From Sipunculus nudus (Eukaryota > Annelida > Sipuncula > Golfingiida > Sipunculidae), in contig CM049309.1 of assembly GCA_026874595.1 (NCBI GenBank), forward strand, positions 20,556,033 to 20,620,032: a stretch of 64,000 nt of DNA. The letters are read 5' to 3'. The notes beneath the pieces are model-generated. The model had not been told where the DNA came from. It did not search any database and worked only from the letters and a program-made list of their open reading frames with translations. Positions 1 through 64,000 of this stretch are shown here, in pieces. Position numbers and translations under genes: made by a program. Numbering within the stretch: position 1 is the first letter of the stretch; each line of letters begins with the position of its first letter.

Positions 1-755
1 TCTTTACAATTTGTGCCCTAGCTGTTAACAGATGTTCACATTTTGAAAGGTCTCAAAAATAGAGAAAACAATTCTTAAATAATAAAAAAGGTACAGGTGG
101 CGCCACCAGTCTGCAATACTGATGAAACATCTCATGATCAATATGTATGCCAAAAATCATGACCATCAGTAATGTAATTAATGAGATATTGAAGTTTTTG
201 TATGAAATTTTTGACTATTCTGGGGGGTACTTTGGGGCCCCATATCTCAAAGAATATATGTAACAGAGACCTTATTTCTGGTTTCCATGGAGACTTATCA
301 TAGGTCTCTCAGAATGTCAAGAATGAAGATTCTAGGTCCAGCCTTTATGATTTGTGCCCGGTTAACAGATGTCCACATTTTTAAAGGTCTCAAAAACAGA
401 TAACAAAATTCGTAAAAAATTTAAAAAATACAGGTGGCGCCACCAGTCTGCAGGAACTGATGAAACATCTCATGATCAATAGGTATGCCAAAAATCATGA
501 CCATCAGTGATGTAGTTAATGAGATATTGAAGTTTTTGTATGAAATTTTTCACTATTCTGGGGGGTACTTTGGGGCCCCATAGCTCGAAGAATATGGGTA
601 ACAGAGACCTAATTCCTGGTTTCCAAGGAGATTTTTCATGGACCTCTCTGGATGTAAAGTAAGAAGATTCCAGGTCCAGTGGTTACGATTTGTGCCTTGT
701 TAACGTACAGACGGCCGGATGGCAGGACGGACGACAGACAAAGAGTGATCACTAT

Positions 756-784
756 AGCTCAGATGACTTACAGTCAGCTGAGCT
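756..784 (+). other. Family A terminal hairpin, first copy
   Basis: AGCTCAGATGAC, loop TTACA, GTCAGCTGAGCT: a 12-bp stem with one mismatch, followed at once by an A-run. It sits just after a GGAC/GACGG-rich stretch. A further A monomer follows directly, so this 3' end is internal to the array. Confidence 0.8.
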
Positions 785-1125
785 AAAAATTGTAAAAATA
801 ATAAAAAACAGGTAGCGCCAACAGTCTGCAGAAACTGATGAAACACTTCATGATCAATATCTATGCAAAGAATCATGGTTATCAATGCATTAGTTGTTCA
901 GATACTTGAGCTTTTGTATCAAATTTTCCATTATTCTGGGGGGTACTTCGGAGCACCATAGTTTGAAGAATATGGGTAACAGAGACCTAATTCCAGGTTT
1001 TCAAGGAGATTTTTCATGGACCTTCCGGGATGTAAAGTAAGAAGATTCCAGGTCCAGCGGTTACGATTTGTGCCCTGTTAACGGACAGACGGCTGGACGG
1101 ACGACGGACAAAGAGTTATCGCTAT

Positions 1126-1154
1126 AGCTCTGATGACTTACAGTCAGCTGAGCT
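1126..1154 (+). other. Family A terminal hairpin, second copy
   Basis: The same stem-loop as at 756-784, again after a GACGGAC-rich tract and before an A-run. It closes the A1 array. Family B sequence starts immediately afterwards. Confidence 0.8.
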
Positions 1155-1157
1155 AAA

Positions 1158-1745
1158 AAGTGCCATGGTCAAAGTTGAGCAAAATTTAAGGTACCATTTT
1201 TTATTTTTGCTAATATTTTAATAAAATTTAATAGATTTTGATCTAATTTTAGGTATATAATTTTATTTTGATTAATAAAAGTTATATTACTGGGAAAAAA
1301 GTGCTTAGCTTAAACAAGTTTTGTGTTAAGTGATCAAATTTCTTTCCTGATTATTTACAAAATGCATTATGTTTGGGCCCATAACCTTTTAAATTATATA
1401 ATACAGACCTGATTTCTGGCATGTACATAGAAACTATGGAGAGGATTATTTATGGTAAATATGAGGAAAAACAGATAAGGGGTTTTGATGTTAGGCAGTC
1501 CTGAAGTGTGAAAATGGGTTTTTAATAAAAAAATGAGGGTTTTCTTTAATTTCTCAAAGAAACAAAGTCGCAAAGACCCAGTTTTTGGCTTGATAGGAGA
1601 TCTTGGGGACATCTAACATTATGCCGAATTTAAGATTCCTAGGTCTTATAGTTTATAAAACGTGCCACTTCTACGGATGGACAGACAGACAACGGACAAT
1701 GGACCACAGCTATAGCTCAGATGACTTATAGTCAGCTGAGCTAAT
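1158..1745 (+). repeat. Repeat family B, copy B1, with shared A-type 3' end
   Basis: The block starts at GTGCCATGGTCAAAGTTG and runs through a monomer (TTTGGGCCCATAACC, GGAGATCTTGGGGACATC) that recurs several times at 55.6-64.0 kb. Its 3' end (GGACAGACAGACAACGGAC, then the hairpin at 1714-1742) is nearly the same as that of family A, although the monomers differ. This is direct evidence that the 3' module is shared between families. The block is non-coding; the short open frames on the minus strand look incidental. Confidence 0.75.
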
Positions 1746-2189
1746 AAAAAACAAAGCTTTTCAAATTGCTGTTGAGTGGTGTGGAATCGATGTGATTTCT
1801 ACCCAGTGCTCTGAATGTCAGAGTGAAGGTATTCAATCAAGCGTGGGCAAACAGCAGGAGTAACTATTACTCTCTTAAGGATACATAGGATCATAGGCCA
1901 GGTGCACTTGGGTCATAGATCCAGTCCTCCTACGATGCGAAATGTGGGCTTGGCTATGGAGCAAGTGGAGGACAATATTTGGGCAAAAGCTAAATGGACC
2001 AGATAGGGTCTTATGGGCTGACTACCCTGAGACCCAAACATGAATCAGTTACAACAAATCAAAATAAAAATAAGTTGCTCCCTGCCACTGTGGGGAGCAC
2101 AGATTCATCGAGGGAGTCAGGCAGCCATCAGGGCAGTGTGTGCTATGGTGGGATGTTGAACAACCCCCATTTCCGCAATTTGTGAGATA

Positions 2190-2470
2190 CAGTTCAGATC
2201 AATGAGAGGTTATACCCAACACATGAGAAAGGTTCATGGGGAAGAGTTTCACTCTTTCATGGCCACATGGGCTAGTGGCATAAAAGTCAGGCATTGGGTA
2301 GATGAAGAAAGTTGGTATCTTGCACAGCTGGAGATGGCTGTTACCTCCACATTAGAGGGTGGACCTCAGCGCTGCTGAGATCGCTAGAAAGCTACACAGG
2401 CGATACCTCTCAAGGTCAGTTGAGGTCATCAAGAAGTCCAAGGCCTACAGGGGTATAGTAGCTTAGTTGA
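2190..2470 (+). other. R2-like N-terminal zinc finger and basic linker
   Basis: The second half of a C2H2 finger (H-x4-H in QHMRKVHGEEFH) is followed by VRHWVDEESWYLAQLEMA and then AAEIARKLHRRYLSRSVEVI. In R2-like proteins this region binds the target DNA and has the same finger, W-x-DEE and basic-helix order. A frame change lies between the two later pieces. Confidence 0.6.
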
Positions 2471-3379
2471 ATGAGTCTCATCTAGGGACTCAGGGCAATA
2501 CACCGTCACCAGTTAACAGCTCTAGTCTGGAATCAGCCCTTCTGCCTGACTTGTCATCAGGATGGAGTCCTCAACCAGACCACTGGTGATGATGCTTGCA
2601 ATCACATGGCTGCTCTTGACGCTCTGACAGAGCAGGCCATCCTGGATAAGCACCTGCGGAGTGAGGCAAAAGAGGCAGGCAGTGATCGTTTATGGTTGAA
2701 GCAGTTCATCGATGCTGACTATGAAGTGCTGGTTGGCAAGAGACGGACAGCTACAGGTAAAAAAAAGAATCCCGTCTCTCGGCAAACCCGAGAAACCTGA
2801 GACAGAGACATAGGGCTGGCTACAATCGCATTAAAGGCCTCTATAAGAGAGATTAAGGCAAACGCGCAAGGCTTGTCCTGAGTGGTTTGTGGGACAAACA
2901 GCAAACAGAACTCCCCCTGCCGGAGCAGGAAATGGTTTGGCGTGAGCTGTCTGAAACACCTTCTGTAAGGGATGAGACAGTGGCCCCAAGTAGGGAACTG
3001 GTATGGGAAATGGTAGAGCCCATCAGCCAGAGCAAAGTGGCTCATCACCTGAGAAGTATCAGCAAAGGAGCTCCTGGTCCGGACAGTATGACCAGGAAGG
3101 AAGTATAAGATCTGTCAATACCTGCCCTTGCAGCCTGATTCAACTTGTGGCTGTGGCACTTGTATCAGCCCAGGGCACTGTGGAGAGGAGTCAGGGTCCT
3201 CATCCCTAAGAAACCTGAGGCCGATTCCCACAAGCTGTTCTGTTCTATCACAATGGGTCCAATGATTGGTAGGATTTTCCACCGGTTGTTTGTTGGGCGT
3301 GTTGAGAGGCTTGGGAAGTAATCTATCTGTTAGAAAGTATTTCAAAGGAGTGACGGCATATGTGAGAATGCCTACGCTC

Positions 3380-4080
3380 TCAATGAGGCAACCAATGAGG
3401 GTCCCCTTCTTAGATGTCGCAAAGGCATTTAACTGGTCTCCCACGAGTCAACAGTCATGGGATGCAAGGCGGCAGGTCTTCCCAAACCCTTGATTCAGTA
3501 TGTCAGGGAGCTATACACTCAGCCGACCATCGTGCTGAGAATGGGAGAAGAATGCAGCAAACCCATTAGCATTTTCAGGGGGGTCCACCAGGGCGACCCT
3601 TTGTCACCGTTGCTATTCAATGGTGTCACTGATATAGCCCTGCAGGCTCTGGACCAGAATTTGGGGTGTGAGTGGGCCACATTCTGTTGGGCCACTTTGC
3701 CTTTGCTGATGACCTCATTCTTTTCTCAACCACTGATGTTGGTATGCGGAAACAATTTGCAGGTGTGGAGGCTGCTCTGGCGAAGTATGGTCTCAGGCTA
3801 AACGCAGCAAAATTTAGTATGCTCAGGATAGGTGTAGACGGGAAGCAGAAGCTATGGCATTGAGATCCCAGGAGGTTTCTGACCATGCGTGTTGGGGCTG
3901 AATTACTAGCTCTCACCATCTTGCAGGTCTACAAATACCTAGGGATCCCTTTAGGGGCTGGACACAGCTCTCTTCCCTGTGTTGCTGGTTTGTGCACAGG
4001 ACTCCAGAGCCCAACCAAGGACCCCCTAAAGCCGCAACAAAGGATGTACATGCTCTGTACTCATCTTATTCCCGGCCTCT
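3380..4080 (+). other. Reverse transcriptase core of the R2-like element
   Basis: The palm motifs are readable in order: D in LDVAKAFN near 3413, GDPLSP near 3590-3610, and the catalytic pair ADD at 3705-3713 in FADDLILFS, then YLGIPLGAG near 3937. All three catalytic aspartates survive, but the motifs lie in different frames. Confidence 0.8.
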
Positions 4081-4497
4081 AACACCAGTTGGTTCTAGGT
4101 AGGTTCTGCAGGTCACAGTTGCAGCATTTGGACACCATGATCAGATGGGCCGTCAGAGTTTGGCTTAAGCTACCCAAGGATATGCCCATTGTGTACTTCC
4201 ATGCTGTTACCAAGGAAGGCGGGTTGGATGTTCAGATGCTTAAACTGAAGATGCTTTTGTTGAGAAATAGAAGGACGGATAGGATGGTTGAGTTGCTGGA
4301 CCCGAGAATCTGTGCGATTGCTCAGACTGAAAGTTTTAGATTGGAGGCTGGCAAGTGGGTGACCCATGACAGGTACCAGGGGGTCACCATAGCAAACAAG
4401 GGGGACGCCAGGAGGGCCCTGGCGTAAAAGCTCTGTATGCAGCCGTTTATGGTAAAGGGTTGAGTCGAAGTGACTAACCTGACAACCCTTTGGATGG

Positions 4498-4947
4498 ATG
4501 CCCGGTACTGCTCTCCTTAACGGACAGGATTTCATCGACGTGGTGAAGATTTGGGGAAACCTGAAATGGACCTCTTGTCGTGATGCTCGAAGTAGACCTG
4601 TCAGGAAGATGGACTGTGATGCTTGCGGCAGGCCAGAAATCCTTGGTCACATGCCGCAGGTATGTCCAAGAACTCATCACATGCCAGTCAAGAGGCATGA
4701 CTCAATGGTGGATTTTGTTGAGAGCGTGGCACAAAAGCGGGGGTGGATCCTGACAAAGGAACCTCCTATCCCTTCTCCGGCAGGGATTAGGAGACCTGAT
4801 CTTGTCAATGACCATCCCTCCTTGGGTTTTTGCGTTCTTGATGTTACAATAGTTGCTGACAACGCTAACCTTGTGGAAGCCCACCATCAGAAGGTCACAT
4901 ACTACAACAACATCCATATTTCACGGTGGATTGCGCTGATTGGCTGA
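4498..4947 (+). other. C-terminal zinc knuckle and restriction-like endonuclease of the R2-like element
   Basis: Cysteines coded at 4615 and 4624, a histidine at 4648 and a cysteine at 4662 form the C-C-H-C knuckle. VKRHDSMVDF follows and then RRPDLV (Asp coded at 4798-4800). This layout is diagnostic of the endonuclease class that replaces the APE endonuclease in R2-like LINEs. The frame is open for 149 codons from 4498. Confidence 0.8.
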
Positions 4948-5196
4948 GCCAGAGTTTGTTAAGCCTACTGTCCAGAGTGGTGGTCTGATAAACATGAACA
5001 CTGAGGCTGAGGGTTATAGTGTTTTAAAGTCTCGCCGAACTCAACATTAGTGAAAAATATTAAGACAATTTAGATGGGAATATTAGTAGCCAATGGGAAG
5101 CCAGAAATAGGCGATGACTGAATGAACCATATTGGTTTTGAAAGAGATTCTGGGAAAGACCACTACTGACATCACTAGAAAGACGTTAGTTCAGTG
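4932..5196 (+). mobile_element. 3' portion of the R2-like element, shared with 47.4 kb
   Basis: The stretch from CGCTGATTGGC through GGTGGTCTGATAAAC, GGCTGAGGGTTATAGTGTTTT and AAGATTCTGGGAAAGACCAC reappears at 47,418-47,678 with scattered substitutions. It is probably the C-terminus plus 3' UTR of the element family. Confidence 0.7.
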
Positions 5197-5389
5197 AGGC
5201 AGTGATGTGTGGTGCTGACCATCCAGGAATTGGCCAAGATTACCAGTCCATGAAATAAGAGGGTCAGATAGTGGTAAATTAGTTATACGAGTTGCCACAA
5301 GTTGGCGGTAACGATACTAAGTGTGATACAATGCGAGAATGTTTGATTTCTCTGTCAGAAGCAAAAATTAAGTCATAACTATTTCATGG

Positions 5390-5565
5390 ATTGGGCTAGT
5401 CTACAGAGTCCTAAGAACCAATTTTTGATATGGTAGGAGATTTTGGGTATATCTAACTGTTTTCGAAATTTCAGATTCATAGGTCCAATAGTTTCAAAGC
5501 TTGCCAGTTTAAAGGATGGATGGCTCACAGCCAAAGGATAAAGGACCAGAACTACATAATAATGT
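5390..5565 (+). repeat. Degenerate family B tail
   Basis: TATGGTAGGAGATTTTGGG and a following AGATTCATAGGTCC match the tail of B1 at about 1595-1650. The later GGATGGATGG...AAAGGACCAG is a worn version of the GGAC tract. The terminal hairpin is not recognisable. Confidence 0.5.
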
Positions 5566-7860
5566 TGGTGCAGTATCTTATTATTATGTGGTGCAGTATC
5601 TTATTATTTCATAATAGAGTCAAAATCAATAGAAATAATTATATCCAGTGGATTATCTATTCAATATTCATGTGTTGATCATCTTGAGAGGTGACCCTTC
5701 ACAACACTGTAATCTCACATTTTTTTTATAGGCTCTTTTGTTCTGATGTAAAAAAAGGTTAACAGAATATCTATTCATAAACACTACAATCATAAATAAG
5801 CATTTCTATTCTTTGAGCAACAAAACTCCTTAACTTTCCTCACTAGTATTACAAGGTGCATGTTGAAATATTTAGGTAAATGTAGGTTTAATTTCAAGGG
5901 TGCATCTGAAGAATGTAATTTTTTTAGCCGAATACGCATCTTGTAATGTTGGGTGTGAGAAAATACATACCACAGTATGCATTATGACCTGCCAACTGCC
6001 CAATTTATAACCAGAAAAAAAAATTGCAGAAAAAATTGCATTTGAAAGATTTGTTATCAACATTTTATATGCACTATTACACTGCCCTTGCCTAATTCAG
6101 CATGTGAATGTTCATCAGGTACAAAACTGTCTATATACTGCTCGATAATTATGTGGCTAATTACTTGTTTACCAAAAACCTCGCCTGTAACATCTTAACC
6201 AAAGAACACCCAAAGATAATAGATAGATATGGTGTAATAAAACATATACACTGCAATTAATGTGGTGAAACATACATAGCTGAATCAGAATGTATCCTAA
6301 AACTATGGAAAGGAATATACAAATGTGTATTGTAATGTTGTGACAGCAGTCAGCCAGCACTGTAAAGAAACAATACACAAAGTACCTGCAACAAAATGAA
6401 CATCTTGGTGACTGAAAGTATTAAGTGATGGAGAAAGATTTGTAAATCTATAAAAATTAGGGCACAGGCCCTAATATTAAATTGGGACTCTGGCTGTTAT
6501 GATTTACCCATTTAAAACACCCTCGTCACATGACTAAACAACTGTTGACATATAGACCTGTAGGTGACAAACATGCTGATGAAGTCAATCTGAAGTCAAA
6601 ATCTCCTAATAAAATGTAATCAAAAGCTTTGATGTGAGCATTGCTTATGTCCATTTTATAATGAAACATTCAGGAAACAATTTCAAATCTACAGTGCAGC
6701 TATACTGTTATAAATTTTGAGAATATATATGCATTTTCTTTTTCTTCACTGAACCACATCATCTGTTCATCAATAGAAGAAACCTGTAATGACGTTATCT
6801 GAAATGTGCAACTTGACCATGAACATGCAGAGTTAGGCATGACCATTTTGTCTAATTTTATATGAATTATACAAGTAGCTGTATCTGGGTATTTTTAAAT
6901 AATAAAACCACAACAAAGCATTTTTGGGTCTGGTTGAGAACTTGTACACATGTAAGTGTATGTACAATATAAAATTCAAAAGCTTAACTAAATGTATAAA
7001 AAGCTGTATCCAACATATTGATAGAGAAGTGAAATCATCAAGCCCTATAAGCTTCGACTTCTATGAGGAAGGCTTAATTAGCAACTGAGAATCGTACCTG
7101 TAACATGGACAGAGAATCATACCTGTAACATGGACAGAGGGATGACCTACATGGGCTGTCTGCAGTCATCAGAGGTTGGTTTTACTTACCATGCCTTTAT
7201 CTGTTTCAAACAAATACCTATCTGGAACTTTTGAAGTAAGGAACTATTTTACCAGGCTTAATTTTGAAAAGAATCTGATTACGCACAAGGGACTGGTTAT
7301 TTATTCTGATATTACTTTGCAGCATTATCTGACAGTTTATTAGGTCTGGTGCTAACATACAATAAAGTAGAGCTACAAACTGGATTATCCATTATTTCCA
7401 GTTTTCTTCCTGTTATTTAAAATAAATGTCAAAAGTTCCAGATAACATGTGAACAACAAATCAACAAAGATGACTAGTGAACAAAACCGAACATACTTTA
7501 ACAGGACTTGAAACATTGAACCCTGAAAGCTAGATTATTAAAACTGGAACAATATTATAACTTTAAATCATGATTTATTCATCCACTGATAAGTATGAAT
7601 TGTTGAATATGAATGCTATAATACATTTATTTCAAGAAACCAGAACATTCTGACCTGTTTCCTTTTAGTTGCTCCTGTCAATGGACTTTTGTTGTCTCTG
7701 ATTAGGACAACTAAAACTCTGCTACTTGGACGATCACATCTGAAAATACAATTTGAAAATTGTAACTTTTGTGAACTATATAAATTAAAAAATGAGGTGT
7801 TAAATATGATACTTATATGACACTGTATGATGGCAGAAGAATTTTAAAAAGATTTAACAC
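5566..7860. other. AT-rich stretch without a recognised gene
   Basis: I see no protein motif, RNA gene or known repeat here. Two short tandem duplications are present: a 20-bp repeat (TGGTGCAGTATCTTATTATT) at 5566-5585 and 5589-5608, and a 25-bp repeat at 7087-7111 and 7112-7136. Short open frames look random. Confidence 0.6.
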
Positions 7861-7861
7861 A

Positions 7862-10490
7862 ACATGACAAGTAAGGAGTTAAGAATGTCAGGTGATTTAA
7901 CCTTGACACTATATGATAAGTAAGTTTAGAATGGGAGGTGATTTAAACTTAGACACAACATGACAAGTATTAAAGTTTAGAATGGCAGGTGATTTAACCT
8001 TGACACTGTGATAAGTAAGAAAGTTTTGAATGGCAGGTGATTTAACCTGAGACACAAGATGACAAGTAAGAAAGTTTAGAATGGCAGGTGATTTAACCTG
8101 AGACATAACATGACAAGTAAGAATGTTTAGAATGGCAGGTGAATTAACCTGAGACACTACATGACAAGTAAGAAAGTTTAGAATGGCAGGTGATAAAACC
8201 TGAGACACAACATGACAAGTAAGAAAATTTAGAATGGCAGATGATTTAACCTGAACACTACATGACAAGTAAGAAAGTTTAGAATGGCAGGTGATTTAAC
8301 CTGAGACACAACATGACAAGTAAGAAAGTTTAGAATGGCAGGTGATTTAACCTGAACACTACATGACAAGTATGAAAGTTTAGAATGGAAGGTGATTTAC
8401 CCGGAGACACTACATGACAAGTTAGAAAGTTAAGAATGGCAGGTGATTTAACCTGAGACACTACATGACAAGTAAGAAAGTTTAGTATGGCAGGTGATTT
8501 AACCTGAGACACTACATGAGACAGTACATGACAAGTAAGAAAATTTAGAATGGCAGGTGATTTAACCTGAGACACTACATGACAAGTAAGAAAGTTAAGT
8601 ATGGCAGGTGATAAAACCTGAGACACTACATGACAAGTAAAAAGTTTAGAAAGGCAGGTGATTTAACCTTGACACAACATGACAAGTAAGAAAGTAAAGT
8701 ATGGCAGGTGATTTAACCTGAGACACAACTTGACAAGTAAGAAAGTTTAGAATGGCAGGTGATTTAACCTGAGACACTACATGACAAGTATGAAAGTTTA
8801 GAATGGAAGGTGATTTACCCGGAGACACTACATGACAAGTAAGAAAGTTAAGAATGGCAGGTGATTTAACCTGAGACACTACATGACAAGTAAGACAGTT
8901 AGAATGGCAGGTGATTTAACCTGAGACACTACATGAGACAGTACATGACAAGTAAGAAAATTTTGAATGGCAGGTGATTTTACCTGAGACACTACATGAC
9001 AAGTAAGAAAGTTAAGTATGGCAGGTGATAAAACCTGAGACACTACATGACAAGTAAAAAGTTTAGAATGGCAAGTGATTTAACCTGAGACACTACATGA
9101 CAAGTAAGAAAGTTAAGTATGGCAGGTGATTTAACCTGAGACACAACTTGACAAGTAAGAAAGTTTAGAATGGCAGGTGATTTAACCTGAGACACTACAT
9201 GACAAGTATGAAAGTTTAGAATGGCAGGTGATTTACCCTGAGACACTACATGACAAAAAAGAAAGTTTAGAATGGCATCTGATTTAACCTGAGACACTAC
9301 ATGAGACACTACATGACAAGTAAGAAAGTTTACAATTGCAGGTGATTTAACCTGAGACACTACATGACAAGTAAGAAAGTTTAGATTGGCAAGTGATTTA
9401 ACCTGAGACACAACATGACAAGTAAGAAAGTTTAGAATGGTAGGTGATTTAACCTGAGGCACTACATGACAAGTAAGAAAGTTTAGAATGGCAGGTGATT
9501 TACCCGGAGACACTACATGACAAGTAAGAAAGTTTAGAATGGAAGGTGATTAACCCGGAGACACTACATGACAAGTAAGAAAGTTAGAATGGCAGGTGAT
9601 TTAACCTGAGACACTACATGACAAGTAAGAAAGTTTAGAATGGCAGGTGATTTAACCTGAGACACTACATGACAAGTAAGAAAGTTTAGAATGGCAGGCG
9701 ATTTAACCTGAGACACAACATGACAAGTAAGAAAGTTTAGAATGGAAAGTGATTTAACCTGAGACACATATCATGACAAGTAAGAAAGTTTAGAATGGCA
9801 GGTGATAAAACCTGAGACACAACATGACAAGTAAGAAAAAAAGAATGGCAGATGATTTGACCTGAGACACTACATGACAAGTAAGAAAGATTAGAATGGC
9901 AGGTGATTTAACCTGAGACACAACATGACAAGTAAGAAAGTTTAGAAAGGCAGGTGATAAAACCTGAGACACTATATGACAAGTTTGAAAGTTAAGAATG
10001 TCAGGTGATTTAACCTTGACACAACATGACAAGAAAGTAAATTTAGAATGGGAGGTGATTTAAACTTAGACACAACATGACAAGTAAGAAAGTTTAGAAT
10101 GGCAGGTGATTTAACCTTGACACTATGTGATAAGTAAGAAAGTTTTGAATGGCAGGTGATTTAACCTGAGACACTACATGACAAGTAAGAAAGTTTAGAA
10201 TGGCAGGTGAATTAACCTGAGACACTACATGACAAGTAAGAATGTTTAGAATGGCATGTGAATTAACCTGAGACACTACATGACAAGTAAGAAAGTTTAG
10301 AATGGCAGGTGATTTAACCTGAGACACTACATGACAAGTAAGAAAGTTTAGAATGGCAGGTGATTTAACCTGAGACACTATGTGACAAGTAAGAAAGTTT
10401 AGAATTACAGATGATTTAACCTGGACACTACCTGACAAATAAGAAAGTTTAGAATGGCATGTGATTTAACACAAGACACTACATGTCAAA
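7862..10490. repeat. 51-bp minisatellite array, about 50 units, with higher-order structure
   Basis: The unit reads GACAAGTAAGAAAGTTTAGA then ATGGCAGGTGATTTAACCTG then AGACACTACAT, 51 bp. Each unit holds the imperfect inverted pair CAGGT...ACCTG. Because 51 is 17 codons and one minus-strand frame lacks stops, that frame stays open over long runs, encoding a 17-residue repeat (SQVKSPAILNFLTCHVV). Units with a 12-15 bp insert (GAGACAGTACAT) recur about 420 bp apart near 8,510 and 8,930 in the same order. The left-end variants near 7,887-8,040 recur near 9,998-10,160. I do not call a protein. Confidence 0.95.
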
Positions 10491-10718
10491 TTCTGCGTTA
10501 TGAAAAATGGCCTGTTCTTCAATACGACTTTTACTAGTATTATCAGGTACAATGTGCCATTCAAAACTGGTTTATGTCTTTCATTGTTTTTTTACCTGAG
10601 ATTAACAAACTTATGTAAATTCTGTCTGTATTTATGTATAATGTGAAGGTGTTTGTTATAAACAATGAAAGGTGGTAGCTTCAGAGTCTCTTCTGATGAT
10701 TCTCGAAGAGGTTCTTTA
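10491..10718. other. Spacer without recognised feature
   Basis: Unique-looking AT-rich sequence between the minisatellite and a family D 5' end. No feature recognised. Confidence 0.5.
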
Positions 10719-10909
10719 AACAAGGCAACAGGCCTAATGCGAACCTGTGCAATGAGATTACACCAGGTATAATGCTTCAATGCTGGACCATTACTTTTCA
10801 AGAACATGTGTAACATGTATATGAACAATGCAAGTACTAAACACTTAGAACAAGAAACAATTAAACAAACATCACTGCTGAAATTCTGGCATGGTTGCTC
10901 ACAACACAA
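10719..10909 (+). repeat. Family D 5' end fragment
   Basis: AAACAAGGCAACAGGCCTAA and GCGAACCTGTG, followed by ACACCAGGTATAATG and CAATGCTGGACCATTACTTT, match the starts of the D elements at 15.9 and 29.6 kb. The match stops where the family A 5' end begins, near ACAACACAAAAA, so the A element appears to have inserted here about 190 bp into D. Confidence 0.75.
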
Positions 10910-11576
10910 AAACAAGAGGCCCAAGGGCCATGACGCTCAGCTGATTTCAAGGAATGTTGAACAATGAGCAAAATGACTGCCAGATTGCAAACAAATCATG
11001 AATTTTGTGAAGAGTCCTTAGAAATGGGTTTCAGTGGGCTTTTTGACAGATGACAATTTTATTTGAGGGTCTCATAAATAGAAAAAGAAATGCATAAAAT
11101 TTGAAAAAAAAATACAGGTAGTGCCACCTGTCTGCAGGAACTGATGAAACACTCCATAATCAATATAAATCCAAAGAATCATGGCTATCAAGGCATTAGT
11201 TATTCAGATACTGGAGCTTTTGTTTTTAATTATTCTTGGGGGTATTTATGAGCCCTATAGCTCGGAGAATATGGGTAACAGAAACCTAATTTCAGGTTTC
11301 CAAGGAGATTATTCATTAGTCTCCCTGGATGTCAAGTAAGAACATTCTAGGTACAGCAGTTACAGTTTGTGGCATGTTAACCTTCCTCCTGCTGAATTGA
11401 TTTTTTCCCTTATATGTGCTGTAAACTGAATTGTTTGCAGTTTTTTTGCCTTAGAAGGAGTGCTGAATGGATGCTTTATTTGCAGCATCTGTATGTACTC
11501 TTTTTTGGTCCCAATGGTCAATACCTGTAGTATTGTATACCAGACTGAATCAAGAATGCTAAAGTGAGAAATTTTA

Positions 11577-11582
11577 GGATAT

Positions 11583-11635
<53 letters not shown>

Positions 11636-11940
11636 TGCCATTGCAACCAACTGAAATGTGAGAAATAAAACTTTTAAATGTTTTTTTTTTTGTCATTCCA
11701 ATGAAACAATTTCTTGCAGAAGTTTTTATCTGTCTTTTAAGTCTTCAATCTCTTAACATATGTCTTTGATAAGATATCCTTATATATATATATATGGTTG
11801 CCATGGCAACCAATTGAAATGTGAGATATAAAACAAATGTTCTTTGTGTCACTCTAATTTAACAATTTCTCGCAGTAGTTGTGTTGTGCTGTCTTTTTAA
11901 ATCATCAACCTCTTAACATAGGTCTTTGAATATTCTTTTT
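11577..11940. repeat. Direct duplication with (AT)n inside the TTAA element
   Basis: Two diverged copies of about 170-190 bp start at GGATATCCTTATATAT (11,577) and AAGATATCCTTATATAT (11,771). Both continue with GATTGCCATTGCAACCAA or GGTTGCCATGGCAACCAA and end at CTCTTAACATA(T/G)GTCTTTGA. The first copy has a dinucleotide run of about 45 bp (11,588-11,632). The second contains GTTGCCATGGCAAC at 11,797-11,810, a perfect palindrome. Confidence 0.8.
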
Positions 11941-12375
11941 TTGTGGAAGAGAGTGGAAAGAATTATTTTATCTATATAAATATGAATAAATTTACTTGGA
12001 ACACATGGGAGACAACAGTTTTGAAAGGTTTTTATTTTTTACTTTTTTTCTAAAAAAAATTTACTTTGCTTACAGGACATCGTCAAAGTGTGTAAGCTTC
12101 ATTAAAAAAATGTAAAAAAAATCATTATAAACAGTTAATATTAAAAAAAGTTATATAATAAAATAATAATGCAAGGACTACAACTTGCGGCACGAGTTGA
12201 CATGCAAGGAACATGACGATTAAATCGCTAAAATTATCATTCCAATGATGTTCACCCATGGGAGAGAACTTCTCTACACGTTATTATTCAAGTGACATTT
12301 TTACTTTTACTTGTCTTACCTCTTACATATACAAGTTTTTTTTTGTTACAGTTAACATTGATTTCATGCTTTTTT

Positions 12376-12777
12376 CTAGTCAAATATATATTTCATCAAT
12401 TCATCACATCTTGAAACATGGCAGACGTGCGCGTGCTGGTTTGAAGTCCGACACCGCGCAGTCCGGTCCGTCACATCACCGTTTGCCCACTCCTGTAACA
12501 GATCAGTCAGTTCCTCAAGATCTATAATAAAACTGGCTGTCATTTTCATTGAGTTAATAAGAAAAACTTTTCCCATTAGTCGATCAGAATCTAGAAATAA
12601 TTGCGCTATTTCCTCATTGTCAACAATAACAGACGCCGCCATGATTGATCTATTTCGCGGGTCATGACCGGTCATGTCCCGTACACATGATAAAAATGTC
12701 ATCGCTATTTGCACACGGTTTGTCAAATAACCTTCCGGGAAAACGAAACCATTCAAAAGGAAATCCCCTTTAGTCAT
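12376..12777 (-). pseudogene. Open frame inside the TTAA element, possible transposase N-terminus
   Basis: A 133-codon minus-strand frame containing AASVIVDNEEIAQLFLDSD and DLEELTDLLQEWANGD. An acidic, leucine-rich stretch of this kind would suit the N-terminus of a piggyBac-type transposase, and the GC-richer composition from 12,410 to 12,760 differs from its surroundings. In a neighbouring frame a KPARARLPCF stretch follows, which suggests a frameshift. No catalytic aspartates are present and only about 1 kb of element remains downstream, so any transposase is internally deleted. The identification rests mainly on the element's ends and is weak. Confidence 0.35.
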
Positions 12778-14002
12778 CCCGCATAAAATTTCATATGGAT
12801 TGACGGGATAAGAAATTTTTTATTCGCCTTTAAACCTAGCACCCTCCCAAACCGTATATATACGTATCCCGCATGGCGGGGATGCGGCGCGTTGCCCGTA
12901 TATATACGGGTCCTGCAGGAGGAGGGTTAACAGATGACCACTTCATTTGAAGGTCTCATAAATAGAGAAAAAAATGCCTAAAAAATTGAAAAAAATCACA
13001 GGTGGGTCACCAGTTTGCAGGAACTGATGGAACACTCCATGATCAATATGCCTGCAAAGAATCACGGAGACTAATGCATTGGTTATTCAGATACTGGAGT
13101 TTTGTATCAAATTTTTAATTATTCTGAGGGGTACTTACTACGAAAGATATGGGTAACAGAGACCAAATTTCATGTTTTCACAGAGACTTTTTATGAACCT
13201 CCCTGGATATTAAGTTTGAAGATTCCAGGTCCAGTGGTTACGATTTGTGCCCTGTTAACAGATGACAGTTTATATTGCAGGTCTGAAAAAAAGAGAAAAA
13301 TTTTTTTAAAAATTTGAAAAAATACAGGTGGCACCACCAGTCTGCAGGAAGTGATGGAACATCCCATGATCAATATTCATGCAAAGAATCATGGTAATCA
13401 ATGCAGTGGTTATTCAGATACTTGAGCTTTTGTATCAAATTTTGCATTATTCTGGGGGGTACTTCGGAGCCCCATAGCTCCAAGGATATGGGTAATGGAG
13501 ACCTAATTTCTGCTTTCCATAAAGACTTTTCATAGGTCTCTCAGAATGTCAAGAATGAAGATTCTAGGTCCAGTCTTTACAATTTGTACCCTGTTAACAT
13601 TTTTTTTTAAAGGTCTCAAAAATAGAGAAAAAAATTTGTAAAAATTCAAAAAATATAGGTGGCACCACCAGTCTGCAGGAACTGATGGAACATCTCATGA
13701 TCAATATGTATGCCAAGAATCATGACCATCAGTGATGTAGTTAATGAGATATTGAAGTTTTTGTATGAAATTTTCTACTAATCTGGGGGGTACTTTGGGG
13801 CCCCACAGCTCAAAGGATATATGTAACAGAGACCTAATTCCAGGTTTCCAAGGAGATTTTACATGGACCTCTCTGGATGTAAATAAGAAGATTCAAGGTC
13901 TAGCGGTTACGATTTGTGCCCTGTTAATGGACAGACGCCCGGACTGACGATGGACAAAAGGTGATCCCTATAGCTCAGATGACTTACAGTCAGCTGAGCT
14001 AA

Positions 14003-14227
14003 CTAGAATATTGGTAGTCAACAACCGACCGTGTATCTGCCAAAATCAGAGTTGGACGAGTGAAGTGAGGCATGGATTGAGTGGCAAGGGGAAATTGAGT
14101 GAGGTGTGTTGCATAAAAGCATGGATGTCTGCAGCCGAAATGTGTATGTAGGTTGCGCCACCTACCACAAAATCTAGAAAGCTGTCCAAGTTGTATACAT
14201 ATTCAAAATTTTAGGCAGATAAGTCTA
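14003..14227 (+). repeat. Family C 5' fragment
   Basis: ACTAGAATATTGGTAGTCAAC, GTGTATCTGCCAAAATCAGA and GAGGCATGGATTGAGTGGCA match the start of the C elements at 25.4, 48.7 and 59.7 kb. It abuts the A2 terminal hairpin directly and ends near GGCAGATAAGTC. Confidence 0.8.
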
Positions 14228-15912
14228 GGGGTCGAAATTATAATACAAACGCTTGCGCAACACAAGTTTTTATCCATAACGCAACCTGAGTTGAAGATTG
14301 ACTTGCGGCAGCCGCAAGTGCCTAACCGTCACATACATAGGCCTATATATGATGAAAATGTCCATAAAAAATTTAAAGCCCTTCAGTAGCAATTGTATAT
14401 TTTTCAATTATTTGTCATTGCCATCCTCATGTCTTGCACATTGCAGTGCAAACCTGTCGCGGGTTGCTGTTTGCATTCATGATCATGTTTCGTCATTAGG
14501 ACATTAGGCTACTCTCCTGCCTTGGGTTTTAACTTATGCTACCGACCGTATAATTGTTACTACATACCATGAGATGTCAGCACACACAGCGCCGCATCAA
14601 CAGTTTGATCAACAAGGCAAACTGAAACTAGCTTGAACTTCTTTTTCTGTAATTAATTAATGAGCAAGCAATGTTGATCTCTATCTTGTCAACGTCTAAA
14701 CAAGAAACGAAGTATGGTCAGGTAGTATCAGTACATTTTTTAGGCTATTTATAACCAAAGGCAATTAAATAAAAACACAACCAAAAATGACAGTTGCTAA
14801 AATTGTAAGTGTTTTCTGATCAGCAGTCGCTGGTTGAAAAGATTTGTGGCCACTTGCAAAACCATGTCTTGATCCCAACAGAACTGAAGAAATCAAGCAG
14901 TTAATGCAATCCCAAACATCTAATTTGTGGAGATTGTGCGTTAAATTTCGTCAGTTGCAAGTAGGCCCACGTCATTTGCTGTATATACTCAAGGTGCTAC
15001 CAAGACCATAGCTGAAAAGTTATAACCACCGTAAGTGACACTATGTCAGCGAACATTTTCCCGCCAAAATAGTCAGGAATGAAATCACATTGGGTGAATT
15101 TTTACTACGAACCTCTCATTGGCTTCATGTCTATGACACGGTACCGCTCCACCAATCACAAGAAAGTTTGAGTCGGCTAGGCATGTGTTTATGCAAATAA
15201 ACGTGTCACATGGTTTAAACACCAACATCGGTCAGTTTGACATTATAAATATCGATAGAACTTTCATTAAATATGACAGCATTGGCTTCTGCTTTATTTG
15301 TAATCAAATGAGAACCATTTCTAATAGCTCAATATTTTTTTTCAGACTGTTTCACCTGAGTAATGAAATTTGGTAGCGGTTTCCCCGCCATTTTTCTCCT
15401 TTGCGCAGGAGTGCACCAATCGTTCGATGTATATTGGGCACAATCGGACAAATTTTTTTGGGCACCAATTGAAAGATCGGCAGCATTGGGTTATACCTTT
15501 CATTATGGAAATTATGAGCATCAAAGAATGTAATAGAAGGGCTATTTTTTGAACAAATGAAGGCAGATTTTTAGGGGCTTATGTGCGCTTGCTGCAGATC
15601 AGACAAAAAAAGGTATACAGATGAGTCAAAAATATTTTCCAGCTGCAGCCAAAAATTTCGATCAGCCGGGTAAGCACCCAAAACAGATTGTTTTTTTCAA
15701 AGGATGGCCTGGATATCAACCAATCACAGCTCTCGGTCTATCTGGCTTCAAGTGCATCTGTAGTGTTTGCAACGCCTTTCAGAAGTTATGATTTTATAAT
15801 TTTTTTATCTTAACGATCAGTGGGCGGAATAATAAATATTTAAATATAAAATCTATTTTTTTTTTTCATTTTGGGCATTAAAAATGTCAGCGCTGTTTGT
15901 AAAACGAAAAAT
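14228..15912. other. Stretch without a recognised gene
   Basis: No repeat family or protein motif recognised. ACTTGCGGCAGCCGCAAGT at 14,301-14,319 is a perfect inverted repeat around a single central base. Small open frames at 15,185-15,552 show no familiar motif. Confidence 0.55.
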
Positions 15913-18555
15913 TAACAAGGCCTGCAGGCCTAATGCGAACCTGTGCATTGGGAAATACACCAGGTATAATGTTTCAATGCTGGACCATTACTTTTCATGT
16001 AAATGAACAATGCAAGTACTAACTATTTTGAATATGAAACAATTACACAAAGATCACTGCTGAAATTCTGGCATGGGTGCACACAACACAAAAATGATTG
16101 TAGCTGGCACCACCAGTCTTGTATACAACAAAGCTATCAGAGATATATACATATGCCCAATTTCAGACTGATATATCAAACCCCTCCTGAGAAAACGCAG
16201 GGACACAAACTGTGCAAAAGTCATTGTAGGTTGCGACACCTGTCTTGTGAGCGAGAAAGCCATCAAAGACACATAGACAGGTCATTATATTAGGCCAACA
16301 ACTTACCTTGAGTCTGATGCATGGGGCTGACCAGGCTAAGGTGAGAAAGGCAGTTGCCCCGAGTGAACTGTGACAAATTGCTTGCTCAGGCTACTGCACT
16401 GAGTGAACTTATGACCTGCATAATCTGACACAGTTGGCAGTCTGCCAAATCTATAAATAGATCCAGGCTGAAATTTGGTGCCAAATCTGATGCAGTGGGC
16501 AGTCTACCACTGCTATAAATAGAATGCAGCTACTGCACAGAGTGAACTCCTGATCTATAACTGGCTGCACTGAGTGAACTCTTGACCTGCTGCCTAATCT
16601 GAAATAGTAGCCACACCATTGCATAAGCTCTCAGATTGGCTCTACATGCAGCCCTAAGGGGCTTGACACACATGAGGTGATCACTTGATACTCATGAGTT
16701 GATCACATGCTACCTATGAGGTTATCACATGGTGCCCATGAGGTGTTCACATGTCACCCATGAGGTGATCACATGCCTTGTGCTTGGCTGCACTGATTGA
16801 ACTCTTGACCTATATCTGGCTTCACTGAATAAACTCTTGATCTGTTGCCAAATCTGAAACAGTTGGCAGTTTCTCAACCTATTTAAAATTACAAACACAA
16901 TCTTGGCCTGTTGGTAAATCTGTTTACACATACTGAAAGACTCTGGCTAAAATACTTTTTAATCTTTTATATCATACTTCAACCATTCGAACAAACTTGA
17001 AAGATGTGATATAAAAGATTATTTCTGTGAAATACTGAACAATTTGGCTTGACCGTTTCGTCTGAGAAGTTTTTTAAAGGTTTTTAAATTTTTTTCTCAT
17101 TAAAATCTAAGAAAATGCAGAGTTTTTCAGATGGCTAATTTTTTACATTACATTTCATGATGCTAGCTCCAGTCGGTTTCGAATAGTATGGGTTAACTTA
17201 CAGAAGATGGACTATGGACGCTGCCACAACATCAAATTAGCTCACAGGCTCACTAAAAATTACTACAGATGCATATTGAATGCAAAATTATAATACAAAT
17301 ACATCTCACTGATGGCAAAATCTTGAATTAAGTTGAGTAGGGATACATATTATTTATAATCTATGTATAGCCGTCTTTATATACCCACAGAGAGCTGTAT
17401 ACCTGTGATTGCTAACATTGCCTGGTATGAAGTATATCCAAAATCATAAATCTACATTTTTTAAAAGCTTTTAAAAAACATTCTTGTCAATATTAACCAT
17501 AGATAACCTGAAATCTGAAGGTCTAGAGGCCTGATGTAAGGGATGCTGATAAACTGGTGCTAGGCTAGGTGAATCTGCTTTACACTGCTACCATATATGG
17601 TAAAATGACTTAATTCAATCTTTATAATTCAGCCATAATTCATTCTTTCGAACCATAAAAGATAATGATTATAAGAATAAAACAGGGGACTATTCTTGAA
17701 AAATATTAAACAAATTGGCCTCAGTGGCGTCAGTCTAAAATTGTTTTGCTGGTTTAAAAACCATTTGAACAAACTTAAATTATCAACATCTAAGGATAAT
17801 TTATGTGTTAGATTTAAGAATTTGGCCCAGTGGTTTTTGAGAAGAAGATTTTTGTAGCCACTTAGCTAAAATGGGCTGTTATGGTATATGACTAAATTCA
17901 GCTTCCCATAACTTAGCCAAAAGTCACTGAACTGAGACCATTTGAACAAACTTTAGAAAGCACTACCCTAGGATCATTTCTGTGTGATATTAAACAATTT
18001 GGCCATATTGTTTTAGAGAAGAAGTTATTTGTAGCTGTCAGTATGATACGGGCACTGATGACCCCTGTACAAAAAAGGCCGATGCAGGTCAATCCCTCAA
18101 TTTCAGACATGACTCATGTGATCAACATTGGCATAAAATTTGGTGATGATAGCTCCAGCCATTTCTGAGATTATAATTTTAGTATGCTTTTTTGGACAGA
18201 TGACTAAGTTCAACTTCCTGTAACTCTGCCAAAAAAAAAAGAAACTTAAACCATTCGAACAAACTTAAGAGAGATTGTTCCAGGAATCATTTTTGTGAAA
18301 TATTTGACAATTTGGCTGAACAGTTTCGGAAAAGAAGTTTTTTAAAGCTTTTTTAGCTTTTTCTCTATAAAATCTAAGAAAATGCAATTAGCCAAAAAAT
18401 AAGCAAAATCTGATAGAGTTTTTTAGAAGACTTATTTTTTGCATAATATTTTGGGATGCTAACTCTTGCTGTTATCAAGATAGTATAGGTTAATGTACAG
18501 ATGACGGACGCTGGACGCCGCCACACCATCGCATAAGCTCACAGGTTCGCTAAAA
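15913..18555 (+). mobile_element. Family D element, copy D1
   Basis: It starts at AACAAGGCCTGCAGGCCTAA (14-bp palindrome at 15,918-15,931) and ends at CACCATCGCATAAGCTCACA then GGTTCGCTAAAA. The 5' GCGAACCTGTG (15,935-15,945) is the exact reverse complement of CACAGGTTCGC (18,540-18,550), an 11-bp inverted end match. A GACGGACGCTGGACGCCG tract precedes the 3' end. Inside are ACTGAGTGAACTCTTGACCT units and monomers ending in variants of ATAAAATTTGGTGATGATAG. Compared with D2 it lacks about 1 kb (the part matching 30,680-31,720). No transposase seen. Confidence 0.75.
16661..16777 (+). repeat. Short tandem repeat inside D1
   Basis: About five units of roughly 22-24 bp around CCATGAGGTGATCACATG, several spelling the palindrome TGATCA. 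A shorter version (two or three units) sits at the matching place in D2 near 30,430-30,480. Confidence 0.75.
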
Positions 18556-19570
18556 GAGGTGGCGCACCCAGTCTGCAGAACCTGATGGAACACCTCATGA
18601 TCAATGAATGCCAAAAATCATGACCATTAGTGTTTTAGTAATTAAGATACTGCAGTTTTTGTATCAAATTTTTCATTATTCTTAGGGGTATTTTGAAGCC
18701 ATACGGCTTAAAGGATATTGGTAACAGAGACCTAATTTCAGTTTTCCATGTAGACTTTTCATGGGTCTCCCTGTGTGTCAAGAATGAAGATTCTAGGTCC
18801 AGTCTATACGATTTGTGCCCTGTTAACAGATGTTCATATCTTTAACAGTCCCAAAAGTAGAGAAAAAAATTTGTAAAATAACCCGAACAAATATAGGTGG
18901 TGCCACCAGTCTGCAGAAACTGATGACACATTCCATGATAAATATCCATGCAAACAATTATGGTTATCTCTGCATTAGTTGTTCAGATACTTCAGCTTTT
19001 GTATCAAATTTTTCTTTATTCTGAGGGGTAATTGGGAGCCCCACAGCTCCTAGGATAAGGTTAACAGAGATCTAATTTCAGGTTTCCATGTAGACTTTTC
19101 ATGGGTCTCCCTGTGTGTCAAGAATGAAGATTCTAGGTCCAGTCGTTACGATTTGTACCCTGTTGACAGCTATCTACATCCTTAAAGGTCTCATAAATAG
19201 AGAAAAAAAAATTGTAAAAATTTGAAAAAAATACAGGTGGCACCACCAATCTGCAGGAACTGATGGAACACCTCTTGATCAATATGTATGCCAAATCATG
19301 ACCATCAGTGTTGAAGTTATTGAGATGCTACAGGTTTTTTTATTAAATTTTCCATTATTCTGCGGGGCAATTGAGAGCCCCACAGCTCTTAGGATAAGGG
19401 TAACAGAGACCTAATTTCAGGTTTTCATGGAGATTTTTCATCAACCTCTCAGAATGTCAAGTTACAAGATTCAATGTCCAGTGGTTACGATTTTTGCCAG
19501 GTTAACGAACAGCATGATGGACAAAGAGTGATCGCTATATCTCAGCATGACTGAAAGTTAGCTGAGCTTA
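18556..19570 (+). repeat. Repeat family A, array A3
   Basis: Three monomers with motif variants GGTGGCGCACCC (18,559), GGTGGTGCCACC (18,897) and GGTGGCACCACC (19,237). It closes with a worn terminal hairpin (TATCTCAGCATGACTGAAAG then TTAGCTGAGCTTAAA) near 19,538-19,570. It abuts the 3' end of D1 directly, so it has no family A 5' terminus of its own. Confidence 0.8.
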
Positions 19571-21040
19571 AAATATCGTTCGGATCTGGTGTGAATTTAA
19601 TTTCGGATGCGACAGGATTTTTGTCGGAACGACAGAAATATTCATTTGTGTCATATTCGTTCGGACGCATCCGTTGTGAAACAGCCTATAATCTTTAAAT
19701 GAATAAGAAAAGTTCAGAAATATTCGACATGATTCTGTAGGGACCAAAAAACCTATTTCATTGTGAATCTGATATATTTCTTATAAAGGAACATTATATT
19801 TAGGGGGAGGCGCTGGTTAATGAACACGAGATTTGTGTAAATATTGCTGATATTGAGGAGCATCAATATAGGGGTGGCAGGGGATGTAATCATCCCCCTC
19901 CCTTTTCCAGAAAATACCTTTAATATATTGCAAATAATATATTAAGAATTAAAATTTACCATGAAATATTATATCTTAACCTCCATGGTTTAAAAGTGTA
20001 TGTTTTATCCCTGATTGTAAATTAAAATAAGTGGCCAAGCAGCAATTGATATCCCCTTTGATTAAAATATAATTTCCCCGAGGAAATATACATATTTGTA
20101 CAGCAAATTTTCGTTCCTGTAAGGTGGTTCCACACCGGATGCGTCCGAATGAATTTTACATCCAAACGAAAAATTTGCTGTACAAAAGAAAAATTAAAAT
20201 CCTTTATTTTATATTGGTGCATACACACCAAATCCGAATGATGCTGTCCGAACGAAAAAAATAGAATATGTTCTATTTTTTGTCGTTTGCATGGGAAAAG
20301 AATGGCTTCTTTTCACCTTCAACACAAAAGAGCTGGAACATCTAAAATAAGACAGGTTCATTTGTACGTTACCATTGTGATATATAACACTGTACACAAA
20401 AGAAATGTTTTTTTTGTCTTTTGTTTTAAGATTATGTGATAAGAGTATAAAAACAGGGATTATTTTTATTTCAATCAAATTAATTTGATTTAAACAAATA
20501 TTTATAACTTTTTTTAGCTACAATAATTTTTTCATTTGAATCAGACTTCTTTATATATAATATTTATATTTCCTAGGGGAAATTATATTTTAATCAAAGG
20601 GGATTTCAACTGCTTGACAACTTATTTTAATTCAGAATCGGGGAAAAAACATCAAGACTTTTAAACAAGGTTTAGATATAGTACTTCATGGTAAATTCTA
20701 ATTCTTACATGTTATTTGCAATTATTTAAAGTTATTCTCTAAAGGGGGTGGGGTGATATAAATAAATAATCTGAAATACTTATTCAAACTTATTTTTTTA
20801 ACTGATCAACAGGCGCTGTTGAATTTGTTCTTCCTTAGTTTATACCCTGCCATCAAACCAGCAACGCAATATATTTAAATTAAGATAATGAATTATTTTC
20901 ATGACATTTTATTGCAGAATAGAACAGTAAACTCAGAGAAAAACTTCAAATCAATGAGAAAATCATTTACAAATTCAGAAATATTTAACAGTCAGTAACC
21001 AAAAATATCATTCAGGTTTGGTGTGAAACCGCCTTTAGTG
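19571..21040. mobile_element. Foldback element with long inverted arms
   Basis: The arm at about 19,870-20,090 is the reverse complement, with scattered changes, of the stretch at about 20,565-20,760 (for example TTGATTAAAATATAATTTCC against GGAAATTATATTTTAATCAA). Short motifs built around TTCGGACGCATCCG and GGTGTGAAACxGCCT occur near 19,575, 19,601, 19,662, 20,120, 20,227 and 21,010 in both orientations. The outermost copies approximate the element limits. No transposase or clear target duplication was found. It may be a MITE with an internal second copy. Confidence 0.65.
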
Positions 21041-21964
21041 TCACCCCTTGGATGTATTTATATTGCAAGCATTTATTAATTGGAACTCTACTTCAAAAGA
21101 ACAATAAGCATATAAATTAAGGGGGCTGCTGACTTTTATTCTGTTTAATTGACATATGCTGATATACAAAATGGACACAAAGACAGCAAATTCACGCAAC
21201 AGACTGTTGTATCTTTATGAACTATATATGCATTAAATATAGCTATGATATAATAGTGCTTAACATAATTTTTCTTTGAACACAATATAAAACATACCAC
21301 ACAGAACAGCTGTCAATGATAGTTCACAAAGCCATAAAATATCGGAAATTTATTACATCGTATGATATAAATATGTGGTTACCGGATCTTCCGCTTTTAA
21401 AACAGTCCCAATTCCAATCATCTAATTCTTTTCTGCAGAGGTGTCTTCTTTCCTATAGTACCCGCGTTAAAAATAATCCTGTATGAGCATTAAGATATCC
21501 TTTTTTTCCTGGCATCTGTGCTCAGCAAGCTTACCTCTCGTAGCACTTCTACCGAATTCATTTTCTTTTTAATATTCGTACTGATTACATTTTAATACAC
21601 AGACTTAATTCCCCATCTTACAATGCAGTTAGTTCACCTTGCTTCATTTTTGCAGATGTGTTCACCGCAGTGGCTGTTCAGGCAAAGTACATACTATCAG
21701 AGAAGGAGAAAATTTGTCTGTGGTTTATACGACTGAACACACACATCTGCTGAATGAGAACTAGAATATCAGCAGAAGCTGACAAAAGCCCTCAGTCAAA
21801 AGAACAGTGTTTAAAGGTGGTAACAGTAACAAGTACTAAATATCTGTTCTCACATGGATGTATATCTGTACATGTCTCAGTTATAAATTTAAACTGGAGA
21901 GGTATGTACCATGATTCATAATTAATCCACAAAATGCTTCCTGAAAAATAAGCTTCTTAGTTTT
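21041..21964. other. Stretch without a recognised gene
   Basis: Ordinary AT-rich sequence. No protein motif, RNA gene or repeat family recognised. Confidence 0.5.
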
Positions 21965-22640
21965 ATTCTATTATAAGCTCTGTGACCTTGAAAAGTAGGT
22001 CAAGGTCACCCATCTTCGAACTTGACCGAGATTTTGTCGATATACATCTTCACCAAAGAAATAAAATTCCTATTGTGAATCCTTTTAGAGAAATCTCGCT
22101 CACAAGGCCAAAGTTGAAAAATCCAAGAAAAATTCATTTAAAATCAGAAATTGCAGGTGGCGCCCCCAAACTTGTGCAGCAGTTACAGACCATCAGTCCC
22201 TATGATCATAGTAAGTATTGTGAAAATCCACCCAATGGTTCCTGAGAAAGTTGGTTCCCAAAGTTGAAAAATCTGATAAAAATTCATAAAAAATCAGAAA
22301 TTGTAGGTGGCGCCACCAAACTTGTGTAGCAGGTACAGACTATCAGTCCAAATCAAAATCCACCAAATGGTTCCTGAGTAATAAGCATCTAAGTGTTTTT
22401 CTATAATCAGCTCTAAAATATAGAAAAATAGGTCAAGGTCACCCATCTTCGAACTTGACCGAGATTTTGTCAATATACATCTGTACCGAGGAAATAAAAT
22501 TCTGACCGTGAATCCTTTTCCAGATATCCCGCTCACAAGGTAAAAGTTAACGGACGCCGGACAGAAGGACGGACAGACGGACGGACGGACGGACAGCTTG
22601 GGTGACGACAATAGCCCATCAGCCTAAGGGCTGAGGGCTA
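21965..22640 (+). repeat. Repeat family E with terminal hairpin
   Basis: Two copies of the phrase AGGTCAAGGTCACCCATCTT then CGAACTTGACCGAGATTTTG (from about 22,002 and 22,430), and two copies of a block ending in GAAATTG(C/T)AGGTGGCGCC (22,150 and 22,300; GGTGGCGCCACC exact at 22,306-22,317). The 3' end is a tract of GGACGGAC repeats (about 22,550-22,594), then a hairpin at 22,613-22,639 (AGCCCATCAGCC / GGGCTGAGGGCT) and an A-run. The monomers differ from A-D but the layout is the same. Confidence 0.75.
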
Positions 22641-23081
22641 AAAAAGCGTCGGGTGACACAATCAAGTCATGATTGATGGAGTTGGCTCCCCAACATGTGC
22701 ACATGACCATGCGAAAGGTAAGAGTAGGATCAAGGTTTATTTCAGATATGTTCAAATAATTTTATGTTGACTAATACCCCTTTTCCATGATCGCGCATCG
22801 CGCAATTGATTTTCCTCACCGATATTATACCTGCGCGCGTAAAGGCAATCGTCGAAAAGGTTAACATGGTTTACACAGGAACGACTTTTCCATATGACTT
22901 TTTGCTTGCAGAATTGCAATCATGGGTAACAGGTCTATTTATGGAGAATAAGCTAAACTCAATAATATTGAAGTTTTAGTCCAATTATAAATAAACAGAC
23001 AAATAAATAGATGTAGTAGTAATAATAATAATAATAATACAAAAAATAATATAAAAATACAAAGCACCGTTTACTACACAT
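22641..23081. other. Stretch without a recognised gene
   Basis: It holds a GC-rich island (GATCGCGCATCGCGCAATTG, about 22,790) and a run of AAT repeats near 23,020-23,040. The phrase TAATACCCCTTTTCCATG at 22,772 looks like a MITE end, but I cannot find a partner end. Confidence 0.4.
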
Positions 23082-24613
23082 TTGATAAGTGTTATAAATG
23101 GAAATGAACGAAATAATCCATTTTGTCCGAATTGTAACTCCAATGGTTCAATCCATTGTAGGTTTACAACAAGTACCTTGACTAAGAACTTGGTGCGCCT
23201 CCACCACAAGCATCTGAGGACCTGTACACTCCTTGCTTCTCAAGCTGCAGTTCTCAGATGTTTAGGGCAAGACAAACCACCCTCCCTCCACTACCAACAT
23301 CGAGAGACAATATACAGTTGGACAGAGAATGGTCTCTAACCAAGAATGGACAACGCCTCTTGTTATACCAGGATGAGGATATCATCATCTTCGCAACTGA
23401 TCGTAACATCCAAAATTCTGTCTGAGAGTGAGCAGTTGTTCTTGGATGGCACATTCAAGGCATCCTCGACTATCTACAAACAGCTGTTCACCATACACGT
23501 CCTGTACGAGAAGCACTGTCTACTGCTTGTATTTGCGCTTCTCAACGACAAAAGAGACACTTACCATACACTGTTTGACAGCCTGCGCCATGCCATGCAG
23601 CTGCCACCCCAGAAGATAATGTCCGATTTCGAACTGGCAACGCTGGGAGCTATGTGGGCGAACTTTCCGAACAGCAACATGAAGGGGTGCTATTTCCACC
23701 ACACTTAAGCGATATGGAAACAGGTGCAAGATTTGGGACTGTCATGGGAATAAAGGTGAGTTGGGTATTAACTTTGCGTATAAATTCATGCAAAAGAATA
23801 CATTTCCATGCATATCTATATTTTTTGCCTAGAAAATAATTACCATATAATTAGTTTGCCTGGTATACCACGATACAAGAATATTAAATAAAAGATACTC
23901 CATTATCAGGAAGAATAATTCTTCAAACGAGCCACTTATATATCATTGTGGATGTGGAAATTTTGAAAACGGGCCAGATGTAGCTAATAGGACCGAGAGT
24001 CACAAGACAGCGATTCACGGTTCGGATTGTTTTTCTCTACAAATGTGAAGCTTTTTTATTCTTTGTTTCCGATTGGAAACCAGGGATAAACTTCGCAGTC
24101 CTAAATGCAAAAATGTACAAGTAATGAATAAGTTCAATTATTAATTGAAACTAATTTGTTTGATTTTCCAGTACCAATCAGATGACCCGGAAAGTAATAA
24201 GAATGCTCATGGCACTGGCGTTCTTGCCAGTGAATATGGTGCGTTTGAATTTAGGCGATATTCAGACTTCAAACCATGTACAGGACTGTGCAGCCCTCCA
24301 GGATCTGTGCTGTTATTACACCGACACATGGTTGAACGGTTCTTATCCGCTTAAATTGTGGAATGTCAACCGAAAGAACACAAGGACCAATAACTTGGTG
24401 GAAGGATGGCACTCCGCCCTGAACAAAACACTTCATAAGATCCATCCAAACATTTATGATCTTATTGGACATCTACATACGGAGCAAGCATAAACTGACA
24501 GGAAGGTGAAAAATATCATAAACGGTGAAGGCACCCCACCTCATAAGAGGAAGTATAGAAGGCTTGACAGCTGGATTGTCAAACTGACAGAGGCACAGGA
24601 ACGGGAGGATTAG
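23082..24613 (+). pseudogene. MULE-type transposase pseudogene with an intron
   Basis: Motifs appear in the order expected for a MULE transposase: GQRLLLYQDEDIIIFATDRN (23,330-23,400), FLDGTFKASSTIYKQLFTIH, a DFELA catalytic-type segment, FPNSNMKGCYFHHT, then after an intron MLMALAFLPVNM, WNVNRKNTRTNNLVEGWHSA and a basic C-terminus ending EAQERED* at 24,613. Such proteins cut and paste Mutator-like DNA elements; host-domesticated relatives exist. The copy is dead: in-frame TAA at 23,706-23,708 and 24,491-24,493, and frame changes near 23,415, 23,740 and 24,185. The N-terminal piece (NGSIHCRFTTSTLTK) may be a worn FLYWCH finger. No inverted ends were found. Confidence 0.85.
23756..24171 (+). 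other. Probable GT-AG intron in the MULE-type pseudogene
   Basis: The 416-bp gap between the FHHT/AIWKQVQDLGLS half and the YQSDDP half begins AAG|GTGAGT and ends TTGATTTTCCAG|TAC. Both fit animal splice consensus, and the ends join the two homologous halves at the right place. The interior has no motif and is AT-rich. A clean intron means this is not a spliced retrocopy. Confidence 0.7.
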
Positions 24614-24633
24614 CACCAACACATTCCTAAGAA

Positions 24634-25214
24634 AGATTAGGCACGTCATGCATCATTTTTTATCACAGACACTTATTAGACTTTGGAGACTACAACATGG
24701 AATGGTGTTTTATTTTGTACATATTGTATATTACAGATACTGTTTTGTATGTATATAATAAATCTGTAGTAACATAGAATGATTTTATGTATGCACTTTT
24801 GGATGATCCTTTTATTGGTTAATCTGTGGGTGAGACGATGAATAGACAGCATTGCATGATATATATGTTTCTTTTTTACAGTGTTCAAACAAATATTCAT
24901 CTGTTCATAATAAATAGGGAAGGTTAGGCATGTAGTGCATCATTTTTTATCACAGACATTTATTAGTTTTTAAACTTTGGGACTTTTTAAACTTTTAAAA
25001 CCTGTTTTATTTTGTACATATTGTATATTACTGATACTGTTTTGTATGTATATAATAAATCTGTGGTAACATTAAATGATTTTATGAATTTGCTTTTGGA
25101 TGATACTTTTATTCGTTAATCTGTGGGTGAGACTATAAATAGACAGCATTGCATGATATTTGTGGGGTTTTTTTTACAGTGTTCAAACAGATACTCATCT
25201 GTTTATGATAAATT
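24634..25214 (+). repeat. Tandemly duplicated 3' flank of the MULE-type gene
   Basis: Two copies of about 287 bp (24,637 and 24,924 onward) share TGCATCATTTTTTATCACAG, TTTTATTTTGTACATATTGT and AATCTGTGGGTGAGAC. Each has TATAATAAATCTG, a possible AATAAA polyadenylation signal. Confidence 0.8.
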
Positions 25215-25218
25215 TCTA

Positions 25219-25401
25219 AAACAAGTGACCCATGGGTCATGATGCTCAGCTGACTGGGAAGAGATTTGCAAAAGGAAATTTTATCATCAGAATGGTAGTA
25301 TATACCTATTCAATTGAAGCATCAAACAGATTAACCAACAGGCAAAGATTTAGTCTTTATTTATATATCTCAAAAATAGAGAAAAAATGTGTAAACTTTA
25401 A
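25219..25401 (+). mobile_element. Family A element A4, 5' part
   Basis: The 5' terminus is AAACAAG followed by the perfect palindrome TGACCCATGGGTCA (25,226-25,239) and GCTCAGCTGACT (25,244-25,255). The latter is the exact reverse complement of AGTCAGCTGAGC at the element's 3' end (29,137-29,148), so the ends carry a 12-bp inverted match. A family C element begins in the A-rich linker at 25,402. Confidence 0.85.
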
Positions 25402-26779
25402 AAACTAGAATACAGGTAGCTTACAAGTGACTACGTTTATCCGCCAAAATCAGAGTGGAACGAGTGAAGTGAGGCATGGATTGAGTGGCAAGGGGAAATA
25501 GAGTGAGGTATGTTACATATTAGCATGGATGTCTGCAGCCTAAATGTGTATGTAGGTTGTGCCACCTACCACAAATCCAGAAAGCTGTCCAAATTGTATG
25601 CATATGCAAAATTTTAGGCAGAAAAGTCAAACCACTACATGTATATGAGTGATTTTAGCCCACGGCAGACAAACAGACAGATGCTGTGCAAAAATGGTTG
25701 CAGGTGGCCCCTCCAGTTTTGTGCATGATAAAGACCTATGTGAGATCTAAACACATGCAGCATTTTGGCCCAATTGGTCAAATGGTTCCTGAGATATGAG
25801 CTTGGATGTGTGCAGCGTTAACTAGAATGTAGGTGGCTCCACCTGTCATAAAATCAAGAAAGCTGTCCAGGATGTATAGACCTGCAAAATTAATTTTAGG
25901 CAGTTATGTCAAACCACTACAGAGAAAAGAGTGATTTTAGGCCACGGCAGACAGACAGATGCTGTGCAAAATGTGCAAATATGGTTGCAGGTGGCCCCTC
26001 CAGTTTTGCCTATGATAAAGAGCTATGTGAGATCTATACACATGCAAAATTTTGGCCAAATCGGTCAAACGGTTCCAGAGATATAAGCTTGGATGTCATC
26101 AGCGTGAACCTGAATGTAGGTGGCGCCACCTGTCATAAAATTAAGAAAGCTATCCTGGATGTATACGCATGCCGAATTTCAGGTGAATTAGTCAATTTAC
26201 TGCAGAGATATAAGTGATTTTAACCCAAGGCAGATAAACAGATGGACACTGTGCAAACATGGTTACAGGTGGCGCCACCATTTTTTGTGTAAGTTATAGA
26301 GCTATCCAAGGCCAAGGGCTACATTTGTATAAATTTTATTTGCTGATCGGTCAAACGGTTCCCGAGATATGAGCTTGGATGTCATCAGCGTGAACATGAA
26401 TGTAGGTGGCGCCACCTGTCATAAAATCAGGAAAACTATCCAGGATGTATACGCATGACGAATTTCAGGTGAATTAGTCAATTCACTGCAGATATATGAG
26501 TGATTTTAACCCAAGGCAGATTAACAGATGGACACTGTGCAAACATGGTTATAGGTGGCGCAACCATTTTTTGTGTATGTTATAAAGCAATCCAAGGGCT
26601 ACATTTGTATAAATTTTATTTCCTTATTGGTCAAGTGGTTCCCAAATTTGAGGGTTTATGCGTCGAAACAGACGTACATATGGATGCTGGATAGAGAGGA
26701 AAGGTCAGAGGTCAACGAAAATTGGCAGAGGAACCCGGTCAAAAACATAGTATCCGCAAAACTTCGTTTTGGCGGATAC
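25402..26779 (+). mobile_element. Family C element C1, nested in A4
   Basis: It starts at ACTAGAATAC and a near-terminal TTTATCCGCCAAAA, and ends in a hairpin (26,750-26,779) whose last arm GTTTTGGCGGATAC complements both the other arm and the element's 5' end. The core is about four tandem units of roughly 270-290 bp. Each has two GGTGGCGCCACC-type motifs (exact at 26,119, 26,268 and 26,405), GGTTCCCGAGATATGAGCTT and a CAGATGGACACTGTGCAAAC segment. No coding function is visible. Confidence 0.8.
26750..26779 (+). other. Family C terminal hairpin
   Basis: GTATCCGCAAAAC, loop TTC, GTTTTGGCGGATAC: a 13-bp stem with one bulged G, at the extreme 3' end of C1. The same hairpin with one change lies at 50,113-50,142. 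Confidence 0.85.
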
Positions 26780-29151
26780 AAAATACAGGTGGCTCCACCA
26801 GTCTGCAGAAACTAATAAAAACACTTAATGGTCAATGTCTCCACATTAGTTGTTCAGATACTTCAGCTTTTGTATCAATTGTCCATTATTCTGAGGGATA
26901 CTTAGGAGTCCTATAGCTTGAAGGATATGGGTAACAGAGACCTAATTTCAAGTTTCCACAGGCACTTTTCATGGGCCTCCTTGAAATTGATGATTCTAGG
27001 TCCAGTTGTTGCTATTTGTACCCTGTTGACAGATAACCACATCTTTGAAGGTCTCAAAAAAAGAGAAAAAAATTCGTAAAAATTTGAAAAAAATAGATGT
27101 GGCGCACCCAGTCTGCAGAAACTGATGGAACAGCTCATGATCAATGTGTATGACGAAAATCATGACCATCAGTGTTGTAGTTATTGAGATACTGCAGTTT
27201 TTGTATCAAATTCTCCATCATTCTGGGGGGTATTTTGGAGCCATACAGCTTAAAGAATATGGGTAACAGAGACCTAATTTCAGGTTTCCATGGAGACTTT
27301 TCATGGGTCTCCCTGTGTGTCAAGAATGAAGATTCTAGGTCCAGTTTTTATGATTTGTGCCCTGTTAACAGATGTTCATATCTTTAAAGGTCTCAAAAAT
27401 AGAGAAAAAATTCGTAAAAAAAAACCCGAACAAATACAGGTGGTGCCACCAGTCTGCAGAAACTGATGAAACACTCCATGATGAATATCAATGCAAACAA
27501 TCATGCTGATCTCTGCATTAGCTGTTCAGATACTTCAGCTTTTGTATCAAATTTTCCATTATTCTGAGCTGTACTTTGGTGTGCCATAGCTCAAAGGATA
27601 TGGGTAACAGAGACCTAATTCAGGTTTCCATGGAGACTTATCATGGGTCTCCCTGTGTGTCAAGAATGAAGATTCTAGATCCAGTCGTTTTGATTTGTTC
27701 CCTGTTGACAGATAACTACATCCTTAAAGGTCTCAAAAATAGAGAAAAAAAAATTGGGAAAATTTGAAAAAATACAGGTGGCGCCACCAGACTGCAGGGA
27801 CTGATGGAACACCTCTTGATCAATATGTATGCCAAAAATCATGACCATCAGTGTTGTAGTTATTGAGATTGTAGTTTGTTTTTATCAAATTTTCCATTAT
27901 TCTGGGGGGTTATTGGGAGCCCCCCACAGCTCAATGGATATGGGTAACAGAGACCTTATTTCAGGTTTCCATGGAGACTTTTCATGGACCTCTCAGTGTG
28001 TCAAGAATGAAGATTCTAGGTCCAGTCTTTATGATTTGTGCCCTAGCTGTTAACAGATGTTCACATTTTGAAAGGTCTCAAAAATAGAGAAAACAATTCG
28101 TAAATAATAAAAAAAGTACAGGTGGCGCCACCAGTCTGCAGAAACTGATGAAACATCTCATGATCAATATGTATGCCAAAAATCATGACCATCAGTAATG
28201 TAATTAATGAGATATTGAAGTTTTTGTATGAAATTTTTGACTATTCTGGGGGGTACTTTGGGGCCCCATAGCTCAAAGGTTTCGGTAACAGAGACCTAAT
28301 TTCTGGTTTCCATGGAGACTTTTCATAGGTCTCTCAGTGTGTGGAGAATGAAGATTCTAGGTCCAGTCGCTAGGAATTGTGCCACGTTAACAGATGACAG
28401 CATCCTTAAAGGTCTCAAAAATAGAGGAAAAAATCAGAAAAAATTTGAACAATACAGGTGGCGCCACCAGTCTGCAGGAACTGATGGAACATCTCATGAT
28501 TAATATGTATGCCAAAAATCATGACCATCAGTGATGTAGTTATTGAGATATTGAAGTTTTGTATGAAATTTTTGACTTTTCTGGGGGGTACTTTGGGGCC
28601 CCATAGCTCAAAGGATATGGGTAACAGAGACCTAATTTCTGGTTTCCATGGAGACTTTTCATAGGTCTCTCAGTGTAACAAGAATTAAGATTCTAGGTCC
28701 AGTCTTTACAATTTGTGCCTTGTTAACAGATGTTCACATTTTTAAAGGTCTCAAAAATAGAGAAAAAAATTTGTAAAAAATCGAAAAATACAGGTGGCGC
28801 CACCAGTCTGCAGGAAGTGATGGAATATCTCATGATCAATATGTATGCCAAAAATCATGATCATCAGTCAAGTAGTTAATGAGATATTGAAGTTTTTGTA
28901 TGAAATTTTTGACTTTTCTGGGGGGTAATTTGGGGCCCCATAGCTCGAAGGATATGGGTAACAGAGTAATTTCTGGTTTTCAAGGAGATTTTTCATGGAC
29001 CTCTTAGAATCCCAAGTTACAAGGTTCTAAGTCCAGCGGTTACGATTTGTGCTTGGTTAACAGACGGACAGACGGACAGACGGACAGACAGACGGACGAC
29101 GGACAAAGAGTGATCGCTATAGCTTAGATGACTTTCAGTCAGCTGAGCTAA
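26780..29151 (+). mobile_element. Family A element A4, monomer array and 3' end
   Basis: Seven monomers of about 320-350 bp, with exact GGTGGCGCCACC at 27,777, 28,121, 28,457 and 28,793 and variants before them. The array ends in GGACAGACGGACAGACGGAC, GACGACGGACAAAGAG and the terminal hairpin (about 29,121-29,150). Monomers near the 3' end (GGGGGGTACTTTGGGGCCCC type) differ from those near the 5' end, as in A5, so monomer order is conserved between the two loci. Confidence 0.9.
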
Positions 29152-29615
29152 TAAAATTATATGGCACAACCTTCACTGTTAATGTGATTAAAATATAAAA
29201 CAATACAGAAAACAAATATATCGCCAAACATCAAAGTCACAGGGTATTATTTGATCTTCCAAATTAAACCAATATAAATCCAGACATATACATGTCCAAA
29301 AATTATCTGAAACTTGGAATTGATTCTTAGAAACAATTATCCTGACTGTATTCAAAAACTACAGTATGCAGTTCTGAAATAATATCATTTCTTTATTACA
29401 ACAATATAAATACATCACAAAGAGTGCGTAACAATATCTGAATTGTAGAATTGATTATTTGCAACAAAAACCCAAATGATATTCGGGGAAACGACGGCAT
29501 GCAGTCCAGAAATGATATTAATATTTATATACTTTCTGATAATAATGATAATGTGATTAAAAATAAATATTTCCACTTTTACTTTCTTGTAACATTGGAT
29601 ATAATTAATTTAAAT
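29152..29615. other. Spacer without recognised feature
   Basis: AT-rich sequence between A4 and D2 with no recognised motif. Confidence 0.5.
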
Positions 29616-32600
29616 AAAACAAGGCCTACAGGCCTAATGCGAACCTGTGCATTTGTAAATACACCAGGTATAATGATTCAATGCTGGACCATTACTTTAT
29701 ATGAACAATGCAAGTACTAAACAATTTGAATAAGAAACAATTACACAAACTCTGCTGAAATTCTGGCATGGGTGCACAGAACACTAAAAAAAATTGTAGC
29801 TGGCACCACCAGTCTTGTATACAATGAAGCTATCAGAGATATATACATATGCCCAATTTCAGACTGATATATCAAACCCCTCTTGAGAAAAACGCAGGGA
29901 CACACACTGTGCAAAAGTCATGGTAGGTGGCAACACCTGTCTTGTGAGAGAGAGAGCCATCAAAGACACTTAGACAGGTAAAAATATTGGGCCAATACAT
30001 CAAACTTACCTTGAGTCTGATGCATGGGGCTGACCAGGTTTAGGTGAGAAAGGCTGTTGCCCCGAGTGAACTGTGACAAATTGCTTGCTCAGGCAACTGC
30101 ACTGAGTGAACTCATGACCTGCACTTGGCTAGACTGAGTGAACTTTTGACCTGTACCTGGCTGCACTGAGTAAACTCTTGACCTGTTGCATAATCTGACA
30201 CAGTTGGCAGTCTGCCAAAGCTATAAATAGAAGGCAGCTCCTACACTGAGTAAACTCCTGACCCATACCTGGCTGCACTGAGTGAACTCTTGACCTGTTG
30301 CTTAATCTGATACAGTTGGCAGTCTGCCAAAGCTATAAATAGATCCAGACTGACCTCTAGCCTGTTGCCAAATCTGAAATAGTAGCCACACCATTGCATA
30401 AGCTCATGCAGGGGCCCTGCCCTGGGGGGTTGACACCCATGAAGTGATCACATGGTGCACATGAGGTGATCACATGCCATGTGCTTGGCTGCACTGATTG
30501 AACTCTTGACCTATATCTGGCTGCACTGAATGAACTCTTGATCTGTTCCCAAATCTGAAACAGTTGGCAGTTTCTTAACCTATTTAAAGATACGGATTCA
30601 ATGTTCACATGTCACCCATGGTCTCTTGGCTTGTTGGTATATCTGTTTACACATACTGAAAGACTTTGGCTAATTTTTTTTTTTCAAGCCGACATATTCA
30701 TAAACTTTTTATCAAAATATCTAGAATAATAAAAGATGCAGTACTTTCATTGTTAAAGGTCCAATAGTTCTGCCAAAAATCATTCTAGTAAACTTGAATA
30801 AAGGCCACCTAAGAATAATTTTTGTGCAATGTTACAGAAGATATAATTGAAATAATAATTTTGTAGAAGAACACTACCGCAGTCCTCAGTTTCAAAAAGA
30901 CATAATAATGGATATAAGACCAACTTAAGCTTTTCACAACACAACCGAAACTCAACAAACTCAGTACATTCTGATATGATTGAAAGAACCATGTCCTAGG
31001 ATAATTCTTTTGAAAAATTGAACAATTCAACCTGACAGTTTCATCATTAAGCTGAAAGAGGCTAATATTAGGAGTTTTTTTGCCAATAAAAAAACAGGTC
31101 AATGTAGGTGGCACCACAAAATCTGCAATTTCAAATATGAGTCATGTGACCAACATTTGCACAATACCTGGTAATGCTAGCTTCTGTAATTTCTGAGAGT
31201 ACTATGTCAGTATGCCTACTTGGCCAAATGACTGTTCAAATTTGTGTAACTCCACTAAAATTCATCAAATGCAAACCATTTAAACAAACTTGAGAGGGCT
31301 TGCCTCTGGGATCATTTATGTAAAATATTGAACAATTTGGCTGGACCTTCTACAAGTAGCTTTTTCCCTATAAAATCTAAGATAACAAAAAAATAAGCTG
31401 AATCCCACAAAATTTGATATGTGACAGATTATTGCATAAAATCTGGGAATGGTAGCTCCTGCTATTCCTGATAAAATTATGGATTAATGTACGGATGACC
31501 AATGACCCCTGTACAAAAAAAGGTCATTTCAGGTGGCGCCACCAATACCTGAATTTCATATATGACTCGTGTGACCAACACTGGCAGAAATTTGGTGATG
31601 ATAGCTCCGGCTGTTTCTGAGACTGTCATTTTAGTATGCTTTTTTGGACAGATGACTAAGTTCAATTCCTGTAACTCAGCCAAAATTCACCAAACTTGAA
31701 CAATTGGAACAAAATTGAGGGAGATGGTATAAAAGATTATTTCTGTGAAATATTGAACAATTTGGCTTGAGTGTTTCGGAGGAGAAGATTTTTAAAGGTT
31801 TTTTTTAGCTTTTTCTCTATAAAATTTAAGAAAATTTTCAGATGGCTAATTTTTTGCATTAAATTTCATGAAGCTAGCTCCAATCATTTTCAAAATAGTA
31901 TGGGTTAATGTACAGAAGACAAATGCCGTCACACCATCGCATTAGCTCACAGGTTAACTAAAAATTAATACAGATGCATATTGAATGCAAAATTGTAATA
32001 CAGATACATCTCACTGATGACAAAATCTTGAATTAATTTGACTATGGATACCAATTATTTATAATCCATGTATAGCCGTCTTTATATACCCACAGAGATC
32101 TGTATACCTGTGATTGTAAACATTGCCTGGCATGAGGAATATCTAAAAATCATAAATCTACATTTTTTAAAAGCTTTTAAAAAACATTCTTGTCAATATT
32201 AACCATAGATAACCTGAAATCTAAATGTCTAGAGGCATGATGTAATAAATGCTGATAAACTGGTGCCAGTCTAGATGTATCTGCTTCACACTGCTAACAT
32301 ATATGGTAAAATGACTCAATTGAATCTTTATAATTCAGCCAAAATTCATTCTTTGGAACCATAACAGACAATTATTATAAGAATTATTTAGGGGATTGTT
32401 CTTGTAAAATATTAAACAAATTGGCCTCAGTAGGGTCAGTCAAAAATTTTTTTACAGGTTTATAACTCATATGGGAAAATACAGCAAAATGGCTACGTTA
32501 AGCTTCCCATAACTCAGCCAACTTGAAAAATCACTGAACCAAAACCATTTGAACAAACTTGAATTATCAACATCTAGGGATAATTAATGTGTGAGATTTA

Positions 32601-33335
32601 AGAATTTGGCCCAGTGGTTTTTGAGGAGAAGATCTTTGTAGCCACTGAGCTAAAATGGGCTATTACAGCATATGACTAAATTCAGCTTCCCATAACTCAG
32701 CCAAAAGTCACTGAACTGAGACCATTTGAACAAACTTCAGAAAGCACTACCCTAGGATCATTTCTGTGTGATATTAAACCGTTTGGCCATATGGTTTCAG
32801 AGAAGAAGTTTTTTGTAGCTGTCAGTATGCCGGCACTGATGACCCCCGTACAAAAAAGGCCGATGCAGGTGGCGCCACCAATACCTCAATTTCAGATATG
32901 TCTCATGTGAACAACATTGGCATAAAATTTGGTGATAATAGCTCCAGCCTTTTCTGAGATTGTAATTTTAGTATGCTTTTATGGACAGATGACTAAGTTC
33001 AACTTCCTCTAACTCGGCCAAAAATTACCGAACTTAAACCATTCGAACAAACTTGAGAAAGATTATGCCACGAATCATTTCTGTGAAATACTGGATAATT
33101 TGGCTGAACAGTTTCGGAGAAGAAGTTTTTTAAAGCTTTTTTAGCATTTTCCCTATTAAATCTAAGAAAATGCAGTTAGCTAAAAAATAAGTAAAATTCG
33201 ATATAGTTTTTAGAAGACTAATTTTTTGCATAAAATTTCGTGATGCTACCTCTTGCCGTTTTCAAGATAGTATGGGTTAACGTACAGACGACGGACGACG
33301 GCACACCATCGCATAAGCTCACAGGTTGGCTAAAA
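29616..33335 (+). mobile_element. Family D element, copy D2 (longest)
   Basis: It starts AAAACAAGGCCTACAGGCC with GCGAACCTGTG nearby, and ends ACGACGGACGACGGCACACC then GCATAAGCTCACAGGTTGGC and an A-run. It aligns with D1 end to end but keeps about 1 kb that D1 lacks. Exact GGTGGCGCCACC occurs at 31,532-31,543 and 32,868-32,879, each followed by AATACCT and a TCATGTGA phrase. An internal second 3'-like end (CACCATCGCATTAGCTCACAGGTTAACTAAAAATT, read in parts, near 31,930-31,965) is followed by more D sequence. It is non-coding. Confidence 0.75.
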
Positions 33336-34180
33336 AAAAAACATGTCAGAAGCAATGAAAACCTAACGGCGATGATGTTATGATATCGCAGGTATAACAT
33401 GCATGTGCAGGTATATAACGGCCCATTAAAATGAGCTCATTAACAAGCCGCATCACTTTCCCTTCGATGTTCGGTGACCAAACCGAGCGGGGTTTTCTGG
33501 GTCAATTAAGCCATAGTGGTGAGGGGTTTCCTGTTACTCAGCAAAGCATCAGTGTCAATAAAATCATATTTTACATAATCCTTTTTTTTTAAAGTCAAAT
33601 ATAAGGCAAATATATGGCATTAATAAAATCACATATCAAATTAGACCCGATTAGAAATGATAACAACACCAGTCATTTACACATATTACGTTTGCACGTC
33701 AACATGTTGTATCACCTACGAAAGGCGGACAATATGATACAATAAATATTGACGATTATATATATACATAACTTTTATTTTTATGATAGTTCATTTTTAG
33801 TGTTTCTTTAAAAATGGAGACGAATAAATAATAATATTCAATGTTCATAAATTTTATTGACAGATAACGCGACTGTGTCATGGTGATTGGCCGCATGTGT
33901 CGTGACTGCACAGTGTCGCTCAAAATGGAAAGGGTTTCTTAGCTCGTACAGGCCTATTGTTGCAAAAATATACCGCATTCGTGAAAATAATGAAGGGGCT
34001 GTGTGATACAGATACACACTTACTATATGCACAACATAAAATGACTCTATATGGCTTATTAAAACTTTGTTGCGCATATGGCAGTAGTGTAACTGACAGA
34101 TGCGCATTTGGTAGTGGCGCATCAGGCATGGAATCCACATCAGCTGGTGCTCCCAAAATCTCATAGAGCTCTAATACTTC
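33336..34180. other. Stretch without a recognised gene
   Basis: No motif recognised. It may include flanking sequence of the gypsy remnant that follows, but I could not find LTR ends. Confidence 0.5.
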
Positions 34181-34189
34181 AAAAGTAGC

Positions 34190-35275
34190 ATGATTCCTTA
34201 GCAGGTGGTGTTAGAGGCCTGGCACATGAACATCCTCAGTCCACTCACAACCACTCCTGAAGGGTACAAGTATATCCTCCTTGTTATTGACAGGTATTTT
34301 AGATGGTGCGAATCTTTCTCTATCAAAAACCAACAGGCTGATACAAAAGCCTGGGTGCTGTTAACTGAAGTGTTCAGTAGATTTGGAGCACCAAAAATAC
34401 TTGAAAGCGATTGTGGCCACAATTTCATGTCTCAGCTTGTCAGTAGTCTCTTTGAATTATTCAGCATAAAACGTCACCATACATCTAGCTACCATCCTCA
34501 GACAAATTCTACAAGTGAAAAACTTAATAGATCCATTGCCCAGACTCTCAGAGCTTATTTCAATGACAATCTGACTGGCCCAAATATTTACCTCGTATGC
34601 TCATGGCATACAGAGCATACAGAAGTATCCCGGCCATCAGAAGCACACAACTAAGTCCATACTTTCTGCTAATTGGCAGAGAGATGCTGAGGCTGATAGA
34701 TACAGGCTTTATCCCTAAAGACTCCTTACCAGAAGGTACCAAGAACCACTTCAACAAGATTCTTAAGAATCTTGAGAAGGGAGAAGAACTAGCTAGCCAA
34801 GCTACTTACAAAGACTCCTAAAATACAAAAGTCCAAACAGCCTACATTTCAACCTGGTGACCGTGTCTGGTTACATTCCCCAAAGGTCCCTTAAGGCTTG
34901 TCCTCAAAATTACAAAGGAAATAGACTGATCCATATTACATAACAGAGACAGGCCAAAACTTCACATATAGAGTTCGGCTTTGCAACACAAATAAGGAAC
35001 ATAGCTCCTTAGTACATGCCAACAGACTTAAACCTTACTATGATGATGATGAAAGACCTTATGAGATGTCCCAAATGTCCATGTCTTATGATACAGACAA
35101 AACAGAAAATAATATGGACAATGATGAGAATAATATAGACAATGACACACAGCCCAATGATGACAAAACTAACCACAAGGTTGATCAGCCCATACAGTAT
35201 GATGAAGTGGACAAATTACTTAGTACTGCCATGATAAGATGCAAAGACACTACCATGTTAAATGAAAAATGACAG
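34190..35275 (+). pseudogene. Ty3/gypsy integrase remnant
   Basis: An integrase core is readable: WHMNILSPLTTTPEGYKYIL, LLVIDRYFRWCESF, RFGAPKILESDCGHNF and HHTSSYHPQTNSTSEKLNRS. After a frame change near 34,590 come MLMAYRAYRSIP and STQLSPYFLLIGREM. Further pieces (QPGDRVWLHSPKVP, then NTYRVRL-type residues and VHANRLKPYYDDDERPYEM) follow as a post-core domain with stops. Integrases join retrotransposon DNA to the host genome. The first catalytic position, Asp in the usual MD-I-x-GPL, reads Asn here (HMNILSPL); the second Asp (ESDCG) and the Glu (SEKLN) remain. Gag, protease and RT are absent upstream, so this is a 5'-deleted copy. Confidence 0.85.
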
Positions 35276-36049
35276 TAAAACTACTTGGGAGCCAGAGGAA
35301 AATATTCCCCAAAATCTAAAACATGAATATCATAATACACGTACTATGAAGGGCAAAAGAAGGAAAGGCAGGAGAGAAAAAAAGTTATCAGCATTTAAGT
35401 AACAATATAACTTCTTTTCACTCTATAGTATGCCACGCCTAGGATACTGCAACTTGTAGAATATGTATATATTGTATATAGCATTATCTATTGCAAAATA
35501 AAAAAAATATATAAATAATAATCATTTGAAAAACAAACAAACAAATGAAAAAAAAACTTGTTTTTATCAATACAGAACCTCTCTTTGTAAACAGAATTAT
35601 ACCAGTAACTTATGGGAGGTGTCAAACAGAACTTGAGTAATATACTTCCACCTGTCTATAATTCATTCTCTTTGATCATATTTGCTAGGTTTCAAGTTTT
35701 TCATTACCTTAACCAAGTTCTTATTTTCCAAGAATCATATTGCTATCTTTTTTTCATAGTTTGTGCCCAGATCTCATTTTTGTTCCTTGAGGGTTGTCTC
35801 ACCTGGGGATGTCAATGTATTCACATTTCATGTCTCAGGTCTTTGTGGTCTGATGTTCACATAATGCACCATCTATCATAAGACTTCCTCCTTCCTCATA
35901 AATTTGATGGATTTAGACACAATTGATCTAATCTCTGGGACAGGTACATTTCGCCAAATACCTGTGGTCAGTCCTCATAATCTTTAGGAGTAGGCAGAAT
36001 GGGCATTATGACAACCCAGCATATCTATTGGGCTTTCACTGGTGCATTT
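35276..36049. other. Downstream flank of the integrase remnant
   Basis: A purine-rich run (AAAAGAAGGAAAGGCAGGAG, 35,354-35,373, continuing to about 35,382) could be a worn polypurine tract. I could not delimit an LTR after it. The rest is AT-rich with no motif. Confidence 0.4.
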
Positions 36050-36640
36050 CCAGGTTAATATCCGACAGGGAAGGAAACCTTTCAGAAAGGAGTTCCCTGA
36101 CGCACCTTCATCTTTATTTTGTGTTTGTTCATTCGTAATTCAGGTTAATATCCGACAGGGAAGGAAACCTGTCAGGAAGGAGTTCCCTGATGCACCTTCA
36201 TCTATATTTTTTGTTGGTTCATTAGTAAATCCAGGTCAATATCCGACAAGGAAAGGAAACCTGTCAGAAAGGAGTTCCCTGATGCACCTTCATCTATTTT
36301 GTTTGTTCATTTGTAATTCAGGTTAATATCCTACAGGGAAGGAAACCTGTCAGAAAGGAGTTCCCAGACGCACCTTCATCTATTTTGTGTTTGTTCATTC
36401 GTAATTCAGGTTAATATCTGACAGGAAAGGGAACCTGTCAGAAAGGAGTTCCCTTAAGCACCTTCATCTATTTTGTGTTTGTTCATTAGAAAATTCAGGT
36501 TAATATCCGACAGGGGAGGAAACCTGTCAGAAAGGAGTTCCCTGGCGCACCTTCATCTATTTTTTGTGTTGATTCATAAGTGAATTCAGGTTAATATCCG
36601 ACAGGGAAGGAAACCTGTCAGAAAGGAGTTCCCTGAAAAA
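36050..36640 (+). repeat. Minisatellite of about 88 bp, seven units
   Basis: Units start near 36,052, 36,142, 36,232, 36,320, 36,407, 36,497 and 36,586. Each has AGGTTAATATCCGACAGGGA then AGGAAACCTGTCAGAAAGGA then GTTCCCTGA and a T-rich spacer. Each unit can form two alternative hairpins, GACAGG/CCTGTC or AGGGAA/TTCCCT. Some units are 90 bp, which keeps a plus-strand frame open for 94 codons; I read that as incidental. Confidence 0.9.
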
Positions 36641-39600
36641 AATATCACTTCCAAATTCATAACAAAAGAGTGCACTTTTATTTAGGGTATGTTTTTATCC
36701 CTAATCATATCCTCTGCAGATTAAATTTTTTTTTCTATAATTTGTTTTTATGACCTTATGATTTGGCACATCCCTGCAAACAAGTTCAGAGATTATTTAA
36801 ATATCACATATAGGGGTAGTGCCCATTTTATTGTTGTACCTCACCCATGTGAAACATATCCAGACCTTTTCTTTTTTTTTTCATCATGTATTAAATGTTT
36901 AGACTAACTTCCTATAATGTTAATTCAGGTTACCCCAAGTTATAATGAGTCTTACCTTGTTGTCATGCCTACTTTATATTGATAATGAATCTTTAAAGTC
37001 AGAACTTTAATATTCAAATCTCACATTTAATTATAATTCATACAGCAGCTGCAATCCCTAGCAGTCACTTGTGACTGGTGACATTCAACTTCCACATGTG
37101 AATCGTTATGCCTTAATGAGAAATAATGTATATGTTTGTATATGCATATGTAAACATATTTTTAGATTTAATTAACAATGGACTGTATCAGAATATGGAC
37201 TATGAGAAACTCATTAATGCAAAAAGTGGACTTTTGAACATGAATTTATAATTCATATAATTAATCTGCATGTCCATGGGGTACATGGTCTTTGTTCAGT
37301 TTCAACACTTGTTATGTGGAAACAGTGTTAAAAAAAGTATATATATATACAATGTATTCTTGTTGATGCCCGGTTAATGGACAGCATTGTAGAAGTAAAC
37401 CTGAAGTATATACATAACTGGTAATTTGTAAAGATATAGTCAAATATTTCTGCATATATTCTAATTTATTCATGAAAGCAATGCTTCTGTGCTTTATCCT
37501 ACTTAATTCATCTTTATAAAAATTGACAGACCTTGATATGATGTTGTGTAGTAGATGTCTTGTATTTAAAAGGTCACCGCTGAATAGCATAGATCTTTAA
37601 CTGTATATGCATATCCAGATAATGCTGAGAAAGTTAATGAACAAGTACATTATTCAGAGGTCATATCATTTATCTCAGCTTGGGGACGAAGCTAGTTGTA
37701 CCCCAATCATATTATGGTAGAGATTCTGTTTATACATATTTATATTTTAAATTTTGATCCTTGTTGTGAATGCTAAGGGCTAATTCTCATACTTCATTAG
37801 TTTTCTAACTCTATTAACAGTGTACTGTAAACTCAAGCCATATGTAGGGCATGTGGTCACAGCATAATATAGGCTGGTGAGCAAACCAGCCTGTATCTAC
37901 ACATGGCTGATTAAGGGTCTCCAACTGTGTGATTTGTAAATTGATGTAAGTGCTCTTAGCTCAGCATGTATGCCTTAACAAATTATGATATTCAGTTAAG
38001 ATATACTTTGCTATTAGTTTTAACAGAATCCAGATTTTCTAAATCATTCCTTTTGTTACTATGAAGATAATTGTTATATTAGTGAAATTATAGAAATGTC
38101 TATAAATTTGGATTGCAGTATCGTTGTTATTTATTACATAAATACTAAATACTATGTACTAATTTTGAACACACATTTTCAGACATATAACATATATCTT
38201 TAATCAGTGTAAAATTCAGAAAAAATCTATGCAGTAACTTTTAAATTATAAGTATATTTGTATTTGATTAATATAACACAATTCTTAATCTTAGTGCATT
38301 TAGCCCAGCTATTGAGATTGTGTGGGTCAGTTCTAAACTGGCCAATGAGCTCCCTGCTGGCAGTTATTACATAAGGCCAGCAGGACCCTTATCAGTCAGC
38401 CTGCCAGCCAGAAAAATGTTTGATGTACGCCATGTTTGTTTATAACCTGGAAATAGTAAATTGGAAATATAGGATTGTGAAATAAAGGATTGTGAATCTA
38501 CAAGATTGTTTCTGTCAAGATCCCGCGTGACAACAATTGTACGTTTCAATGAGCAAGGTATTGCCGTTTGCCATGAGTCAAAGGACATGCTGTTGCAGAA
38601 GCATAATATTGAAAGAAATCTGATAAGATACAGTTTAACCATCATTAATTTTGCAACGCTTTATTTTGTACAAAACAGGTATGCTAATGGTGACCAAGAT
38701 TTCATGTTAATAACTTTAAAGTGTCATCCTGACCTTGGAATGGGATAGCCCAAATTGCAAAACAAGGCAGCATAAAGTAGGCCAACCATAGAGAACATTC
38801 AAGCCAGTTCATTTCAAGTAGGGGTGGCCAGGTTTCACAGTTCTCGGTCATAGGTTCATGCAATTATTGAACATTTGCATGATAGTTTGTTAACGCTTTC
38901 ATTAATGGTAACATTTAATCTCTATTTTAATTTCAGTGGTATATTCACATTTTTTTGCGATTCACAGAATCACACTGCTGGTACCAGTAAGTGATCTTTT
39001 TCTATCCTATTGCAGGCATGCATTTTTGACACTACTAGTTTTTCCAAACATCTCCCTTTGAATTTCTGACCACTTAAAGACCAACCTTGCCTCCTGTCTG
39101 TCCAGGAAATAACACATGACGATTATCCAGGTTGAATGAAAGTATGCAGGCAAAAGTTTTGTGGGTCGCAAATATCCACTAGACTTGGTATGCTTGATTT
39201 GATCAGATCTTACAGATTAAAACAAGACTGAAATCCACATGGAAATCGATGCTACTGAATCAGATTCAAAGATTTTTTCCCCAAATTTTGCAGTGAAAAT
39301 AATTTTTTTAGTCATGACAGCAGAATGCAAAAGAAATCAATTAATTTGGGACACTCACAGGGTCGACCTTCACCTCCTGAAGAAGTGCATGGTTCCGGCA
39401 CACTGCCCTCTTGTCAGTTTCAGCTAAAAATTAATCATTACGATCCGGCTGTTATAATGTTTCCAGCGATAACTGGGTAACGGGCTTGTACATTCAAAAG
39501 AGGTGTGCACACAGGTGCATATGTAAATAGTTCTGGAGCAAAAATATTTTGGTAAACAAACTGAAAAATGCTGTTATCACGCCAGAAAATTAGCACTTTG

Positions 39601-39785
39601 TCCATTGATTGTATCATGTAGCATGCAACTCGCGTTAATCAATTTTAGGTGAGTTGGTACAACAGTTGACTTGCGTGACTCTCATGTATTATTCCTTGGT
39701 GAATAAAGTTCAAGTTAAAACATAAACAAAACACAAAAGGTGATTTTCACTTTGGGCAATCCTGAAGTATAACAATAGTTTTTCA
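36641..39785. other. Stretch without a recognised gene
   Basis: AT-rich sequence. I see no repeat family, RNA gene or protein motif. The frame at 38,506-38,748 (80 codons) is unremarkable. This is one of the longest parts of the window with no visible repeat and could hold host intergenic or intronic DNA. Confidence 0.5.
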
Positions 39786-39993
39786 ATGGAAAATGGAAGT
39801 TTTCCCTTAATGTCTCAAAGGAACAAAGTTCTAGTGACCCATTTTTTAGTTTAGTAGGACTAACCGTATGCTGAATTTCCAATTATTAGATGCAACATTT
39901 CAAAATGTGCCAGTTCAATAGATGAATGGACAGAAGGACAACAAACCGACAACTGACCATCGCTACAGCTTAGCTATAACTTGGCTGAGCTAA
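39786..39993 (+). repeat. Family B 3' part, copy B2
   Basis: ATGTCTCAAAGGAACAAAGT and TGTGCCAGTTCAATAGATG match a B monomer end, followed by a GGACAGAAGGACAACAAACC tract and a shortened terminal hairpin (TAGCTATAACTTGGCTGAGC). The first part of a larger block that is repeated at 46.1 kb. Confidence 0.7.
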
Positions 39994-40686
39994 AAATCAA
40001 AATTTATTTTTAGCATTTTTTTTTATGTATTTGCTAATTTTGCAACTAAGTACACACAATTAAATTAAGAAGCTGCACTTTGTTCTACTGTGCAGATGAC
40101 ATTTATCTAGCCCAGTAGACCTATGCCTAGTTATATATAGAAGCTACCCTTTTGTTCTAAACAGCAGCCTTCATCAGTCCAAGAGTTCATCACTGCTACT
40201 CAAACGGAAGACTTATCTAATCATCAGCTGCCCTTTTTAATATGTACCTACCCTGAATAAATTCCTGATTCTATTAAGCAGATGTTGCTCTTGAAGTATC
40301 TGCAATTACATCAACAGCACACAAATTAACCAACACAGATATTCACCAATAATCTGACATAAGCTGCTGAATTACTAACTCCATTGGCATGTATCAATCA
40401 AAATTATTTGGTGGTATCCTGTAGTCATGATATATCAAAGCATGGGACATTCAAGGCTTTAAACTCCAACGGCAACCTCTAATGGCCACAAGCTGTCATG
40501 CTTCATTTGTCCAAGGCGCCTTAAACCGCCCTCTAAGGGTCATTTTACATACCCTTCCTTGGTGTTAGTTCAGGTGCTAATATATTAACTGTCACCCATC
40601 ATATTTGTACTTAAATGAAAGAGACGGACAGACGGACAATAGACCACAACTATAGCTCAGATGACTTATAGTCAGCTGAGCTAAAA
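39994..40686 (+). repeat. Duplicated flank F, copy 1, ending in an A-type 3' end
   Basis: This stretch (TTTTATGTATTTGCTAATTT, ACACACAATTAAATTAAGAA and onward) recurs at about 46,326-47,058 with very few changes; copy 1 lacks 43 bp present at about 46,618-46,661. It ends in GACGGACAGACGGACAATAG and the A-type hairpin at 40,654-40,682. Confidence 0.85.
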
Positions 40687-41828
40687 ATCATAAAAAATAA
40701 ACAAAATACAGGTGATGCCACCAGTCTACAGAAACTGATGAAACACTCAATGATCAATATCCATGCAAAATATCATTGTGATTAGTGTTGGGACGATATG
40801 GGTTTTTGATATCATGATAATTATTCAAATTTTATCGCGATATACCGTGATATCGCGATATTTGTAATTATATATAAAGGCATTAATAAGCCATCAATAA
40901 TGGTATTTATAACAACCACCTTTAAAGTCTTGACTTTATACAAGGGGTTAAGTATTAATATCATTTATACCAATTGTTCCAGTACCACAGAATGACTCAT
41001 AAAGTGATGCAAGTTGCATGAAGGTCCTGAAGGTGTGCAAGCTTGAGGCGCGGGAAGTCCTGCCCCCATGGTCGAATCACCCTTGTCAGAACTTTCCATC
41101 AGTTTCCTATAGCTACATAAAATCCGAAGAATCCCGTTGAATTTTCGGAGAGCGTGTCATACCAGTCATGGCTAAATATACCATCTCGATTTTATATGGC
41201 AAAATATTTAACCCGTATGGAATGTTCGATTCAGTGGTGACACCTTTATGTTGACATTTTCGTTCCATGCAATAAAAGCATAAATATGTGTATTTATTGC
41301 TCTTTCATTATAATGTTATTTTCTCCTGGAATTCTCAAGCTTTTGTCCTCTCTGATTCATCCTGCTACTTCCGGACATTTCTGACTAATCCCGAAGTCTG
41401 TAAGCACACGGTTCCGCCCACACGCGTGTATTCAAATACATGTGGTTTATAAAAATAAATAAATGATTCTTTGAAATAAATTTATTTTGTACTTCAAGGG
41501 CTTGCTTGTGAACCAAAATCGTGAACAAAAATTGATATCCTGGTATCGCGATATTAGGAAAGTTGACGGTATGATAACCGTAGCCGTCAGATATCGTGAT
41601 AATACCGTATACCGGTAACCGTCCCATCCCTAATTGTGATCAATGCATTAGTTGTTTAGATACTTGAGTTTTTGTATCAAATTTTCAATTATTCTGGGGG
41701 GTATTTCAAAGCCCCATAGCTCGTGGAATATTGGAAACAGAGACCTAATTTCAGGTTTCCAAGGAGATCTTTCATGGACCTCTCTGGATGTGAAGTAAGA
41801 AGATTCCAGGTCCAGGGGTTACGATTTG
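40687..41828 (+). repeat. Single family A monomer, split by an hAT-like element
   Basis: The monomer begins in the A-rich linker straight after a terminal hairpin (motif variant GGTGATGCCACC near 40,710). It is interrupted at TCATTGTGAT and resumes at 41,633 with CAATGCATTAGTTG. It breaks off at ACGATTTGCC and switches to family B sequence. Confidence 0.8.
40783..41632. mobile_element. hAT-like MITE, 850 bp, with 8-bp target duplication
   Basis: The ends are TAGTGTTGGGACG (left) and CGTCCCATCCCTA style (right, reverse complement TAGGGATGGGACGG). Both sides carry the perfect 8-bp duplication ATTGTGAT (40,775-40,782 and 41,633-41,640), and family A monomers elsewhere show the unoccupied site. 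An 8-bp duplication with TAG-type inverted ends is the hAT pattern. Near both ends lie ATATCGCGATA and GATATC-rich subterminal repeats. No transposase frame is present. Confidence 0.9.
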
Positions 41829-41908
41829 CCTTAATGTCTCAAAGGAACAAAGTTCTAGTGACCCATTTTTTAGTTTAGTAGGACTAACCGTACGCTGAAA
41901 TTCCAGTA
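41829..41908 (+). repeat. Short family B fragment
   Basis: The 80 bp from CCTTAATGTCTCAAAGGAAC to CGCTGAAATTCCAG match 39,810-39,880 and 46,136-46,215. It is the third copy of this segment in 6.4 kb and lies at the left edge of the recombinase element. Confidence 0.8.
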
Positions 41909-42235
41909 CTAACCATTTGGATTTCCGCCAGTGGTCGGAATTACATCAGAATAGCTGAAATTGTCAACAGGCATGGATTACTATTAATGAGTAACCTGAT
42001 GACAACTTTCCCATGTTCGTTTACAAATAAGTAAGCTAGACAAACTTAGGTGCTACGCTGACACACAGCTTCCTATAGGCATGGGTTTATGAATATTCAG
42101 AGTTGCCAATTGGGTCCATGTATATCCTGTATGCAATTGCTATGAGGCCTCTTTTTATTTATAAGAAAAGAGACTTATCTTCATTTGCTCATAAGGTATA
42201 AAGAGATTGCCTTAGGGGCCTGTATATATTTGCTC
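41909..42235. other. Left flank or 5' untranslated part of the gag/recombinase element
   Basis: No motif recognised. I could not find a terminal repeat that pairs with the right side. Confidence 0.35.
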
Positions 42236-42560
42236 AAAAAAAAAAAAAAAAAAAGCCCAAGGGGCTGGTGTATTAAAAAAAAAAAAAAAAATTGGTATAT
42301 ATCGCACATGAATATAAGCAAAAAATAAAAAAAAAAAAAAAAAAAGCCGGGTGGGCTACTGTATATTGCATTTTTATTTATGTAAAAAAAAAAAAAAAAA
42401 TGCCCAGTGGGCTACTGGTATATATATTTAAAAAAAAAAATGCCCATGGGGCTGCTCTATATTTGTACTACAAAGTGTGTCAACTTGCTTGCAATACATC
42501 CTTATCCATGGCGTAACAAAAAAAAAAAAATGCCCAGTGCCCTACTTGAATATATATATT
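42236..42560 (+). repeat. Degenerate tandem units of oligo-A plus GCCC/GGGC hairpin
   Basis: Five to six units of roughly 40-65 bp. Each starts with a run of 11-20 A (one unit broken by a T) and most continue with variants of GCCCAGTGGGCTACTGGTAT. The GC part is self-complementary in most units (GCCC...GGGC), with variants GCCCAAGGGGC, GCCGGGTGGGC, GCCCAGTGGGC and GCCCATGGGGC. It precedes the gag-like gene by about 200 bp. Confidence 0.8.
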
Positions 42561-42761
42561 TTAATTATATACTTAAAAAATGCAGTATGCTAATTTGGCA
42601 TAGCTAAAAGAATTGGCCTTGTATATATATGTAGATAAAGAGCGCAACACATTCAAGCTTGCACCCGCTGATCATATACATGATGTATAAGATCATATAA
42701 GATACATGATCAGTTACCAGTTTTGTAACCGAACTGCTGCTGTGCTATTTTATGTTTCAGG

Positions 42762-43811
42762 ATGACAGGCAAGGGAGCATGGATTCGTAAGACTCCAGCG
42801 CGTTTCTCGCAAGATGTATCTAAGCCACAAAAGAGGCGTCGCCAGATTGATGAACAGCCATCAACATCATCTTCTAAAGGGTGTTCATCCAGCAAAACTA
42901 CAAGGAATGGTAAAAACAGAAAAGGCACTCAGGCCGAAGAGCAAAGTTCATCAGCACTGTTGGCGCAGCTGGTATCGTTAGTGTCATAACTCCAGAAGGA
43001 GATGCAGGAGCTGAAAAAGGGTAGAGCAAATCAAGCTCAGTCATGCGAAAGTACCAGCACAAACCAACCAGATGAAACAGGGAATGATGTGGAGACAGAT
43101 GACGACTCCGAGGATGACATCTTGCTAGAAGATATCACACATGAAGCAGTTTCTTCTATAACAGGTGAGGAGACTCGCATGTCAGGCAAAAATATTAGTT
43201 CTGGCGAGGCTTGTGGAGGCACAGGTCATGTAAAACTTAGCTCTTCTGTTAGGCAGGGTCTAAGAGAGGATATATGGGCAGACGAATTCATAGAATTACG
43301 CTCCTTGTTAAACCAGGAACAGCAGGATAAGTTCTACCTAGAATGCGACGAAATAGGTTCTCCTTGGGATCAGGTGTCCATAAGGTGGGCAAAACAGAAA
43401 CCTTCTCCCATCACATCTATCAACATGTGGACAGATGCCTTTATTGTATTCACGGCTGTGTATACTGAGAAGTGGGCATCTCAAGCCCCCCACCTTATGA
43501 AATATATGTCGACAGTTCATAAGATTGCAGCAAAAGGGGGGGGATTGGTCATAGGGGGGCCTTTTCAGAACCAGGGAGGGGCTCACAAAAGCAGCAGGGG
43601 CTTCCACAATAAAACACCTCAAGATGGGGCTTGCTTTAGGTTCAACAAAGGCCAGTTTTGCAGCGGGTGCAATTACCAACATGTTTGCGCCAAATGCAAA
43701 GGCCAGCACCCGGTTAAAGACTGCCCTTACCAGTCGAACAGGGCCAGAGAGAACCGGCTCTTTCGTGCAAACGCCGGTAAAGGTGCAAGAACTAGAAACA
43801 ATGCTCACTGA
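42762..43811 (+). pseudogene. gag-like gene of a tyrosine-recombinase element, one internal stop
   Basis: One frame runs from ATG 42,762 to TGA 43,809-43,811, about 349 codons, broken only by TAA at 42,987-42,989. That codon sits inside a coiled-coil-like stretch (LAQLVSLVS * LQKEMQELKK), and a single C-to-T change from CAA would explain it. Features in order: a basic N-terminus (KPQKRRRQ), the coiled coil, an acidic patch (DDDSEDDILLEDI), a central helical domain (SINMWTDAFIVFTAVYTEKW), and a cysteine-histidine zinc motif (CFRFNKGQFCSGCNYQHVC and CAKCKGQHPVKDC). This layout is typical of the gag-like protein of DIRS-type elements, which would package element RNA. G-runs near 43,535-43,560 may mark a small deletion. 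Confidence 0.75.
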
Positions 43812-43842
43812 GGTGTAAAAATGTCCTGGCAGACTCCCTTTC

Positions 43843-44840
43843 GTGCTTTCAGATGCAGCGGTTCCGACAAGGACCGACAATGGCCTCTGTTCCGACTCCT
43901 TATCCTCCACTTCACGCATCGCTGAACTGAAGTCGGCAGGCATTTCATTACTGAAGAAGTCGCTGGCAACATCCACAAGAGGAGCCTATACCAACGTATG
44001 GCGTAAGCTTAGGGAATTCTGTGCCAGTCTAGGCTTTGAGGAGAAGGCAAGTCCTCCAGTCAGTGCTGCAACAATATTCCTGTTCTTAATTAATCTTTAC
44101 ACAAAGGGAATGGCAGGTAGCTCTCTACTGTCCCATTGTTCTGCAATTTCTTATGTGCACAAGATGCGGTCCCTAACAGACCCCACAGAATCTCCTGCCA
44201 TCAGAAAATTGGTTTGGGCTGCAAAAAGACAAACACCCACTTTGGACACTACACTTCCCATCAAATCTGAAGTTCTACAAAAACTGGTAGATTCTCTAGA
44301 AAACTACCATTACTATGACAGAGCCCTACTTAAAGCACTGTATCTAACATGTTTTCATGGGTTTTTCTGAGTAGGGGAACTAGTGCCACATTCAGAAAAG
44401 GCCAAAACAACGGTTTTACAGTTAGGAGATGTTAGGTGCTTAGGTAGCAATGGAAAGGTAGAAAGGATTAGCCTTTTGATCTGGAGTTCCAAGAATCTTC
44501 AGGCAGGTTCCATAGAGAAAGTCACCTTACAGCGTAGAAACAGACTCTGCCCTGTCACCGCACTCCTTCAATTTTTGCGACTTCGCAGTACAATCACGGG
44601 CCCCTTATTCTCATATCCTGGGGATATGGACACCCTTCATTAGATCCAAATTTGATACAGCGCTCAGGGCATGGGTGTCTGCAGCAAAACTGGATGGGAA
44701 AATATCGGGGACATTCCTTTAGGATAGGAGCTGCTACCGAAGCAGCAGCCAGGGGATTGTCCGATTCACAGATCAGGGATATGGGCAGGTGGCAGTCAAA
44801 TGCATTTCATACATACATACGGTTACACACAGTGCAATAA
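43843..44840 (+). pseudogene. Tyrosine recombinase, DIRS-type, catalytic Arg replaced by a stop
   Basis: The N-terminal core-binding domain is open from 43,843 (TSTRGAYTNVWRKLREFC; AATIFLFLINLYTKGMAGSS). The catalytic domain reads ALYLTCFHGFF*VGELV, where the first catalytic arginine should stand at TGA 44,368-44,370; CGA to TGA is a CpG transition. The frame continues to 44,643 (LQRRNRLCPVTALLQFLR; GPLFSYPGD). After two frame changes come SKFDTALRAWVSAAKLDG, GHSFRIGAATEAAARG (H-x-x-R coded 44,712-44,723), MGRWQSNAFHTYIRL and the nucleophile Tyr at 44,814-44,816. Such enzymes integrate circular DNA without target duplication. The gene starts 31 bp after the gag-like gene, with no reverse transcriptase between or after. 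Confidence 0.9.
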
Positions 44841-45394
44841 CATCATACAACTGTCTCATGCTTAGAAATTCATGCCCATGATTAACTTAGAAGCATAGAA
44901 TAAATATTTGGAGGACCCTAGAGTGGCCACCTTATGACAGAAAATTAATTTCCCAGGTGTACCCATGAGTGGACACTTGGCTATCCCGTTAATTAGTTAT
45001 GTTGGCCAGAAGCCATAGGTATCCTGTTCATTAGTTATGATTAACCAGAAGCCATAGGTCATGTAAGTAATAGCTTATGATAGCCAACAATCGACCATTA
45101 TACTATACCTCAGTCTGGACACCAGAATAACCAGTCAGGTCTCATGCTCTGTACTTATATAGCAATGAACAGGAATAACTTAGTGTCATAGTTATTGGGA
45201 GGACCCGAGAGTGGCCTCCATAGTTCTTGCTCGATTATATATAGAACTCAAGCAGGATCCAATAGTCTTAGCACAAGTATTTTTATAGTGATACAGGAAC
45301 CCTAGGCGTATTAGTTATGATATGGTGGACCCGAGAGTGGCCACCACTAGATCATATAATCCGGAATAATTTTTTTTTTTGGTTACATATTTAA
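44841..45394 (+). other. 3' region of the recombinase element with three hairpin motifs
   Basis: Three copies of a 22-bp motif: 44,910-44,931, 45,198-45,219 and 45,324-45,345. Each has the shape 5-bp arm, ACCC(G/T)AGAGTGG, 5-bp arm. Arms are GGAGG/CCACC, GGAGG/CCTCC and GGTGG/CCACC, so copies two and three pair perfectly with different middle base pairs. Otherwise non-coding. Confidence 0.75.
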
Positions 45395-45750
45395 TGGTGA
45401 TACATGATGCCTGATGTGAGTCTACTCACATACTTGTATCTCATTTTGTTGTACAAGGAATTTTAATGGTGATAACTAATGCCTGATATGAGTCTCCTCA
45501 TATACATGTATTTCATTTTGTTGTACAAGGACTTTTAATGGCGATAACTGATGCCTGATACAAGTCTCCTCATATACATGTATTTCATTTTGTTGTACAA
45601 GTACTATTAATGGCGATAACTGATGCCTGATACAAGTCTCCTCATATACATGTATTTCATTTTGTTGTACAAGTACTATTAATATTAATAACTGATGCGA
45701 GTCTCCTCATATACATGTATTTCATTTTTATTGTACAAGAACTTTCTCAT
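45395..45750 (+). repeat. 72-bp tandem repeat, about five units
   Basis: Units share GATAACTGATGCCTGATA, GAGTCTCCTCATATACATGT and TTTCATTTTGTTGTACAAG. Period is about 72 bp between the units at 45,461, 45,533, 45,605 and 45,677; the first is more diverged and the last shortened. Confidence 0.9.
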
Positions 45751-45798
45751 CTGTGAAAATTAATTATAAGGACTTTAACAAAGGCAAACAGTCTCAAG

Positions 45799-45881
45799 TA
45801 TGGGGGGAAGATTGCAGGACCGGTCCTTACTTTCTGTAAGGAACACCCCTGCAATCTGTGGCGGAATTAAGTCCCCCCATA
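45799..45881 (+). other. Nested hairpin near the right end of the recombinase element
   Basis: TATGGGGGG (45,799-45,807) pairs with CCCCCCATA (45,873-45,881), AGATTGCAGG (45,809-45,818) with CCTGCAATCT (45,848-45,857), and CCTTAC (45,825-45,830) with GTAAGG (45,836-45,841). The palindrome GGACCGGTCC is at 45,817-45,826. About 55 bp downstream lies GGACCACCAGTGGTGGTCC (45,937-45,955), a perfect inverted repeat around one base. These may form the element's terminal or recombination-site structure; that is inference. Confidence 0.75.
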
Positions 45882-46124
45882 TTGCATACATACCTTAATT
45901 TGTATTTTATAAAGAATCAGAATTAAAATTCCAGGAGGACCACCAGTGGTGGTCCAATATTTTCCCATAAGAAATTGTCTTGTTACTTGAATAGGTATGG
46001 GATATGACAAGGTGCTGTTGCAGTATGATAAGGTATGAATGCCAAACGAGCTTGAGACTGTAAATTTGCCTGAATGTACTTTCATGAAACCCAGGAAGTA
46101 AAAACCTTGATGCCCGTCCATAAA

Positions 46125-47105
46125 TGGAAGTATTCCCTTATTGTCTCAAAGGAACAAAGTTCTAGTGACCCATTTTTTAGTTTAGTAGGACTAACCGTAT
46201 GCTGAATTTCCAATTATTAGATGCAACATTTCGAAATGTGCCAGTTCAATAGATGAATGGACAGATGGACAACCAACTGACAACGGACCATCGCTACAGC
46301 TTTGCTATAACTTGGCTGAGCTAAAAATCAAAATTTATTTTAGCATTTTTTTTTATGTATTTGCTAATTTTGCAACTAAGTACACACAATTAAATTAAGA
46401 AGCTGCACTTTGTTCTTCTGTGCAGATGACATTTATCTAGCCCAGTAGACCTATGCCTAGTTATATACAGAAGCTACCCTTTTGTTCTAAACAGCAGCCT
46501 TCATCAGTCCAAAGAGTTCATCACTGCTACTCAAACGGAAGAGTTATCTAATCATCAGCTGCCCTTTTTAATATGTACCTACCCTGAATAAATTCCTGAT
46601 TCTATTTAGCAGATGTTCTCACCTTGTCTGTGAAAGGATGTGCAAATCATGACCTCCAAGCTCTTGTAGTATCTGCAATTACATCAACAGCACACAAATT
46701 AACCAACACAGATATTCACCAATAATCTGACATAAGCTGCTGAATTACTAACTCCATTAGCATTTATCAATCAAAATTATTTGGTGGTATCCTGTAGTCA
46801 TGATATATCAAAGCATGGGACATTTAAGGCTTTAAACTCCAACGGCAACCTCTAATGGCCACAAGCTGTCATGCTTCATTTGTCCAAGGCGCCTTAAACC
46901 GCCCTCTAAGGGTCATTTTACATACCCTTACTTGGTGTTAGTTCAGGTGCTAATATATTAACTGTCACCCATCATATTTGTACTTAAATGAAAGAGACGG
47001 ACGGACGGACAATGGACCACAACTATAGCTCAGTTGACTTATAGTCAGCTGAGCTAAAAATCATAAAAAAATAAACAAAATACAGGTGATGCCACCAGTC
47101 TACAG
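46125..47105 (+). repeat. Second copy of the B2/F/A-end block
   Basis: It matches 39,789-40,731 with few substitutions. It includes the B tail (ending near 46,325), flank F with the additional 43 bp at 46,618-46,661, the GACGGACGGACGGACAATGG tract, an A-type hairpin (about 47,025-47,053) and the start of an A monomer (GGTGATGCCACCAGTCTACAG region). The match ends at 47,104-47,105. Confidence 0.9.
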
Positions 47106-47417
47106 CTTGACCCGCTTGGTAACATTCGCACTTAAATCATGTATTCAGGTAGTCCACACATGGACCTTCGTGATATGATATATCTCTGCTGAACAAATAT
47201 TACGGTCCAGGGGTGAAATGTAAGTGCATATTATAGACACTATCTCGACAATTTTGTACTGACAGGTCCAGTAAAATTGCCTCAGCCGTTATGACAAGAG
47301 CAGCTGGCAGCCTTTGTCTGAACCTGTGTATTAAATGTCAAATTGCGAATCATGATCGTTTCAGTCAGCCGGTACATTTTGACTGCGCTCGTCATGTGCA
47401 CCTGTATATATTTCGCG
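47106..47417. other. Spacer without recognised feature
   Basis: No motif recognised. It could be upstream sequence of the 5'-truncated LINE copy that follows. Confidence 0.4.
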
Positions 47418-47678
47418 CTGATTGGCCGAGGCAGAGTTTAGTCTAATTTCAAGAGTGGTGGTCTGATAAACGTTAACACTGTGGCTGAGGGTTATAGTGT
47501 TTTAAGTCTTGCCGAACTAAACATAAGCGACAGCCTAAAAATATTAAGACAATTTAAATGAGAATATTAGTAGCCAATTGGAGCCCGTAATAGGCGATGA
47601 CTGAACGAACCATGTTGGTTTTGAAAAAGATTCTGGGAAAGACCACGTCACTGGAAAAGACCTTAGTTAAGCAAGGCG
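47418..47678 (+). mobile_element. 3' fragment of the R2-like element, second copy
   Basis: CGCTGATTGGCCGAGGCAGA, GAGTGGTGGTCTGATAAAC, GGTTATAGTGTTTTAAGTCT and AAGATTCTGGGAAAGACCAC align with 4,932-5,196. The upstream reverse transcriptase and endonuclease are missing, as in a 5'-truncated LINE insertion. One frame reads AEGYSVLSLAELNISDSLKI before a stop, so the region may include the protein's C-terminus. Confidence 0.75.
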
Positions 47679-48552
47679 GTTTCATTTACAATTCTGCTTG
47701 ACCGAGTCCCAGGACTCGCAATAGACAATTTCATTGCGTCCTCCTGGTGAGATGATGAGTCCCAATAAATTTGATGGCTCGTGAGTCTGAATAAATTTGT
47801 TAATTTTGTGTTAATGTTTTTGTTCATACATACATATGCTTTTCAGTCAGTAAAAAAGTTTTAAATAATCTTTTTTCATACACTTTTCAACATGTTCCAT
47901 CCCACATTTAAATTCAAAAAGTTTAAGCACAGGCCAAGAAATTTTACGCTATTTAAAGGTAGTACACGGATGTAAACTAAACGATGATTGGTCAGAAACT
48001 GATTTCCCTGACCAGCAGGCTGAAAAACAGAATAAAATCATGATAAACCGCTTATCCAGGTTATATTGCGATGTACACTGCTTTTGTATTCTGCATCTGT
48101 TATAATCACTTGCTTCAAGACATTTTAAATCTATATTCCTCACTTAACCATACAGCGTTAAAAATGACAAACAATGACAGGGTTACCTATTATTTACCAT
48201 TTTTTTGGTGAATTTGTCAGATCTTAAAACTGTCATCCTTCTGTGATAGACACCAAATTGCGCAGGTGAATTTAAAAACCCGAAAACGTTACATTAAAAT
48301 AACGAAAAAGACGAGTGGGATAAACATTTATTCACTAATCAGTAGGTCAACAAAATTCACAAAGGGTTCCCTATGGCCATTGTTGCGTTAGGCCTATTTC
48401 CACCTTGCCTCTTCTGTCTGCCCAGTTAATCAGTGGCCTTTATCTAACAGGGGACACCTTTGGTGTTTGTTGTAGGCCTTAAATATCCACGTGAAGATTT
48501 ATCCAGGCTGACAAGAATTATGCAAGCAGTAATCATGCAGATCTCAAAAAAA
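47679..48552. other. Stretch without a recognised gene
   Basis: No protein motif, RNA gene or known repeat recognised. It ends at the A5 5' terminus. Confidence 0.5.
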
Positions 48553-48736
48553 AACAAGTGACCCAAGGGTCATGACCCTCAGCTGACTGGGAAGAGATTA
48601 GCAAAAGGAAATTTTATCATCAGAATGGTAGTATATACCCATTCAACTGAAGCATCATACAGATTAACCAACAGGCCAAAATTGTGTCTGTATTTATATA
48701 TCTCAAAAATAAAGAAACAATGTGTAAACTTTAAAA
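48553..48736 (+). mobile_element. Family A element A5, 5' part
   Basis: AAACAAGTGACCCAAGGGTC then CTCAGCTGACTGGGAAGAG matches the A4 5' part almost base for base, down to the point (the A-rich linker) where a C element begins. Confidence 0.85.
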
Positions 48737-50142
48737 ACTAGAATACGGGAAGTCAACAAGCGACTCCGTGTATCTGCCAAAATCAGTGTGGAATGGGTGA
48801 AGTGAGGCATGGATTGAGTGGCAAGGGGAAATAGGGGGGTGTGTGGCATATTAGCATGGATGTCTGCAGCCTAAATGTGTATGTAGGTTGTGCCACCTAC
48901 CACAAATCCAGAAAGCTGTCCAAGTTGTATACATTTGCAAAAATTTAGGCAGAAAAGTCAAACCACTACATGTATATGAATGGTTTTAGCCCATGGCAGA
49001 CAAACAGACAGATGCTATGCAAAAATGGTTGCAGGTGGCCCCTCCAGTTTTGTGTATGATAAAGACCTATGTGAGATCTAAACACATGCACAATTTTGGC
49101 CCAATCTGTCAAATGGTTCCCAAGATATGAGGTTGGATGTCTGCAGCATAAACTAGAATGAAGGTGGCGCCACCTGTCATAAAATCAAGAAAGCTGTCCA
49201 CGATGTATAAACCTGCAAAATTTTAGGCAGTTATGTCAAACAACTACAGAGATATGAGTGATTTTAGCCCACGGCAGACAAACAGACAGACGCTGTGAAA
49301 CAAAAGTTGCAGGTGGCCCCTCCAGTTTTGTGTATGATAAAGACCTATGTGGTATCCATACACATGCAAAATTTTGGCCCAAACGGTTCCGAGATATGAT
49401 CTTGGATGTCTGCAGCGTAAACTAGAATGTAGGTGGCGCCACCTGTCATAAAATCAAGAAAGCTGTCCAGGATGTATAAAACTGCAAAATTTTAGGCAGA
49501 TATGTCAAACCACTGCCGGGATATGAGTGATAATGTCCCATGGCAAAAATGGTTGCAGGTGGCACCACCAGTTTTGTGTATGAGAAAGAGCTATGTGAGA
49601 TCTATACACATGCAAAATTTTGTCCTGATCGGTCAAACAGTTCCAGAGATATGAGCTTGGATGTCTGCAGCGTGAATGCGAATGTAGGTGGCGCAAACTG
49701 TCAAAAATCAAGAAAGCTGTCTAGGATGTATATGCATGCCAAATTTCAGGTGAATTAGTCAATTCACTGCAGAGATATGAGTGATTTTAACACAAAGCAG
49801 ATGAACAGATGGACACTGTGCAAACACCATTTTTTGTGTATGTTATAAAGCTATCCAAGGGCTACATTTGTATAAAAATTTTTCCTGATCAGTCAAATGG
49901 TTCCCAAGATATGGGGGTTTTATGTGTGGAAACAGACGCACAAATGGATGCTGGGCAGACAGAAAAGGTCAGAGGTCAAAGCAAATTGGTTAGGCACCAC
50001 TTCACATTTGACCTGATAATTGGTGTAAGTTTCAGAAAAATCGGTCCAGTAGTCTCAGAGGAGTTCTCCGGAAAGAACACTGCAGCGGCGGCAGAACCCT
50101 TTCAAAAACATAGTATCTGCAAAACTTCGTTTTGGCGGATAC
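48737..50142 (+). mobile_element. Family C element C2, nested in A5
   Basis: It starts ACTAGAATACGGGAAGTCAA with GTGTATCTGCCAAAA nearby and ends in the hairpin GTATCTGCAAAAC/TTC/GTTTTGGCGGATAC (50,113-50,142). Four or five tandem units lie between, with exact GGTGGCGCCACC at 49,163 and 49,432 and variants elsewhere. It occupies the same position in A5 as C1 does in A4. Confidence 0.85.
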
Positions 50143-51880
50143 AAAAATACCAGTCTGCAGAAACTAATAAAAACACTTAATGGTCAATATCCATGCAAAG
50201 AATCATGCTGATCTCTGCATTAGATGTTCAGATACTTCAGCTTTTGTATCAAATTTTCCATTATTCTGAGGGATACTTCGGACTATAGCTTGAAGGATCT
50301 AGGAAACAGAGATCTAATTTCAGGTTTCCACAGACACTTTTCATGGGCCTCCCTGCATGACAAGAATGACGATTCTAGGTCCAGTTGTTACGATTTGTAC
50401 CCTGTTGACAGATAACCACATCTTTAAAGGTCTCAAAAATAGAGAAAAAAATCCGTAAAAATTTGAAAAAAATACAGGTGGCACACCCAGTCTGCAGAAC
50501 CTGATGGAATACCTCATGATCAATATGTATGCAAAAAATCATGGCCATCAGTGTTGTAGTTTTTGTGATACTGCAGTTTTTGTATCAAATTTTTCATTAT
50601 TCTGGGGGTATTTTGGAGCCATACAGCTTGAAGGATATGGGTAACAGAGACCTAATTTCAGGTTTCCATGGAGACTTTTCAGGGGTCTCCCTGTGTGTCA
50701 AGAATGAAGATTCAAGGTCAAGCTGTTATGATTTGTGCCCTGTTAACAGATGTTCATATCTTTAAAGGTCTAAAATAGAGAAAAATTCAAAAAAAAAAAA
50801 ACCCTAACAAATACAGGTGGTGCCACCAGTCTGCAGAAACTGATGAAACACTCCATAATCAATATCCACGCAGAGAATCATGGTGATCTCTGCATTAGTT
50901 GTTCAGATACTACAGTTTTTGTATCAAATTTTCCATTATTCTGAGCTGTACTTTGGAGTGCCATAGCTCAAAGGATATGGGTAACAGAGACCTAATTTCA
51001 GGTGTCCATGGAGACTTTTCATGGGTCTCCCTGTGTGTCAAGGATGAAGATTCTAGGTCCAGTCTTTACGATTTGTACCCTGTTGACAGATAACTACATC
51101 CTTAAAGGTCTCAAAAAAGGAGAAAAAAAATTGTGAAAATTTGAAAAAATACAGGTGGCGCCACCAGTCTGCCAGAACTAATGGAAAACCTCTTGATCAA
51201 TGTGTATGCCAAAAATCATGACCATCAGTGTTGTAGTTATTGAGATGTTGCAGTTTGTTTTTATCAAATTTTCCATTATTCTGGGGGTAATTGGGAGCCC
51301 CACAGCTCAAAGGATAGTTAATGAGATATTAAAGTTTATGTATGAAATTTTTGACTATTCTGGGGGGGGGGGGTACTTTGAGGCCCCATGGCTCAAAGGA
51401 TATGGGTAACATGAGACCTAATTTCTGGTTTCCATGGAGAATTTTTTTAGGTCTCTCAGTGTGTCAAAAATGAAGATTCTAGGTCCAGTCTTTACGATTT
51501 GTGCCCTGTTAACAGATGGTCTCAATTTTAAAGGTCTCAAAAATAGAGAAAACAATTCATAAAAAAATAAAAAAAATACAGGTGGCGCCACCAGTCTGCA
51601 GGAACTGATTGAACATCTCATGATCAATATGTATGCCAAAAATCATGACCATCAGTGTAGTTAATGAGATATTGAAGTTTTTGTATGAAATTTTATACTA
51701 TTCTGGGGGGTACTTTGGGGCCCCGTAGCTCGAAGGATATGGGTAACAGAGACCTAATTTCTGGGTTTCAAGGAGACTTTTCATTGTCCTCTCAGAATCC
51801 CAAGATTCTAGGTCCAGCAATTATGATTTGTGCCTGGTTAATGGACAGACAGACAGACAGACGGACAGACGGAAGGACAT
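50143..51880 (+). mobile_element. Family A element A5, monomer array
   Basis: Five or six monomers in the same order of subtypes as A4, with exact GGTGGCGCCACC at 51,154 and 51,581. A shortened or deleted monomer lies around 51,310-51,340. The 3' GGACAGACAGACAGACAGAC-type tract (51,843-51,880) is present, but the terminal hairpin is missing: the sequence changes at ACATTGGCCGGCTGG. Confidence 0.85.
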
Positions 51881-52420
51881 TGGCCGGCTGGATCAACCCT
51901 GTGTTGGCGGGAACTAATCAGCATTTGACAGGCAAGCCCCAGCGAACGCGGTGATAACTCTGTTAGGTTGAAGATATTTTTGATGGAAAGTCACCATGGA
52001 ATAATATGACGCATTTGTAGATTACAGGTATTAAGTTATTATCTTTGAAAGTGTTCCGGAAATGAACACCAATATTAGATGAGACGAGTCTAAGCGGTCA
52101 GAAATACAAAGGGAGACGTTTGAAAAATCTAGCTGGGTCAAACATGCACGCTTATCACTGGACAGAAATTAAATGACATACTGATAAGCCTTAAAGCCCT
52201 TAAAGCGCTGTGCTTGTATCCGCAATTTGCAAAAAAAAAAAAAATCAAATTCTGATATAACAGTGAAATTTAAATACAGAATACACTTTTCACGAAAGAG
52301 TTTACAAACTTCTACATTAGTGTTCAGTCATTGCATGAAACTATGACCGTACACTGGCATTGGCTGCCAACCCGCTACCCCTATTTTTAATGAACTGACT
52401 GTAAAGGCAATGTTTCGACC
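51881..52420. other. Upstream flank of the gypsy remnant
   Basis: No LTR, primer-binding site or coding motif could be named with confidence. The GC-richer part at 51,885-51,955 differs from the surroundings. Confidence 0.4.
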
Positions 52421-52935
52421 TTGGCCCCGCGCTGGCAATACTGGAAAAAGAGTTTCACAAACTATTTAACGGCCAAAGGAGTTACCAATGAAGAACAGAA
52501 ATGTGCTCTTTTATTGCATATGGCGGGACCTGAAGTGCAAGAACTGTATGACACCTTGGTTGACCCCTGCCTGACCCATGGCATTTCAGAGGATATGGCA
52601 AGTAAATATGAAATAGTTTTACACACGCTAGACAGCCATTTTGTGTCAAAACTGAATGAACCCTTTAGCGCCATGTATTTCGGTCTATGTCTCACTGTAA
52701 CGCCATGTATTTCGGTCTATATCTCAGACTTACAGTGAGACAGTCTATCAGTTTGTAGCCCGTCTCCGTAAACAGGCACAAAATTGTCACGTACGTGACC
52801 AACTCATTGACAAGTGTGAGTCAAGCAAACTCCTTCGCAAATTACTTGAATTGGGTGATGAGTCAAGCAAACTCCTTCGCAAATTACTTGAATTGGGTGA
52901 TGTCACTTAAGTTAAAGCTATGGACATAGCGGATC
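52421..52935 (+). pseudogene. gag part of the Ty3/gypsy remnant
   Basis: The W-x2-W-x3-F-x2-YL signature and LLLHMAGPEVQ are typical of invertebrate gypsy capsid domains. Two local duplications disturb it: CGCCATGTATTTCGGTCTAT occurs twice (about 52,670 and 52,702), and a 42-bp segment is repeated in tandem (52,818-52,859 and 52,860-52,901), adding 14 codons (ESSKLLRKLLELGD) in frame. Confidence 0.8.
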
Positions 52936-53108
52936 TTCAGATAAAGACCATGGACACTTACGATACTGTTTGTCATATGAAAACCACCGGTCAGAGTGCT
53001 CGACCTCAAGGAGCTTATGCTGCTAAGCCTTAATATAAAGGTCCAAGTCATGCTAGATATGTTGAAACTGTTGATCAGGAAACTGATATTTCAGACTCTG
53101 ATACTGTC

Positions 53109-53357
53109 ATGGGGATGTATACAGTGGAAACCCTAGGTAAAAAGGGGTCAGCTATGATTGTTTCAGTGCAAATAAATAATATGGACCTGGAAATGCAAGT
53201 GGATACAGGGGCTAGTGTTTCAATTATGTCAAAACACCTGTATGATAAACAGTATGCACATATACCACTTGAGCCTACTAAGTGCACATTAAGAACCTAT
53301 GGCAAGGAAAATCTTCCGGTTTGTGGACAAATAAATGTGTCAGTCACATATAACTGA
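53109..53357 (+). pseudogene. Retropepsin part of the Ty3/gypsy remnant
   Basis: The active-site motif DTGAS is coded at 53,202-53,216, followed by VSIMSKHLYDK. The flanking residues (VSVQINNMDLEMQV before, LRTYGKENLPVCGQI after) fit the protease fold. The catalytic Asp is intact in this 82-codon open stretch. Confidence 0.85.
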
Positions 53358-53460
53358 CAGAAGGCCGTGTAACCAATCATTATTGTGAAGTCTGATGGGC
53401 CAACACTTATGGGCCGTGATTGACTCCAGGTCCTCAAATTAGACTGGCACCGAATCTTTA

Positions 53461-54329
53461 ATGTACATGCTGATCAGGGGATGTCAGAGCTATTCAACAG
53501 TGTTTAAATCAAAGTTAGGGACTGTACGAGGTTTTAAAGCTGATACTAAACTGAGAAAAGGGGCACAACCTATATTCTATAAAGCTAGACCAGTACCCTT
53601 TGCTATTAAGCCACAAGTTGATAAAGAACTGGACAGGTTAGAAGCAGCTGGAGTTATAAAGGAAGTGGAACATACTGATTGGGCTTCGCAAGTTGTGTGT
53701 GTACCAAAAAAGGGAGGATCAGTCAGAATTTGTGGAGACTTTAAGGTTTCTCTTAATCAAGTGTTGCTAGATAATCCCTATCCATTACCAGATGTGGAGG
53801 ATATATTTGCCACATTAGAGGAAGGCAGCGTCTTCACCAAGATTGACTTATCTGAGGCGAATCAACAGATGGAGCTTACTGAGAACAGTAAGAACTACAT
53901 GAAAATTCATACACAACTCGCATTAAACCAATACCAGAGACTAGCTTATGGCATTGCCACTGCCCCTAGCCTGTTTCAGGCCATGATGGATCAAGTGTTA
54001 CAGGGTATGGAACAGGTGAAATGCCGGAAAGATGATATTTGATCAAAACTAAACCAGATGACCATGTAACAGTAGTAGAGGAAGTGTTGTCCAGATTGAA
54101 AAAATATGGAATCAAGGCTAATAAAGCTAAGTGTGTTATTCAACAGGGTAGTGTTGAGTATATGGGCTACAAAGTCCATCAAGATGGGAGACATCCCTTA
54201 CCTGAGGAAGTGGCAGCCATTGTGAAAGCACCTGAACCACAGAATGTGCAGGGATTACGTTCATATTTGGGTCTTTTGAATTATGATGGCAATTTTATTA
54301 GAAATTTGTTTGCTGCAGCTGCTGCATGA
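53461..54329 (+). pseudogene. Reverse transcriptase part of the Ty3/gypsy remnant
   Basis: ARPVPFAIKPQVDKELDRLE, VIKEVEHTDWASQVVCVPKK, SVRICGDFKV, NPYPLPDVEDIFATL and VFTKIDLSEANQQMEL follow the gypsy order, with the first catalytic Asp kept in KIDLS. The usual Y-x-DD box reads CRKDDI: both aspartates remain but the aromatic residue is Arg. A frame change follows immediately, and the next frame gives LSRLKKYGIKANKAKC, VEYMGYKVHQDG and LRSYLGLLNYDGNFIRN. Confidence 0.9.
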
Positions 54330-54582
54330 GTTATTACAAAGTGGAACTGACTGGATTTGGTCTCCAGGCTGTCAGACAGCTTTTGACCAGAGTAAGTCAG
54401 AATTGTTAAAGGGACATGTGCTGGTTCCTTTTAATGTCAGTCAAAAACTTATCCTGGCCACGGATGCCTCCCCCTATGGGGTAGGTGCTGTTATTCTTAT
54501 GTTTTGGATTCAGGTGAAGAAAGGCCTATAGCTTTCGCCTCACATACCTTAACAAAGAGTGAGAAAAACTACTCACAAATTG
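54300..54582 (+). pseudogene. RNase H start of the Ty3/gypsy remnant, cut by insertion
   Basis: LHELLQSGTDWIWSPGCQTA and LILATDASPYGVGAVI are the linker and first RNase H strand with its catalytic Asp. After a frame change, RPIAFASHTLTKSEKNYSQIE follows (21 residues, read here in two parts: RPIAFASHTL and TKSEKNYSQIE). The expected continuation is replaced by AAACAAGGGACCTATGGGTC, a family A/B 5' end. Confidence 0.85.
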
Positions 54583-54640
54583 AAAACAAGGGACCTATGG
54601 GTCACGACCCTCAGCTGTTATATATGATAAAAAAATATTA
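54583..54640 (+). mobile_element. A/B-superfamily 5' terminus inserted in RNase H
   Basis: AAACAAGGGACCTATGGGTC then CACGACCCTCAGCTG matches the 5' ends at 10,910, 25,219 and 48,553. The gypsy reading frame stops exactly at its start, so the terminus can be placed within a few bases. The sequence downstream is not family A. It may be the 5' end of the family B element whose monomers begin about 1 kb later. Confidence 0.75.
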
Positions 54641-55640
54641 TTTAGAAATGAGGCACATGCTGGTTTTGTGTGGTAATAAATATAAACTGTATTATGAGTT
54701 GTTGTTGTTTAGCTTATGTATGATTTTGATAGTACCTTTGAAACCAGGGAAGAGGATTGATTTCATTTATTTTATTAACAAATGGAGTACTATTGTCACA
54801 AAGATTTTGACTTGGCCATATAACTTATAAGCAGAACATATAAGAGTTTAACTATTTATTAAAAAAAAATACAAATATTGTCCCAAATATAATTTTTATT
54901 AAAAATAATAAGAGAATCATATGATTTTTTAAAATATAATATAACTGATATGATTATTAAAATAATATTAAAGAATATATTCATGATGCATTCATGAATA
55001 CATTTTGAAAGTATTTGCACGAGTATTCATATACTTTCATTTTTACCTGAATTCCCATTCTTTATGCAAGAAATTTTATAATGGAGTACATAATCATATT
55101 CGTATTTAAATACAATTACACAGTATTCGCACCATGTCTGGTATTTATTCAGTTTTCACCAAACAATGATGTTGAGAATCCAGAATATACAAAATTCACA
55201 CATTTAAATAATGATCATAAGTACCTGGTTTTATGGCTTTTATTTATATTAAAAAATAACTGTAATAAATTCATTTTGGACTAATTTAAAATCAATGTAC
55301 ACACTAGACACAGTAGGAATCTAGATTAATATTATCAACTGCATCTTTGTCTATCATTAATTTCCTTCATATGATCCCTAATGATTAGTAATGAATGATA
55401 TGATTTACTTCTTTATCATTAAAATTGAACTGAAAAATACCATAGGTGACTGCATGGTGTTATTTGGAATACGTGACATTCTACCCATCGATACAAGATT
55501 CTTATATCATCAGTAACTGCAAGTTAATTTCCTGTTATTATAAACTAACAAATTCCTTTTCTATTTTTCTTTAATTTTTTATTAAAAACCAATAAAAATT
55601 TATTAATTTATTGTTTATTGTTATGTAGTTGGTTAAAACT
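54641..55640. other. Very AT-rich stretch without recognised feature
   Basis: Long A/T runs, no motif. Probably the unique 5' part of the family B element (inference from position). Confidence 0.4.
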
Positions 55641-58600
55641 ACTAGATGTGTTGGGTTGGACACCTGGATCAACTGTGGCTGGCCATAAGCTGCCTGGATT
55701 CCCTTGTATGCCTCGCCTCAAGCATACAGGTGACTCAAGAGGGACTGGAGAGCCAAAGTCTGACAGGGTCTCATAAAAACATTAATAAAAGCTACAATTT
55801 TTGGCCAATTTCTTTCAGCTTTCTAAACTTAAAAGCTGAAATCCTTATGTGTGCATGATATGAAAATTATATCAACAGTGCTCACGGGAAACAAACGTGC
55901 CATGGTCACAGTTGGGCAAAATTTAAGGTACTAATTTTATATGTATGCTAATAACTTATAAAATTTGAAAAATTCAGAACTAATTTTGGGTATTCAATTG
56001 AATCTTGATTAAATAATGTTACATCCCTGACAAAAAAATCTCTAGCTTCAGCAATGCCCTTGTTAAGGGAGTAAATATATTTCTTGATTTTTTACAAAGT
56101 GCATTATGTTTGGGCCCATAACTTAAAACAATACGCAATACTGACATCATTCTGGCATGTGCATAGAGAATGAAAAATATGTATATTATTTATGATTAAA
56201 GTCAGATCAGTGGTTTTGATATTAGGCAGTCTTGAAGTGTAACAATGGGTTTTTAATGGAAAAATGAAGTTTTTCATTAATATCTCGAAGGTATTAAGTC
56301 CTAGTGACAAAATTCTTGGCATGGTAGGGGATTTTGGAGACATCTAACTGTATGTCGAATTTAAGGAACTTAGAGCTGAAGATGGGGAGCTGAGCTCTTG
56401 CAAACTGCATAACACTAGCTTGATGTAAACAATATGTTACATGGTGCTTGAAAACTTGATTAAAATCTACAGTTTTTGATCAACTGGTTTTAAATTTTTA
56501 GTGTTAACAGTTGAAATGCTAACAAAAACATGCTGTGAAAATTAAATCCACAGTACTTACAGTAAAAAAACCTGCCATGGTCAAAGTTGGGCAAAATTTA
56601 AGGTACCAATTTTTTATTTTTATTAATATTTTAAAAAATTTAAAAGATTTTCATCTAATTTTGGGTATACAATTTAATTTTGATTAATTAAAGTTATATT
56701 ACTGGAAAAAAGGTCCATAGCTTTAACATTTTTTGTGTTAAGTGATCAAATATCTTTCCTGATTTTTTACAAAATGCATCATGTTTGGGCCCATAACTTT
56801 TTTAAATTAAATAATACAGACATAATTTCTGGCATGTATATAGGAACTATATAGAGAAATATTTATGGTAAATATGAGGAAAAACAGATAAGTGGTTTTG
56901 ATAATAGGCACTCCTGAAGTGTGAAAATAGGTTTTAAATAAAAAATTGAGGTTTTTCCTTAATTTCTCAAAGGAACGAAGTTGCAAAGACCCAGTTTTCG
57001 GCTTGGTAGGAGATCTTGGGGACATCTAACATTATGCCAAATTTTGGATTCCTAGGTCTGGACTAATACCTTTATTTCACATTCAAGGGAATAATACATT
57101 TAAGTTTATATATTATTTAAGCATATCCACTTTTTCCATTAAAATAGTTTTTATCTGATTAATTTTTTTATTTACAAGTTTTATAAATTTGTATTAAAAA
57201 AACACTGAAAATATAAGTTAAAATATTAGAATTCTTAGTTGCAATCATTATACATCCAGAGTGTAGCTCGTATTGGGTCATATTATGCATACACATATAT
57301 TTTTATTATTTTTAAATCACAAATTTTTAAACTGAATTTAAAAGAAAATAATGCCACAACATGGCATCTGCAAGATTATTCCTTGAATCACTATTAAAAA
57401 GTTTTGCACATTGGAGTTTTCAGTACATGCTTAATCTTATTCACCAAAATAAAATAAGATTCTGTAAATTTGGTAAAATAAAAACATCTTTTCAAATAAA
57501 GTATACACACTGTTGGTTGAATGAGGGACAAACAATATCATTATGCTAATTACAATCTAAGCTTTAATTTATTCCTGGAATTAATAGTCAATTTCACACC
57601 TTGTGAAGTTTTTACTCTTCTCAAGGAAGGAATTACTTATCTGATGAACATCCACACTTTCATAGCAATACACCACTTTGTGGACACAATTAAATGTGCA
57701 CTTTAATCATTGTAACCCTGGTGGTTAATACAAAATCTAAAATGTAGCATAGCCAAGAATAAAATGAAATACAGAAAATTATAACATTCATCTAGTTAAT
57801 GCATCATCTTGGGGGGGGGGGGGGGGGGGTGAGCAGGGCAGAGAAGAAGCCTGCTAGTAGTGGCCCAGCTGAGCCAAGACAAGCTGCCTGGGGTGGGTTA
57901 CATAATGCAAGTGAAGGCTTTACTACTAGGTGGGCTAGATGTAAACAACACTTGACATGGTGTATGAAAACTTGAATAAAAGCTACTCTTTTCAATCAAT
58001 TCCTGTGAAATTTCAGATTTTAAAAGATTAAATCCTTATGTATATATGCTGTGAAAATTAAATCAACAGTGCTAACAGAAAAAAAACATGCCATTGCCAA
58101 AGTTGGACAAAATTTAGGGTATTGATTTTTTATTTAAGCTAATAACTTGAAAAATTTGCAAAATTCAGATCTAATTTTGGGTAAACAATCGAATCTTGAT
58201 TAAATAAAGTTATATTCCTGACAAAAAGTCTCCAGCTTCAGCAATTCTCATCTAAGGTGAGTAAATATATTTCTTGATTTTTAAAAAAGTGCATTATGTT
58301 TGGGCCCATAACTTAAAAAAAATACACAATACTGACATCATTTCTGGCATGTGCATAGCGAATGTATAGAAAAATATGTATATTATATATAATCAAAGTC
58401 AGATCAGTGGTTTTGATATGAGGCAATCTTAAAGTGTAACAATGGGTTTTTAATGGAAAAATGAAGTTTTACATTGGTATCTCGAAGGAATTAAGTCCTA
58501 GTGACCAAATTCTTGGCATGGTAGGGGATTTTGGAGAAATCCAACTGTATGCCAAATTTAAGGAACTTAGAGCTGAAGCTGGGGAGCTGAGCTCTAGCAA

Positions 58601-59682
58601 ACTGCATATCACAAGCAATATGTGACATGGTGCTTGAAAACTTGAATAAAATCTACAGTTTTTGATCAACTGGTTTCAAATTTTTGGTGTTAACAGTTGA
58701 AATGCTAACAAAAACATGCTGTGAAAATTAAATCCACAGTACTTACAGGAAAAAAATGTGCCATGGTCAAAGTTGGGCAAAATTTAAGGTACCAATTTTT
58801 TATTTTTATTAATATTTTAAAAACTTTAAAAGATTTTCATCTAATTTTGGGTATACAATTTAATTTTGATTAATTAAAGTTATATTACTGGAAAAAAGGT
58901 CCATAGCTTTAACATTTTTTGTGTTAAGTGATCAAATATCTTTCCTGATTTTTTACAAAATGTATTATGTTTAGGCCCATAACTTTTTTAAATTAAATAA
59001 TACAGACATAATTTCTGGCATGTACATAGGAACTATATAGAGGAATATTTATGGTAAATATGAGGAAAAACAGATGAGTGGTTTTGATATTAGGCAGTCC
59101 TGAAGTGTGAAAATAGGTTTAAATAATAAATTGAGGTTTTTCCTTAATTTTTTAAAGGAACGAAGTTGCAAAGACCCAGTTTTCGGCTTGGTAGGAGATC
59201 TTGGGGACATCTAACATTATGCCGAATTTTGGATTCCTAGGTCTGGACTAATACCTTTATTTCACATTCAAGGGAATAATACATTTAAGTTTATATATTA
59301 TTTAAGCATATCCACTTTTTCCATTAAAATAGTTTTTATCTGATTATTTTTTTTTATTTACAAGTTTTATAAATTTGTATTAAAAAAAACACTGAAAATA
59401 TAAGTTAAAATATTAGAATTCTTAGTTGCAATCATTATACATCCAGAGTGTAGCTCGTATTGGGTCATATTATGCATACACATATATTTTTATTATTTTT
59501 AAATCACAAATTTTTAAACTGAATTTAAAAGAAAATAATGTCACACCATGGCATCTACAAGATTATTCCTTGAATCACTATTAAAAAGTTTTGCACATTG
59601 GAGTTTTCAGTACATGCTTAATATTATTCACCAAAATAAAATAAGATTCTGTAAATTTGGTAAAATAAAAACATCTTTTCAA
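55641..59682 (+). repeat. Family B monomer blocks (two rounds)
   Basis: B-type monomers at about 55,895-56,400, 56,572-57,060, 58,085-58,600 and 58,760-59,245 alternate between two subtypes about 680 bp apart. The whole pair with its connecting sequence is repeated at an offset of about 2,186-2,190 bp (compare 57,054 with 59,240, and 57,361 with 59,548). So an older duplication of about 2.19 kb underlies this stretch. Repeated phrases include GCCATGGTCAAAGTTGGGCA and TTTGGGCCCATAAC. The short open frames (57,361-57,706 and others) repeat with the DNA and show no motif. Confidence 0.85.
57811..57829 (+). repeat. Poly-G run, 19 bases
   Basis: Nineteen consecutive G. The duplicate at 62,233-62,245 has thirteen. 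This is the only length difference I noticed between the two copies of the 4.4-kb duplication. Confidence 0.9.
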
Positions 59683-61147
59683 ACTAGAATACGGGTAGTC
59701 GACAAGCGACTACGTGTATCCGCCTAAATCAGAGTGGAATGGGTAAAGTGAGGCATGGATTAAGTGGCAAACGGAAATAGAGTGAAGTGTTGCATATCAG
59801 CATGGATGTCTGCAGCCAAATTGTGTATGAAGGTTGCCCCCCCCCCCCCTACATCAAAATCCAGAAAGCCGTCCCAGTTGTATACATATGCAAAATTTAA
59901 GGCAGATAAGTCAAACCACTACATGTATATGAGTGATTTTAGCCCGTGGCAGAATATCAGATGGACGCTGAGCAAATATGGTTGCAGGTGACTGCACCAG
60001 TTTTGCATATGATAAAGAGCTATGTGAGAACTATACACATGCAAAACTTTGGCCCAATGGGTCAAACGGTTCCCAAGATATGTGCTTGGATGTCTGCTGC
60101 ATAAACTAGAATGCAGGTGGCTCCACCTGTCATAAAATCAAGAGAGCTGTAGGGGATGTATAAACCTGCAAAATTAAAGCCAGATATGTCAAACTACTGC
60201 CGAGATATGAGTTATTTTATCCCATGGCAGACAAACAGACAGCTGTGCAAAAATGGCTGCAGGTGGCGCCACCAGTTTTGCGTATGTTATAAAGCTCTCC
60301 AAGGACTACATTTGTGCAAAAAAATTTTCCTGATCAGTCAAACGGTTCCCGAGATATGAGCTTGGATGTCTGCAGCGAAAACGTGAATGTAGGTGGCGCC
60401 ACCTGTCATAAAATCAGAAAAGCTATCCAGGATGTATACGCATGCCAAATTTCAGGTGAATTAGTCAAGTCACTGCAGAGATATGAGTGATTTTAACCCA
60501 AGGCAGACAAACAGATGGACACTGTGCAAACATGGTTGCAGATGGCGCCACCATTTTTTGTGTATGTTATAAAGCTCTCCAAGGGCTACATTTGTGCAAA
60601 AATATTTTCCTGATCGGTCAAACGGTTCCCGAGATAATAGCTTGGATGTCTGCAGCGTAAACGTGAATGTAGGTGGCGCCACCTGTCACAAAATCAGAAA
60701 AGCTATCCAGGATGTATACGCATGCCAAATTTCAGGTGAATTAGTCAAGTCACTGCAGAGATATGAGTGATTTTAACCCAAGGCACACGAACATATGGAC
60801 ACTGTGCAAACATGGTTGCAGGTGGCGCCACCTTTTTTTGTGTATGTTATAAAGCTCTCCAAGGGCTACATTTGTGCAAAAAAATTTTCCTGATCGGTCA
60901 AACGGTTCCCGAGATATGAGCTTGGATGTCTGCAGCGTAAACGTGAATGTAGGTGGCGCCACCTGTCACAAAATCAGAAAAGCTATCCAGGATGTATACG
61001 CATGCCAAATTTCAGGTGAATTAGTCAAGTCACTGCAGAGATATGAGTGATTTTAACCCAAGGCAGACTAACAGATGGACACTGTGCAAACATGGTTGCA
61101 GGTGGCGCCACCATTTTTTGTGTATGTTATAAAGCTCTCCAAGGGCT
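59683..61147 (+). mobile_element. Family C element C3, in family B sequence
   Basis: It begins ACTAGAATACGGGTAGTCGA with GTGTATCCGCC near its 5' end, joined to family B at TTTTCAAA. Five tandem units follow, with exact GGTGGCGCCACC at 60,262, 60,392, 60,672, 60,821, 60,952 and 61,101. The last three units are nearly identical (about 280 bp apart), suggesting recent homogenisation. A poly-C run lies at about 59,838-59,848. The 3' hairpin is missing because the duplication junction at 61,148 cuts the last unit. Confidence 0.85.
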
Positions 61148-64000
61148 ACATTTTTTGTGTTAAGTGATCAAATATCTTTCCTGATTTTTTACAAAATGCA
61201 TCATGTTTGGGCCCATAACTTTTTTAAATTAAATAATACAGACATAATTTCTGGCATGTATATAGGAACTATATAGAGAAATATTTATGGTAAATATGAG
61301 GAAAAACAGATAAGTGGTTTTGATAATAGGCACTCCTGAAGTGTGAAAATAGGTTTTAAATAAAAAATTGAGGTTTTTCCTTAATTTCTCAAAGGAACGA
61401 AGTTGCAAAGACCCAGTTTTCGGCTTGGTAGGAGATCTTGGGGACATCTAACATTATGCCAAATTTTGGATTCCTAGGTCTGGACTAATACCTTTATTTC
61501 ACATTCAAGGGAATAATACATTTAAGTTTATATATTATTTAAGCATATCCACTTTTTCCATTAAAATAGTTTTTATCTGATTAATTTTTTTATTTACAAG
61601 TTTTATAAATTTGTATTAAAAAAACACTGAAAATATAAGTTAAAATATTAGAATTCTTAGTTGCAATCATTATACATCCAGAGTGTAGCTCGTATTGGGT
61701 CATATTATGCATACACATATATTTTTATTATTTTTAAATCACAAATTTTTAAACTGAATTTAAAAGAAAATAATGCCACAACATGGCATCTGCAAGATTA
61801 TTCCTTGAATCACTATTAAAAAGTTTTGCACATTGGAGTTTTCAGTACATGCTTAATCTTATTCACCAAAATAAAATAAGATTCTGTAAATTTGGTAAAA
61901 TAAAAACATCTTTTCAAATAAAGTATACACACTGTTGGTTGAATGAGGGACAAACAATATCATTATGCTAATTACAATCTAAGCTTTAATTTATTCCTGG
62001 AATTAATAGTCAATTTCACACCTTGTGAAGTTTTTACTCTTCTCAAGGAAGGAATTACTTATCTGATGAACATCCACACTTTCATAGCAATACACCACTT
62101 TGTGGACACAATTAAATGTGCACTTTAATCATTGTAACCCTGGTGGTTAATACAAAATCTAAAATGTAGCATAGCCAAGAATAAAATGAAATACAGAAAA
62201 TTATAACATTCATCTAGTTAATGCATCATCTTGGGGGGGGGGGGGTGAGCAGGGCAGAGAAGAAGCCTGCTAGTAGTGGCCCAGCTGAGCCAAGACAAGC
62301 TGCCTGGGGTGGGTTACATAATGCAAGTGAAGGCTTTACTACTAGGTGGGCTAGATGTAAACAACACTTGACATGGTGTATGAAAACTTGAATAAAAGCT
62401 ACTCTTTTCAATCAATTCCTGTGAAATTTCAGATTTTAAAAGATTAAATCCTTATGTATATATGCTGTGAAAATTAAATCAACAGTGCTAACAGAAAAAA
62501 AACATGCCATTGCCAAAGTTGGACAAAATTTAGGGTATTGATTTTTTATTTAAGCTAATAACTTGAAAAATTTGCAAAATTCAGATCTAATTTTGGGTAA
62601 ACAATCGAATCTTGATTAAATAAAGTTATATTCCTGACAAAAAGTCTCCAGCTTCAGCAATTCTCATCTAAGGTGAGTAAATATATTTCTTGATTTTTAA
62701 AAAAGTGCATTATGTTTGGGCCCATAACTTAAAAAAAATACACAATACTGACATCATTTCTGGCATGTGCATAGCGAATGTATAGAAAAATATGTATATT
62801 ATATATAATCAAAGTCAGATCAGTGGTTTTGATATGAGGCAATCTTAAAGTGTAACAATGGGTTTTTAATGGAAAAATGAAGTTTTACATTGGTATCTCG
62901 AAGGAATTAAGTCCTAGTGACCAAATTCTTGGCATGGTAGGGGATTTTGGAGAAATCCAACTGTATGCCAAATTTAAGGAACTTAGAGCTGAAGCTGGGG
63001 AGCTGAGCTCTAGCAAACTGCATATCACAAGCAATATGTGACATGGTGCTTGAAAACTTGAATAAAATCTACAGTTTTTGATCAACTGGTTTCAAATTTT
63101 TGGTGTTAACAGTTGAAATGCTAACAAAAACATGCTGTGAAAATTAAATCCACAGTACTTACAGGAAAAAAATGTGCCATGGTCAAAGTTGGGCAAAATT
63201 TAAGGTACCAATTTTTTATTTTTATTAATATTTTAAAAACTTTAAAAGATTTTCATCTAATTTTGGGTATACAATTTAATTTTGATTAATTAAAGTTATA
63301 TTACTGGAAAAAAGGTCCATAGCTTTAACATTTTTTGTGTTAAGTGATCAAATATCTTTCCTGATTTTTTACAAAATGTATTATGTTTAGGCCCATAACT
63401 TTTTTAAATTAAATAATACAGACATAATTTCTGGCATGTACATAGGAACTATATAGAGGAATATTTATGGTAAATATGAGGAAAAACAGATGAGTGGTTT
63501 TGATATTAGGCAGTCCTGAAGTGTGAAAATAGGTTTAAATAATAAATTGAGGTTTTTCCTTAATTTTTTAAAGGAACGAAGTTGCAAAGACCCAGTTTTC
63601 GGCTTGGTAGGAGATCTTGGGGACATCTAACATTATGCCGAATTTTGGATTCCTAGGTCTGGACTAATACCTTTATTTCACATTCAAGGGAATAATACAT
63701 TTAAGTTTATATATTATTTAAGCATATCCACTTTTTCCATTAAAATAGTTTTTATCTGATTATTTTTTTTTATTTACAAGTTTTATAAATTTGTATTAAA
63801 AAAAACACTGAAAATATAAGTTAAAATATTAGAATTCTTAGTTGCAATCATTATACATCCAGAGTGTAGCTCGTATTGGGTCATATTATGCATACACATA
63901 TATTTTTATTATTTTTAAATCACAAATTTTTAAACTGAATTTAAAAGAAAATAATGTCACACCATGGCATCTACAAGATTATTCCTTGAATCACTATTAA
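61148..64000 (+). repeat. Second copy of a 4.42-kb tandem duplication (runs off window)
   Basis: From ACATTTTTTGTGTTAAGTG onward the sequence repeats 56,726 onward at an offset of 4,422 bp, dropping to 4,416 bp after the poly-G run, up to the window end. I saw no substitutions in the parts compared, and the matching short frames translate identically. The junction falls in ACATTT, which is present at both parental ends (GGCTACATTTGTG in C3 and TTAACATTTTTTG in B), giving 6 bp of microhomology. Confidence 0.9.

Follow-up and report, generated by a model that had tools for sequence, protein, structure and literature searches.

Why does one 12-bp palindrome, GGTGGCGCCACC, recur throughout a 64-kb stretch of the Sipunculus nudus genome (contig CM049309.1; the window below means this whole stretch)? 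An earlier note on this DNA had placed it in four repeat families, A, C, D and E, described as otherwise different, and had read it as a retained functional site or as a recombination point from which monomers expand. Here the copies are counted genome-wide, the repeats that carry them are delimited and compared, and the possible meanings of the motif are weighed.

Results

The window contains 22 exact copies of GGTGGCGCCACC, each at a start given in the earlier note, and 53 matches with up to two mismatches compared with 0.42 expected. No exact match occurred in 100 dinucleotide shuffles of the window, excluding a chance origin. In the whole genome (1,426,538,692 bases, or 1.43 Gb, on 153 contigs) there are 111,729 exact copies compared with 14 for the reversed pattern, a density of about 1 per 12.8 kb, against 1 per 2.9 kb in the window. 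Twelve 10-kb stretches, one per contig on 12 contigs and at positions chosen blind to content, held two exact copies, both within a single locus (L001). Forty regions of contig 1, spanning its first 74 listed sites and thus sampling only its first 0.86 Mb, gave 74 exact copies, all of which, judged by eye, fell within repeats; the types were A, C (with its a and b monomers), D, E, F, G, H, I, J and K, and the letters F to K were added here to the original A, C, D and E. When the flanks were searched with the 12-mer masked, 68 of the 74 copies could be assigned to a type, or 55 of 61 independent copies once the 13 representatives themselves are subtracted. The letters TRYA are common immediately upstream (T in 300, R in 309, Y in 304 and A in 320 of 325 copies with up to two mismatches) and are as well conserved as the palindrome itself. 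With 44,607 and 45,148 matches in the two orientations, two-sided sites being counted double, TRYA adjoins no more than about 80% of the sites in the genome. Known RNA families were absent from the window at gathering thresholds. A myosin exon pair has its highest score against the squid structure PDB 3i5f, with vertebrate and other chains behind it (1dfk is a scallop structure), as would probably be expected of a lophotrochozoan.

Several of the copies belong to elements of one kind, designated C, which like the arrays described below lie on the forward strand of the window. The first complete C element (25405..26779) runs from a left end CTAGAATAC.., with a worn palindrome, through a sub-terminal inverted repeat (subTIR, ..TATCCGCCAAAA..) and a C array (25515..26658; exact 12-mers at 26119, 26268 and 26405) to a right-end hairpin, GTATCCGCAAAACTTCGTTTTGGCGGATAC, at 26750-26779. 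This hairpin had been considered as an end of the A element and was reassigned to the C element. The second complete element (48738..50142) has its array at 48845..49925, with exact 12-mers at 49163 and 49432, and its right-end hairpin, one letter worn, at 50113-50142. Another copy (59684..61153) has an intact left end and exact 12-mers at 60262, 60392, 60672, 60821, 60952 and 61101; a right end was looked for in it and none was found. A truncated copy (14003..14216), directly behind an A-element end, bears the variant GGTTGCGCCACC at 14151. Neighbouring family C copies in the window (positions with up to two mismatches) are mostly 129-149 bp apart, with a range of 120-158 bp, in agreement with the spacing reported before.

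Across the sampled loci and the window, 11 complete C elements were delimited, after 8 chance or internal left-end matches had been subtracted from 19 rows. They extend from CTAGAATAC..palindrome..GTATCCGCC at the left to GTATCCGCAAAAC..GTTTTGGCGGATAC at the right. Their subTIRs, of about 13 bp, are GTATCCGCC(A/T)AAA at the left and TTTTGGCGGATAC at the right, and both are intact in 7 of the 11 copies (L076-L080, L082 and L084); in L001, L087 and the two window elements one or both are worn. The hairpin GTATCCGCAAAAC..GTTTTGGCGGATAC (−10 kcal/mol, equalled in 0 of 200 shuffles) supplies the inverted repeat that complements the 5′ subTIR at a distance of a few bases. A (GGC)n tract lies inside the right end of young copies and is shorter in others, and the C arrays are central, 12 of 17 starting at model phase 166-176 and 13 of 17 ending at 180-192, the rest being cut by locus ends or disrupted. 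Near the 3′ terminus, on the other strand, is a palindrome, GTAGTCGACAAGCGACTAC, 11 nt before the terminal CTAG. All 11 complete copies have A on both outer sides, equivalent to T|T in the orientation of the element. Read on the other strand, the order is therefore 5′ subTIR and inverted repeat, microsatellite, central repeats, 3′ subTIR, palindrome and CTAG. Since this plan matches published descriptions of HINEs (PMC4067079, PMC7492417), the C monomers are identified as the central tandem repeats of a non-autonomous Helentron-type element (HINE) with both ends delimited. The left end has 14,314 genomic matches at up to three mismatches, and elements L076-L080 each carry 7 or 8 exact 12-mers. 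The genome also contains at least 143 Helitron_like_N matches, several within frames of more than 2,200 aa; three Rep loci of about 3.5 kb each, with the element ends outside them, contained no monomer.

Arrays of the second kind, A, consist of monomers of about 338 bp. They are found at 2..1085 (exact 12-mers at 96 and 433, GGTAGCGCCAAC at 811), at 12925..13944 (variant GGTGGCACCACC at 13327 and 13658), at 18557..19500, adjoining an E-type stretch (variants at 18558, 18896 and 19236), at 26777..29072, right behind the C-element hairpin (exact 12-mers at 27777, 28121, 28457 and 28793), and as two arrays, 50148-51316 and 51413-51840, within 50148..51840 (exact 12-mers at 51154 and 51581). The A element has one clear end, composed of (ACGG)n and a 29-nt hairpin, AGCTCAG..CTGAGCT (AGCTCAGATGACTTACAGTCAGCTGAGCT), followed mostly by an A-tract. 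In the window this terminal hairpin lies at 29121..29149, after an (ACAG/ACGG)n tract at 29060-29105, and related hairpins occur at 756-784, 1126-1154 and 13972-14000. As far as they have been delimited, the ends of the A and C elements differ. Two C elements of the window stand directly ahead of A arrays, a junction that recurs in L061, L062, L068, L074 and L075. Among the other types, D monomers at 16103..16240 (GCTGGCACCACC, GGTTGCGACACC; a further pair at 29799-29937) have no exact box, F monomers at 22156..22317 have GGTGGCGCCCCC at 22156 and an exact 12-mer at 22306, with (ACGG)n at 22550-22594, and E monomers at 31107..32879 have GGTGGCACCACA at 31107 and exact 12-mers at 31532 and 32868.

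The claim that the flanks of these families do not match was not borne out. A profile built from the remaining families, leaving out the 12-mer, recognised each family that had been withheld from it: 14 of 16 representatives (A, I, Ca, Cb, Cb2, D, D2, E, Eo, F, G, G2, H and J) scored above all 400 shuffles, and K and E2 above 397 of 400. The scores are low, from 2.0 to 28.7 bits, and a margin can be thin (for example, 5.9 for A compared with 5.1 for its best shuffle). The matches are in register for most families, with identical profile and sequence positions in A, E and F. Pairwise alignment of the 80 bp downstream of the motif linked 8 of the 45 family pairs, 7 in register and one not, and the best downstream alignments fell within 6 positions of register in 23 of 45 pairs, compared with 43 of 300 with shuffles; upstream of the motif 1 of 45 pairs was linked. 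Weakly conserved stretches common to the families occur farther downstream. Because a profile lacking the 12-mer recognises left-out families, the sequence comparison identifies A, C, D, E and the further types as diverged copies of one old monomer. We regard this homology and the HINE anatomy of the C element, taken jointly, as very probably correct. Thirteen of the 16 representatives were obtained through the exact 12-mer, so that members of the superfamily without the box are under-sampled. Copies outside the motif regions that were assigned by flank to 'D' and 'K' were mostly C-a-like, and these labels were therefore not counted as families.

Conservation was compared within families using aligned monomers, of which 98 of 149 rows were retained for A, 76 of 81 for Ca and 73 of 79 for Cb, window copies included. 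The A sample comprised 20 loci drawn from the 100 exact hits listed for a 30-mer that lies about 170 bp away from the motif; with up to three mismatches allowed, this 30-mer has 40,374 genomic places. The C sample comprised 12 loci from the 100 hits listed for the C-a flank pattern, which has 23,280 in all; the motif letters were visible during the choice, which may have biased the sample toward intact copies. Non-CpG columns of the motif were conserved at 0.939-0.956, compared with 0.880-0.913 elsewhere. Windows of 12 columns better kept than the motif made up 32% of windows in A, 9% in Ca and 20% in Cb; with CpG columns removed, 13%, 11% and 14%, respectively, were as good as the motif. The CpG columns of the motif were its worst in A (0.77 and 0.74) and among its worst in Ca and Cb, yet nonetheless exceeded other consensus CpGs (means of 0.60 in A, 0.75 in Ca and 0.59 in Cb). 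Within families, then, the motif is conserved to only a modestly higher degree than its flanks, and its CpG decays; for these reasons individual copies of the 12-mer do not look maintained.

Between families the 12-mer is the best-kept stretch. When seven families were compared as single copies, column identity was 0.452 in the downstream flank, with a best 12-column window of 0.638, and 0.428 upstream; majority sequences of six labels gave 0.504 and 0.673 downstream, figures inflated by the C-a-like label 'D'. In a flank search that located the 12-mer by its best match within 15 bp, a procedure favouring the motif, the exact 12-mer was the commonest form in A (34/101), Ca (38/56), Cb (7/27) and Cb2 (27/38). 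Among the matches listed for the C-a flank pattern it was present in 68 of 100, and among those listed for G and F1 it was again the commonest form (75/100 and 37/67). Half of the E copies found by flank (6/12; contig 1 below position 941,349, with the listings compared by eye) were exact. Exceptions are equally evident. None of five true D copies found by flank was exact; an amplified F sub-lineage, F2, marked by its AAACTTG flank, bears GGTGGCGCCCCC and has lost the palindrome, position 10 being C in 32 of 33 copies among those listed; and the single flank-found copies assigned to each of E, E2, Eo, G and G2 had no exact box. The F sub-lineage and the D copies show that a strict palindrome is not indispensable. 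The idea of a retained functional site thus gains support from the comparison between families and none from that within them, where copies decay almost like their surroundings. The families do descend from one ancestor, which is half of what the earlier note had said would refute its reading; in most of them, however, the 12-mer stands out as specially conserved.

Discussion

The best overall explanation, to which we assign a probability of roughly 0.42, is that a conserved box of an old HINE monomer, TRYA-GGTGGCGCCACC, has been selected on replicating elements and is read by a host protein. The palindrome would be the core of this box, and the monomer would have served as the central tandem repeats in several kinds of non-autonomous Helentron-type elements. 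Copy number is accounted for by transposition together with several monomers per element, as the C element demonstrates. The contrast between conservation among families and decay within them suggests that the 12-mer is kept by selection on elements that still replicate and decays after an insertion dies. The known ends of the A and C elements are unrelated, and their Rep partners presumably differ as well, which favours a host DNA-binding protein over the elements' own Rep as the reader of a box common to both. We therefore tentatively put the box forward as a candidate host-protein binding site, a proposal drawn from sequence.

The 12-mer may instead have no function: recent expansion, homogenisation and the sampling used here could by themselves account for the survival of this piece of the ancestral monomer. 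This is the sense of its unexceptional rank within A, Ca and Cb, of the amplification of altered boxes such as that of F2, of the flank-found D copies, none of them exact, and of the fact that the families were mostly discovered through the motif. It is harder to reconcile with an exact form that is commonest in A, C-a, C-b, G and F1 when the best flank window reaches only 0.64-0.67, or with the retention of CpG, the most mutable part of the 12-mer, and we consider it rather unlikely. Alternatively the box could serve the Helentron machinery, as a Rep-binding iteron or as a stop signal within the element, similar to the 3′ palindrome, that would let the number of monomers vary. The boxes do lie inside a kind of element moved by Rep/helicase, genes with Helitron_like_N are present, and box and element ends are alike palindromic. 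However, A and C elements have the box in common and not their definable ends, the three short Rep loci are free of monomers, and the box folds weakly (−3.1 kcal/mol, equalled by 9 of 200 shuffles) whereas the terminal hairpins are far stronger (−6.4 to −11.2 kcal/mol, 0 of 200 shuffles). A role in the machinery is accordingly unlikely.

Were the host protein of the CTCF class, the box would be an architectural site. A CTCF-like gene is present at C11:67037578, with 56% identity over the finger region, and fingers 3-5 of the query share with human CTCF the residues at the four contact positions (TGER, ESKR and DYKR); each remaining finger differs from human in at least one of them. Ten letters of the box, YAGGTGGCGC, agree with YAGRKGGCRS, which forms the right part of the consensus CCASYAGRKGGCRS derived genome-wide in human (PMC6746451), and a review reports that in the squid Euprymna CTCF sites are enriched at the borders of domains (PMC10658181). 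The full core is nevertheless not matched, its left part CCAS finding no counterpart, the consensus is degenerate at five of the ten positions that match, agreement with one of many factors is weak evidence, and the box is palindromic and densely tandem, so that this predicted identity seems improbable. A recombination or array-expansion hot spot, as the earlier note had suggested, has a precedent in the mollusc satellite phBglII400, in which 13 of 16 junctions fall within a 12-bp palindrome (PMC5139131). Eight of 35 A-array starts do fall close to the motif, which occupies model phase 173-184: they are at 157-181, no more than about 16 bp away. Seven of these, however, represent a single type of C-element/A junction (the five loci named above and two in the window), and the eighth adjoins the E-type stretch. 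Most A borders fall elsewhere, with 11 of 35 starts at phase 100-124 and 21 of 35 ends at 94-121, and C-array borders cluster away from the C motifs at phase 80 and 211, only one start (cut by a locus end) and one end lying within 10 positions of a motif. A hot spot thus finds little support and is very improbable.

Satellite-like repeats with short shared segments in oyster HINEs, and the two-motif BIV160/Cg170 family, are already known. As described for the Pacific oyster Cg_HINE, associated with Cg170/HindIII repeats (PMC7492417), a subTIR, inverted repeat and microsatellite at one end and a 3′ subTIR and palindrome at the other resemble the organisation found here, as do central satellite-like arrays of fixed orientation, T-rich insertion sites (here, to judge by the outer A's of the C element), an element with two related arrays, and some dissimilar monomers that share two short segments. 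In S. nudus, unlike Cg_HINE, one box spans elements with unlike ends and monomers of about 130-150 and about 338 bp, the segments being compared by description. The bivalve BIV160/Cg170/CvA family is likewise strongly diverged, with conserved motifs (two in that case) and both satellite and mobile-element settings, although in the account given its junctions are not significantly tied to the motifs and its likeness to the S. nudus monomer is one of description (PMC5139131). DINE-1/HINE elements of Drosophila and mites also have subTIRs of about 13 bp, an inverted repeat near the 5′ subTIR, a 3′ stem loop, a microsatellite, central repeats and a TT preference, to which the outer A's of the C element may correspond; the passages on their central repeats describe no conserved palindromic box, unlike the case here (PMC4067079). 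Titles and abstract openings of the literature on Helentron central repeats, and on Helitrons and CTCF binding, did not mention any protein that reads the central repeats of HINEs.

What is unusual in S. nudus is the presence of the same box in HINE-type elements whose known ends differ. It is conceivable, if decidedly unlikely, that HINEs with unlike ends have kept one host-protein site and so seeded more than 100,000 identical, tandemly spaced copies along the chromosomes. If that were true and the reader were the CTCF-like architectural factor or one of this genome's many zinc-finger proteins, transposons would have equipped an invertebrate with regulatory or insulator sites across its whole genome. 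Several animals are known to have Helentron-type elements with satellite-like arrays inside them; here the box is exact, abundant and common to elements with unlike ends, for which reason a test in this single species would be informative. Binding or footprinting experiments could name the protein that reads the box, if any, and show whether the elements spread regulatory sites.

Two minor observations concern the 12-mer itself. An unequal conservation of its halves (58 changes in the left compared with 87 in the right) came mostly from A, was reversed in F1, 'D' and K, and was rejected as a general feature. A string matching the 12-mer or a part of it lies inside the guide-RNA sequence for site HS+44 in a paper on chromatin insulators (PMC13083895).

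In the F family of motif-bearing monomers (window 22156), the flank AAACTTG goes with the sequence GGTGGCGCCCCC in 32 of the 33 AAACTTG-flanked copies among those listed for the whole genome assembly. This pairing marks an amplified F sub-lineage in which the 12-bp palindrome is broken.

At four places the hairpin end of an A element runs into an A monomer, and the motif follows about 27-30 bp downstream of the junction (window 784-811, 40682-40711 and 47055-47085; 133-162 of L026, a genomic locus outside the window). These junctions are perhaps head-to-tail A-element copies from which the inner end is missing. Head-to-tail copies with a lost inner end have been reported for rolling-circle elements and offer a candidate parallel.

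The C element at 59684, a non-autonomous Helentron, is flanked by stretches (56726-59584 and 61148-64000) with 99.8% identity over 2,859 bp, and a further copy of these begins at 55761 (92%). The pair looks as if the sequence was duplicated recently, or as if the C element had inserted into a larger repeat. Elsewhere in the window, about 51 copies of a 51-bp unit lie in tandem at 7857-10489, and open stretches at 53443-54042, 34202-34654 and 43819-44370 resemble, by eye, reverse transcriptase, integrase and tyrosine recombinase, respectively.

A genome-wide search with CTCF fingers returned 266 matches. Many of the zinc-finger matches listed cluster on contig C16. They make up a sizeable C2H2 group, which is interesting because its proteins might read repeats. 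Cytochrome oxidase I is encoded in the assembly by ten frames without interruption. Nine are 577-578 aa long and score almost equally; the contigs concerned (C60, C61, C62, C66, C72, C74, C75, C89 and C123) are perhaps contaminants or bacterial companions.
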